Part shown: piece after piece, positions 1 through 64,000 of the stretch
Layout of the letters: each line of letters begins with the position of its first letter
Numbering within the stretch: the first letter of the stretch is position 1
Assembly (NCBI GenBank): GCA_963969365.1
Contig: OZ017753.1
Location: 2,232,001 to 2,296,000, forward strand
Reading direction: 5' to 3'
Length of the DNA: 64,000 nucleotides
From: Asterochloris sp. CNOR1
Taxonomy: Eukaryota; Chlorophyta; Trebouxiophyceae; Trebouxiales; Trebouxiaceae
Program-made: the position numbers and the translations under genes
Notes under the pieces: model-generated
Database searches by the model: none
The model's input: only the letters and a program-made list of their open reading frames with translations
What the model was told of the DNA's origin: nothing

Positions 1-666
1 TGTAGGAGGCCGCCTCAAGCCCAGCGGGTGGGGTACCAATGCTGATGTAGCAGGCGGGGCCGGGGCCCACCAGTCCGGCAGCCCTCTGGAGCTGCCTCGC
101 ACACCCGCTGCTGGCATCTCTGAGTTGCAGAGGGAGCTGCAGGCTGCCCAGCAGTGCGCACAGGACGTGGCTGGTGCTTGCAGTGCTGACAGCCCAATGC
201 ATGCCTTTGTGCACGGCATGCAGGTAAGCTGCTTTGGCCGCCACTCTTAGCAACCCAGTGCATGCTGTCGCGCCTGGCATGAGCCTCCGGCGGCCAGCAC
301 ACTTGACAGGCCTGCATGCATCTCAGCTCATGGCCAGCATTGCCACACGTGCACAACCTGTGCACATAACAGTATTCCTCAGTCAATAGGGTTTTCCAGG
401 GCCAATGCCTGCTGGTCCTGCAGGCCCTCTTAGCTAACCTTGACCTGAAGGCGCAGGGAATCAGCAGGTTGCTGGCACAGCAGGTGAGCTGCCTTGGGGT
501 GCCACCTGACCTTTGCTTGTGCTTATTTTCAAAGACCTGCCCCACAGCTGCATGTGCTCTGCAGGTCTTGAAGAGTCCAGAGGCAACAGCAGGCGCAGCC
601 ACCAAGGTTGCACTGGCCATGCAGACAGCGGGTAGCCTGGCTGACAGCCTGTGTTCATGGGACTAA
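1..666 (+). CDS. 3' end of an unrecognised gene (three exons, 5' cut by window edge)
   Basis: Three exons join in phase: 1-223 (frame begins at base 2), 400-483 and 565-666, ending in TAA. Donors are CAG|GTAAGC and CAG|GTGAGC; acceptors are TTCCAG and CTGCAG. The visible 136 residues start with a low-complexity Gly/Ala/Ser stretch, then a short helical segment (SELQRELQAAQQCAQDV) and a hydrophobic helix-like run (LLVLQALLANLDLKAQ), ending SLCSWD. The composition suggests a coiled-coil or adaptor C-terminus, but I recognise no family. The first exon edge is echoed in the following intron (252-296). The gene is truncated at base 1, so its length and start are unknown. Confidence 0.55.
190..298 (+). 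repeat. Exon-edge echo in first intron
   Basis: The exon end and donor at about 190-240 (cccaatgcatgcctttgtgc, then ggcatgcag|gtaagc and ggccgcc) is followed at about 252-298 by a diverged copy (cccagtgcatgctgtcgc, ggcatg, then cggcggcc). The copy lies wholly in the intron and is decayed. It is the first of many such cases in the window. Confidence 0.55.
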
Positions 667-825
667 GAACCCTAAAAACCTTGCAAGCTAGTGCATGGTC
701 AGGCACATACTCTTCACGAGCCGAATCTAAAAAGCTGGTAGACACTGGCAAATGGCCATCAACAGCATGCAAAGCATCTCTCATGCGACTCTGCATGTCC
801 ATGACTGATTGTAGACAGTACACAC

Positions 826-2784
826 TTAGCTGCTACGGGGAAACTCCTTCTTGTCGTCCCAGTTCTGGATTTTCAAGTTTTGGGCTGACTCTGAATCAAG
901 ATACCACGTGAGCCTGCCAGACTCGGGGCGCACCAACTGCGCAGGCAGCGACCCTGGCAGGGCCTGCACCTCCAGCACCCGCTGCACGATCTCGGCCTTG
1001 CCGCCCCCAAAGGCCACCACAATGACCTCCTTGGCAGCATTGATGACTGGCATGGTCATTGTGATGCGCTCAGGTGGCGGCTTGGGAGAGTCCTCCACGT
1101 GCAGTACCCACCCCTCAGTGGCAGCTGTCTGGGACTTGTTGGGGAACAGGGAGGCCACGTGGCCGTCAGGACCCAGGCCCAGCAGAATCAGGTCAAAGAC
1201 AGGGAAGCCAGCTGAGTTGCGGGGCAGCACATCCTGGGGCAAGCCCAAGAGCTGCCCATTGTACTCCACTGCTGCATCCTTCACGGGCAAGCCCTCCTTG
1301 ATGGCGTGCACCTGCAGCAGCACAGACAGTTGTAATTGCTGAGCCTGCTGCCATCATCAAGCAGCAGCTGTCTGCAGTGCATCACAGCCGCCCACCTGAT
1401 GAAACAGACCAGTGTGATGACAAGTCAATCAAGTGCGGCAGAGCAGCAACAGTTTCTGGACTGTATTCCAGGTGTGTGCATGTCCCTTGGTTTGGAGCAT
1501 TGCAGGCAGGCCCAAAACAGACTGATGCCCTGCAGCACTTTATGCAGCCCGGCTGCAGTCCATGCACAGCCCACCTGCTGCTGAGGAATGTCCACCTTGC
1601 ACAAGAAAGCCTCTACTGCCCCCTTGTGGGTGCTGTCAGGGTGAGAGTGGGGCACGTTGCGCTCATCCACATAGAAGATGTGCCACTTGCTGTATTCCAC
1701 GCTCTTGCTGCCCACCAGGGCGCTCAGCCCTTTGAGCAGGGACCCGCCAGACAGCACCAGCGTGAAGCTGCCCTTCTCCTTGATCGCGCCAGCGGCTGCC
1801 TGTTGCACAACTCTCCCCAGCCCCTGAGCTCCTGCAGGGATGCCGTGTGTTGTGTGAGACAGGAGTGACTTCTCATCCCTGCTTCTAGAGTGCATGGAGC
1901 TGCACAACCCTGCCCAGGCTGTGAGCACTTGTCTGTTGAGTGAGACGGCAATAGTGTTTGGGCACTGCACAGGGACAAAGGTACGCACCTCAGGGAATCA
2001 GCCTCTGCTCTGTGCAGCAGTAGCAGTGAGCAGGGCAGGAGTGCATCACAAGCAGCAGGTCTGCAAAAGCGATGTGACGGCCATGCCTGGACATTTCATG
2101 CATGCTGGGGTTTGCAATGTCAGCAACAGTCTTCCCTGCCAAGTAGCTGCTTGCATCGATTCATGCTGCTGCAAGTTCTGATGCTCGCAATGCCCTTTCA
2201 CATGCATACCTTCGGCAGCAGCAAAATGGGGCATCTATGCCGTGTAAGCAATTACATTCCTTCATGCCATTCATCCTAAGCAGTCACCTGTATCCGCGCT
2301 GGGGAACTGCACAACATCCGCATCCACCTCTTTGTCGCTGTAGTGGAAGCTGTGAGGGACGCCGCCAAGACCAGGGCCCCTGCTTGTGGACAAGGGTGCT
2401 GTGGCGCCTGCAGAGCATGCAATGTAAGCTTGCTGCAAAACCATTTGCGTGAACGCAGAGGATGAACAATGAAGTGTGACATCACACCTGCAGCAATGCA
2501 TGCCTACCTGAGGGCATCAGATGAGCTCCCATCACTGGTGGCACTCCGTTAGACCACTGGGACTTGGGGATGACGTTAATGCGGACGTTTGCCTGCTGCC
2601 TGCGCTCTGCTGGGAGTACAGACGGGTTGGCGACTGTCTCTTGGTTCTTCTGCAGCTCCTTCTGCTGCACAGGGGCCTCAGCAGTGCCAACAGCCTGACT
2701 TCTCACAAGCACGTGCTGGTTAAGCCTGGTTAGCCTCCTGCTGGCTGCCACTTGTGTTGGAATCTGCACTCTGTTGTTCAGCAT
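826..2784 (-). CDS. PGL: 6-phosphogluconolactonase, plastid-type
   Basis: Hydrolyses 6-phosphogluconolactone to 6-phosphogluconate in the oxidative pentose phosphate pathway. Exons (minus order): 2508-2784, 2288-2407, 1575-1831, 826-1311; they sum to 1140 bases, 379 residues plus stop, with consistent phases. Family marks are FTLVLSGGS near the active-site loop, FYVDERNVPHSHPDS, GLGPDGHVASLFPN, and the VDIPQQQ-VHAIKEGLP join across intron 3. The first ~70 residues (MLNNRVQIPTQVAASRR and onward) are rich in Arg, Ser, Ala and Gln with no acidic residue early, as expected of a chloroplast transit peptide; targeting is inferred. A segment GVPPVMGAHLMPSG follows that I cannot assign. An ATG 16 codons upstream (2832) is an alternative start. 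Confidence 0.93.
1386..1585 (-). repeat. Donor-side echo in PGL intron 3
   Basis: The donor of exon 3 reads (minus) CAGCAG|GTGGGCTGTG near 1567-1580. About 180 bases further into the intron, near 1386-1402, is ATCAGGTGGGCGGCTGTG, a near copy that includes a GT donor. Confidence 0.4.
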
Positions 2785-3029
2785 CGGAGGTTGGTCCGAT
2801 CTGAATCGCAAGCAAGAACTGTGCCGCGGCACCAGCTGTGGCCGCCTTTAGAATCACACCAACCATCATACATGCATGCTTCTGAGGAGTGATATAGCCT
2901 TTCAGAAACAGGGGGGCTGCATTCAGCAGTGCTGGCTCATCTACAGGAGGTTCACTGCTCCAAGACCACTCAACAAGTGTTGGGTGCACTGTCTTGCGTG
3001 ACTAGGGCATGCAGGAGATGGGGTCTTGC

Positions 3030-6000
3030 TCAGATGTGGGTCTGCGTGGCTAAGTGGAGCACATCAAAAAAGACTTGAGGGGGCCTCATGTTGTCAGCCC
3101 GGGCACCCTCTATGACAGCGCTGGCATGCAAAACATCTGCCTCATGCCAGGGCTTGCCGATCAGCTGCAGTCCGACAGGGAGGCCTGCACAGCACAGCGC
3201 TGTCAGAGCAGGGCTCCACACCAGTAGCGCCTGGCAAAGCATTCACACGGCAACCGCACGGCGCAATGGTTGTGCTGGAGCAAGGGGCCCAAAGAGCAGC
3301 AGGGCATCTGGCAGCAAGTCATACCGCCTACACAGGCGGGCTGCCTGCTGATGTTGACAAGCGCAGGGGCCCCCACCTGTGGGCTCTGCCAGCCCGATGG
3401 GCACCGAGGCTGCGGGGTGGCCAGTCATGTTGCACAGGAATGTAAAGCGGATCATGGCGCCAGTGACAGGCAGGTTACTCTCCCCTTTGGACAGCACTTC
3501 CTTCCTGCACAGCACAGGGGCTCTGGGGCTCAGCCTTCAAATGCTTCAGAGCAGGGCGCTGCAGGAGCCGTCGGCCTTGTATGGGTCCCTGGAGGGTCAG
3601 GCAGCAAGTGTTTTAAGGGGGGTGGGGGGTGCTATGCCTGCTGCCCTGCCCTGGCAGGCCATTAAGAGGGGCTTCAAATGCTGTGTCTCATTCACAGCCT
3701 GCCAACACACCGCAGCAGGCAGCCGCAAGAGCATGTGCCTCTGCAGCAGCCGTGTTGAGGGTGGGATTCAGCGAGACAGTGCCTGTGCCTGACCTTGCCC
3801 AGCAAGTGCAGGACAGAGCTCACGTGGAGGAATCAGCTAGGGTGAGGGAGTTTGCTTGGGGCACCACCAAAGCTGTCTCAGCTGCACCTGATGGGTGGGG
3901 CTGTGATGCCCAGCGAAGGCAGGACTATGAAGTCCACCTGGTTGAACAGCCTCTCCAGATGGACGATGGCTCGCGTGCGGATCTGCAGGCGTCCACACAA
4001 GCATTAGGACTGCAGCTTTCTGTGCTGAAAGGCTTCTTTCAGCTTAGTGACCAGCGGAAGCCAATACTGTCTGGTCAGCAAGCCATGCGCAGCAAGCGGA
4101 GCAGTCCGCATGCAACAACCATATGCAACCAACCTCACACCTCTCACAATGCCAAAGTGCCTGCGTTGGCCACTTGTAGTACGCAGTCGGGCACAAGCTT
4201 GCTTCCTTTTGGTTCCCACTGCCATGCCCAGCACCCAGGTCCACCTGCTGAGCCTGCGCATATTCTGCTGGCATGACTGCCTGACAGACTTTAAGGTGAC
4301 TTGCTCACAGACTGTCACACAATGATCCAAGCAGCCTGACACTGCTGCTCTCCACTACCTCAAACCTCACCTGCTGAGCCTGCACATACTCTGCTGCCGT
4401 GAACGCCTCAGAGGCTCTCAGGGTAGCCCTTGTCTCTAGTGACAGCTTCCTGCGACTCTTGGCCAGCAGGTGCTTCAGCGAGTTGCAGGCCTCTCCTCCA
4501 AAGGTGGCCAGATGGGCATTCCGGATCAGTTCCAGATCAGGGATGCTGATGTCCACAACCTACATCAGCTGAGGCATTTCTGGGACCGCATCTACAGCCT
4601 GGACCAGGCTCTCAAAGCACTGTGGCGCACTTGACCAAGCTCTGGTCAGACCTTGGCCTTTCTGCAGACAATGTCAAATGCAGGAACCACTGTGATTGCA
4701 GGTATGCAGCAGTCTGGTCCTCAGACAGAAGCTTGTGCCAATCTGATCATGCAGCTGTCTGTCACCACGTTGTGGCAGAGCCTCGAAAACAAGAAACTCA
4801 TGTATCCGCCATCGTCATTCACGGTGTCTGCGGCCTGGTATTATACGCTACCTTTGCAGACTGTGTGGCAGCAGCAACTGAGTGCCCAACCTGCTGGTCA
4901 CTGCCGCTTAAGACTGCAGCCTCACCTGGCTGCAACTGTCTCTCGTGTCCGCAGCTTGGTGCAGTATACCGAGCTTGGCTTGCCAGCATTACTGCTCGCA
5001 GCCTCGCCGAGTGCTGACACCAGGCACTGTGTGACAGCACGAACACTTGCCAGAACGGAAAGGTCACCTGACCACCATTGTCTCTGATGGTGTCCAAAGC
5101 CTGGCGGCAGATGCGCACCACCTCAGGCTCTGCATCCTGGAAGTAGTCCCAGTAGACCCCAAACCGCTTGCCTGCCAGCCTGTCCTTGCTGCCCTGCTGC
5201 CCTGCTGCAGGCAGGGGCCTGGGAATGGCTGTGGGGGCTGGCATCACTGGTGAGCCCTCCATGCCTGCAGGCAGCATGGGTGACAACTGCAGGCGGGGAA
5301 CCAAGGGTGCCCGCAAGCACCAGTGGCATTGCAGGCCCCTGGCTGTCTCACGCTGAATGGTCTGTCCAGTGCGTCAGGCAGGGGAGGCAGGAACTTGGGT
5401 GTGGCTGCAGGTGCAGGCACTACGCTGCCCCTCCAAGGCTTGGTGGCAACCAGCCAGACTGCCTGCTGGCATCTGGACTGGTGCAAGTCTGCGGGGACTT
5501 GGCCAGCAAGCCTGCACCCAGCAGGTGTGCAGGACAGCAGATTGCAGGACAGCTGTTTGCAAGCAGTCCCGCAGTCAACTGCGGGCAGCTAGGCAGGCTA
5601 AGTGCTCCTGCATAAACGGTCAAGGTAACCGCAAAACCTTCGAGGGGCGGTGTCTATCAAGAGCAGGCAACAGAGTGCGCCAGGCTCACCTGCATTGGCT
5701 ATGACTGCATAGACAATCATGGCATCTGCCACGCAGCCAGCCAGGGGTCCCTGGGACGTCACAGACCACATCAGCTGAGGGGTGCCCCGCGTGACATCGC
5801 GCCCAAAGGTGGGTTTGATGCCAAAGATGCCACAGGCCGCTGCCGGGATCCTGATTGAACCTCCTCCGTCGTTGCCTGCAGGAAGGCATACACAGCTGTG
5901 CACAAGGACCTGGCTGGATGCCAGCAGATGACCAAGGAGAATCTGCTGTTGCTGCCTGCAGCAGGGACCACTGTGCCTGGGTGCCCATATGCCCGCCAGG

Positions 6001-8915
6001 AGTCTGAGATGGTGCGTCTGCAAGGAGGCTGCTTCAGCTTCAGCTTCCTGAGAAAACGCCCCCACATTGTGTCCTGCAGCAGATGCAACGCAGACCAACC
6101 TTGGGGGATGCAAGGTCCTGGAGCCTGTTCTCAGCATTGCCCGACCAGCGGGACCCCTGCTGCAAGGGCCAATGGGCAGGGGCTTCAGAATCTGCCCTTG
6201 GTGCCTGCAGTTGGCAGCTGAGCCTGAAAGTTGCCCAGTAGTGGCAGGTCCTGGCCCATTGGCGCCTGAGGTGTGGTTGCCACACACTGACCCCTTGACC
6301 ACAGATCCCTGACCAGCAAGATCCTGGATGGCGTGGGCAAGTCCATGCAGCTGCATGACTGGGCGGCAAATGAGCCCACATTCCTGGTGGGAGGCGGCTT
6401 GGGATAGGTTTTGAGCTTTCTGGATCATGGTCAGTGGTCAGTGTAGGGAAGTCCAGCCACATGCATCCTGACTGAGGGTGCTTATGGGCTTGGACTCGCT
6501 CTCACCAATGGCAAAGGGGCACAAGCCAGCTGCCACTGCAGCCGCGCTGCCGCTGGATGATGCGCCCGTGTAGTGTCTGGGATCGTGCGGGTTGCGTGGG
6601 ATGCCATGCTGCAGGGCAACGAGTGGGGCAATGTGCTGCCAACAACACAGGTCAATTAGCAGGAGCCATGAAAAGCATTGAGCCTTCAGCATTGCTAGCA
6701 GCATCTTTTCCCCCTTGCATCAGGCTACCTGCCAGGCAGCAGGACTTTGTCCACCGCTCAGGCCACTCCTGTATCATGCCAGGTAGTGCCAGTACAGGCA
6801 TAGCAGGACTCACAGTGACATTGCCTCCCATGGGGGATAGGCCAAACTCTGTCATGTTGGTCTTGCCCAGCAGCACTGCGCCACAGCTCCTCAGGGCAGC
6901 AACCATGGGGTGGTCCTCTGTCGCCTTGGGCCTGCAACACAGTTCCTCTGCCCACTGGTCCCATGTGTGCACCTGATAGGGTTCAAACTCTACATGTGTA
7001 GAGGTAGGCAGGAACAGGTCTCCAAGGTAAGCACCTCTGAATCCCTGGTAGCTGCCATCAGGCTGTCGAGCTCAGCAGGGGCACAGACAACTTGTTGCTC
7101 AAGTTTCAGCAGCAGGCCATTCGACTGCCAGGCCTAGCCTGGGCATTGCTGCACAGTCAGCACGGCAACCACACACCCTGCAGCGCTGCAGTGCTCACTG
7201 TGCTGGCTGAGTGATGCGACTTGAGGCCAGAGTGGCAACCGCAGGCGCATCCACTGTCAATGCCCAAGCTTAATAAAATCGCGAGTAGGCTCACATGTTC
7301 TGCAGCACTGCGCTTCCTGATGTTGTAGGATAGGGGACAGCATCGATGTTGTCCTTTACTGCATAGGGCACTCCGTCCAGCACTGACAGCGGCTTCCCTG
7401 CCTCCCACCTGCAGCAGGCATTGGTGGGTGCATCTGGTGCAAGACAAAGGGTCTCCAGTGCAGCCTCCCGGTGCAGGCAGTGAGGGTACCAGGCTGTCTG
7501 GCACAAGCACTGACTCGCATCATGTCTGCAGCATGCTCGACATTGACCAAGAGCACCTTGTGAAGAGCCAATGAGCTCACTGACCCTTGCAACAGTGCAC
7601 ATTCCCCCAAAATTTTGACCCAGACGCAGCAGTCTGAGCCGTCACATCCATCTCAATGCGGTCCAGGAAGACAGAGCTCACACAATGAAGCAGACCTGGC
7701 AGACGAGGTGGCAGCCTGGGCCACCACATCCAATGCATCGTGGGCTATGAAGATGTTCATGGGCACAGCCATCTCATTACTAAGCCTGATGGCTTTGCAG
7801 GCAGCTTGCGCCAGGCGGGTGGGGTTGGTGGCGCCCAACTTGAACGCTGCATGGATGTTGCTGATGGAGTTCTTCTGGGGCCCCAGCTTCCCTTCTTGGT
7901 CCTGCGGCTGCCCGAAGCCTGTGCAGGCATCAGTGTGGGAACTTGGCAGCTTTCGATCAGCTTTCAACAGCAGCCTGCCATTGTGTTCCTGCACTTGCAC
8001 AAACCCTGCAGCATCGACTGTGGGGCAGCTGAAGCCTCTTTGGGGTCTCAGGTTTCCATCGCAGTCCTACAGCTGCCCTAAGTCTTCGAACATCAAGCTC
8101 AGAGAGTGTGGACGATGCACGGAATTGTGAGCATGTCCTGTGCTGCTCCGAACCCTGTAGGGCTATCACCCAGGGAACCATCATCAGACAGACAGCTGTA
8201 TGCTGGATCCTCACACTTGTTCCTGCATAGACAAATGAGCATACAGCAATCTGGGGACTGGGCATCATTGACAAATTCCGGGGGCTCAGGCTGCCATCGC
8301 AATCCATTCCCAAATCCCTGCAAGCATCAAAGCCAGGAGAGGCACCAGGCATCAAGTGTTTAGACGCTGGTGCTGCCTTGGCACGAAGCCTGCAGAGCGA
8401 GTCTGGATGAGGCAGCCCTCTCATCAGCTGTGTTGGACAACATGCATGCAGCAAATGCTGCCATCATATGCAGCAGCAAGGCTGTGTGAAGGTTTCCTCA
8501 CAACAGTGCCGAAGCTCTCTGTACTCAAACAAGGCAATTGTAAGCTGTTGTGTGGACAATGCACGGAGGCCATGAAACCATGCTGCAGCCCCCTGATTTT
8601 CACACCTGGGACTGCCTGTGCTGCTGCATTGGCCCGTTTTGGGGCGCTGCTCTCAGCCAGGGGCTGCCAGCTTTCATTGTACTCTTGCAGTTGAGGATGC
8701 ACCGCATAGTAGCTTGGCCTCTCGGGCAGGCTGACTTCTGCAAGAGCCTGAGGGATGCCACTGTCCCGGCGCAGCTTCAACAGAATGAGTGATCCTAGGA
8801 AGGACTCGAGAAGGCGCACAAACAGGTTGAGAGTGGTGCTCGCCAGCGCAGGCGCTCTGCGGACCACTGGAGAGGCATTGGATCTGCTTAGCTTTGCGAG
8901 GGGAAGCCACAACAC
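3030..8915 (-). CDS. FAAH: Fatty acid amide hydrolase (amidase signature family)
   Basis: Serine amidase acting on N-acylethanolamines and other acyl amides, normally membrane-associated. Exons (minus order): 8606-8915, 7696-7846, 7295-7408, 6814-6931, 6506-6608, 5690-5875, 5352-5404, 5068-5286, 4371-4559, 3888-3982, 3377-3504, 3030-3184; total 1821 bases, 606 residues, all phases consistent. The plant FAAH N-terminus is visible ([20 protein letters not shown]). The catalytic triad is present: Lys in [10 protein letters not shown], cis-Ser in [16 protein letters not shown], and nucleophile Ser in [14 protein letters not shown]. The C-terminus reads [18 protein letters not shown]. The exon 1 to exon 2 join is in phase but about 30 residues shorter than plant FAAH there, so one small exon within 7847-8605 may be missing. 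ATG 8915 is the first in frame. Confidence 0.9.
4244..4402 (-). repeat. Duplicate of FAAH exon end and donor
   Basis: The real exon end at 4371-4402 encodes AAEYVQAQQ followed by GTGAGG. In the intron just downstream (4244-4275) lies a copy encoding PAEYAQAQQ followed by GTGGAC. About 27 of 32 bases match and the donor GT is kept, so the copy could act as an alternative 5' splice site. Confidence 0.6.
7880..8570 (-). repeat. Degenerate repeats in FAAH intron 1
   Basis: The 759-base intron 1 holds several related segments. Minus-strand GGGCAGCYGYAGGACY-like stretches occur near 7895-7920 and 8045-8075, and GATTGCGATGGCAGCCTGAG at 8280-8310 resembles the second. TCCGTGCATYGTCCACAC occurs twice, at about 8107-8124 and 8551-8568. 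No convincing open frame crosses them. Confidence 0.45.
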
Positions 8916-9234
8916 ATGATGACAGCAGGATGGGGCCCTGGCTCAGATTGCCACCCTTTTGAGTTCCAAAGCTGCCTCACTTGATGCTCCGCAGATTGTA
9001 AGAAGTCACGGCCTCATCACCGCGATGATCTGCCGGAGGCAGCATAGTGGCAGCAGACAACCCGTTATGCTCAGCATCAGCTGGCAGAGCCATCAGGAGC
9101 CCGGAAAGGGCAATTAAGGTGATTTCTGTGGGGCAGGGTGTGACACAAGTGCAGATAGGTTGCTCGCCTTGTTCTGACCCTCTAATTGTGAGGCCGTATT
9201 GTGCTGCTGCTGTCAGCTACATCTGGAAGCAGAC
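8916..9234. promoter_or_regulatory. Divergent intergenic region
   Basis: About 320 bases lie between the FAAH start on the minus strand (8915) and the start of the 164-residue gene on the plus strand (9235). Both promoters must lie here or overlap the first exons. I see no clear TATA box or known element. Confidence 0.4.
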
Positions 9235-10077
9235 ATGGCACCTGACCCCAAGAAAATTAAGAGCAATGCCAGGATGGATGCCGGTAAAGCTGCTCAATTA
9301 GTAGAGGCCATCAAGAAGGAGCAGAGGTATCGTGCTGAGCGCAGATTGCCCTGAGATTGGCATCAATGTTCTGGCATGTCTGGTCAATCTCACATGTTAG
9401 GGTGCCTCCTGAAGGATCATGCGCAAATTCCTAGCGGAGCAGGAGAAGGCTGGGCTGATCAAGCCCCAAGAGGAGCTCAGTCAGGCAACAATTGAGCCAC
9501 AACCGGTCCCACCTCCAGCTCTGCTGGTAACTGTGAGGGGCGACCCAGAGGCAGCCATGGGACTAAAAATCTCCAGGTGAGGTGCATAGAGGACTCAGCC
9601 AGCACCTGAGCATCTTGCAATGATGCATGCCAGGATCTGCTGGTGACCACTTCCCGGGAATGTGCTACAGGAACATGTGGGGAGCAGCCAACCCCGGCTA
9701 CCAGCTACGTGATGGGTTTCAGCTTCAGAGCGTCATGAAGCAGGACTATGTCTGGGATCAGGCTGAGGTGAGTCCTGGCTTTGGCTGCGTCAATGTGGCT
9801 TGCAACCCTTAGAATTTTGGGAAACCTTTGCCCGGCCTGTAGAGCCCCGACATCCTGGTGACGCTGGTCATTGTGCGCCTGCATTGAGGGTCACTGTGCA
9901 CCTGCATCACCTGTCCTTGCTTGCTGGGTGCAGATTGACTTCATGAAGGAGCAGCACTATCTGGACAAGAAGTTCAATAGGTTGCGTGACGAGCAGAGCC
10001 TCTTCATGGAGGAGAGCTGCAAGTTCAAGCACATGGGCAAGCATGGAGGCACTGCCAAAGTGCCAGGCAAAACATAA
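9235..10077 (+). CDS. Conserved-looking 164-residue protein of unknown function
   Basis: Exons 9235-9326, 9415-9576, 9671-9767, 9934-10077 give 495 bases, 164 residues plus TAA, with consistent phases and GT-AG borders. The protein is hydrophilic and has no signal peptide or membrane segment. It opens MAPDPKKIKSNARMD, continues with a charged helix (VEAIKKEQRIMRKFLAEQEK), a Pro-rich linker (PQPVPPPALL), then NMWGAANPGYQLRDGFQ and a second charged helical part (DFMKEQHYLDKKFNRLRDE), ending GKT. I recognise no domain. The short helices and the aromatic, Gly-rich middle would suit a structural or complex-associated subunit, but that is a guess. Confidence 0.7.
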
Positions 10078-10906
10078 TAGCTCAGTGCAGCCCTGCAGCA
10101 CGCGCCTTGACAGCAGCCCTCACCTTTCAGCAGTTGAGACAGCCAGAACCGTCAACGGTGGTGCTGGAAGAGCGGGCTGTATGCAGCAACACCAACATGT
10201 ATGCTCAGCTGACTGTCAGTGACCTCTAGTTTTCTCTTGGACTGCAGCTTGAATGCTGGCCTCACCTGAACTCATCAATGGATGGTTGTCCTTCCTCAGC
10301 CCTGCCCTGATACACCTTGTCGCCCAGAGAATCTGGAGGTATGAAAGTATGCAGGGGTCAGGCCCTGCCTGGCACCGGTGCTGGCAGAGAAGGCATCACC
10401 TACTCCTCTTCAAAGAGGCCTGGGACAGTCCTGGTAGAATCTAATGTGAACAATCTGCAGCCAAGACCCCCATTGTCACCAGAAGCAGCTGCATGTCATG
10501 CTCCTATAGCAGCAAGCAAAAAGCAAGGGGCAACTGACAGGACTGAGATTGTGCCATCTCGATCCACACGCTTTGGCACTTCTTGGCATGGCATGAGCCG
10601 CTGCTTTGGTACTGGGCCTCTAGCAGCCATGATGAGTACAGCAATGCTGCCTCCTCCTAGACAGCTGCTGGCAGCTAAATGAATGACGTGTGGCATCTGA
10701 CATGGAGGTTCAACATGTTCTGTGGGGTCAGACTGAGCAGGAATGGCGCTTGTGTGGCAGGTTTGCCCACTGCACACATTTAAAGATTGTTACTTCCCAA
10801 GGACTAAAAGCTCCTGTTCTGGTGTTTTCAACAGCGTGAGCTGCTGTTTGAGTGCAAGTGCTTCACAAGCTGCTGTATTGACGGGGACAGATCTTCAACT
10901 GCATGC
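10078..10906. other. Intergenic, no gene recognised
   Basis: No exon with convincing codon pattern and splice borders was found between the 164-residue gene and the small minus-strand gene. The open frames here are short and Cys/Ser-rich. The 3' untranslated regions of both convergent genes must lie in it. Confidence 0.4.
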
Positions 10907-11354
10907 CTACTGCTTGTGCGATCTGAAGCAGCGCTGCTCTTCAACTTCAATCTGGGCCCAGACTGCCTTATCATCCTTGTGTAGTTCATGTTCAGCTGAT
11001 CACCATCTCGAAGGCTGGGCAATCAGGTCCAGGGCAGAATGCAGGCTTGTATTCTTGCTGAGCTCTGATTGTGAGCAGGAGGATTGGTGGGAGATGTGCC
11101 AATAGGCTTGCTGCAGCAGACAGGCTGCTGCAGAAGAAGCTATGTGCTGACAAAGTTAAAGCCTGCTCAGCAGTTATGATTTGATCCTGGGCCAGAAAGG
11201 TGAACGTAGGTCATCCGCTCTCGCCCTGACATTTCTGACATAAAGCATGATGGTGTTTCCTGAACAATATTGCTAGCAGGCCCCTCACCATCGCCTCCAC
11301 CTCAAATCCTCGACAGCGGACGTGGCCTCTCAGATCAGATGAGCCACTCGACAT
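10907..11354 (-). CDS. Candidate very small protein (62 aa) or fragment
   Basis: Three short exons join in phase 0: 11289-11354 (MSSGSSDLRGHVRCRGFEVE), 11004-11057 (QEYKPAFCPGPDCPAFEM) and 10907-10975 (DDKAVWAQIEVEEQRCFRSH then KQ and TAG). Donors are GTGAGG and GTGATC. The reading has a protein-like composition with CPGPDC, but each exon is short enough to arise by chance. It could also be part of a larger gene or a decayed one. No family recognised. Confidence 0.35.
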
Positions 11355-12138
11355 TGCTGCGCCTTCTGGGCAGCATTGGCAGGCGTGGAAGGGAAGGAGA
11401 TGAAGAAAGCGATGACCCTGAGTGGCAAGGTGTGTAATAGTGCACGCCATGCACTGCCATTTCACATGCCTCCTGGAGGCAGCCGCATGGGCTGCTGCTT
11501 GCCAGATGGCTGCTGCATTGCTGCACCTTGGTGCACAGGTGCTGGAAAAGGTGCCATGCACCACCTTGGTTGTAAACATGATGGGGTCTCCATTTTATCT
11601 TTGAGGATCTGGTGCTGTGCAACACCTGGCAGCTGAGGTGTGCTTGCCTCGGCAGCCACCGTTCTGTGATGGAGAGGCCTCCAGCTAGTCAATATGGCAG
11701 CAGCTGTGTTGGCCGCTGCACCCTCAAACGGGGCACTTAGTTTGTGACAGGCACATGTTGTGTACAGCTAACTTGCACATGTCAACGACATGGCAGAGAA
11801 GGCTTCTATTGGCTGCGAAGCTGATCAGCGTGCTGCCAGTCACCTGTGCACAGGCTGACATGTGCGGCACCTCAAGCCCTGACACAGCAAGTCAGGGCAG
11901 CAACAGTTTCAAGAGCAGGCCACTCCAGCAGTGGTGCAGGGGGTTGTGCAGCAGCAGCTTCAATTCAGCAGTTGCCCTGCAGGGGCCTACCGCAGCACGT
12001 AGGCCAACCCCTTGTGGCAGCAGTTGCCTCAGCCATTGTTGCATACCACCATGACTCTAGCTGTGGTTAGCTTTGCTGCTGCAAAGTGTTTAGGTCCCTA
12101 CAGGCGACATTGGGGATGTCAGCAGTGGCGACGAGGCA
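11355..12138. promoter_or_regulatory. Divergent intergenic region upstream of the WD40 gene
   Basis: About 780 bases between the minus-strand small gene and the first recognised coding base of the WD40 gene. CCCTACAG|GCGACATTGG at 12096-12113 looks like a 3' splice site, so the WD40 gene may have an upstream 5' exon here. Nothing else identified. Confidence 0.35.
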
Positions 12139-15100
12139 ATGGCACTGGACAGTGAAGAGGAGGACTCAGACTCCGACGACGAGGGCGTCATGGAAGTGGA
12201 CGAGGAAACTCTAGAGGCCATAGCGGCCGCAGCAGGCTCTGCCAGCGAGGAGGGCTCAGAGGAGGACGCTGGCTCTGCAGGCGAGGCAATCCTGGGGGGG
12301 GTGGGGGGCATGAAGGCGCTTTAGGGGGACTGCGTAGGCCAAAGCGGACTCAGAAAAGGGCCCTGGCTTTGCAGGGGACACCCCAGGGGCTGTGGACGGG
12401 CTGGGTGCTGTGCAAGTTTGGGTCGCATGTGCTCTGGTGAGGGCTGAGAGGATTCTGATCCTGCAGGAGAGGAGGAACAGGCCTCAGGAGGGGAGGAACA
12501 GGCCTCAGGAGGGGAGCAGGATGGGATGGTCTTCTTTCCTCACATGAGGGCCCGGGGGAGGCAGCGCCGGGATCTTGAGCAGTTTGATCGAGTGCGAGAC
12601 CTGGAGGCAGCCCCTCTGGGGACAGATCTGGCTGCCCAGCTCAACCAGGACACTGCTGCTGTCTCGCCCGGCAAGCACGCGCTTCAGGTGGGCCTAGACA
12701 GGCATTTTTGACAGGCAAGGTGCCTCTTGCTTTAGGTGGTGGCTAACTGCACAGTTGCAGCAGCGCTCGCTGTGCAGATCAGGTGTCCTTCACAGCCAGG
12801 GCATGTAAAGGCAAGCGTAAAGAGCAGCCCTCTAGGGTGCTGCCAGACTGGCAAGTCATTGATGACTGCCAGCATTGCCACCTCGCTGTGTGGGTCTGGC
12901 AGTGCAACTGCAGGTAGAGCAGGCCATTGGACATGCAGTGTTGTTGCTTGGGTCGCTGGCCGGCTGCTCAGCTAGATCACTGCGGCCATCTGGCCAGGAA
13001 AGCACTTACTGCAAACAAGGGGCACATTGCCCAAGGAGGCATGCCCAAGTCAGCAGCAGTCCGCGAGGTAGTGACGCAGGCGGTTTGAAACTTACCTGAT
13101 GAAGGCAACATTGCTGCCTCAGCCTGCCAGGCGGGGCAGCAGAGTTGACATGCCCACGTGGCATCCACACGGGCGAGTCTTTGTGCAGCTGAAGATGTGA
13201 GGGACACTGGTATGCTCAACACCTTGCCCTGCGGCCCTAACATGCCCGCACCTGGCCAGCCTGAGACACAGGGTATGCTGAAGGAACTCGGTCCCAGAAG
13301 TCATGAGTACAGTGCACCTGCTGTGCATGGCAGCACAGACAGCGCCTGCACTGCTCTACTGGAGGGTACAGCCTAGCCAGCCCGACTCTCAAGTCACAAA
13401 AGTCGTGCACTAGCTCTGCACAACTGATGGCAACCTTGCCTAGCATGCAGCAAGAAGCCGCATCAGTCCACGCTCAATGTCCCCCAGGTGGTCACAAATA
13501 CAGCCCGTTCGCTGCTGGTTGCATTCAAGGGCCCCACACGCTGTACTGACGCAGCGCCCTCACCCGCCCGGCAGGAGGACACACGCTTTGCCCAGGCAGC
13601 TGGGCCCCCAAAAGTCATGAGCGCAGCGCACCTGCTGCGACGGCGCGAGTGCGGGGGTGCAGGGGCTGACTGCTTTAACCCAGCCCAGCGCAGCCACGTC
13701 AGCAGCTTCCTGTACCGGCCCATGCGCCCTAGCCGCGTGGTTGACCGCATGGCAAGCCGTGCCTACATTGGGCAGTACAGTGCAGAGGGCAACATCTTTG
13801 TGGGTGAGCAACAGCAGCAAGCTTGGCTGTCTGCCATTCCTGGTGGCCGCACCTGCACGCTATGCCAGGGAGCTGCACTGCAAGCTGGTGCCTTGTGATG
13901 TTGGCAGGGAATCTGCAATGTGGGGTAGCTGTGCTCGCTCTTCTGCTTCAGCAGCGGCCTGCTGCATGCTGCAGATGTCACAGCTGGATCCTTCCTGCTC
14001 TGCAAACATGTGCGACTCCGCACACGCCACTTCAACTGCTGCGCTTTACAGGATCCCAAAGTTGACTCCCTCCTGCCCTGCTCTGCACTGCAGCCGCCTT
14101 CCAGCAGGACAAGCGCGTGCGACTGTACAAAACTGACAGCAACTGGTCCCTGCGCAAGGATGTGCGCGCCCGCGGCCTGCGCTGGACCATCACAGACACC
14201 TGCCTCAGCCAGGACCAGAAGTTCTTGCTGTATGCCAGCATCAGCCCCATCGTGCACCTGGTGGGTCCCAGGGGACGCCCTGCCTGTGTCGTGTTCGTGC
14301 AGCTTATGCCATTGCTGGCTTGCCAGCTGCTTCAGCAGCTGGCTGCACATGTCAAGCACGGGCACATCGTCAGTAGTCGAGAGTTACAGACGCAAGCATC
14401 ACCCCCATCGCGTACCTGGTGGGCCCATCCAACAGTGCAGGCTGCGGGGGCGGGGGTTCACCCTGCTGTGCACAGTAGGTGCGAGATGCATGGTGCATTG
14501 CCCATCCCTCAGAAGCTCTAGCTGACGCTCAGCTGAACCCTTCTCCATCCCGGTTACCCTGATGCAGGTCAATGTGGGCTCCAGCTTTGATGCAGTGGAA
14601 TCCATTGCCAATGTGACAGAGATTCACGAGGCGCTGGCATTTGACACGGCCCCTGGCTCAGATCGCCACGGCAACTTTGGCATCTGGTCGCTGCGGTGGG
14701 CAGCAGACGGGCGCGAGATTGTTGCAGGCACGGGAGATGAGTCGCTTGTGATTTTTGATATGGAGCAGCAGAAGGTGGGCCATTGGGCCTGATGTGTTGA
14801 TGCTGTGTGGGTGCTGTGTTGCACTGCCTTCGTGGACAGTGTTATTAGCTGGGGTTTGGTTGCCAGAGCATGCGGGGTGTGCGCTTCTGGGCCACTGGTG
14901 ATCTGTGACCTGGAGCAGCAGAAGGTGGAAGCCTGGGAGCAGGCTCTGTCAGCCTGCCAGGATGGGCATGTTTTGCTGCACAATTTTACAACATGGCAGT
15001 GACTGGTTGCGATGGACCAGGAGACGAAGGCCAGTGCTTTGCAGGCTGCATGAGCGAGTGCAGCCTGGCCCAGCTGCATGCTTGCCATCCCTGGCACTGT

Positions 15101-17883
15101 CTGTCATTCAGACAGATGTCGGGGTTGCCTGCTTTGTGTTTGCACGATCACGCTGGCAAAGGCAGGGGTAGACACTTACCTCCCAGAATGCCTCGCATCG
15201 CAACAGACTAGCCCATGACTGACAGTCCTGGCTCTTGTCTCTGCAGGCCACCCTGCATGTGAGGGCGCACCAGGACGATGTTAATGCTGTGGCCTTCGCA
15301 GATGACAGCTCCAACATCATTGTGACGGGCAGCGATGACAGACTAGTCAAGGTCAGCAGCACTGATCTCTCTGGTGCAATGCTTGGATGGGTGCGACACT
15401 GCAGGGGGACATGCATGGCTCAGCACCCCTGAGTAACCCTGTGGGGGGGTGCTTTAGGTCAGCAGCAATAGTGCTTTGCCAGCCCTGGCAGCCACAGCTC
15501 ATGGGGGGCCTTCAGGAGGCCAGCAGCATGAAATTCTGCTACAGACTGCCTGCCCAGTAGCCACAAAATGCTTGCGCCCTGCAGTGCGACCGTGCTCAGC
15601 CTACTTCCTGCTTCCTCTGAGCAACAGCAAGCCCCTTGTAGAAACAAAGAAGTAGCATCAGAGCAGCATCCACTCTGGCCGAGATGTGGTGGGCGCCGGC
15701 AGTGGAGCGTGCAGAACTGCACGGGGCCCCTCTCAGCTGATCTGTGGCCCTCATGCTGCAGGTGTGGGACAGGCGGGCGCTGGGCAGCAACGATCGCCCT
15801 GTGGGCGTGTTGGTAGGGCACACTGAGGGCATCACCCACATTGACCCCAAGGGGGATGGGCGCCACCTCATAAGTAACTCCAAGGACCAAAGCATTAAGC
15901 TGTGGGACCTGAGGAGCATGATGGATCCAAAAGCCTTTGAGCGGGGCATCCGCACCGCGCGGTTGCCCAAGCTGCACTGGTGAGCGGGGCTGCACCTGTC
16001 CTGCCTGCATGCTTCAGGGACAGCCTGAATACAGGCTGCAACAAGCTGCATTGGCAGTCAGGCCTGCTCATATCCGGCCTGTGCTGCAAAGCTGCGGACA
16101 CCTGTACCACGCGCCGCTGTTGAGCAAGCCCAGTGCGCTGCTGCTGTCCCTGAAGCCCTGTGGCGCCAGCAGCCAACACTCAAGAGTCTGGGGCCAAGCT
16201 GCACTCTGCAGCTGTGCAAGCTGCAGTGGTGACTCTGTTCCTGTGCTCTGTCCACGCACTCATGGTGGGTATCGTCTATCATGCTGCCTTAGGCTGGGCA
16301 GGCTTTTTGTCATTGCATCACCCTGCGTCACCCTTTTAGATGCTGCAGACAGCACTGGTGCAGCCCGCTGAGACGCAACTTGTCAACACCGATGACGGCA
16401 TGCATGCAGGGGGCGCAGTGTGCATGCAGCAGCAGGCTTTGCAGAGGCTTCAGCATCATGATGCTGTCTCAGCCCAGGGCAGGACACTGAGCTCTTGTCT
16501 GCGTGGACCGCAAATGCATGCAGCAGGCTGCTGGCTGGCAAGCACTCGGCCCATCTGACCACTCAGCGCTCTCTGTTGCCTGCAGGGACTACAGATGGAT
16601 GGAGTACCCGGCCCGGGAGTTTGCCATCAAGCACCCAATGGACAACAGCCTGATGACCTACCGGGGGCATCAGGTGTTGCAGACCCTCATCAGGGCCTAC
16701 TTCTCCCCTGTGCACAGCACAGCCCAGCGCTTCATCTATGCTGGCAGCGCCGATGGCTCCATCCAGATCTGGGGTGAGATTTGGGGTGCTGGCTGCCCAG
16801 CAGCGCCCTCTTGATGCATCTGAGCCAGCAATGCCAATTCACCCATCCAGATCTGGGGTGAGGTCAGGGTACCCATGGGCTTGCTGGCTGCCAAGCTGCA
16901 CCTGCCTGGTACAGCCTGCAGGCAGCCTCAGAGGATCCATGCTGTTCTGGGAGGAGCCCTGGGAAAGCTACATGGCCTCATCCACATCTGGGGTGACTTG
17001 TTGGCACTTGCATGCTGGCTACCTGGAAGCTGCTCCCGTGCATACCCCTGTGCCTGCTCCTGTGCTTGCTGGGAGGGGATTCTAGACAGCTCTATGCAGA
17101 CCTGAAGTGAGCGCTAGGCGGCCAGGCCACTGGCTGCTTGACTTGCTTCCTGCCTGCTTGCGCGACAAAGAGGGCGGCAGGGTGTGCCAGAGCCAGGCAC
17201 TGTGAGGCATGCTGTCCCCACGAGCTTGGCAAAGCTGAGGCACTCCTCCTGTCCAACCACGCTGCCAGACGCTGCTGCTGCATACTACAAACATGTTAGC
17301 TGGCAGGCCTCTGGCTGTTGTGTGGCGGCTGCTGCTGCTGCTGCTTGTCTGCTGCCCTCAGCCCTTGCTGCCACGCCAGTGGCTGCTGCTTAAGTGCATG
17401 TGCAAGCCTCTGGCATGCTGCTGCAGATGTTGTTACAGGCGAGTAGGTGCAGGCAAGCAAGTGCTTGAGCTGAAACGTCCCACGGGACAGGGATAGTCTG
17501 CTGATGTGCACCTGTCTCACGCTGCTGCAGAGGCGTGACACGCACTGCTCCGCGCCAGGCTGCTTTCTTGCAGGCGTGTGCAGCTGCCATGGCTGCTCCA
17601 ACTCAGTCTTCCAACCCATCCTGCAGATGTCGTCACCGGCAAGAGAGTGCAGGAGCTGCATCACCACCGGGAGATTGTGCGCGACTGCAGCTGGCACCCG
17701 CACGACCCCTGCCTGACCTCGGCCAGCTTTGACGGCACCCTGGTCACCTGGGACACCCGAGAGACGGACCTGGAGGAGGGCAAGACGGAGGGGGTACGGG
17801 AGTCTGGCAGGGGGGAGCTCCGCAAGAAGTGGCGTCACCTCGAGGAACCTCCCTCTGACCAGCGGGGGGAGTTCTGGGGCTGA
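12139..17883 (+). CDS. LEC14B/DCAF11-type WD40 repeat protein
   Basis: Probable substrate receptor for CUL4-DDB1 ubiquitin ligase (family knowledge). Exons: 12139-12280, 12467-12687, 13575-13803, 14094-14260, 14568-14774, 15247-15351, 15762-15979, 16586-16773, 17627-17883; total 1734 bases, 577 residues. Matches plant LEC14B along its length: SRAYIGQYSAEGNIFV, LLYASISPIVHLVNVGSS, ESIANVTEIHEAL, GREIVAGTGDESLVIFD, GHTEGITHIDPKGDGRHL, YRGHQVLQTLIRAYFSPVHS, REIVRDCSWHPHDP. Two WDxR motifs (VWDRR, LWDLR), typical of DDB1-binding factors, are present. The N-terminus is strongly acidic (Asp/Glu/Ser run near residues 5-20). The first intron fits only with a GC donor (GCAG|GCGAGG), so that exon is less certain. 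The start is the first in-frame ATG; an upstream exon is possible. Confidence 0.9.
12467..12520 (+). repeat. Short in-frame tandem repeat in WD40 gene
   Basis: A 24-base unit (gaggaacaggcctcaggagg and four more) is repeated twice in tandem within coding sequence and gives two copies of EEQASGG. It lies right at the start of an exon. Confidence 0.7.
13240..13650 (+). repeat. Decayed copy of WD40-gene exon 3 start upstream of the real exon
   Basis: Real exon 3 begins at 13575 (gaggacacacg, later aaagtcatgagc and gcagcgcacctgctgcg). About 310 bases upstream, 13258-13335, is a diverged copy (tgagacacagg, later agaagtcatgagt and acagtgcacctgctgtg). The copy is frameshifted and has stop codons. 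The 888-base intron 2 therefore appears to have grown by duplication of exon sequence. Confidence 0.6.
14228..14430 (+). repeat. Echo of WD40-gene exon 4 end
   Basis: The exon end at 14238-14260 (agcatcagccccatcgtgca then cctg|gtgggtccc) is repeated at 14394-14426 (aagcatcacccccatcgcgt then acctggtgggccc). The copy keeps the donor GTGGG. Confidence 0.65.
14735..14935 (+). repeat. Echo of WD40-gene exon 5 end
   Basis: Exon 5 ends tttttgatatggagcagcag then aag|gtgggc at about 14752-14780. At 14896-14930 the intron has atctgtgacctggagcagca then gaaggtgg, encoding the same LEQQK-type peptide and donor. Confidence 0.65.
16758..17000 (+). repeat. Triple echo of WD40-gene exon 8 end with donor
   Basis: The real exon end and donor, ccatccagatctgggg|tgag, at 16759-16779 is repeated at 16846-16866 (ccatccagatctggggtgag, identical over 20 bases) and at 16980-17000 (tcatccacatctggggtgac). 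The three potential donors are roughly 85 to 135 bases apart. Confidence 0.75.
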
Positions 17884-18070
17884 GCCACTGCAGGTCAGCA
17901 TGCTGTGCTGTGTGTGTGGGCCACTGCAGGTCGCGTGCTCTGCTTTGTGTCTGGGGCTGAGCCACGGCAGGTCAGCATGCTGTGCTGTGTGTGTGGGAGC
18001 TGCTGTTGGTGGCAGGGACAGCCTTGTAGGGCTGGGGCCTCAGTCGTTGCAGGTCAGCAGGCTGCTAGTT
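17880..18070 (+). repeat. Imperfect tandem repeat after the WD40 stop codon
   Basis: A unit of roughly 38 bases (ctgagccactgcaggtcagc and on, with gtgctgtgtgtgtggg) starts at the stop codon of the WD40 gene (17880). It recurs partially at about 17920 and almost intact at about 17956, and again partially near 18045. The first copy includes the last coding base triplets, so the repeat is seeded by the exon edge and extends into the 3' flank. Confidence 0.65.
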
Positions 18071-18562
18071 CATCAGTGGTTGTAGGGCGCCGGATGGCTC
18101 GACTACGGACTGAGGCGCTGCCGGTCAGCGGGATGTGCCTTGAGGCGCTGGCAGGTGCCACCGGTGTCTGTGGGGAGTCATGGAGGGTCCAACGCACTGC
18201 AGGACAGCGTGCTGTGCCTGGTGCAAGCCTGCTGCATGTTCTGCCATGTGAAGGATTGCAGGGCTGGGGCCTCCTGAGCGCTCTGCAGGCTGTCAGCGCA
18301 TGTCTGAGTTTGGAAGCCTACCTTGTGTTTCCTGCGTCAGTTCATTGGTTGCCGGCTCCAAAGGCAATGTGCCACCAAGCCTGAGATGGTGCACCCTGTA
18401 TTGTAGGTGCAGCAAGTCTCCCTTGTTTCTTTTCAAGCCTTTTTTCCCACCCATACCAGCTCTCACAGGTGATGGAGCCTTTTTTGAAGTCAGCCAGAAC
18501 ATCTGCATTCAGGACGTGCTGTCTCCGCCTTAATTCATTCCTGACCTGTTGTATGCCCATGC
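18071..18562. other. Intergenic between convergent genes
   Basis: Some 490 bases between the repeats downstream of the WD40 gene and the stop of the minus-strand gene ending at 18563. No exon is supported. Terminators of both convergent genes are expected here but are not identifiable by eye. Confidence 0.4.
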
Positions 18563-20380
18563 TCATGTATCCTGAATCAGCAGCCCTTGAGAACCACAGC
18601 TATAGTTAGATTTGAACTCACACTCCTCCTGCTCGTCATCCATGCCTTCTGGAACAGCACACGAGACAACAGGCTGCTTGCTGTTGTTCTGGCTCTTGTT
18701 GAAGGCTCGGAGCTCTGAATCTGAAAGGATGTAGTCTCTGCAAAGTGGAAGCTTTGCCAGCTTGATGGGGCCCTCAAAAGCAGCCCAACCTGAAGGGGTG
18801 ATGGGCGCCCAGATATAGGGCCCAGGCAGCCAGCGCTGTGTGCTGCCACTGACTGGCTGCTGCACACCGATGCCGCCGACTGACACAGGTGGCGTTACTC
18901 AAAGCATCTCTGGTGCCTATATCAATGGGCCTGCAGGTTTGAAACCCCCTCACATATTGAGCTCTGTATTCCTCTGAGCTGACTTCAGCAGCCAGAGGGG
19001 AGCTGCCAGGTGAAGCAACTTGGAAATAGCAGCCATTTTGCATGGTCATCGGCAAGAAGCGGCCAGTTCTCATGTTGTGCTGGCATGGAGCAGAAACAGG
19101 TTGTTACTGTCACGCGCCTTTCTGCTGAACTCCTGCTCCTGCTCCGCCTGGCCTTGAGCTGCAGTGCATATCAATTGTGTCAGTTGCAGCAGGCTCAACA
19201 TGAGGGCGTCACACAATATGGGTGCAAGCTTTGCTGTTGCCACAATGAGAGACATGTCTGTACAGTGCAGAAGGTCTTGGAGCATTCCCCAGATTGCGAT
19301 CCACTGCCAGGCTGCCAGACAGCTCCCTTAAAGCTGCAGCTCTGCAGACCTGAACTTTATGTCAGGGGCGGTGTCCATCATTTGACATCCCGCAGCAAGC
19401 ACTCAGAAGCCCACCCCACAAACATCCACAGCATCACGTCTTTAGACTTGGTGGAGGCCTATCATGCCACAAAAGGCGTGGCGCCAAAAATGCCCCCTGG
19501 TCAGTGGTGCGCTGGATGAATTCACCATCAAACACCTGGCTCCAAGCAATGGTGCTTGTGCCAGACCATCTCGTCTGCATGCTAGCGAGCAGACTGCCTC
19601 AAGCTAAGGGCAACGGCCTTGCTCAGCACCCACAGTGATGCTGCACCTGGCAGGATTACATACCGCAACCTTTGCGGTGCAGTGAAGATGCCCTCTTCAC
19701 AGATGCTGGGGCCACAGAGTCCTCCATGGGCGTTCAGCTCAGCCAACCAGCTTCTCATGCTGAAGTGAGACGTAGGCTTCACCCACTTGTTGTCAACCCA
19801 ACAGCAATGTCCACCTTGATTCGGTTTCCAGTCAATGCAGGAGTGATGCTGCCTTCCTCTTGACACCTATAAGGCTGTGCACTGATATGCACACACCTGA
19901 ACCTCTGAACACTTGTCAAGCCTTCCTGCAAAGCTGAATATGCGTAATGTACTGCTAGCAAAGTCATGTGCAACAAGCAGGTCTGGTACAAAGCTCAGCA
20001 GTCAGGAGACTCCACAGATGGTCATACAGCCACAGAAGCTGCATTTGGACTAGGTCAAAGAGCAAAGCTGGGGTCACGTGTCAAGTCATGGGTGCCCAGT
20101 CAGAGGGCCCCTGCAGCAGCCTTGCACCCTGGTAGCATCAATCTGCTAAAGGTGCTTCAGTGCTGCTCAGTCAGAGGCCCCTGGCAGCAAAAGCTGCATG
20201 CTGCCGGTCCGTCTGCACCGTGGTGGCGGCAAACTGGCGCAGCTGCTTGACCAGGGTGTCTGTGATGTCAGTCTGGTGCATGGGGGACCCGGAGGGGCCC
20301 AGCATCTTGTAGAAGAGCTCCAGCATTGCCCGTTCATCCACCGAGGGTGCAGTTGCCGCTGTGCAGATGCTCTGAGCCAT
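18563..20380 (-). CDS. Unrecognised gene, partly resolved exons
   Basis: Exon-like open stretches on the minus strand in order: 20210-20380 (MAQSICTAATAPSVDERAML and onward to LRQFAATT, donor GTGCAG), 19664-19864 (DWKPNQGGHCCWVDNKWVKP, then SWLAELNAHGGLCGPSICEE), about 19456-19575 (SQVFDGEFIQRTTDQGAFLA), about 18900-19020 (EEYRAQYVRGFQTCRPIDIG) and the last at 18563-18890 (WLPGPYIWAPITPSGWAAFE, ending GLLIQDT and stop). They have protein-like composition and plausible splice borders, but I could not join all phases. Paired Cys and many Trp hint at an enzyme or secreted-type fold. No family recognised. Confidence 0.45.
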
Positions 20381-20685
20381 CTTCAATCTGCAGGGCAGAT
20401 AGCACCAATGTTCAGCGCCAGACAGTTACAGGGACTGGCAGGGTTGCAGCACCAACACGAGAGGCAGCGCAGGCCAGATGCTGTGCGCCACCTCCAGCCT
20501 GCAGTAGTAGCATGCCACAGTTCTGAAGCCTACATAGCAAGACATGAATTGTGTGCTGCAGATGCTGTGCGCCCTCATGGGCCTGGAAGGCAGCAACAGG
20601 CAGCTCAGCAAGCCCCAGGCCCACTGCTAGGGGGAGTGGCCGCTGTGTAGATGCTGTGCGCCGTCCGCAGCCTTCAGAGCAATGG
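20340..20685 (-). repeat. Multiple echoes of a 5' exon edge
   Basis: The exon start near 20350-20395 (minus: CTGCAGATTGAAGATGGCTC then AGAGCATCTGCACAGCGGC) is echoed upstream three times: about 20475-20505 (GAGGTGGCGCACAGCATCTG), 20560-20585 (GGGCGCACAGCATCTGCAGC) and 20640-20680 (CGGCGCACAGCATCTACACA then GCGGC). All four share SCWSAGAGCATCT-like cores. Confidence 0.65.
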
Positions 20686-21263
20686 GGCGCAGCTTGAAGA
20701 TGAAGAGGCAGTGTGCAGCCTGTTCAGGTGCTCTGCTGCTGCAAGGCAAACATCATTCGACAACGTGCAGCCTGCAGCAGCAAGACAATAGGCAGCCTTG
20801 TTGCTGTACATTTGTGCAAGAGTCGCAAGTACCTCCAGAGAGGTGCTGAAATCGTAGACAACCCACAGCTGCAGCTTTAGGGTGCACCAGCCATGCAGAC
20901 ACACACTGGCCGCTGCTGAAAGACAGCCCTCGGTCCCAGACTACAATCAGTCTTGCGTTGCTGCTGCACCTCATACATGCAGTGACCATAGATTCCCATA
21001 CAGCAGCAGACAGTGCTGTCACAGGCTGTGCTGCCTGTCCCTCAGCAACAATTAGGGAGGGTGCTGTCAAGCACTGCCCTCAGCCCCAGAACTTCCCACT
21101 CGCTTTTAGCGCTGCTGCTGCAGCTCCTGCAAGAGCCCTCAGAACATGCAGAAGGCAACAAATTGCCATAGCTGCGCTCAGCAATGCAGCCCATCTTGCA
21201 TTCCTGCCTTGAGGTGAGGAGTGCTGCCCACGTCAGCACAGCCCACAGATTGGCAGACCCCGC
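20686..21263. other. Intergenic downstream of the dNK gene
   Basis: No gene is supported between the repeats at 20340-20685 and the dNK stop at 21264. The stretch carries a copy of the dNK 3' coding end at 21106-21140. Confidence 0.4.
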
Positions 21264-21292
21264 TCACTTTTCGCGCTGCTGCTGCAGCTCCT
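21106..21292 (-). repeat. Echo of the dNK coding 3' end
   Basis: The last dNK codons (minus: GTGCAGGAGCTGCAGCAGCA then GCGCGAAAAGTGAGCGGG, about 21257-21292) are repeated about 150 bases downstream at 21104-21140 (TTGCAGGAGCTGCAGCAGCA then GCGCTAAAAGCGAGTGGG). Here the echo lies beyond the stop codon. Confidence 0.7.
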
Positions 21293-24200
21293 GCACGTAG
21301 TGGAAGAAGGCCTTGACCTGGGTAGCATATTCCTGCTTGGCGTCCACGTCATGCTTCAGGTCGAGGTGCTTGTCGTAGGACAACACGAGGGCAGGCACAC
21401 CGTCAATCTGGTGCGGCATGCTCTGGTTGCGTTGGGCATCAAGGTACAGCACCTGCAGGGGTTTCAAGGGGATGTCAGGCAGGAAGACATATGTTGCTGC
21501 GGCATGCTCAGTGGCGCAAGTGCACTAAGTGCAAGCCCCCTACCACAGCCTGGTCTCTTTGCTATCCAGTTCCAGGCTGAAGTCAGAGACATGGGCCCTA
21601 TGCAGCAGAATCATGGCAGTCGCAGTGACAACCATGCTCAGGCACAAGGCACAGGGCGCTTACGATCTTGAGGACAGCGGGAAGCTTAGCTCCTCAAATC
21701 ACAGCCAAACGATGTCTTCATTGTGGAATAGCCAAGACTGCAGACCCACCTTGGCCGCGATCTCAGAGGGTGCTGTGACAGGACTGCCATGCAGTTCCTG
21801 GGGCCCAGTCCCCAGCCACAGCTGGTTCTGGCTCGGCCACTGCATCTGCAGGGCAGCAATGCATGACCTACAGATGGGGCGCTGGCACAGAACGCCTACT
21901 GACAGCAAGACATCTGTGGACTGGCTCTGCAGCCAATGCACATCAGCTGGCAGCCAGTGACCGCGTTAGCCTGGACAGGTTTGATGTGTTGAACCAGCTG
22001 GAGCACTGAGTCAAGCTGCCATGGGATACCTCAGCTGCTGAGCTGACATCGAGCACTGCCAGCAGCAGATAGCACTGCAGCGCACCATATCGCTCGAAAA
22101 GCTGCCAGGCTTCTGCCCCTGTGTGATCCACTCCTCATGCATCTGGTGCAGGTCTGCAAGGTAGTTCAACGAGACCTGCAGCAGCAAGAGCGGGAAACTG
22201 ACGTCCAGGTTCAACTTTGCAGGGCCTGCACTGCAAGGAAGTTGCTGGCCCATACGGTGCAGAGCCCCAGAGGCCTCATTTTAGCTGCTGCTGCAACTGC
22301 CTATGCATGACAAGAGCTGGGCAGCAGAGATCGTCACATGGCCCGGCAGAGGACAGAATCAGTGAAGCAGCTGCCATCCAGCTTGCGTAAATAGCACTTC
22401 CTTGCAATGCAGGCAGCACAAATGGCACATTTGTGCGCATTTTGTGCTCCACATACCTGCATCTGAGCCTTTGCTTGTTGTGCTGCAGATTTGCAGCCAG
22501 GCACAGTCACCCACAGGCCCAGGACAGCGCACACGCACTGTCATGCAGCACAGCCTCTGTTTCACACTGCCATTACCCCTGACTCCACTGCCTGCTGTGT
22601 GGGCTGCAGTGAGGCCATGCACATGTCACAGGCAGAGCAACCATCACTGAGCTCACCCCTGACTCCTCGGCCCGCTGCCTGTGCTGCAGGCGGGTCATGC
22701 ACACGTCAGGCTCAGCCTGAAGGTAGATGAAGCCGTCTGGGACAAGGCTTGGGGACGCCTCCACAATGGGCTGAAACCTGCAGACCAGCATAGGCACTGC
22801 ATGAGGGGCCAAGAGATACCAGGTCTGAAGCAGCCGGATGGCACCACTTCTGGCCCTGGCACTTAGGGCCCTGCTCCTCTTCAGCCACATCTGCAGCTTA
22901 GACCCTCAGACTTTGCTCAGCTGCAGATGCAGGCACTCCTCTATCATGCTGGCGTTATTGCCCGCCCTGTTCAGCAGCGCTAATTTCATAGCACAGAAGA
23001 CAGCCTGGTCTGCCTATGTGATCACCCACAGCTCACAGCACAGTCCACCCACCAGGAGTCGTACAGCTCCAGCTCCATGTCAGTCAGCCACTTGTTCTTC
23101 TCGTGCACTGCCCGCACAAACACCATGCGGTCGCTGAACACACTGCGCTCCAGTACTCGCAGGGGGGCAGGGCCCTGCTGAGTGCTGCGTTCCTGCAGGG
23201 CGGCAGGGGGAGATTTGAGTGACTACGGTCGAGTACAGTGCCAGAAGCTGCGTGCTGGCACACCATGACCAGCTGACGTTACGATATGTACAGTGCTAGG
23301 TCCAGCCAGGACAAGCACACATTGCAAGCTAGGACATGTCTTTGCATTGGAACAGCAGTCCCCGAAGAAGCCTGCCTGAGAGGGCTGCATAATACCCTGC
23401 AGTTGTATGTAGCAAGTTGCAAGGCACAGAGAGCACTGCAGCGCCTGTCAGCAAGTGCAGGGGTGCACCCACCTGGAGCATGCGCGTGACAAACACATAG
23501 TTCTGGAAGGTGTAGGCAAAGCGCTCCGGGTGCTTGTAAAACTCGTTCAGCACGTTGTGCTGGGACTGCCCCACACTCTGCCACTTGTCCACTGGCTCTG
23601 GAACGACCTGCAGGGCACAAGACTGTCTAGCAGCAGCACAGAACAGGCTCACTCATACCAGAGGGACACGAAGTATTGCCGTCAGCACTGCAGCGTCTCT
23701 GTGCTCTCAAGCATCTGTCCAGCCTGAGGGCCCTGCTAGGGAGTTTGCAGTGCTGCGTGGCAAGAAACATCCAATATAGCACAGCATCCTGCCGCAGCAC
23801 TGCGCCTTGCAGCCTCCTGCCCTCCTGCATCTGATGCTTTGCTGTGCACCACCTGTCAGCTCAGCTGCCGCTAGAATGCAGCAATGCCAACTTTACAGTT
23901 CACTCCAGACATGTTGCTCAGCAGGTGGCGTGCTTCTTAATCAGCAGCAGGCTAGTGTAATGTGCCAAGCCGGCGCTTGCCAGACACCCACAAACCCTAT
24001 TCCCTTCAAACCCAGCTTGTGGGCTGTCACATGTGCACAACCAGATGGCAAGCCTGAGGCCGTGTGCAGCTGCCACTGCACGCTGTCTGAGCTCAAGCAC
24101 TTACAAGCGACAGAAGCCCCAACATGTCGCCAACAAGCCCCCACTCAAAAGCACAGCCTGCAGGGCAAACCCCAAGACCCTCACATCAATCATGCCGCTC

Positions 24201-25577
24201 AAGTCAGCGTGCTCCTTCATCAACGACAGGAAGGTGCTCTTCCCAGCACTGATGTTCCCCTCCACGCACAGCGTGACCTTGCGCTGTGCGGGAGCGCCCT
24301 GGCTGGAGCTGTCTTTCAAGTCGGCCTCCACCCGCCGGCGAATGTCATCAGCAATGGTTGCTGTGTGCTGCTTGCGGATGCCCACCTCAGCCTGGAGGAG
24401 CATGAACCTCTCAAAGCTAGTTTGTTTCTGTTGAGAGAGAGGAGTGCGTGTGAGAAGCAGGAACACATCAGCACGCGCAGGCAGGCAAGGAAGTAGTGCT
24501 GACTGCTCCTGCATGCCACACTGTGCAGGAGCCACCCTGGCACCAGGGTCAGCATGCACAATTGCAGCATGTCAGCGTGAGCTTGCTTGCAGCATGCTGC
24601 ACCAACTGGTGCACTGCATCTTGGCTGCAGATCCCTCCACTGATTGACACTCCTGTGTGTTGCCAGACTTCCAGCATGCACACGGCATCTGGCATCGACA
24701 CACCTTGAGGAAATGCATCATGAGGTTGGTGTTCAGCTTGTGCTTCTCGCGCAGCAGCTCCTTCAGCGCCTGCAAAGGCCACCAGCAAGATACACACCTT
24801 TGTCAGAACTCTGCCAAGAGAAGTCTGCCCTGTGGCCCCTCTCCGATAGCGCATGGCAGCAGATGTGCTGCAGGCTATCTGGCAGGGAGGTGCAGGCGTG
24901 CTCAGGGGCATAAGACGTCTTGTGGCCCATGCAGCAGCTCAGGCTGGCCCTGACAACCTGCACGTTATACCCAGGAGGAAAAAGGATGACCTCAGCAAGA
25001 GGTTCTCTGCATACCTGGTCCACTGACTGCAGATTCCAGCACATACCTGAACGCTGTCCAGCCCCTTCCCACGCAGCAGTTGCTCATTCTTGGGGCCCAC
25101 CCCGGCCACGCACTTGAGGTGCGTCTCGCCTATCGTGCCCGTGTAGTAATACCGCCGCGCCCTCCTCTGCTTGGCAGACGCTGAGCCTCTCTTCTGTGAC
25201 AGTTCAGCTGCGTCAGTGCCAGCCCCTGCTGCGCCAGCTTGTCCTGTTGCAGCAGCTTGCTGCTCCTGCTGCTGCTCGGGCGCAGAATCACCCCCCGCAG
25301 CGTCTGTCGCCGGTGTTGGTAGGCCTGGCGATGCTGGCTCAGAAGCATGGGCAAGCTGTGCTGGCTGGTCTGGGACCCTTGCTGCGCCGCTGTGAGAACG
25401 CCTGCTCTGCCTGGCTGGGTCCCTCTGTGTCGCAGCTGCTTTTACTTGCAGACGCAATGCCTGATGATGCAGCTGCCTGGAGCAGTGTATCTGAGGCGGC
25501 ATGAATGGGTGCTTGAACCCCGACTGTGCACGGAGATCCGCCAGTCCCTGCCACGCTAATCGCAGCACAGTACGCAT
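21264..25577 (-). CDS. Deoxynucleoside kinase with N-terminal helix-hairpin-helix-like extension
   Basis: Phosphorylates deoxynucleosides in nucleotide salvage. Exons (minus order): 25047-25577, 24704-24769, 24185-24427, 23473-23607, 23053-23192, 22657-22777, 22086-22175, 21750-21797, 21264-21452; total 1563 bases, 520 residues, phases consistent. Kinase marks: P-loop VEGNISAGKST, then VVPEPVDKWQ, YTFQNYVFVTRML, LERSVFSDRMVFVRAVHE (DRS-type ERS motif), PDGFIYLQAEPDVCMTRL, and VPALVLSYDKHLDL. The kinase begins near residue 225. The extra N-terminus has a basic/Ser/Gln-rich low-complexity start, possibly an organelle targeting peptide, then HLKCVAGVGPKNEQLLRGKG LDSVQ-type sequence resembling helix-hairpin-helix. 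Plant dNKs I recall are about 150 residues shorter. The stop codon TGA overlaps a GTGAGC donor-like string. Confidence 0.92.
22570..22695 (-). repeat. Echo of dNK exon 6 end
   Basis: The donor end of exon 6 (minus: GCAGCACAGGCAGCGGGCCG then AGGAGTCAGGG|GTGAGC) is copied into the intron near 22570-22610 (CACACAGCAGGCAGTGGAGT then CAGGGGTAATGG). The copy keeps a GT at the same point. Confidence 0.55.
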
Positions 25578-25728
25578 CTAGCTGCCCACATGAGGTTCAA
25601 TATGCGCCCTGCTGTCAGTTAGGATGGGGCGAGCACTCGACAGTTTGCAGTCTGATTGATGAGGCTCATCTCGGGCAGACTGTGGGACATGAGAAGGGTT
25701 TGAGTGTGCAGGGCAGTGAGCACAGTGG
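25578..25728. promoter_or_regulatory. Short spacer upstream of dNK
   Basis: Only 151 bases separate the dNK start (25577) from the stop of the next minus-strand gene (25729). The dNK promoter must be here or inside the last exon of the neighbouring gene. No element recognised. Confidence 0.35.
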
Positions 25729-28255
25729 TCATTCTGAGTCTAGCTCAATGACATCCTGGGTCTCAGGCTGTCTGGCTGGTCGTTGGGGCTGCAGAGCGTC
25801 CTCATTCTCTTCATCAGAGGGATTGAGGTCCAGGATGGCCTTGGGAACCGAGCCATCGGCAGGCAGTGTGAACAACACGCCCTTTACTAGCTCCACCTGC
25901 AAGGCACTCGAAGTCGTCAAGTGGTTGCCGTTTGCCCCTGTGTAGTGACCTGTCACCTATGTGCAGCGCTACATCTGAGCACGGGAAAGTCTCTTGGGCA
26001 TCAACCAGCTGCCCAGCAGAGACTGCTTCTGTAGGCAGATGCAGGGCCTCTCCCAGAAAGAGTGATCACCTGCTTCTCAAGGAATACAGCATGCTGCTGC
26101 AGCTCCTCAGGCGTCCCTCTCTGCCACCACAGCTCCTGGTCGGGCTGCTCAGATGGCTGCAGAGGTGGAGTGCTGACTGCTAGCGCGTCTGCAGAACCCT
26201 CAATCTGCTTGTGCCGCTTGGGCGCAGGCTGCTCTGGCTCTGTAGGCGTACCAGGGGCACCTGCACAGTTGCTATTGGGGCAGAGCTCCTCCCGGCATCC
26301 CTTTGCCACTCCCTTAAAGTATTGTGTGGTGCCAGGGCACTTATACCTGCAACAACCATGGGTTGCACACTTGCGCCAGAGTGCACTGAGCACCGGGGCT
26401 TCTGAGCCTGCGGTTCGCACAGGTCACCCTGCATGGTATTGTTGCAGGGGCTTGATGCCAGATACACTCTGTGGATCAGCGACATGATTTGTGGCTATTG
26501 ATATTGGCGCCAGGTCCCAATTTTGGCAGCAAAGTGGCAGAGCAGATAGGATGAGCCAAATCTCACCATGAACATGCCTTCTGCTCCCAATGCAACAACT
26601 CCACAAGGGCCTTCTTCAATGCTCCAGCAGGCCAGCTGTCTGCAGAGAGCTGGAGCTGCAGCAACACACCTTGCTGTGAGAGCCTCACATGATCTGCAGC
26701 TGGCATGCCCCTGACAGGCAACATTGCCCTGCTGTGCTGCCCTTGAGCAAGCGCCCACTCAATCAACAGCTATCCAGCACCGACGGGCCTTTGAACTGCC
26801 AAAGTCGGGAGGGGGCAGCAGCAGAACGTGTCCCTTGCATGGCAGCCAGAAAGACCTTGTGCAGAGGCACCTGCTGACAGTCAGCTCCTTGAGACTGCAG
26901 TTGGGAATCCCAAAGGTGTCTGTGACGCCCTGCCCCCTCCATGACAGGCTCACCCCACAGTAAAGAGCACCATGCTGCCTGTCAAGAGACTCACCCCATT
27001 ATGTCCGCAACGCTGCTGCTCTGACAGGCATTTATACATGACTGATGGGCAGGCACCAGTGCCGATTGGAGTCATTGCAACTCGCAATAGGAAGTGGGAG
27101 TCCTCAAAGTGCAGAGTCCCCTCTCCTTTCTGCATGCATCATGGACTTGACCAGCAGCCTGCTGTTCACAGCTGCCTGCTGGTGCCATACCTGTGACAAG
27201 AACTGGGATTCCCCAAAGTGCCTGCAGAGCTGCTCGCCATCCCAACCCTCCATGGGCTGCTTGTTGGCATTCTCAGCCGCCTCAGCGGCCTCAGCCTGTT
27301 CCATTGAGGCCTGCAGGGCGGCTGCCATCTCTGCAGCCTCTGCATCGACCTCGTTCCTGCAGGCCAGGTAGGTCTGCGCCTCCTCTGCCCACCTGCATTC
27401 AAAGCAGCAGCAGCGTCAGCAGGAGGCGTGTGCACCTTTGGCCCATGCAGCAACTGTGTCAGCAAGAGGCCTGCCCACCTGCAGCCGCGCAGCAGCAGTG
27501 TCAGCAGGAGGGCTGCCCTCACGGCACCTGACCCCTGCCCCCTGCCATGCAGCGGAATGGGTCAAGCCATGGGTCCCTGCCCACAGGTGCAGCCCTCCCT
27601 CTCACGTCTGGTGGGCGTTGTGGCACTGGGCCTCACAGTGCCTGTTGCAGCATGGCTTCTGCTAAGGACATATGTGGCTCTGTGGCCAGGAGGCCCGGTC
27701 TTGGGACTCCATGCTGCATTCTGCTCAGCCACGCTGCGCCCAATCCAGCCCAGCATGTTTCACCTCTCACCATCTGGCATCTTCCTTGACTGCAGGTTGC
27801 TCCTCAGCTACAATTGTGAGGGCCATGTCAGCCCTCTGCTCAGAGCCTGGTGGAAGTGCCGACAGCACCATGGCCCGTGCGGCTTCAAACCGAACGTGCT
27901 CTGGACTGTCCGCCTCTGAAGCCTCAGGCCCAGCTGCTTCTCCTGTTGCAGCAGCAGATCCTGTGGGCATACACATGCTGTATTCAGGGGCCAGGCAGCA
28001 GCCCCTGGAGGCCAGATGTGTAACACAGCACTGTCTGTGTGCTGTTGTGCAGCATGTCCATGAGCTGATGCGAGTTGCAAAGCGGACTTCCTGTACAGAG
28101 TGCTGGCCAGTGGCTTGACAAGAACGGTCCCTGCCATGATGGGTAGATTTTGAAATCACACCTGATGAGGTACCCTGGCTGTAGGTAGCATCCTCTCCAC
28201 TGCTTGAACCCTCTAATGAAGACATGTCCCTAGGTGCGTCCAAGAAGGAAAACAC
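25729..28255 (-). CDS. Unrecognised protein with UIM-like motif (exons partly resolved)
   Basis: Exon-like stretches (minus order): 28162-28255 (FLDAPRDMSSLEGSSSGEDA), 27791-27960 (acidic; SPEHVRFEAARAMVLSALPP), 27191-27392, 26567-26655, 26070-26346 and 25729-25896. The last four join in phase. The 27191-27392 exon contains AEMAAALQASMEQAE, a good fit to a ubiquitin-interacting motif, then GEQLCRHFGESQFLSQ. The next parts read WPAGALKKALVELLHWEQK and a Cys-containing stretch (YKCPGTTQYF, GCREELCPNSNC), then a Pro/Gln-rich segment with a basic patch (PKRHKQ) and an acidic end DVIELDSE. The join 27791 to 27392 is out of phase, so an exon between is missing. The 5' end is unknown. Function is not inferred beyond possible ubiquitin binding. 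Confidence 0.5.
26890..27245 (-). repeat. Two echoes of an exon end in one intron
   Basis: The exon end near 27191-27235 (minus: CTCTGCAGGCACTTTGGGGA then ATCCCAGTTCTTGTCACAG|GTATGG) is copied at about 27065-27105 (CTCTGCACTTTGAGGACTCC then CACTTCCTATTGCGAGTTGC). A third, shorter copy lies near 26890-26922 (GACACCTTTGGGATTCCCAA). Confidence 0.6.
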
Positions 28256-28472
28256 CTATGCAATTTGCCATGGCTGAGGTGCAGTGGCAGCATCACCAGC
28301 CATGAAGCCGCACAAAGCTACTGAGACAAGAAGCCATGCAACTGCACAACAACCTGCATGCAGGCAGGTCAGCAGTGCAGCGCAAAAGACGCCAATGCTC
28401 TGACTCAGCTATTTTAGAAAGGCAGCCCATCAGGTCAGCTCTGGCAGCTATGTAAAGCCCTGCTGCATGTTG

Positions 28473-29560
28473 TCAAGCAACACGCCGCCGCTTGATGGGC
28501 TCCGCGGGACTCAGCTGGCCTGAGCAGCTCCCCGAAGCCCAAGGGCGTTGTGCCTGCACTAGCCTGCTGGTCAGGTGCAGAGTATTTGCTGCACCATTGC
28601 TGCTTCACCATTGCCCCGGGCATGGTGGAAAGTCACTGCTGCCAGAGCGTTTGTGCCCTATCACACGTGCTGCAGCAGGCCTGGCCATTGGGCTGGCTTA
28701 CATAAAGACTGCCTCCGTCCACTGCAGACATTTGAAGCTGTCATGTAGCTTGTGTGCTGATTCATGAGGCCAGCAGCCTTGCCTGCCAGTACCAGCCTCG
28801 TCAGCTGGCGTGTGCAGGAGCGCCATGCATGCCCACAGCTGGTGCTGTGCCTATGGCAAGAAGGACGCAGGAAGCACGTGCTGCCCAGCATAAGCTATGC
28901 GCATGAAGGCCTATCTAATGCAGACCTGCCCTGTAATATCCTCAATGCTCTGGCAGCCACTGCCTGCAGCTTGGTGGCCTGTCTGCCTACCATAGCTTAG
29001 GCTATCAACGGCATAAACAACAAAAACAAAAACCTGCCAGCCTTTACATCTACGTTGTGCAGTGGCATGCTCAAGAGCAGCAGGTCAAGTTTGGGGGATA
29101 TGCCAAACAGGTGATTCTCAACTCTGTGTACAAGCTGAGCACCAGGAAGGCTTTCCAGACCAAAGAACCCTGCTGGACATCTTGCAGCATCCAATCAATT
29201 ACATCAGGTGACATGCCACGCAGCTGATGCGCTTCCTGTTGTGCAGGACACAGTGCGGCTGCTGCCATGGAGTTACAGCGCTCAGACACTCATCAAGTGG
29301 CATCACCCTGATTAGTGCTGCATTTGGTTGCAAGGCCTGGCTGATTGTTGCTCTGCCTGCTGCAGACTTTGAGGCTGCTGCCTACAGAAACGTGGAAGCT
29401 GTCTTCGGTGTACAACACGAGCTTGGAAATCTCAGCCTATGCGGCGAGCACAGCAGGGAGGCTTGTGATGCCATCCACGGAGATGCCCTGGAGCACTGGT
29501 GGCATTGTTCCAACTGCCTCTGACTTTGAAGGCAGTCTCGCAGGCCTGCTAGCTTCCTGG
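28473..29560 (-). other. Unresolved exon-like stretches
   Basis: A terminal exon-like stretch at 28473-28559 follows a TGCAG acceptor and ends PAEPIKRRRVA and TGA, with a nuclear-localisation-like basic patch. Upstream on the same strand, 29040-29190 reads FFGLESLPGAQLVHRVENHL then FGISPKLDLLLLSMPL, and 29375-29555 reads TMPPVLQGISVDGITSLPAV then a stop, then AEISKLVLYTEDSFHVSVGS. These look coding by composition, but I could not join phases, and a stop interrupts one. They may form a gene with missed exons, or a decayed gene. The rest of 28560-29848 shows nothing I can name. Confidence 0.3.
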
Positions 29561-29848
29561 ATAACATTGAACCATCTCAGCAGAAATGTTTCATGTGTAC
29601 ATTTGCGAGAATATTAGGAGGCAGTCCACACTGCGTTGAGAGGGACATGCCCCTAATGGACAGTCGCAACATACAGTGTTGTTCAATGTACTCAGAATGC
29701 TGGGGAGAGCCAGCAACCCCTGAGGGCATTGGTGCATGCATGGGGATGGCAAGTCAACTGCATGGAGACAGTGCCTTGTGCACCCAGTTGCAGTGCCCAG
29801 CGTATGTGTGTTTGCCACAACAGTCAGCAGATTGTGTCTCCGATAATT

Positions 29849-30676
29849 TCAGACTTTTCCCCCCACCATTTCCAAAACTGCGTCAATAACGTCCAAGTCA
29901 TCCATGTCGCGCTGCAGGCAGCGTCCCAATCTCATAAGCAGGCATGCCAAGTGTCAGAAGGCTGTAGAGCATCTGTCCTGGAGAGGAATGACCCACAGAA
30001 GGATGCCAGCTTTGTGGCTGAGTCATGAAAGGTGCACAGTCCTGATGACAACAAAAGCAGAGCGGCGTCAGGCTCTTCTGGCGGACAGACCTGGACCTGA
30101 CACATGTGCTTGGGAGCGCCAGGCGGGGCAGCAGCCTGGAAGCTTAGGCGTTGGCGTCATGCACCATGGATGGAACAGACACAACAACCACCACCAGTGA
30201 GCTGAGCTACTGTGCCTGCTGACCTGCTGTGGTGTTTCCTCTGCCTTCAGCCGGTCAGAGTCATAGATGAACTTGACATCACTCAGCTGGAGGCCTTTGC
30301 GATTGCAGTAGGCCTGAAAGATCTTCTGAAACGGTGTGTGGCGTTTCACCTGCAGCAGCACTCTTGGTGTCATTCAAGAAAGAGTCCTTTAGGGCCCTTG
30401 CAGTGTACGCTGTATCTGCCTGAGGTCAGAGCTCACCTTAAATTTGACCTCACCACCAGTCTGCAGGTAGATGGATAAAGTCAGTGCTCGTACACACATT
30501 CTTGGCAGGAGCACACACTTGAGGGCAGGCCCCTGGTGCAAGCACAGCATAGCATCCTGCCACAGGCTGGGTGCAGCTCGAGGAGCTCTGAGCATCCACC
30601 TCGAGCACTGGCCAGACACTGAGCAGACCTGGTCCTTCACTGTAAGATTGAGGGTCTCATCCCCGTTGGACGCCAT
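29849..30676 (-). CDS. SUMO: SUMO (small ubiquitin-related modifier)
   Basis: Ubiquitin-like modifier conjugated to lysines of nuclear and other proteins. Exons (minus order): 30629-30676, 30437-30460, 30224-30349, 29849-29911; 261 bases, 86 residues plus TGA, all phase 0. The fold sequence is clear: ETLNLTVKDQ-TGGEVKFK-VKRHTPFQKIFQAYCNRKGL, VKFIYDSDRL, ETPQQRDMDDLDVIDAVLEM. It ends VGGKV, so maturation would remove only Lys-Val after the di-glycine. Exon 2 is a 24-base micro-exon encoding TGGEVKFK. The N-terminal extension is shorter than in land-plant SUMO and lacks an obvious internal conjugation site. The start is the only ATG in exon 1 and matches family length. Confidence 0.94.
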
Positions 30677-30932
30677 GTGCTGCCAGTCCTGGTCAAACGG
30701 CCTTCACTTAGTTGTCAGCTGGCAGAGCTCTGCTCAGGAAGGTGCTGGCTGCACTGCACACAGCAGGCCCTGCAAGACCAGGCACCAACGATCCGTGCAG
30801 ATCTCTGGCTCCTGGGCCCGGGAGTACTCCGTACCCGTCTAGGATTACAAGCAATTTTGCTGCGGGCCTGCCTGTGCTTTTCTTCCAGGGATGCACACTA
30901 TATGGGTTTGAACAATTAGTTGACTTCGGCAG
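30677..30932. promoter_or_regulatory. Spacer upstream of SUMO
   Basis: These 256 bases lie between the SUMO start and the stop of the upstream oxygenase-like gene, both on the minus strand. They hold that gene's 3' untranslated region and the SUMO promoter. No element recognised. Confidence 0.35.
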
Positions 30933-32683
30933 TCACCTTGCTTCTGAAGCTGGAACATAAGTTTCGGTGATGTCCTCAGGTGTCCTCAGGAAGAAATTCA
31001 GAGGAGGCAGGGGGCAAGTCAGCTGGGTGTCAGGCAGATGCGAGGAAGACTGGGCGAGCCACTGCCAAGCAGGGCGCCTGGAATGTAGGTGCTGAAGCTT
31101 TAATGGCTTTGCGTGGCAGGAGTGGCTGCTGAACTCAGCGTCTCCAAGGCCCCCGACGGGTGATTCCATGCAAGGTCCAAGAGTTGTATTTGGCGCTGGC
31201 TGCCGTCGGCGGGACCAAAAGCTCACAATAAAGGTGATGCGGAGCTCGTCACATTGCTCACTAGCTGGGCCTGCAGAGCAGGTATGCAGGCTGCCTGGAG
31301 CAAAGGAAGGCTGCGCCAGCACAGTCTGTCACATGCTCAACTGAGACGTGCCCCAATGTGCGGAACTTGTTGCAGAAGCAAGCTGCTGCAAGCCCTACCT
31401 GGCAGCACGCCATGCAGGAGGTCGCCAGGAAAACATGCCAGTCTGTTGGGCTTTGGCTGCGCTAGCCAGGCAGCACACATGCTGTCAATGCTGTCCGTGG
31501 GCCTCTGGTCCAGGATCAATGTGGGACCACCGCTGCTACTCAGATAGATGACCGTGCTCAGCACCTGCGGGGCAGGTCCTTCTCAGAAGGTCAGCAGTGC
31601 ATGAGGGAGGTTGACATGACCTGCCCAGCTGATGCTGGGGGGACGGGAACTGGCAGCAGGCCTTACTGGATGCACCAACTGGTAGTGCTGGGGGCCCTTG
31701 CGCAGCTGGGCCTCGTCCATGTCAAAATGGAGCTGGTGGGGAGCATCTGGCTCCCTGCAAATCAGTGCCAGCCTTGAGTTTGCTGGCAGCGACCAGGGCA
31801 TGATGTGAGACAGGCTGCAGTTGCAATGACCAGGAATGTTGCTGTGATTGCAGCAAAGCATTTGACGCGTGCTGACAGGCATGGCAGCATTGCCAGGCTC
31901 CTTCCTACCTGCAGTGAGCCCACCACTCAGCCTGGCACACATCTGTGATGAGGCTGCCAAGCTGCGATTGGGACAGCATGCCATGCAGGTGCTGGACTGC
32001 AACTGCCACAAGGCTCTGTGCAGGTTTATCCTGCATAGCAGGCGACAGCTGTGCAGTGAGGTGCGACCAAGTGAACCAATGTCAGACATCTCACCAGGTC
32101 GAGCAGGAAGGAAAAGAAAGGTGTCTCTGGGCTGAAATAGTTGTGCAACCTCCAGAAGGGCGCTTCTGGCTGGAGGGCCTGTTGCAGCTGCCCAAAAATG
32201 TCATCTGCAGGTGGCATCTCTGTTGGCATCTCCTTTGACCTCTATGACACGCTGGGGTCACACCTCACCTGCCAGACAGCTATCTGCACAGCACGGCTGC
32301 AGCAGGGGACAAGCGGTGGGTAGGTCCGCAGCTTGACAGGGCACGGCCTGTCTGGCGGTCAGAACTTGTCTGCTGAGCCGTAGCTGGCATCCCAGTAGTC
32401 TCAAGATGCTGTCTGCACACAAAGTCTCATTTTCCTGGCACAAGCTGAGTGCCTGCATAATATGGTCAGCACAGCTCAGTCAAAAGGAGAGCATCACAGT
32501 CCCTGGTGTGTCAGATAAAGTGCTTACCAGCATGTAGCCGCACTCACTGAAGGCCATAAGGTCGTCATCTCGCATTATTCCCATACACATGGCATGCTGG
32601 AGCCATGTATGTGCTGCAGGGACCAGCTTCCTGGCATACAGGTACCTGTGTACCTGCTGAATGGCCGCATATGCAGCCTCCAT
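30933..32683 (-). CDS. 2-oxoglutarate/Fe(II)-dependent oxygenase-like protein
   Basis: Exons (minus order): 32528-32683, 32269-32452, 32095-32204, 31909-32030, 31667-31754, 31399-31564, 30933-31270; total 1164 bases, 387 residues, phases consistent. The C-terminal half has the jelly-roll oxygenase pattern: EWWAHCREPDAPHQLHFDMD (HxD metal ligands), then VLSTVIYLSSSGGPTLILDQ, then CFPGDLLHGVLPG (distal His), then LRITFIVSFW with the Arg expected to bind 2-oxoglutarate. It resembles uncharacterised plant oxygenase-like proteins; the substrate is unknown. The N-terminal half (VHRYLYARKLVPAAHTWLQH, FWRLHNYFSPETPFFSFL) is helical and not assigned. Met at 32683 directly follows an AG (AAAGCAG|ATGG), so it may be an internal exon with a further upstream start. 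Confidence 0.75.
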
Positions 32684-32887
32684 CTGCTTTGTGAATCACT
32701 TGACCTGCCTATCAGGCAGGATGAGGCCTTCGCAGCACAGCATGAGAAGCCTCCTTCCCGACAGCTTTGCGCAGGCAGGATTCAGCTTGTCTGGATGGAC
32801 ACACCTGTGATCAACATCGTTAAGCTGTGCCCGGTGCAAAGAAAATCTCACTTCAGCATGCTAAGCCCGGGGCCTAGAGAAACGGCA

Positions 32888-33373
32888 TGACTGATGCAGA
32901 GGACCAGGGTGGAGAAGGGAACCTCAAGGAATCCCTGGGTGGGCGCAGGAAGTTTTTGGAGGCCATCTGGCCTTGGCTGTTCCCTGGGCCAAGCTTTGTC
33001 TGAGGCAAATCTACCCATCCAGATGCGGCTTTCACATGTGAGCCATATGCCTGCATGCAGGACAGGGAAATCCATTTTTCTGTAAGGGAAACACTGCACA
33101 GCTTGGACGCATACACCTGGCCGACGCCAGTGCCATGTGTGGTGCAGACCTGGCTGTTTGTTGCGTCATACATACTCCTGCAACCCCTTGATGATCCTTG
33201 TCATTGGTGCGAAGACATGGTGCGAAGACACGTTCCTTGAGCAGTTGGCCTGGGAACAAGCCTTGCCTGCAGGTCAAGGAACACACCCTCCTCAGAAGAT
33301 GTTTGCTGCCTACAACAAGAAACTGGGCACCCATGACATCTCAGTGCAACTAGTGTTCAATGGGGAAGAGTGA
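32888..33373 (+). CDS. Weak candidate small gene
   Basis: A plus-strand ATG at 32888 opens MTDAEDQGGEGNLKESLGGR then RKFLEAIWPWLFPGPSFV. A stretch at 33272-33373 following a CTGCAG acceptor reads THPPQKMFAAYNKKLGTHDI then SVQLVFNGEE and TGA. Both look coding, but the exons between are not established. Its stop abuts a minus-strand open frame ending at 33374. It would be divergent from the oxygenase gene (start 32683). Family unknown. Confidence 0.25.
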
Positions 33374-33823
33374 TCAGATATGGAGGTTGTCTTCATCTGC
33401 AGCAGTGCTGCTCATCACAGGCTGCACCTGCTGAAATGCCCTTGCAGCCTGCTTCAGCTGCTTCAGCACCAGCGCTTCAAGGTGGAGGCTGCATCCTCTC
33501 AAGCTGGATTTCAGGGAGCCCTTTTCAGCGGCAGTAGCACACTGTATAGGCAGCGCTTTGCCAATGTCTGCTCTTCTCGCATGTTGACAAGACCTCATAC
33601 ACGTCCTCCTTGAAGAGATGGGCATGCAGAACCACCATGCAGGTCAGCAAAGCCAGCCTGCTAGCAAAGCAACGATGGCTACCTTCTGAAAGCAGAACAG
33701 CAGCAGACGCCTGGCCATGTCAAGCAACAGCAAGAGGGAGCAGCCCTATCCTGTTTAAAAGACTCCTGCCCACCAACCATGGCCAGTGGCCATTTGTGAA
33801 GCTGGGTCCCTCCAGGAGGCGGC
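33374..33823. other. Intergenic; weak minus-strand open frame
   Basis: Minus-strand frame 33374-33625 ends LEALVLKQLKQAARAFQQVQ then PVMSSTAADEDNLHI and stop, with a helical composition. No start or partner exon was found before RAB28 ends at 33824, so it is not called as a gene. Confidence 0.3.
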
Positions 33824-35381
33824 TTACATGACCATGCAGGCATGAGGTTTCACTCTGGCTTTGCCCTGTGTAGATGTAGCCTGTGCAACTGCATCCTGGG
33901 GGTGCTGAATGATCTGGGCTGTGATGGGCTTGCTGGCTACCTCAATCTCAGGCTTTGTCAGTACGATGCCTGCCAAGTCTGCTGCTACTCTGAAGAATGA
34001 TGCTGCCACATTGTCTCCTGTTTTGGCGGACACAAAGTAACTGCAAGAGGCAGGCATCCAATCAAGAAGCTGCAGGTCAGCAACCAAAGGGCAAGGGTAG
34101 CGCGGAGCAATGCTAGAGCAGCCCATGGGGAACCATTGTGCCAAAGACACTGGCAAGGGTAGCTAATCCAAATCAAGGACTATCAGGGCACAGGGGTGGT
34201 GAGCGGCACCTGTACATAGAGTGGGCCTCTGCAAACTCATTGTGCTTGGAGAGATGGACGGCGCGCATGTGGGTCAGGTCTGCCTTATTCCCTATCAGGG
34301 CAACTTGAGGCATGGCATCAGGGGTGTAGACCTTCTGCACCAAGGCCATCCAGTCCTCCAAGTCCTGGAAGCTCTGCAGGCAGGCAACAGGTCATGCCAA
34401 GGTGCCTGCGCGGCAACCATCAGGGTTGACTAAGCTCAAAAATGGTCTGCACAGGACAAGTAAGCAGGCAGCATTCAGGGCACCAGCAGGCACCTGCTTG
34501 AGGCAGCAGGTGCAGTGGGGGCTGTGGCAAGCACCGCCTGCTGGCCCATTGCCCTGGACCCAGAAGGCAGGACACTTCACAAGTGCAGCAGGCGCTGCAT
34601 CAAGTGTTGCCACCAATAAGAGCCAGAACATCAACCAGTAAGTCGGCAGGCGCCCCAGCCTGTTAAGCGCTGCATACTGCATTCAGGCGAAGCCATGGCA
34701 TGCCAGCCCGCACACGCCCCCCTAGCGTACTAGTGGGCTCAGCTTGCAGTCCCCACGTCAAGCATGATAGCCACGGCCACCTGCCTGGAGATTTGTGATG
34801 TCGTAGACAAGAATGACAGCTTGAGCGCCATAGATGTAGCTGGCCAACATCTTGCTGGCGATGGTTTGGCCCCCAATGTCCCATAGCTACATGGCAAGCA
34901 GTTGGGGCATGAGAGGGGCTGCCACATGGTGAGGGTATACTGCTGACACTCACTGCGGCTGGCCACGCAATGCAATGGGGAGCGTGCACTATCTCGAAGG
35001 TGAAAGGCTGCACTGCAGGCACATTTGGCTGCTGAACATGAACATCAGGGTGCAGCCATTGCAGGACACAAAGAGCTGCAGTGCTGAGCTGAGTGCAGGC
35101 TGTCCCGCCTGCAGCGCCACTGATCTGTCTCCTGGCAGCTGAATCAGTTTCAGGAAGAAGTCCACTCCAATGGTTTGCTTGTAGCTGCAGCATGGAAGTG
35201 AAGCTGAGCTCTGGTGTATGTGGCTGTGCAAGCTTGCTCTCTTAGAGGCAGGCACGCACCTCCTAGCAAAGCTGTCCTCGGTGAATCTCTTGCAGAGGCT
35301 AGTCTTTCCCACTGCCCCATCGCCCAAGACAATGACCTTGTACTGTAGCTGTTGAGTGGCCTCCTGATCTCTCTTCAGCAT
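33824..35381 (-). CDS. RAB28: RAB28 small GTPase
   Basis: Ras-superfamily GTPase of the divergent RAB28 group, linked in other organisms to cilia, the BBSome and endosomal traffic. Exons (minus order): 35260-35381, 35109-35184, 34785-34886, 34210-34373, 33824-34040; 681 bases, 226 residues. G motifs: [14 protein letters not shown] (P-loop), [11 protein letters not shown] (switch I), LWDIGGQ (switch II with Gly-Gly in place of Ala-Gly, a RAB28 trait), LIGNKADL and VSAKTGD. The C-terminus is CMVM, a CaaX farnesylation-type box as in RAB28, not the usual Rab CC/CxC. Introns 2 and 3 can only be spliced in frame with GC donors (CTGCAG|GCGGGA and CTCCAG|GCAGGT). Met 35381 was chosen; an in-frame ATG 15 codons upstream (35426) is possible. 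Confidence 0.92.
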
Positions 35382-36857
35382 GAACAAGTGCAGCCCTCCC
35401 CTGGGGAGTGTGTTGCTGTAATGCAAAACACAGTTTCGGCATGTACAGTGTCAACTTTCGCGGGTCTTTCTTTTGACCCGCTGGCATGATGATGATGAAG
35501 ATCCGGGGCTGGGCATGTCTGGCCCTGCTCGACTTTGTGAGCAGTACAGCACATCAAGATTTGTGGCCTGGCACACACGTTTACAATGAGCAAGTTTTGA
35601 TGGGCAGAGCGCAGCGCAGGTAATGCCATGCAGCCTCAGAAGGAAGGGCAGGACCCATCAGGTGCCATCACTGGTCATGCAGGTATGCTTTGAGAGGGCT
35701 ACGGCCAGGAGCAGCATATGAAGTCAGGGTCTCATGGCCTGCCTCGGTACGCCCTGTTTCTCATGGCCTGCCTCTGTAAGCTCTGTGGCATTGTTTCGCA
35801 TGAAGGCGTGCCTCCCACTGACAACCTGGGTGCGTGTGCAGATCCCCGCCAATCTGTCCTTGCAGCTGAACTCATGTCAAAGCAGCACGTGGCATGAAGA
35901 CCTGCGCAGGCAAGCAACGTCCGCTCTGCACCCTGCACAGCCTGGCTCTCACAGGCAGAAACATGGTGGCAGACCCACTGCAGACGACTGCTGGACACAG
36001 AAAAGGTCATGTTCACAGCGCCCAGGGAGCAAGCAGATGCAGGCCCAGAGCCCATGATGGTTGTACTTGCTGCAGAAAGCACAGCTGTGCCTGCAGCGGG
36101 CTGGGCTGCAGTGCCGGAACAGCTGCACTACAACATTGGTGGGGGTGGGATTGCCTACCAGCAGCTCTGGAGGCATGCAATACCTATTGTGCATGCCTCA
36201 CTGGGTGGCACAAGCCTGCAACTGTCATATAGCTTCACAGACATGCCACACCATTCTTGCATGCCTCACAGGGTGACACTGCCTGCAGTTCTCATGCAGC
36301 TCTACATGGGTGTCCTGCCTCGAGACAGCCTCCCTGTGGTGCTCATGGTACTGGCTGTCCTGCTGGTGAGGCCTTTGCCCTTCAGAATGCTTGCATCTGC
36401 CAATGGCTGCCCTTCGTGACCATCAGTGACCTCAGGCTCCTGTAAACTGCAGCTGCTGTGCAGCAGAGCCTTCTCTCACCTTTTGAGAGCACTGGATGGC
36501 CTGAGCAGCATTCTCAAGCAGGACTGCTGTTCTTTGAAGCGGAGGCCCCACCTGGAGCCGCGTGAAAGAATGCAAGACGCAAAATAAGAAGTTGTTTTTG
36601 AGCGAGGTAGTGATCAAGAATATTCAGAGGTCTGTAGCCCAGACTTCTGTCCTCGCCCAAGTTGCTGCCTCCCTCCTGGCAGGAGCCGCGGCAAAGGACG
36701 TTTCTCAGGGCACTCTTCAAAGCAGCTGCCAGGGCATGCTATAAGGGTCAGGGGCCTGTGAGGGACCTACCCACTGATCCCTGGGGCCTGTTAGGCCCTG
36801 CTGCTCCCTTCAGTCAGCATCTCACAGCCTGTGGCATTGGCTGCCAAAAGAAACGCC
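35382..36857. promoter_or_regulatory. Divergent intergenic region between RAB28 and the DDT gene
   Basis: Nearly 1.5 kb between RAB28 (minus) and the DDT-domain gene (plus). A minus-strand stretch at 36480-36551 flanked by plausible splice sites reads GPPLQRTAVLLENAAQAIQC then SQK and may be a lone exon. At 36187-36300 tgcatgcctcactgggtggc is partly repeated as gcatgcctcacagggtgaca, with a related third segment. Otherwise I see nothing identifiable. Confidence 0.35.
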
Positions 36858-39800
36858 ATGTCTGCCATGGGAGGTCAACCAGACCCTCCAGCGACCATCC
36901 CTGCCAGCATGGACCCCAGGGACCTTGCGCAGCCACAGGATGGCGGCGTTGCTCAGCTTGACATCCTTGCCGGCCATCCAGGGCTTGAAGAGGAGCTCTC
37001 TTGTGAGAATGCACCTCGAGAGGAGGATGACAGCGACTGGGATGCTGCTGAAGAAATGAGCGGCAGTCGCGAAGACAGCCCCTTTGCAGGTGCAAAGAGG
37101 TGAGGCTGCAAACGGAGCCCGGTGGGCTATGCTGAGCTCCTTTGGCCACTGCAAATCATCTGTGAATGCAAGCTGCTGAGGTGGGGGGGAGCTGTATGCC
37201 AGCACCTCTTGGCTGTGCAGCAGGAAGCTGTGTGTGGGGGCGGAGTGGCATTGGGCATCAGCCTGTGCACATACTGTTGGACTGTGTCGCACATCCTGCT
37301 TGTCAGTGAAGGCGTCTCTAGATGGTGCCCCTCAGCCAGCCCACCTGTGTGTCATGCTGCTGCCCCGCCTAGCCCACAACAGTTGAACACAGCATCAAGC
37401 AGACTGAGGGCTCCCTGACGCACAGCATATACTGATTTGAGGGCTGCACAGTGCTGGGCCTGCAATGCTGTGCCCAGCTGGGGAAGCTCTGTCACCACAG
37501 CGACTGGTATCCTGCTTGGTCACTGCAAACAACTTGAGAGCCTGCACCAGCCCCAGCTGCAACCTTCAAGCAGACATATGTTGCCAATCTGCTCTTTACA
37601 GAGCTCCTGCAGGGGACACATACACTCAGCTGAGCCGGGCCCTGCAGCACCGCCCACCCCAGCTGACCATCTTGCCTGCAGGAATCACAGGGACTCGACT
37701 GAGCCTAAACCCTCAAGCAATTGCCGCTGTCCAGATAGCCAGCATCAGCCTTGACTGCGCCTGCCCCTCTGCAGGAGCCGCAGAGACTCAGCCAGCCTCG
37801 GGCGCGCGAGCAAGCGGCACCGCCCGCGAGTTGAGAACGAGATGACCCGCAAGCTGCGCAATGCAGCCACCCCGCCGAGTGATGCTGACAGCGCCCTCGC
37901 GCGGTCAGCCGCCCACACAGGCCCCAGCGGCACAGCTGTGGCCAATGGGTTGGGAGCACCAGAGGAGGATGACGGCCACCCGGCAGGTGAGCTGAAGGAC
38001 TGTGGCCATTCTGCCTACAACGCTGGAGACTGTCTGCACCCAGAAGATGTGTGGGGATCGGGCTGCAGACAGGCCGCCAGGTGGTGCGCAGCTGGCCAGC
38101 AGGTGGGCTTAAGGGCTGAGGCCTCTGTGGTCGGGATTGTCTGTTCACATGTGGTGTGCTGGTAAGCAGGTTGGGGTGGCAGGGAAGGGTGTCTGCTGGC
38201 CGCCAGGTGTGCCTGTTGGCTATGGCCTCAGTGGACACAGGACTGGTGATGGTCTGGCCCCATGCAGTGTGCAAGCAATGTGCAGGCAGGCATGCAGTGT
38301 GCAAGCAATGAGGGCTCTGCAGGACAAATGGCAGTATGGCTGCCAGCCTGCCCTCTAATGGAGGTGCTGCCTGCATGCTGTGGTCCATGAATGATTGCCC
38401 ATGCTGGCAGCCTGACAGCATACTTCACAGCCCCCAGGCTGCCTGATGCAGAGCTGTCAGCGAGCGTTGCTGTACAGTGAGCTGCCATGACTGCTGCAGA
38501 GCTAACACGATGCGTGAGTGAGGAGCAGGTGGCAGCTGAGACGCAGCAGCTGCACAACTGCTGGCAGATGGCGGTCATCCTTGACTTCATCCGCCTCTTC
38601 CAGCAGCACCTCAACCTCCAGGTGAGCCCAGCACAGCATGGGATAATGCCAGGGTTCTGTCTTGCAGTATAGAGGAGAAGGTGAGGTCCTCATCCTCCTG
38701 CTTCCTTAGTTGACTCTCGTGCTTGTCAATCGTGACATGTCTGCAGCAGGGGGCTTAGCTAAACAGACCTAGTACAGCGCCAACAGAATCCTGTGGCAGA
38801 GGGGATGTCAGGAGTTGTAGGGAGAGCGATGCTGATGCCCTCTGCCTGTGCAGCAGGGCCTTGAGTCCTTCGTGACTGAGCAGCCCATTCTTGCATGGCA
38901 GCAGAGCAGCAGCCATCAAAAAGCGCGCGCAAACCAGTTCTGCTTCGTCGCGCCTCCAGTGCATTGGGGGGAGCCCTGTGACTGTGCTGCAGAGACACCT
39001 GCTTCCTGGGCCTGACCAGGCCCTGACGCTGCCACCGGGCATGACCTGGCAGCTGGTGTTGGCTAAGAAATAGCTTGAGAAAGAGCAGTGCTGACCCGCA
39101 TCTCCACTGGTGGTCCCTTCTGCCTGCAGCGAAACGGGTTCACAATGCAAGAGCTGGAGACTGCCCTGATTGTGGACCCGGGGAAGGATGGCCTCCTGGC
39201 CGACCTCCACATCGTGAGTCACCAACAGCGTGTTACCTGACAACAATCCCCCGCTCCAGGGGTTTGGCCCCGCTCATCAGTGACCATGACATCGTTGACT
39301 CATGCCAGCACTGCCCCATACATTTGTGGGAGCTAGCCCCATGGTTTGGCGTGCTCCCTGATGCCTGCTGGAGTGCGGACCCTGCCATCACCAGCCACTG
39401 TCTGGACACAGCTGTCCCTGCAGACAGGGCCCTGAAGGGGACCAAAGCTGCCTGCATGCATGCAGCTCCCTGCTGAAATGCACACTGTTCAGGGTAGCAA
39501 AAGCCTGCAGGACCTGGCAGCCCATGGGATGACTGCACCTGCATCGACATAGGTAGCTCCTTGCTGCAGTGTGTGCCCTGTGCCACACTTATATGACGCT
39601 GTCTCCTGCCCTCTGCAGGCAGCTCTGTGCCTCTGCCTACCACAGACACCATTTCGGATCGAAATTTGCAATCAACAACCCCCATTTCAGCGATTGCACA
39701 AATACTGCCCCAAGCCTTTCAGGTCCTGCTCAAGGCACGTCAACACCTCTGCCTGCCACAGACAACACATGCATCATCTCAGAAGCCCAACACATTGCTG

Positions 39801-42800
39801 CCCTCTGCCCTGCAGGACCTCCTCAAGGGCATATCTACACGGGCGGACGTGCATGTGGGCAATTGGGCCTTTCATCTTGCGGACAAGCTGCGCCGCGCAT
39901 GGTTTCCCCTGGCTGGGTCCCCCCCATTCGCCGCTCATAGGGGGGAGGAGGCGCTCGAGTACGCAGCCCTGCCCACACTCGACAGGTAGACACTGGGGCT
40001 GCCTCCTTCACCTGAGCAAAAAGATTGTGCCCTGCCACAGCAGGCTGACTGCAGCCAAATTTACAAAGTGCTGAGCGCGTCCGCTGCCCTTTGGCGGGGC
40101 ATCTCTTCCTTTCGCCCCTGACAGGGCGACAACGGCGGTCAGGTGTGCAAAGCCCTGCACATGCTCCTCAGTTGCAGTCTGGATATGATGCAGTGGTTTG
40201 AGGGTGTCCAAAGACGGATGCTTCGCGTTCTCATGCCGTAGGGGGATAGCAACCCCGCAGAACCTTTGCAGCGTATGGCAGGCGGGGGCTAGGGGCTCCG
40301 CATTGGTCCTGCATTACTGTAAGGCGGCTGCATAGCAACATCTGACAGGCCCTGCATGTGGGATGAGGGGCGCCGTGGCTGGAATGGCATAACCCTGGGC
40401 TCACCCCTCCAGCCCTGAGCTGATGTTCTCCACATGCTTTGCCTTTTCTGACCCAACATGTCTGCTAGGCCCAACCCTGCAGGGACCTTGGCCTGCGTTG
40501 ACACCTGCTGCCCTGCGAGGTGCCCCTCCCAGCAGGTGCCGTGCAACCTGCACCTGGCAGGGACAACCTGCAGCTTCTGCAAGCGCTGCGCAACAGGTGC
40601 TGCCAGCCTGGTCCTACAGGGTTGTTGGCCCCCACTGGGCCGCCTGCTGCCCTGCAGGGTGCAGACCCTGCATGCGCTGTGCGAGCTGCGCCTGGACCGC
40701 GACGACCTGCAGCCCCTGGTGGATGAGGCAGCCTTCCCCAAGCCTGGGCGACGCCCCCAGCCGCCGGCAGGCAGCGAGCCCAAGGCGCACAGGGGGCCAA
40801 CCGACTCCACCGACATGGGGCACTACCGCCCCCAGCCCTTCGCACGGGACGCTGCCGGCTGCAGCTACTGGTGCATCGACTCGGATGCCAGCATGCGAGG
40901 TGGGGCAAGCCTTACACACCCACATCTTTGTGGGACTGCTTGCCTCTGTTGCAGGCCCCTGCAGATGGCTGTGTGCACACTGGCACACTGCCAGTGCCTG
41001 CTTTGGAGGGAGCCGGCGCCTGCAAGCCAAACCCCGTCCGCTGAGCTGATCTCGCTGTCTGGCAGGACAAGCATGGTGCGCTGGTGGGGCGTGGAAGCCC
41101 CAGCCTAGTCTGTGCCTCATCTGGTAGCCCCTGCTGAGATGAGGCACCTGACTCACAGGTACACGCCTGTACCGGGAGGGACCACCTCAGGCGTCACCAG
41201 TGCGGCCCGCCTCAGGCAAGCCCGGCCGGCACAAGGCTGCTGCTGTGCCAGCAGCCTCCATGGGAGACGTGGCCCCGCCCTGGACGCTTGTGGCCTCGGG
41301 GGACGACCAGCTGCAGGCCTTTGCAGACCGCATGCTGCTGTCCAGTGCGGCAGCTGACAAGGCTGTTGGGAACCAGGTGCGGGTTGCCGCTGCTTGTGGG
41401 CCGTCTGCAGGCACCCACTCACACCAAACTGCTATGCCAGTACCATTCAGTCCCTTGGAGAGAAAGTGCCCCCAAGCCGCTGGTCGCAGCACAAGCCATT
41501 CATGCGGCAGCCAGTCCTGCTGACGGGCCTGCCCCAGCGCAGCTCTACATGCACTGGCCCCTGTGGCTGAAGGATTTGCTGTGCCCTTGTGAGCTCCAGA
41601 GAGGCTTGCCACATGCGATGTGGCAGCCCTGCTCATGCCTGCACGGCTTCTGGCACAGAATGAGTTCAAGCAGCTGGTGGTATTGAGCCCTTATCACTTT
41701 CACTTGAACCAGACCACTCGCAGGGCAGCGCTTTGGGCACACAGAGTCTGTGGCACTCACTCACTGCAAACTGTGATGTTTTTCAGAGTGAACAAACCAG
41801 GCCGGGCTGAACCGTGGCCTCGGCTGGAATGCCCTGCTGATTGACACCGCTTGCATGCCCGCTGCAGATCGTTTGAGGATGTGCCAACATGATCTTAGGC
41901 AGCCTCACGCTGAGTTGAGTGCTCACCGCAGCTCAGTGTGCCGCCCACCTGCCCAGCGGACCCGAAATGCCTTTTCACCAGCACTGCTCGCATGACTGCT
42001 GCAGATCATTGTGGATGTGCTTCCTGAGCTGGAACGGCGCAAGGAAGATGCCCACCGCCAGGCAGAGGCTGCTGAGAAGCAGGCCAAGATTGCCGCGCGG
42101 GCAGCTGCCAGGCTGCAGCAGCAGGTGCCTGCAGTTGTCACTCGTTCTAATCTTTGGCTGCTCACTCTTGCCTTTGGCTGCATCTCTGTTCTACGACCCA
42201 GGAGTTGCAGAAGAGCCACGGCAGGGGGCAGCAGCCAGGCTGCAGCAACAGGTGCCTGCTGCATTGCACACTCTGCACCAACTTGCGTTTGCGGCAGGTC
42301 AGCTTGTTAGTACTGCACAGCAGCATGTACAACATGGCTGTAGTGCTGTGAAAGTTCAAGCCCATATGTGACCCTGCACAGAGAGAGCTAGCTGCAGGGC
42401 AGGCAAGTAGGGCTGCCTGTGCAACAAGCTCGCTCGCTGCACTGCTTGAGGGTATCGATGTGGAATCAAATTGGACCCCTTGCCTTGCCGTTTTTCTTGA
42501 AGAAGCTGCAGTACCTCACCTGCACACCTTCCTGCAGATGGGCAACATCATTTTTCCCAGTGATGAGGGGCTGGGGCGCTCCCGCAGGGCGAGGAAAAGG
42601 GTCAACTACAACATGCAGGTAAGCCAGCGCACTGGTCTGACAGCAGCAGCGTCCTGCACTGATGAACAGCAGAGCCTTGCATGTTTGATGAGCTGCAGCC
42701 CTGTGTCCCTGCACGATGGTACCCCGGACCAAGAGGATGGTGGTGCAGTTCCTCAAGCTGGTTGCAGGGCAGCAAGGAGCGAAGGGACACTGTGACACCC

Positions 42801-43471
42801 TGAACTGCAGGACTATGATGCCGAGGTGAAGGAGGCCATCCGGCAGAGCCTGCAGAATGAGCCTGAGAAGACCCGGTGGCGGGAGCCCAGGTGAAGACAT
42901 CAGGATTTAGTGCTTCATCAGTGCTTGGGAAGGTGCCTTGTGCCAGTGTATCAAGGTGTAGTGGTAAGAGCTCAGCTGGGGCTGCCGGGGGGGCAGGCGA
43001 CCTGCACTGCCCACAGACACTTCCCAGTTCTTTGAAGGCTAGACCAGACAGCTGCAGATCGCAGCAACTGCCTTGCGCAGAGTGTGCATTGCTGCCAGGA
43101 TGTCTCACTATAGCGTGGGGTGTGCCTGATGCCTTCATCAGGGCATGCACAAGTACCTTGCCATGCCTGATCAGGTCTTATGAGCCTTCTGTTTTCTGGT
43201 TCGCAGGCAGGGATCTCGGAGGGGCCGCTCGGCCATCCAAAATGAAGGCAGCCAGCCCCCACCTAGCAGTAGTCCAGATGAGAATTCCCCTGCCAACCCG
43301 CAGCCTTCAGAGTGCTCGTACCCCCCACAGGTAGCCAGCACACAGCTGGAAAACCCTTCTATGGCTCCATCCTCCGATGCCGAAATTTCATTGAGCGCAG
43401 CTGAGGTTTCTGGTACAGCATGGGAAAATGGCACTGAGGCCATGTCCCCGCGCTCCCAAGGTTTGCACTGA
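36858..43471 (+). CDS. DDT-domain chromatin protein, DDR4-like
   Basis: Likely accessory subunit of plant ISWI-type chromatin remodelling (DDR4 group). Exons: 36858-37099, 37775-37986, 38500-38621, 39130-39213, 39816-39985, 40658-40899, 41159-41376, 42005-42124, 42538-42618, 42811-42890, 43207-43471; total 1836 bases, 611 residues, all phases consistent. The N-terminus is acidic (EEDDSDWDAAEEMSGSRED), then a basic patch (RASKRHRPRVENEM). DDT region: CWQMAVILDFIRLFQQHLNL, MQELETALIVDPGKDGLLAD, LLKGISTRADVHVGNWAFHL. WHIM-like parts: RVQTLHALCELRLDRDDLQP and AAGCSYWCIDSDASMRGTRL. A coiled stretch (ERRKEDAHRQAEAAEKQAKI) leads to GRSRRARKRVNYNMQDYDAE, as in plant DDR4, then a low-complexity tail. 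Start is the first in-frame ATG; nine codons upstream lies only a GTG. Confidence 0.9.
39715..39840 (+). repeat. Acceptor-side echo before DDT exon 5
   Basis: The real acceptor and exon start at 39811-39835 (tgcag|gacctcctcaaggg) is preceded at 39717-39737 by tttcaggtcctgctcaaggc, a near copy. A tctgcaggcagctctg segment near 39615 looks like a more decayed one. Confidence 0.5.
41860..42262 (+). repeat. Echoes of both edges of DDT exon 8
   Basis: Exon 8 (42005-42124) starts ctgcag|atcattgtggatgtgc. At 41863-41888 upstream lies ctgcagatcgtttgaggatg then tgcc, a decayed copy of acceptor and exon start. The exon end at 42108-42130 (gccaggctgcagcagcag|gt) is copied downstream at 42236-42258 (gccaggctgcagcaacaggt). 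One exon thus has echoes on both sides. Confidence 0.7.
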
Positions 43472-43855
43472 ATCATTTTGTCAATTTAATGCATGTTGAC
43501 GTTGCCCATTGTGAACCCATTCTGGCACTGCCAGTCAGCATCAGATGAATACCTTGACATGCTCCAACTCCTGGGCCTGCAATGCACTGCTGCGTGGATC
43601 ATGCAGAAACTTCAAACTCTCGCAACCCCATACATCTGGGTCTCTGTGGCTTCTTGAACAGGAATACATGCAGCTGCTTGGAAGTCCTTGAGAGCTAGAA
43701 TGCATTGAGAGTGCCAGCACAACAGAAATGGGTTCGGGTAGCAACGATGGGGCACGCACCCCATCGTGCAGCCAGCACCTTTCAGTGCTGGGCATGTTGG
43801 CTTGCTGGGGTGCCGGTTCAACAATGCCCTCAAACATTCCATGTGGTGCAGCTGC
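43472..43855. other. Intergenic between convergent genes
   Basis: These 384 bases separate the DDT gene stop (43471) from the RAB11 stop (43856) on the opposite strand. They should carry both 3' untranslated regions. Nothing else is seen. Confidence 0.45.
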
Positions 43856-46326
<2,471 letters not shown>

Positions 46327-46877
46327 GGTGCTGCTGTGGGGGGCCTGCCCAGGCCCTCAGGTGTTGCTGAAGCCTGCTGATGAGCTGAGTGGCTGCAGTG
46401 ATGCAGAAGAGGAGCAAGCAGGCGGATGGTTGCAGGCTGGACAAGTGAGTGTTTCTTGTTTTTCCTGTAGAAGTGTTGACTTGCAGACCTTGACCGGTGC
46501 TGTGCCATCTTCTTCACGGGGATGGGGAGAGCAGGGTTCAGCAGCAGGATCAGGAAAAGTGCTGGTGTGATTGTGACACTTACTGCTACCATACATGGCC
46601 CAAGCGGCCAACTTAAGCACATCTCCCACAGTGTCCAGGCGCAGGATGTCCTGCAACTGCTTCCAACGGTGTGCTGCAGACTGACTGCAACTGCAGCAGA
46701 CTGCAGCACAAGCCTCTCTCGCCACTAGCGGTTCTGCAGACTCAGAAGATAGCCTTCCACTGCTGCTGCGCAGGTGCCAGTCGCTGAAGGCAGCTTGACT
46801 GGTGGCTCTCAACCACCTGGGGTGTCGACAGGCGGCCGGTTGTCATGTCTGTTTGCAATGAGCATGCTCATGAGTGT
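46327..46877 (-). other. Spacer between UPF1 and RAB11
   Basis: Holds the RAB11 promoter and the UPF1 3' untranslated region. A minus-strand stretch near 46595-46690 reads HRWKQLQDILRLDTVGDVLK then LAAWAMYG, which looks coding, but no start, stop or partner exon could be tied to it. It may be an exon of an unrecognised small gene or of an alternative UPF1 3' end. Confidence 0.35.
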
Positions 46878-49800
46878 TCATCTCCCATCCTGTGTCTGCA
46901 GCACAAGAGTACAGGCTCTGTTGACATGCTCACATGCCAGCTGCAGTAGCTGAGGCTGTTTGAGTTTTCAAGCCACAATGGTGTGCACTGGGTAGGGGAC
47001 ATGCGACATCTGCATCTCAGAATCAACCCCAGCAGGCTGCCGGAGCAGCCTTGTTCCAAGCACATCCAAAGTACATGCACACCTGTGTCTGTGAGGCTGG
47101 GTACTGCTGCTGGGTGAAGAAGCTTTGCTCATGGAAAGGCTCAGTGTCCTGCACAGCAACACTGCACCATTTTGTGCATTCTTTTGAGTCTGCTGAAGTT
47201 CTCAGGGGTTTTGTGAGGCAAGGCCTGCATGCTGCAAGTCAGGCAGCAGGCCAGCACATGCAGCCCATGATCAAGCATGAAGAGCAAGGAACAACACCTT
47301 ACCTGTGACTTGAAGTCAAAGTTGCCGCCGCCTAAGCTGAAATTGTCCTGGGAAAAGTCTCCCAGAGTCTCAGGCCCCCCGGCCTCTGTGAACTGGCTGC
47401 CAGACTGCGTGAATGGCATGTTGCTCACGCTGTTGGCACGGCTGGCGCCACGCTGCTGCTGGTGCCTGCACGGCGTGACGGCGTGAGGGCTGCCTGCCAA
47501 CAATGCAGGCACAGGCCCAGACCACATGACAAAGCAGGATTATAACTCCAGAGCTTGTAACAACAGCAGCCTCCTGCATCAGTGGGGACCCAGCATGCAA
47601 TGCTATCACTGTAGAGGCTCAGGCCAGACAACATGCTGCAGGCAGGCTTGCTGCTGGACACTGCATGCTTCTCACTGACGGGTACCGCTTGTGGAGCCAG
47701 TGCATGCTCACCGCTTGCCAGGCGCCTCCCGTGGAATGGCATAAGGCTGCTGCGCAAGGGGCATGGCGTAGCCGTTCATGGCTGGTGGCGCAGCGTACTG
47801 TGGCGCAGGCGGTAGCACCTGAGGGAGAAATGCCACTTTCAGGGATGTGGGTGACAAGCATCAGCAGTGCAATGAGCAGGTGCGTCTTGGAGGTATACAG
47901 CCTTCTGGCCCCCTTGCATGCTGTGCGCCAGAAGCAGCACCCACAACCAGACTGCTGATGTGGTAAGTGGCCTGTGTTGACCTGCACTGTTGCAGATGCA
48001 GCACGACACCCAGACTGCTGATGCCGGTAAGCGGCCTGTGTTGACCTCTGCCCAGTCCCACCTGGTGCTGCCCGTTGGTCTCCCGGTGCCCCCTGCGGTC
48101 CAGGTCAGCCGAGGGCAGGGGCCGGAACCTGTTGGAGGCAGCGCCACCCAGTGCAAAGGAGCGGCTATCAAAAACCTGCAGGGAAGCGTTTGGGACCTGC
48201 TATATTGCTGCAAAGACGCATCTCTGGGCCAGCTGCACCCAGCCACTGCCGTCGCCTGCAAGGCTATGAGCAGTAGTGGCCTGCTGTGGCAGAGCAAGGC
48301 ATTTTCAGCTGTTGACTCTTCCAAAACACTGCAGACTATGGCAGAGAAGGTATGCAGTGGATGAGTTGGGGATGGCTTCTGGGGTGACCCTGCCTGGCAA
48401 TGTAGGAGGCTGCAGTAGGAATGGCGCCATCTGAAGGCGTGCAAACAATGGCCGCGAATCATGTTGCCACCAGCAAAGCCAGAGACCTGGACATGCCATC
48501 GCAGGACAGCCCAGGCACACCTTCGAGGGCTTGGCCAGGGGCACCAGGGACTGCTTCAGGTTGGTGAGGGGCCCCTCCACAAGGCACATGTTCTCCTTGT
48601 AGTGGTTCAGCAGACTGCACCACAGGGGCTGCTTGCTCAGCACCTTCGCATTCCCCAGGATGACGATGCCATACTTTGCGCGGGTCAGCGCCACATTCAG
48701 ACGCCTGGGGTCGCTCAGAAACCCAATGCCCTGCAGGACAGGAAGAGATACCTTGACTCAGAGCTGAAAATAGTGAAATCAGCTGTACGGCAGCATTCAG
48801 GGCTGCTGGCAGCAACACAAAATGTGCAGCATCTGTGGCTGCTGGCAGCAACACAAAATGTGCAGCAGTTCCAAGAGGTACTGCAACTGGTGCCATCACA
48901 CATCGTGGTGCAGGAGGCCAGCTGATTTGTCCCTCAGCCAGTCTCAGGCACGGGCAGCCCTGAGCGCATCACAGCTGACAGCTTGCCTTTTCCACCATGT
49001 CAAGCCGGTCACTCAGCAGCACACAACAGGGGCAGGGTGACTTGCCTGGTGTTCGTTGGAGCGGACACAAGACAGGATGATGTAATCCTTTTCCCTCCCT
49101 TGGAAGCTGTCAACGCTGGCCACCTCAATCTCCGTGTACAGCTGCTGGCGCAGTTGCCCATTGCGCAGCATCACCTGCAGGGCAGGAGACAGGTTTCTAT
49201 GAAAAGCTGAGATGATAGAGCTGCGCAACTGCTCTGGCACCAGCCAACCTCTTCGTTATGAGCAACAGAATGATTGTAAGGTCTGCCATGCTCAAGTCAG
49301 GGCCTGCCAGGCCAGGACTTGCTGCGGCGCAAGCTGCTCGGCAGTTGTGGAGATGCATGCAGACATGGGGATGAAAACCCTTGCGGGGAGTGTGCTAGCA
49401 GCCTTGCCTGAACGATGTGTGCCCTCTGGCCCTCATAGGGGGTGATCACACCAATCTGCTCTGGCATGACGCCTGACTTCAGGAATGTTGTGATTACCCG
49501 CTCCACATTCGTTGCCTCTGCAGACACCAATGCCAGCTCAGTTGCCTCATCAGCCTGCTAGTGGCAAAGAGCCATGGGGTGTGCACCCTGCCAGCAAGAC
49601 AGGTTGACATAGCCAATAAAGACGTGCCCAACTCATACAGCCACCAGCAGAGCAGTCTAGCAACAGCATGCTCCTGAAGCTACACCCTGAGCACAAGATC
49701 CATGCCAAATACCTGCAGCTCAACAGCACAATAAGCATTGCACTTTCACTCGACATTGTCCAAGTTGCATATGCCTGTCAGATGGCAATGCTGCCTAAGC

Positions 49801-52800
49801 GCTGTACAGGTGCTGCTGCACACCTGCCCTGTTCAGGTAGGAGGTGCCCGTGGTCGAGATCTCCTCCACGCCCAGCTGCACATAGAACATCATGGGCTTG
49901 TCGGGCTGCGGCCAGGGAAATGTGACCTGGGGCTGCAGCCTCTCTGCCTGAGAGACGCCGTTCTGCAGCGTTCCCTCGTAGAAGCTGTTGCTGGGGAACT
50001 GGCTCAGGGCGGGGTGCATGCGGTACTGGACCTGCAGCACGGCCAGCAAGCGTGTCCTATGTCTGTTTGCTGCAGCTGAAGGACATAAGGCGCTGCCAGT
50101 GGTCAAATACCAGGATCAAGCGACGCAGCGCAGGTAGCTTGACATAAGTGGTGACACGTGCAGATGAACATGAGTAGTGCAGGCCTCAAGAGTCAAGGCA
50201 TTGAGCAGCAAGGCATCAGCAGCAGGAGAGGGACAGCAGCCACAGGCACGGCACCAAGACATGCAACACAGCCAGGATCTGGACAGCTGACTCTGCCATT
50301 TCAGGACCACCAAGCAGAATTTTGGAGCGTGCCCCAAGTCGGACGCCCAGGGTAGCAGCATGGTCGATTGCGTGAGCCGTGCCCACCTGCAGGCGGTGGG
50401 GCTTGATGCCCAGCAGCACAAGGCGCTCAAACATGGACTGGCACAGCCCGGCGCGTGCGGCCTGCTTGTTCATCACCACAGGCCCCAGCTGGCAGTGGTC
50501 CCCCACCAGCACCACCTGCTTGGCGCCCAGCACCAGGGGCAGCAGGCCCTCAGGCTCAGCTGCCTGGGTGCTCTCATCCACCAGCACCTGCAGCAAGGTG
50601 CGGCTAATCAGCTGGTGTTCAAGTGTGAGGTCAGCCTCCTGCTCAGTCGCCTCAATGCGTTCATCCCTCAGCACATGCAGCAGCGCTGCGGTGAGCATGC
50701 CAGAGTACGTGAAAGCAGCTCCACTCAACTGCCTACAAAGGCCACTCAATCAGCACCTGCAGCACTGCTCTCTCAGGAGGCATGTGCTGGGGCTTTGATA
50801 ACACAACTTTCTGGCTCAGCTTCCAGGATGCGTCTTTTGCCAGCACCTGCAGATGCCCAGTGGTGTTGCTGAATAGCAGGCCAGCATGTGTGGACAGACA
50901 AACACGCACAACAAAACCCTAAACCCTTCAAGGGCAGCAGCGCTGGGGTACAGCCCACAGCACATTGACCAGATAGGTCAGCGCCATGCAAGCTCATCAG
51001 CGTGCAATCATAAGACAGCTGAAGGCTGCATGGACTGCCCTTGGCCTCACGCCGCCTTGCTTGCCACCAGAGCACCGCTTGTCACTTGGAAGCCTGCCAC
51101 CCAGCAGCTGCTGCTACCACAGCTCTCTGGCCCCATGAAGGACAGCCAGCCTACCTTGCGAAACCTGAATCCGCTAATCCTTGGGTCCCCTGCCCCCACG
51201 CAGGTGCAGCACACCACGTCTGCAGCCTGAAGGATCTCCTTCTCCACTGCCCGCAGCAGCGTGTTGTAGCGTCGCTCGTCTGCATAACTCAGCTCTCCGA
51301 GCTCGTCCTTCAGCTTCTGCAGCTTCCTCAGATCAGATCTGTCTGGCAGCTCCACATTGCGCACCTGCAGGATCATGCCATTGGACCAGTAAACAGCTGT
51401 GCCCTGCTGGCGTGCTGTACCTTGCTTGGCACCAGCACAGATATCAAAGTAGGGACTAACTCAGTGTAAGTTCCTAACCAAGTACAGCTGTACAGCATGT
51501 GGTGCAGGCATACATGATGCCGGCTCATGCAGGTGGTGCCCTGAAAGTGCAGTGCTCTGCACATCGCCCAGGCCTGCGCTCCCAAAATCTCACCTGGTAG
51601 TGCAGCGTAAGGTGCTCCACGCTATTGCTGATGGCCTCCCGAGATTTGGCTGCCAGGCGGACAACCTTGAGGCCAGTGGAGTGGATCTTCTCAGCCAGGT
51701 GGTCCACTGCCACATTGGAGGGGGCAGCCACCAACACCTGCAGGCACGGACAGGGCCAGCAGTCAGTAAAAGGAGGCTGCCATGGTATGACGACACACCT
51801 GGTGCCAGAAGGGGGGCCTGCTGGAGAGGGGAGGAATGTTACTTAGCAGCACCTCATGTGTGAGGAGGGGCAGGACAGGAGCCGGCAGTGGGTTAGGCAC
51901 TGAGACCAGTGGGGCCTAACGGAGGGAGGCATGCATGGCATGACAATGAGCTGATGCCAATCAGCCAGCAACACATGTGTAGTACTGAACAGGATGGGGC
52001 AGGCAGTCTGCAGAAGGGCCCTTGTGCACTAAGGCTAAGGGAGGAAGTGCAGTGTTAACACTCACAAAAGTGTGATGAGAGACTGCATGTGAGTAACAGC
52101 CCAGAATGATGCAGCACCAGGCTGTCAGGGTAGTACACGCAGCTTGCTGACCGCACAGGGCAGATGCTGTGGTTATATGCAGGGGTTCATCGAAGGGTGG
52201 TAGAAGTCCGGCGTGGTGACAATACAGGAACTGTGCTGCGATGCAGCACCAGGGTGCTCACCTGCCCCTGTCCCTGCTTGGCCAGCTGGTAGACAATGGT
52301 GGCACTGGTCACTGTCTTGCCTGTGCCAGGGGGCCCCTGGATTAGGCTCAAGGGTGACTGCAGCACTGCCTTGACTGCAGCAACCTGCACAGAAAGGGAC
52401 AGCAGTGAGCAGGGACAGCACAACGCAGCGGCCTGATGCCGCAGGCAACCATCTGCCCTTGTGATATGCAGGAATAGGCTTGGCAGCAGAAGGGTGCAAC
52501 TCAAACAATGTTGTCACACCTCCTGCGGAAAGGATACACAGGGCTGAACCGCAACCCCGCCCCAAAGAATAGACTAGCCAGGCACACAGCACCCCAACAA
52601 ACCCCTCAGGAACCTTCGGGACCCCTGGGTTGAGCCCAAGCAGGTCATCACACGCTGAAGTGCTTCAGCATGCACATCCACAACGCGTGCGATCCGGCTG
52701 TCAGGGTGCCTGCTCCGTATTCCACCAAGCCTTGCAAGGCATCTTGGCAAGAGCACCTGGGAATGATTGAGCTCCGGCAGGCCCTCTGCGCTGAAGCGCT

Positions 52801-55800
52801 TGGGCATGTGCACCCGCAGAGCGTGCTCCTCCACCTGATGCCCCAGCAGCCTGTGAAACAGGTAGGCACTCAAGCTCGTCTCGTCCACGGCAAATTGCTT
52901 CATTGCTCGCTGCATACGGTCATATGTGATGCTCTTCCATACATACTCGACCGTAAAGCCTGCAGCACAACAATATCCTGTGTGGTTGTGACCCAAGGCA
53001 GTCTTCCACATGTGGTCACCCTTGCACAGCAGCAAGCACCGTGCCTCACTCTCAGCCTTGGGATAGAGGCAGTGGCTCTGTGAGGATGGGTCGACAAACC
53101 CTGCTGGCCTGTTCCCTGACCTCACACAAAGAGAGATGCCTGGGCTCGCAGAGGGCAGGCGGCACAAGCATCAACAGCTTCTAGAGAGGCGGGGAGACCC
53201 AGCCTCTCAGAGGGCAGGTGGGGCTCTGACTGGGAAGGCAGACACCAGCTTCTGAAGTACGATGGACCTTCTTCAGGCGCTGGTGCCAGTGTGGTAAATG
53301 TCAGGAGCATGGCACATCAAAGGGCAGCTTCAGGGGTAACTGTCAATGCAGTACAAGTTGGCAGGGCCTCAAGGACTCACCTGTTACGGTGTCCACAGGC
53401 GGTGGAGGGATGGCCTTCCCCTCTCGCATCTCGATGACTAGCTCTTCACTTATGCCTTCCAGCTTGACCACCTGCCCGGTGCCCTCCCACTTCCCCCGGG
53501 TGCCATCACCTGCAGCATGTGTTGTTTTGCAGCGTGTCACACAGCACAGGCTTAACCTGGAGTTGCAGCCAAATTTGCCAGGATGCCACACTGTAGCACA
53601 GGCAGAGCAGCATGCAAACTGAGAGCTACAAGCTCCTGCAACCACTGCCAGCTAGACCCTAACTTCAGCAGTCTGGGTGGCCTGCGTCAGCTGGCTGCTC
53701 ATGGCCCTGACAGACATGTTGCTCAGGAAAGCATGCCCCATGTAGTTACAGAAGCAGAGCCAGGCTGCAGCCCGGCTGCAGCTCAGCCCGAGCTCACCTG
53801 GCAGCACATGCTTGAGCTTGAGCTCGTCCCCAGGCACAACCCGCAGCTCAGAGTCATCCCGCGAGAACACAAAGCGCGCCAGGTGCTTCTTGTTGAGACC
53901 CATGTCCCAGCGGATGCCCACATTGTCCCGTGCCTGAGACTGCTTCAGACTTTTGTCATAATCAGCCTCCAGCTTGAGCAGGGGACCAAACACGTTCTGG
54001 TAGACGTAGGCGTCGTCGTATCTGCATTTGAGTAAAGGCATTGCGAACAGTCAACCGCAGGATACGCCAGGTGCAACAGGTCTTGGTCAGAATTATGCAG
54101 GCATGTGAGGACTTGCTAGCTGTGGATTCATGCAAAAGCAGCCCACAGCAACCTTATGCACCAGATGCAGGTGCAGGCTGACCCCCACATCATGGGCACA
54201 GTAGCAGCCAAGCGTTGCCATGCTGCCATGCAGAGCAAGGAGCCATCAAGCCATAGAAGAGTGCCAGTGCACTTGAAGGACATGATGGCAGGCTCTTCCC
54301 TTCCCTGCGACTTTTCAGTGCGCGCCGCGTGCAGCGCTTTCTGAGACAATGGACCAGCTCTTTTCACTCCTTGCACCTGTCAGTGAAGAGACCTGCCAAG
54401 CTGCACACCCTGCCTCACGCATTCCTGCCCCAGGACCAGGGTGCAGCCCTCACCTGAGGGAGACCTGAGCCGGCTCATCATCCTCCCCTGGCTTGTCGAT
54501 GTCATCCACTGTGGCCTTGCCATTCTTCTTCCACAACTCCTCCAGCTTTGCAATCTGGGCCGGCGTGATGCGCCGGCAGCGCATAGCCTCCTGCTCAGTC
54601 GGGTGCGCCACCAGCCACGGCACAAAAGCGCGGTCCTCTGCAGCGCAATGAGCCAGGTGAAGTTGACAGATAGTCTGGCAGGGTGTGCCTCCAGCCAGGC
54701 ACAGGGGGGGGAGCCCCATGCACCCTGGCGATGCTGCAGCAGATTGGCCCTGGTGCCAAGGCTGTATCCATATGCTATGTGCCACCCATGAGCTCAGCAG
54801 TGAGAAACACAGCAAAGCGTAGGACGGTTGGCCCAGCTGGTAAGCATGCACGACAGCTCAGGGAGCGGCCTATATCCTGCAGCAGGCACTGCAGCAGCAC
54901 CCAGCTGGCCCCTTGATATGCTGCCCCCAGCTGGCCCTTTTTTAGATGCTGCCCAGGCCGATCTTGGCAGAGGCTGCCCAATACTCCCAGATGCCTCCCT
55001 ACTTGTCACCTTCACAGCACCTGACTCAGCACAGCATTTGCAGCCCAACTAGCCAAGGGAAGATGGTGAGGCAAACTGGATCAAAAGAGCCACTTCCCAG
55101 AGACATCTGCTGCCAGCTGCCCAAGTGCCCAACTGTGACAGGCTGCCTGGGTCTTCCCAAAACCTTCCTCTTTGCCCGGCTTGGCAGACCGCTTACTGGC
55201 CTCACCTATGAGGGGCTGCCAGGTGCTCAGGTCCAGGTTCAGATCCCTGATGCCCGACGCGTTGGGCTGTGTATCACGCCCCAGCAGGACCACTGTGTTC
55301 TCCCCCTTGACAGGGACAAACCCCAGGGCAAACACATTGCGCGACCCGCTGTTGTAGCATTCCAGGATGGAGTCCCCGAGTGGGCCTGACTTGTGCAGCT
55401 GCACCTCCTTCAGGCGGCCCTTGACCTGCAGGCCAGCAGGGACTGTTTCATTGAGGGCCAAATAAGCAGCTGCGCCTCCTTCAGCCAAGCTTGTGCCTGC
55501 AGAGGAGGCACTCAGCCAGTGGTCATGCTGGCAGGGCGTGGGAACTTGCTAACAACAAGAAAACATCTGAAGCTTGCAATGCTGGACGCTGAGAAGGCAG
55601 GGCAGGCCACAGCAATGCTCCGAGAGCTGCAGCAATGACCAGAACCAGTGTCTGCAAGGACAGAGCTGCTGCAGTGCCGGCAGTGCTTACAGGTGACTCA
55701 CCAGGTGCGTGATGATGCAGGAGGCTGTGCCCATGGCTGCGCGCCCATTGCAGAACCACTTCCCGGTGGTCAAGCACTTGACCACACACGCAGGGTTGTG

Positions 55801-56729
55801 AATCCCACAGTACCTGCAGAGCACAGGACCGCAGCCTCAAGGGCTGGCTGCAGAACGAAAAGTCACTGGCGGCCCCTCGTGTGGCTGCCGAGCTGACACA
55901 GTGCTGAAGGGATCAGCAGGCAAAGGACTGCAAGCGCTTGATGCTTGGGCAGGTTATGATGAATCTCTGAAGGCAGCTCAGAGCAGCGCGGCAAGGCTGC
56001 CATTCTGGCACTCACGCGCAGGCCCACTCTGGCACTTCCTGCATCTTGTCAGGCCGGGCTCCATCCTCAAAGTTCTCATCAAAGTTCAGCTGCAGCAGTA
56101 GCAGGACAGCAGTCAGGACCCAGGCAAGAGTACGTGACAGCAGAGCTCAGCTGCAGCAGAGTTCAAATGCAGTGCAAATCCAATTGGGCAAGATGCATAG
56201 CAAAGCTCAATTGCAAAAGTGCAGTCAGAACCCATGCCAGCCTGCTCGAATGCTGAGCACACCAGTCAGGATGCAGGGAGGGCGACTGACCTCTGATATG
56301 GCGCTGGTCAGGCCACTTGCAGTGGAGCCCTCTTGTGGCTCCAGTGCAGCTGTGGCCTGCAGGAGTTGCATTGGCTAAAATTTCCTGTTAGGCAGACGCA
56401 GCATTCAGGCAGCAGGCAGTCTTGGAGGGACTCACTATGGCAGACGCCTGAATAGCCTCATTGTAAGCAAACTGAGAGGCATTTTCCTGCAGGCAGAACA
56501 CCAGGAAGGCTGAGTATGTGATGGGAGAGTGATGCGTGCTGTCCCAGAAGAGGCTCTGGACACAGAGTCGAACTCCAGAACTCAGCAGCATCACCTGAGT
56601 AAGGCCCTGGAACTGTGAGAGCTCTGGATAGGCTCCAGTGCCCTGAGTGAAGTCCTCTGAGAAACTGTAGTTTGGCTGACTGGCATCCTGCTGCGTGTCC
56701 AAGAAGCTTTGGGTGTGTGCTCCGTTCAT
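46878..56729 (-). CDS. UPF1: UPF1 (RENT1), nonsense-mediated decay RNA helicase
   Basis: ATP-dependent RNA helicase at the centre of nonsense-mediated mRNA decay. Twenty-two exons (minus order): 56595-56729, 56436-56486, 56016-56089, 55702-55813, 55206-55425, 54454-54637, 53798-54021, 53381-53509, 52757-52959, 52262-52384, 51594-51737, 51155-51364, 50387-50587, 49824-50031, 49408-49517, 49046-49174, 48521-48730, 48062-48175, 47712-47818, 47303-47465, 47083-47148, 46878-46940; 3180 bases, 1059 residues, every phase fits. Cys/His domain: [33 protein letters not shown]. Helicase: [20 protein letters not shown] (I), [20 protein letters not shown] (II, DEST), [12 protein letters not shown] (III), [15 protein letters not shown] (IV), [17 protein letters not shown] (V), [17 protein letters not shown] (VI). 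The tail has several SQ/TQ sites, as in phosphorylated UPF1. The exons at 49408 and 49046 end at GC donors. The last two exons are the least certain. Confidence 0.97.
47940..48050 (-). repeat. Direct repeat at UPF1 exon 18/intron 18
   Basis: ccagactgctgatgtggtaa then gtggcctgtgttgacct (about 47947-47985) recurs as ccagactgctgatgccggta then agcggcctgtgttgacct (about 48012-48050), 65 bases apart, next to the donor of exon 48062-48175. Confidence 0.7.
48800..48872 (+). repeat. Perfect 30-base tandem repeat in UPF1 intron 16
   Basis: gctgctggcagcaacacaaa then atgtgcagca occurs at about 48805-48834 and again at 48838-48867. Confidence 0.8.
50911..50930. repeat. Short interstitial plant-type telomere-like motif in UPF1 intron 12
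   Basis: aaaaccctaaaccctt contains about two copies of the CCCTAAA repeat used as telomere by plants and many green algae. It lies inside an intron, not at a chromosome end. Confidence 0.6.
56075..56240 (-). repeat. Acceptor-side echoes before UPF1 exon 3
   Basis: The acceptor of exon 3 (plus strand: caaagttcag|ctgcagcag at 56080-56098, then gacagcagtcaggaccca) is echoed at 56138-56175 (gagctcagctgcagcagagt then tcaaatgcag) and at 56200-56240 (caaagctcaattgcaaaagt then gcagtcagaaccca). Confidence 0.65.
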
Positions 56730-57019
56730 GGTTGAGACTGAGAGAGAGGGTGGTGCAACGAAAATAGGGCTTCTAGGGTTTCTTCACCCTTCGTGCTCCG
56801 ACCGGCCGGGACAACGGCAGAAGCCACCAGCCACGCACTCGGAACTGCTGCCTGTTAGCCTCTCAGATCCATTGACCTCGGGCTGACCAGTCCAAGCTAC
56901 ATTCAAGTCCCATCCAAGGCATCCTCAGTTCCTGGGATCCATGCAGACAGCTTTGTTTGCCAACTCGGCGCCCTGTGCGCAGCACAGGACTCGCTGTGCA
57001 TCTCATGTGACCTGCTCTT
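56730..57019. promoter_or_regulatory. Divergent promoter region upstream of UPF1 with telo-box-like element
   Basis: About 290 bases between the UPF1 start and plus-strand coding sequence. At 56773-56780 the plus strand reads tagggttt, i.e. AAACCCTA on the UPF1 strand, about 45 bases upstream of its ATG. This is the telo-box known from plant translation-related promoters. A role here is inferred. Confidence 0.4.
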
Positions 57020-57409
57020 ATGGCTGGCAGCAGCGCAGAGTACGTGACTCCCAGAGGCAGAGCGCTGCCCCTCACCGCGGTAAGTTCCACAGACTTTGTG
57101 CACTTGCAGCCTGAATGCACCCTCTTGAGGAAGGTGCAGGAGCTGGTGAGGCGCATCGCTGTCCAATTTCCCTCTTGTGACAGCAATGCAATGGCAGACT
57201 AGAAAAGGCACCATTGGGCCAGCACTTCTTGCAGCGATGGGGCTCCTGAAGCCAGGCATGCGGGGTCTCTTGCCCATCTGTGCCCTGCAGTGCCATCTCA
57301 CCCTCCTGATGCCTTTGCGCAGGGAGCAGCACACGGGCACGGTCAGCTTTCCCCTCCCAGCAGGGCCCCTTTGGCATGGACCAGGCCGCCTGGCGTGACG
57401 TGTGGAAGG
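57020..57409 (+). CDS. Weak candidate small gene, or 5' exon of the sHSP gene
   Basis: ATG 57020 opens MAGSSAEYVTPRGRALPLTA and then a strong donor (GCG|GTAAGT at 57079/57080). Further on, 57331-57409 reads PSQQGPFGMDQAAWRDVWKV then WLSALN and TGA, and 57133-57200 reads KVQELVRRIAVQFPSCDSN. These could be three exons of one small protein. Alternatively the first exon could splice to 57726 in the sHSP gene, since both are phase 0. Neither is proved. Confidence 0.3.
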
Positions 57410-57599
57410 TGTGGCTCTCTGCTTTGAACTGAGGATGTGACCTTGGCCCCTGGCAGCTTGGCAGGTGCAGGGGGGGCATGGTGGAATGGCTGGGTTTCCC
57501 TGCTGCAGCAAGCTTGATGGGCAGCTTGCCAGAGACAGCGCTCCAGGACATGGCACCCGAGCCTAGCTACTGTCTGTGGAGCAAGTTGACTGGGCAGCA

Positions 57600-57730
57600 T
57601 GACGCGGCCTGAGGCAGGCTGTCCTGCCCGCTGCAACTGAAGCTATGGGCAGTGACACTCACGGTCCAAGCTATGCAAGAGGTGGATTGAGGTGGTCTGA
57701 GACAACCTGTCCTGCGGTGCTGCAGACCAT
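57600..57730 (+). repeat. Echo before the possible sHSP acceptor
   Basis: tgaggcaggctgtcctgccc then gctgcaact (about 57610-57638) resembles tgagacaacctgtcctgcgg then tgctgcagac (about 57698-57727) directly at the possible 3' splice site. Confidence 0.45.
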
Positions 57731-58478
57731 TGACAGCATGGTCACTGGGGACTGGGACCCAAAAGCACCAAACAGCCGTGCCAGGCAGGCCCAAGACATG
57801 ATGCGCAATGCTGCCAGCTCCTTTCTTGTGCCTGGCGACGTCCTGGAATCGTCGGGGGCCTACCGCTTTGTGGTGGACCTGCCTGTCGCCAAAAAAGACA
57901 TCAAGGCAAGAATGCTTCCCACTTACGACATTCAGGCAGTCTGAGAAAAGTGCTGGAATGACCCAGGCTTTGATCACCAAGCAATTCAAATGCGCAGACC
58001 AGCCCAGCTGACCATTGCCTCAGCCATGCTCTTGCCAGGCCGGCGCATTGTTGATGAGATCTTCTTGTGGCCTAGTGCAGGTGTCTGTGGAGGCAGGGCG
58101 GCCCAGGCAGCTGACAGTGTCAGGAGAGCGCACTGCAGTGGTCGATGAGCAGTGGACGATACGGCGCAGTGAAAGGTACTGTGTCCCGCCCCTGCTCTTG
58201 GGTATCTGTTGGTTGCGCTATGATCTACCTGCTGCTGGACAGCATTGCACAGTACAGCCCTGCTGCACCACAATTGCATGAAGGTGCCTTAACTGCATCC
58301 TGGCTCAAGGCATCTTTCACAATGCTGTAGGTATGCTGGCGCAGCAAAGCGCTCGTGGCCGCTGCCAGAGGATGCGGACGCCAGCAAGATCTTTGCTAAG
58401 GCAGACAATGGAGTTTTGACTGTGACTGTCTGCAAAGTTCGTGAACCTGAGGTTGCAGCAACAATTCCTGTAGACTAG
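57645..58478 (+). CDS. HSP20: Small heat shock protein (HSP20, alpha-crystallin domain)
   Basis: ATP-independent chaperone that holds unfolding proteins. Exons 57645-57905, 58081-58175, 58331-58478; 504 bases, 167 residues plus TAG. The alpha-crystallin domain is clear: DVLESSGAYRFVVDLPVAKK, then VEAGRPRQLTVSGERTAV, then SWPLPEDADASKIFAKADNG VLTVTV-type C-terminal strand, and a tail IPVD with a degenerate I-x-V motif. Intron 1 starts with a GC donor (ATCAAG|GCAAGA); no in-phase GT alternative is near. Residues 1-27 may instead be intron, since GCTGCAG|ACC at 57719-57728 is a good acceptor; then the protein would begin in the 57020 exon. No heat-shock element was recognised upstream. Confidence 0.88.
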
Positions 58479-58659
58479 ACTTCGCTGCTGCCTCATGCAG
58501 TCAAAACATTTGTCTGACTAAAGCCCACTGCCACCTCTTCTTGGCAGCTTTCTCTCTGTATGACTACACCAAGAACAGGCCTGCACCTTTGCACCTTTAT
58601 ATGTGACCCTAGACAAAACAGCGTACCTGTACAGCAAGCTTTAGCATCATGGAGGGGTG
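58479..58659. other. Intergenic between convergent genes
   Basis: These 181 bases lie between the sHSP stop and the stop of the coiled-coil gene. They contain both 3' untranslated regions. TGTA-type signals (gctgcc, tatatgtgacc) are present, but I cannot assign a polyadenylation site. Confidence 0.4.
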
Positions 58660-61600
58660 TCAATGGGCTTCAGGGAACGAAACGGTCTTTAGGCTGCAAC
58701 GCTGGATGGACTGCGACAAGGTGACGAGTGCAGCGCCTGGATTGCTACAAAAGGCTAGCCACCATGCTAGCAGCACCCAGCTACTGAGGCCACAGCGGCA
58801 GCAGTAGGCTGCCAGCTGGGCAAGCAATCTGTGCAGGGCCTGAGGCAGCAGACTCACAACACTCCACCGAGCACCTCCTGATGTTGGGCTGCATTCAGCA
58901 GGCGCTGCATGGCTGGTGAGAGGGGCTGCTCGTGTAGGGTTGGCTGTGGGTCTCAGCTGCTGGCTAGCTTTAGCGCGCAGCGGGGCCTCGGCTGTGGAAG
59001 TTTGGTGCTGACAGGCTGGTGAGGCCAAGGGTGACCCACATGTGGACGCTCCTTGCTGGCTGGGCGTTGACGGCACAAGGGATGCACTGGCTGCACTGCC
59101 CTGGGCACCAGTGTCCAGGCTGAGGGCTGTGCGGCGGCCAGGGTGAGCAGGGATGCGTCTGGGTTGCTGCTGGAGCTGCAGTGGCTCCATGGGGGTTGCA
59201 GGGCAAGCAGCCTGCCGCTTGCTGGCCTCCAGCTGCGACCACGCTGCACCCAGCTGGCCTGCAGCAGAGATGCAGGGCAAGTGGCATTCAGTGTGAGGCA
59301 CTTGAGCAGGAAGGCTTGTCAGCTGGGGCTGACGACAGCGAGAAGCCAGTAGGGTTTACATCATGAAGCTCGTATGGCAGCCTGCAGCTTCACAGTGCAT
59401 GCAGGCTGCCTTGATCTCGAAATGGAACACTCCGCAGCTCTTGAGAGACAATCAGGCAAGCCAAACCGATAGCTTACCTGATGTGGGCCGTGACAATACA
59501 GCAGCAGGCCTCGCATCACTGAGCTGCTGCACCCGGCTCTCAGCGTCTGCCAGGCGCTGCCACAGCTCGTGAATGCTGCTGACGTTGGTGGGGTCAGGCA
59601 GGACAGCTGCCTCCTTATGCCGCAGACGCTCCAGCTGCCCCTGCAGCATGCAGGCCTGCCAGTCACTGCCAGGCACGCAGTTCATGCGCTGCAGGGCATC
59701 ACGAATAGTCGGTGAACACCTCAGCTAGCGGCCATGCATGGACCCTTTTCTCACAGATGGCGCACTAGACGTCAATGCAGTGCCACAAAGTCGTCTGCTG
59801 CAGTCTGCACCTGAGTCAGGCACACCCACCTCAGCCTGCTGCTGCCCAGCCCTGGCCTCGTCAAGCAGCCGCACCAGCAGCTGCACCTCGGCCTGCAGCG
59901 GCTGATGCCCACGCTGAGCCTCCTGGCCCGCCTCCTGCACCAGCTGAGCAGCTGCCGCCTCCGCATCTGCCAGCATGGCTTGCACCTGGCCTACGCGCGC
60001 ATCTGCGTGCTGCCTGGCAGCCTGCAGCGAAAGGGTCCAGCTTCTCTGCTGAATTCAGGTGCCCATAGTGTGGAGCCATGCCTGGCTCCCCAGCCTGCCT
60101 CAGCTTGCTGCGTGGGAAGGCCTTCTGCGTGACCCTGAACCCTGGCTGCCCTCAGAGCACAGCACTGTCCGGCCGGCCGGCACTGATGCTACAGCTTCAA
60201 CGGCTGCTGTAGGCCCAACCTGTTCAACAGGCACTAATGAGGATTGTGCCACCCCTGCTGCTGCAGCGCTGCCGTTTTGCACAAGCCCAATACGTCAACA
60301 CCGGCTGCCAACCCTCTGGCACTCCTGTGGTGTCACTTGTGCCATGCCCTCCAACCTGCTCTGCAGCCACCTCCCCCTGCAAGCGCCCAATGCGCCGCTC
60401 TGCCTGCTGCATCTGCCCCGCAGCCGTCAGACCCGTTGCCTGCAGCTGCGCAAGCTGCTGCTCCAGGCTGAGCGTCCTCTCAGCCGCAGTGTACAGCTCG
60501 CGCCGCAGGTGCCGCACCTGCAGCCATGGATGAAGTACTGCGGCAGGCAGGGTGGATGTGCTTCTGCACTGCAGCAAGTGGCCGGCACTTGGTGTTGCCT
60601 TGATGTCAAGTGATTGTGCATAGCAGAGCCTGATAGTAACTGGCAGCCAGCGCTTGAATCGCCAGAGGGGTCGCTGCGGCCACCAAGCGCAAGGCAGCAG
60701 TGCAAAGATCACTGCTGCACCATCCTGGCCGGAAACGCAGAGCAGCCCAGCTCAGCGTAGTGCATTGCTGGTCTCACCTCATGCTGCAGCTGACTGCGCT
60801 CCATGGCCAGGCCTGCTGTGTTGGCATCAGACAGGGCCAGTTCCTGTCGTAGGCTCTCATTGGACTGGCCACCAGCGAGCTGACCACCTGCCTCCTCCAG
60901 CTGAGCCTGCACATGCGCCAACTGCTGCTGCAGGCCATCCCTCTCCTGCATGGCAGACTCTGCAGCCTGCAGCTGGGCCTGCACTCTGGACAGCTGGAGC
61001 TGCAGGGCGTCCCTCTCCTGCAGCCCAGACTGCGCCTCCTGCAGCTGCTCCTGCACCCCAGACAGCTGCTGCTGCAGGCTGCTGCGCTCCCCCGCAGCCA
61101 GCTGAGCCTCCACCAGCTGAGCCTGAGTCTCCTGCAGCTGGCGCTGCATGTCATGCAGCAGCCCCCGCAGGCTGGCACACTCTGCCTGCATCGACAGCAG
61201 ACAGGCTGCTTGTGGGATGCCCCTATATGACAAGCACAGTATGCAGCAGACAAGCATGAGTGACGGATGCTCTTTGAGCAAAAGCCGTGTGGCACCTGAC
61301 AGAAAGGCAATGGGAGAGCCATACAGCAGCCTGTGTCAAACATAACAGGCATCATGCTGACATGCAAGAGGGCAAAGGGGGTTGCCGGGAAAATGCCTGA
61401 CTCGCCTGGGCAGCCTCAGCCTCGCCCAGCTGCTGCAGGGCCCCCTGAAGCTGCTGCTGAGCGACCTGCAGCTGCTCGTCTGCCTCTGCCTGGGCTGTGC
61501 TGGCCTCCTGCAGCTGCTGCTGAGCGACCTGCAGCTGCTCATCTGCCTCTGCCTGGACAGCAGCCGACTCCTGCAGCTTCTGCTGGGCCACCTGCAGTTG

Positions 61601-64000
61601 CTGTTCGGCTTCCAAGTGCACCTCCTGGAGTTCCTGCAGCTGGACCTGCAAAGCCTCGGCCTCAGCAAGGGCGGACTGGCAGTCCTGCTGGGCTGCCGCC
61701 AGCTGGTCGCGTGCCACTCGGGCCTGCAGCCAGCCATCAGAACACTGGTTTTGCCATACAAGATGCTAAAAGCACTGGCGCCGCAAGATGCACATGACAT
61801 TAGTTCAGGGTGTCACAGATGACAGTGTCAGGATTCAGGTGCTCTGCAGTCCCAGGCTGTGCTTGTGTACAGTACATGCTGCACCCTTGATTTCAGAGCC
61901 CTGAATCAAGTCAAACAAAGTGGAGCCAAGGTGGACCCACTGCGGCTCTAAAGTTGCCGAGCTCCTTGAGGTGCTCATCCTCTAGGGCAGCAGCCTGTGC
62001 CCCAGCAGCGTCCCGCTGGCGCCGTGCACCTGCTGCTGCAGCCTTGTGGCTCATCACAGCACTCTCAGCCAAGTCTAGCTGCGACTGTAGGCCTTCTCTC
62101 AGGGCCAGATCTGTGGCTGCAACAGCAGCTGCAGTGCGCTGCTTCTCCTCAAGAAGCTGCACCTGCACACCAGAGTGTCTGTCAATTTCACACCTGGTGC
62201 GCCCAGCGTGCTGGTGCAATCATAGCAGCCTGGGTCCTTCAGCACGGGACAGCCCATCAGGATTTGACATGCCTGCTGACATGTCAATGCCTGGCTGCTT
62301 TGGAGGAGTGGAGTGAGGCACAACCTGCTGCGTGTGCAGGAGGCACAGGCACCAGGGGCTGTCACCCAGCGCTGAACATCCCAAAGGCTGTCAACTTGGA
62401 TCCCTATGCCAACACATTGAGCAACCCTGCTGGATCACACATTGCTATGTCACCTGACTCTGAGCATTGCTCACCTGCTGCTGCGTTTGAGCGAGTTGGT
62501 CATGGGCCTCCTGCAGCTCATCAACCGCCCCAGCACTGGCGGCACCACCGCGAGAGGTGCCACCTCCCCCAGCAGCGCTGCTGCCCCTGGCGAGGCCTGC
62601 CTGCAGCTGCTGGGTGTGCGCAGTCAGCAGGGCCAGCTGGTTGCGCGTCTCTGCGCCCTCTGCCTCTGCCATGAGGGCTCGGTCCAGGGCATCAGCCGCC
62701 TCCTCCTTGGCATCAGCCAGATGCCCCTGCCACACACACCCCAAGTGCCTGCTTTAGGCACTGTGTATGCTGTCTGTGAGTAGCAGTGGCATGCAAAACA
62801 ACAGCAGCAAGAGAGCAGCATGCTCAAAAGCGATTGACTGGGATGCAGCAAGCTGTGACGCAACCAAGTGACTGGCCTGCTTGTTTCTGTGGTCACTGCA
62901 TGGGTGAGCGCGGCTTGAAGGTTGCACGTGCGCCTGGGTTACAACAGCATGCACCAGCAAGCTGTGACCTCGCCAAACTCCATGTGAACCAGGAGGACGA
63001 GCTACCACACTGTCACAGCAGCACAGTGAGGAACCTGTCACCCTATGAGGCAGCACCTCTTGCCTGAGCTTGGTGCATTGCAGCTTGGCCTGAGGCAGCA
63101 CCTTCTGCTATAGAGGCAAGATGAGCAAAGCAGCCTGAAGCAGCAATCTTTTACTTGTTGTGATGCTGCCGTGGTGCAGCCTGAGGCAGCACCTCTGGCC
63201 TCAGGCTGATATACCACAGCCAGAGGCAGTGCCCATCACCTGAAGCTGCTGCACCTCAGCCTGGACAGCTGCCAGGCGCTCATCCGCATCCTCGAAGGGG
63301 TCGACTCCCTCGCCATCGGTCTGCACAGCAGCCTCTGCACACCCTGCTGCTGGGTGCTGCTGGCTTGCAGGGTCACCGCTGGCTGCTCCATAATCATGTG
63401 CCTCAGCTGAGGCAGCCACGCCAGCTGAGTTACCACTGCCAGTGCCTGCTAGCCCTGTTTGCGCTTCTGCATCTGCCAGGCCCACTGGCTGCACAGAGGC
63501 TGCGTGTCCCTGGCTGGTGGCGCCAGTGGCTTGGCGGCTGCTCTCTGCATGGCTGCCAAGGGCAGAAGCGGCTTCACCTGTACCTCGCCGCTGCCGCTGC
63601 AGAGCCTCCTCCGCTGCGTGGCGCAGACCGATCTCTGCCTGTTGCATGCCCAGGACCAGTCAGAATCCGCCCCGTCCACCAGGCAATGCAGCCGGACGAT
63701 GACACTTGGGAAATTTCTGAGCAAGCCTTGAGTGTGCTGCCCCCCAAGTACGCATTGGGTGGTGCATGCATGCACACCCCCTGCATACGGCAGTGGCAGC
63801 GGCCATTCATGGTGGACATGCGGGGACACAGCACACAGTGGCTTTCAGAACTTCCTCTGTGAGATGTGGCAGGTTTTAGTGAAGCAGATATACCCTCTGC
63901 CATGGCCATTGGCCTCCTGGACTGTCAGGCAAAGAGCCCACCGTGAGCTGTCCCTGCAGCAAGGTCAGGGTCTCCTGGACGCCATGCAACTCCCTGGTCG
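58660..64000 (-). CDS. Long coiled-coil protein with C-terminal membrane anchor (5' end outside window)
   Basis: Exons (minus order): 63942-64000 (continues past edge), 63240-63638, 62475-62726, 61941-62162, 61406-61723, 60778-61185, 60356-60517, 59830-60021, 59478-59640, 58660-59258; most are multiples of three in phase 0. Nearly all is Gln/Ala/Leu/Glu-rich heptad coiled coil, e.g. LQQQLSGVQEQLQEAQSGLQ and QAEADEQLQVAQQQLQEA repeats. The first seen exon has an Ala/Gly/Ser-rich linker. The last exon has a Pro/Ser/Thr-rich region and then GLSSWVLLAWWLAFCS, a probable single membrane helix about 25 residues from the end. The plan resembles tail-anchored golgins, but I cannot name the family. 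The intron after 61406 fits a GC donor (GCCCAG|GCGAGT). Confidence 0.75.
61430..61600 (-). repeat. In-frame tandem repeat in the coiled coil
   Basis: A 57-base (19-codon) unit encoding EADEQLQVAQQQLQEA-like sequence occurs twice almost exactly (about 61455-61500 and 61512-61560), and a third, more diverged copy follows near 61570-61620. It keeps the frame and the heptad spacing only approximately. Confidence 0.7.
63069..63262 (-). repeat. Triple echo of a coiled-coil exon end
   Basis: The exon end at 63240-63258 (minus: GAGGTGCAGCAGCTTCAG|GT) is followed in the intron by copies near 63178-63200 (GAGGTGCTGCCTCAGGCTGC), 63133-63150 (GATTGCTGCTTCAGGCTGC) and 63085-63105 (AGGTGCTGCCTCAGGCCAAG). 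Confidence 0.65.

Follow-up and report, generated by a model that had tools for sequence, protein, structure and literature searches.

Short same-strand copies of exon edges and splice sites in the introns of Asterochloris sp. CNOR1 resemble a known type of local duplication

In the green alga Asterochloris sp. CNOR1, the edges of exons together with their splice sites recur as copies, here termed echoes, in the flanking introns far more often than in either of two controls. At a score of at least 12, the donor edge was matched within its own intron in 32 of 337 confident introns, with 1.1 expected from other introns and 1.6 from the dinucleotide-shuffled own intron, and the acceptor edge in 24 of 337, with 2.7 and 2.9 expected, respectively; at a score of at least 13, an echo is present in 47 of the 337. 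The exon-edge echoes are real, yet they look more like the outcome of a known mutation type than of a special process at exon junctions. We consider it likely that they stem from genome-wide local duplication of the doublet type, which is tolerated in introns and stays visible for longer when one copy is exonic. An excess of local pairs is observed on the same strand only and is spread over exons and introns, the copies being short and the spacings long, with mismatches falling nearly evenly on the codon positions.

The sequence scanned comprised 314 kb of the 56-Mb genome, namely a window of 64 kb (contig OZ017753.1, positions 2,232,001 to 2,296,000), to which all coordinates refer, and five 50-kb blocks; the echo density given here comes from this single eukaryotic genome. 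Early scans covered 264 kb, with 301 of 564 introns rated confident, and after the addition of 50 kb and a refit of the gene models the final set held 337 confident introns of 660, defined by an intron length of 60-700 bp and, on both sides, an exon length of at least 45 and a coding score of at least 4. Gene models were taken from a self-trained predictor, with Pfam or PDB backing for some, and the splice junctions are predictions made without RNA. Overlapping pairs were merged before counting (243 HSPs at a score of at least 14 gave 159 places), and a pair was classed as exon-to-intron if one copy included at least 10 exonic bases and the other lay entirely within an intron.

Within the window, 62 local pairs remained at a score of at least 13 once overlaps were merged, 21 of them exon-to-intron pairs according to this rule, 11 of which have an exonic copy that crosses the junction. 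A sequence-only reading of the window had proposed that exon edges and splice sites recur in the flanking introns of most multi-exon genes, at least ten in number. The recurrence itself was found in PGL, FAAH, the WD40 gene, dNK, UPF1 and a gene labelled DDT, for which a Pfam search gave no family (Table 1). Its extent is smaller than proposed, as pairs occur in 7 of the 14 gene models of the window, corresponding to roughly 8 genes since the models fuse some neighbours. In the sHSP gene, the gene at 25729 and the coiled-coil gene, which had also been listed, a score of at least 13 yields only intron-intron or exon-exon pairs; the pair in the partial gene at 1 consists of two consecutive donors with 4 exonic bases in each, and the predictor's models contain nothing at 18563. 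Donor-edge echoes at a score of at least 12 were present in 8 of 73 window introns and in 24 of 264 introns elsewhere, in agreement with the suggestion that local same-strand duplication with graded similarity is a genome-wide feature.

Table 1. Local same-strand pairs in the window. Strand applies to both copies; spacing in bp.
Gene	Feature copied	Original or span	Strand	Intronic echo	Identical	Spacing	Remark
PGL	exon start (acceptor side)	1804..1829	-	1901..1926	21/26	97	
FAAH/amidase	exon end + donor	4368..4422	-	4242..4296	44/55	126	amidase domain found
WD40 gene	exon segment	13607..13637	+	13293..13323	27/31	314	
WD40 gene	exon end + donor	14234..14268	+	14392..14426	30/35	158	GT kept
WD40 gene	exon end + donor	14745..14778	+	14895..14928	29/34	150	GT kept
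WD40 gene	exon end + donor	16759..16778	+	16843..16862	20/20	84	donor included; 16844-16861 within echo also pairs with 16979-16996 (17/18)
WD40 gene	acceptor + exon start	17621..17653	+	17421..17453	26/33	200	
WD40 gene	stop-codon region, two copies	17873..17997	+		47/48		extends into 3' flank
dNK gene	exon edge	20351..20397	-	20635..20681	36/47	284	
dNK gene	exon edge	21259..21295	-	21095..21131	34/37	164	
dNK	exon end + donor	22655..22708	-	22575..22628	43/54	80	deoxycytidine kinase alignment continues across junction
So-called DDT gene	acceptor + exon start	39798..39828	+	39705..39735	24/31	93	
So-called DDT gene	exon end + donor	42099..42132	+	42226..42259	32/34	127	GT kept; no significant similarity in either flank of the copies (p=0.15, 0.45)
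	intron-internal pair without exon copy	47962..48047	+		21/22	64	same process off junction
UPF1	exon segment	52789..52826	-	52653..52690	29/38	136	
UPF1	exon edge	56077..56098	-	56138..56159	19/22	61	

Direct pairs 25-450 bp apart with a score of at least 16 numbered 146 in the 314 kb, against 2.4 at far offsets. In the 264 kb of the early scans, the corresponding counts were 130 against 0.7 and, at a score of at least 14, 214 against 6.4, and a local excess of inverted pairs was absent from the same 264 kb (2 against 2 and 13 against 10 at the two thresholds, one best pair being kept per centre). Same-strand local pairs cover 4.3% of exon and 4.1% of intron bases, and, in exon interiors (over 45 bp away from a junction), 3.0% of bases. 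When pairs were placed at random, 46.6 intron-intron and 21.2 exon-exon pairs were expected, and 40 and 22, respectively, were observed. Predicted intergenic stretches held 8 pairs with 22.9 expected, a deficit which counts against the explanation preferred here because a uniform process does not predict it.

After gapped extension, the copies span less than 70% of the spacing in 123 of 159 pairs, i.e. the spacer was not duplicated along with them, and the full-period tandem form (copy at least 70% of the spacing) is restricted to the other 36. Accordingly, the tandem duplication envisaged by the sequence-only reading does not, in a strict sense, describe most copies, and a simple decayed full-period tandem model was rejected for most pairs. 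Flank extension was significant at p<0.02 in 22 of 274 flanks, where 5.5 were expected, and some copies are therefore longer than counted. Median copy length was 27 and 31 bp in the exon-intron classes and 22 bp in intron-intron pairs, and median spacing across the main classes was 86-132 bp, with a peak at 60-130 bp. Spacings were divisible by 3 in 15 of 22 exon-exon pairs (binomial P=0.001); those from exon or junction to intron were without frame preference (21 with remainder 0, 19 with remainder 1 and 28 with remainder 2). An apparent dearth of donor-side echoes less than 70 bp apart (1 of 36, the figure for intron pairs being 17 of 49) was dropped after the placement test because junction-intron pairs at spacings of 25-69 number 8, with 2.7 expected. 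Identity of at least 90% was reached by 16 of 55 exon pairs against 18 of 33 intron-intron pairs (Fisher P=0.024; P 0.009-0.13 over thresholds). This greater divergence of exon pairs counts against the preferred explanation, as the decay simulation described below gives exon-intron and intron-intron pairs the same identity spread.

It is likely that short same-strand copies of nearby sequence, mostly of about 15-55 bp, accumulate along the whole of genes rather than chiefly at junctions, usually at a distance of 25-300 bp. The copying itself would represent imperfect break repair or template slippage, with the fill-in of staggered ends with filler, or strand-annealing synthesis on a nearby template, as candidate routes. 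Copies landing in introns would be neutral and persist, and those surviving within exons would mostly be the ones that preserve the reading frame. An exon-edge copy, in turn, is presumably held by selection, decay being limited to its intronic partner. Because only one copy would then decay, a pair with an exon-edge copy should stay recognisable over roughly double the time span of a purely intronic pair, and this slower loss of visibility would account for most or all of the conspicuousness of exon-edge echoes.

Alternatively, duplication might be targeted to exon-intron boundaries, for instance through breaks that accompany transcription or splicing or through microhomology (CAG/GTG) at the splice sites, thereby lengthening introns and seeding decoys. 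Junction-spanning (junction-intron) pairs numbered 32, compared to 13.7 under random placement, a 2.3-fold excess and a count reached in 0 of 400 placements; among pairs with at least 90% identity and a spacing of at least 70 there were 6 of them with 2.2 expected (P=0.028) and 5 other junction pairs with 2.1 expected (P=0.068). In addition, 6.2% of true donors and 6.4% of acceptors are covered by pairs, compared to 4.4% of random intron points, with exon interiors (3.0%) below that level, and many echoes stop 0-9 bp beyond the donor; coverage was 6.7% for cryptic intronic donors, which are partly echoes themselves, and 7.9% for intronic TGCAG sites. However, when equal 60-bp zones were compared in the 240 confident introns that were 200 bp or longer, exon and intron copies stood at 56:34, 45:30, 33:25, 25:21 and 20:13 for scores of at least 13, 14, 15, 16 and 18. 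The resulting excess of the exon-edge zone, 1.2-1.65-fold with four of five confidence intervals including 1, is within or under the ratio of 1.55-1.90 predicted by a simulation of neutral decay with a conserved exon copy (eight settings). Given a visibility factor of 1.55, the junction-spanning excess has a P of 0.017, and given a factor of 1.9 a P of 0.14. Off the junctions, 36 exon-intron pairs were observed with 33.4 expected, and the shortness of the copies alone restricts their reach into the intron. Our judgement rests on total ratios because the simulated visibility ratio does not vary with identity; a pattern of equality among young pairs and excess among old ones is, for this reason, not treated as diagnostic of visibility. 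The earlier claim that duplication acts across exon-intron junctions therefore retains the number of junction-spanning pairs in its favor and is weakened by the modest zone excess. A junction-directed process is not well supported: targeting to the boundaries appears unlikely, and slightly more doubtful still is that junctions are true hotspots of non-tandem same-strand copying tied to transcription or splicing, from which introns continually gain copies of exon edges and splice sites.

As the sequence-only reading anticipated, the copying seeds potential decoy donors, since GT is kept in 15 of the 21 donor echoes that extend to the junction; AG is kept in 11 of 19 acceptor echoes, and for 12 of the 15 GT-keeping echoes the score clearly exceeds 3.5, the 90th percentile for GT sites within introns. 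It might be speculated that echoes are functional, serving under selection as alternative ends of exons or as decoy splice sites with a regulatory role. Against this, echo mismatch rates are nearly even over codon positions (0.153, 0.201 and 0.219; slight difference, P=0.045), by which translated alternative exons were rejected, and the spacings do not favor a frame; retention of GT and AG is, by our estimate, about that expected at 80-85% identity and is biased by the procedure used to find echoes. We regard a functional role as improbable; the echoes are more readily taken as neutral, their splice sites probably being mostly unused.

That the echoes are an artefact of common CTGCAG/GCAGC-rich composition or of wrong gene models is very improbable. 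Introns do end in TGCAG, a motif often lying inside pairs (see above), and the gene models lack RNA support, but other or shuffled introns give 1.1-2.9 expected matches against 24-32 observed, and the far-offset control is independent of any gene model. Because own-intron matches exceed these controls, shared CTGCAG-rich composition alone, raised as a caveat in the earlier reading, does not explain the signal, and the composition artefact was rejected by all three controls. It is hardly credible that introns originated when exon segments bearing AGGT were duplicated in tandem (intron gain of the Rogers type), with the echoes as remnants, for although exon-edge copies sit in introns and the model is documented elsewhere (PMC3443670, PMC2891723), donor and acceptor compared in register, offset by the length of the intron, are no more similar than background (mean 4.91 versus 4.92, n=337; scores of at least 8 in 13 of 337 against 8, and of at least 9 in 2 against 1). 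With regard to introners, one 240-base echo-bearing stretch (1 of the 21 window cases) matched only itself in a search that skips very common words.

Doublets, reportedly described by Thomas et al. in 2004, are said to be short local same-strand copies above chance that lie apart from their template, and to be known chiefly from mammals and in the form of exact matches. The pairs reported here share the short, close-range, same-strand excess (146 against 2.4) and the unduplicated spacer (123 of 159), and differ in the spacing peak at 60-130 bp, in being mostly diverged and in having exon edges as conserved reference copies. Small tandem duplications are reported to arise from break-end fill-in (Vaughn and Bennetzen, 2014), and tandem duplication near exon-intron boundaries is said to lead to intron gain or alternative splicing (Zhuo et al., 2007). 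As opposed to tandem-duplication intron gain, the in-register AGGT signature is missing here, and existing introns seem to be recipients of copies rather than products. Repair-mediated duplications (Pace et al. 2009, PMC2671141) capture proximal DNA, including exons, UTRs and intron splice sites, and no constraint was evident for either of the two full-exon copies tested; they were detected via interrupted transposons, are at least 50 bp long (a cut-off of the method) with a proximal median of 147 bp, lie less than 3 kb apart in 66% of cases (average 1.2 kb) and include an opposite-strand case. Similarly, donor lies near acceptor in our pairs, which differ from that portrayal in being a median of 22-31 bp long, 86-132 bp apart and on the same strand only; medians of 27, 31 and 22 bp fall short of a Pace-type length of at least 50 bp with a median of about 150 bp. 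Schimmel et al. 2021 (PMC8355091) name small tandem duplications as the most frequent type of short insertion in human DNA; relative to such break-end fill-in products, 36 of our 159 pairs are full-period, and in 123 the copy is far shorter than the spacing. Tandem duplication at or near exon-intron borders can give rise to intron gain or alternative splicing (PMC3443670, PMC2891723, PMC2812944), and border repeats likewise can make splice sites. Among the matches listed, judged by title and the start of the abstract and mostly outside subscription journals, there was no account of exon-edge echoes as a genome-wide habit.

On the neutral reading, the present case illustrates that conserved originals readily make a more uniform process appear junction-directed. 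If that reading is true, exon edges would act as built-in yardsticks: the exon copy barely changes, and each echo could therefore date a local duplication within an intron from one genome. It would then be possible to measure how fast local duplications arise and introns grow without recourse to relatives, from a record that is present in about one seventh of the confident introns (47 of 337).

The exon-edge echoes, diverged local copies of an exon edge and its splice site within the adjacent intron, are real, occur sample-wide across the genome (56.4 Mb in 21 contigs) and lie well above chance. Gene structures came from a small gene-finding model trained on the window and the host blocks; the genes predicted by this self-trained model have many short exons and introns mostly ending in TGCAG. 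The sample comprised 660 predicted introns in the window and five 50-kb blocks, 337 of them confident. When exon edges were aligned with their own, other and shuffled introns, 32 of the 337 donor edges matched their own intron at a score of at least 12, with 1.1 expected from other introns and 1.6 from shuffled own introns, and similarly 24 of 337 acceptor edges did so (expected 2.7 and 2.9). At a score of at least 13 on either side, 47/337 introns were positive, where about 1.3 would be expected for both sides together. The recurrence of exon edges in their own introns, as proposed by the sequence-only reading, thus clearly exceeds chance. For exonic sequence lying 60-110 bases in from the edge, an earlier run on 301 introns gave matches at a score of at least 12 in 3/234 and 3/237 cases (expected 0.8 and 1.4). 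Donor-side frequencies at this score agree between the window (8/73) and the other blocks (24/264).

Among the 62 window pairs with a score of at least 13, 21 link exon to intron, 11 of which cross the junction. Echoes comparable to the exon-end case tabulated below are found in the FAAH, WD40, dNK and UPF1 genes. The earlier proposal that most multi-exon genes carry echoes was not confirmed: exon-to-intron pairs reside within 7 of 14 gene models, and at a score of at least 13 no exon-edge echo was found in the sHSP gene, the gene at 25729 or the coiled-coil gene, for which they had been claimed. Eight of ten submitted window proteins (from 15 predicted) matched Pfam families, namely amidase with 6-phosphogluconolactonase, WD40, dNK, SUMO-like, Ras (twice), UPF1 and HSP20; no family was found in the other two, including the gene previously named DDT. 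An alignment to a solved structure spans the echo-bearing junction of dNK, and a Rab11-like protein is also covered by such an alignment.

Local copies and arrays in the window
Feature	Position	Copies	Remarks
Exon end with donor	42099-42132	echo 42226-42259, 127 bases further	32/34 bases equal (read by eye)
WD40 gene, stop-codon region repeated as ragged array in 3' flank	17873-18270	17873-17920 vs 17950-17997	47/48; weaker copies beyond
Coiled-coil gene, exon-internal arrays	60888-61602		periods of 72 and 63 bases; 63 bases = 21 codons = three heptads

The process producing the echoes appears to be of an ordinary kind. Independently of gene models, 146 same-strand pairs 25-450 bp apart were found at a score of at least 16, compared to 2.4 from far offsets, and inverted local pairs showed no excess in the 264 kb scanned. 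Pairs are densest at spacings under 25 bp, thin out to a dip at 45-60 bp, peak again at 80-100 bp and have nearly vanished by 500 bp. Across the window and the five blocks, local-pair spacing is bimodal (<45 bp and about 80-100 bp). Of the 159 places, just 36 resemble full-period tandem copies, the copy being short relative to the spacing in the other 123; pairs with at least 95% identity are full-period in 5 cases and not in 15. The flanks of the exon-end pair in the table show no significant similarity on either side (p=0.15, 0.45). Overall, flank extension at p<0.02 occurred in 22/274 cases, compared to 5.5 expected, indicating that the length of some of the 123 short copies is underestimated.

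The best fit among known kinds is to doublets and repair-mediated duplications. Thomas et al. 2004 reportedly gave the doublets their name. In PMC2671141, these doublets are named, and repair-mediated duplications are reported to copy exons and splice sites, usually from nearby. Further sources report that simple or complex tandem copies make up most of the short insertions of flies and primates (PMC2374710), that human exon-intron boundary repeats alter splicing (PMC2812944), and that introns are gained through tandem duplication (PMC3443670, PMC2891723). The in-register similarity that marks this last model is, in contrast, absent from the introns sampled here. Among the literature matches listed, judged by title and abstract start, none describes exon-edge echoes as such.

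The sequence-only reading had placed the duplications across exon-intron junctions; our analysis suggests that the process is mostly not directed there, and that the apparent link to exon edges largely reflects which copies stay recognisable, since under uniform local duplication a conserved exon copy would keep exon-intron pairs visible for longer. The share of bases lying in pairs is 4.3% for exons and 4.1% for introns. Comparing equal 60-bp zones, the ratio of exon edge to intron was 1.65 at a score of at least 13 (95% interval 1.06-2.60) and 1.50, 1.32, 1.19 and 1.54 at scores 14, 15, 16 and 18, all four intervals including 1. These values lie within or below the 1.55-1.90 obtained in eight simulation settings with uniform ages and an exon copy that was conserved or slowly changing. 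Nevertheless, duplication may favour junctions by as much as about 1.5-fold, as several results oppose an explanation by recognisability. Divergence is higher in exon-intron than in intron pairs, a difference not expected from the simulation. Predicted intergenic stretches hold 8 pairs versus 22.9 by random placement, about a third. Junction-intron pairs number 32 versus 13.7 by random placement, an excess with P=0.017 or 0.14 after correction for a 1.55-fold or 1.9-fold visibility effect, and coverage reaches 6.2% at true donors and 6.4% at acceptors, compared to 4.4% at random intron points and 3.0% at exon-interior points. In confident introns, 1/36 donor-side echoes lay closer than 70 bp, compared to 17/49 intron pairs; this scarcity was not seen in the placement test on all predicted junctions (8 versus 2.7).

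Mismatch rates by codon position are nearly even (0.153, 0.201 and 0.219; P=0.045). The spacing of exon-exon local pairs in the window and five blocks is a multiple of three in 15/22, whereas exon-echo spacings show no clear frame preference (21, 19 and 28); thus, exons, but not introns, appear to filter duplications by frame. GT is kept in 15/21 donor echoes that reach the junction and AG in 11/19 acceptor echoes, by our own estimate roughly the level given by echo identity. Judged from sequence, the splice sites within the echoes are potential decoys.
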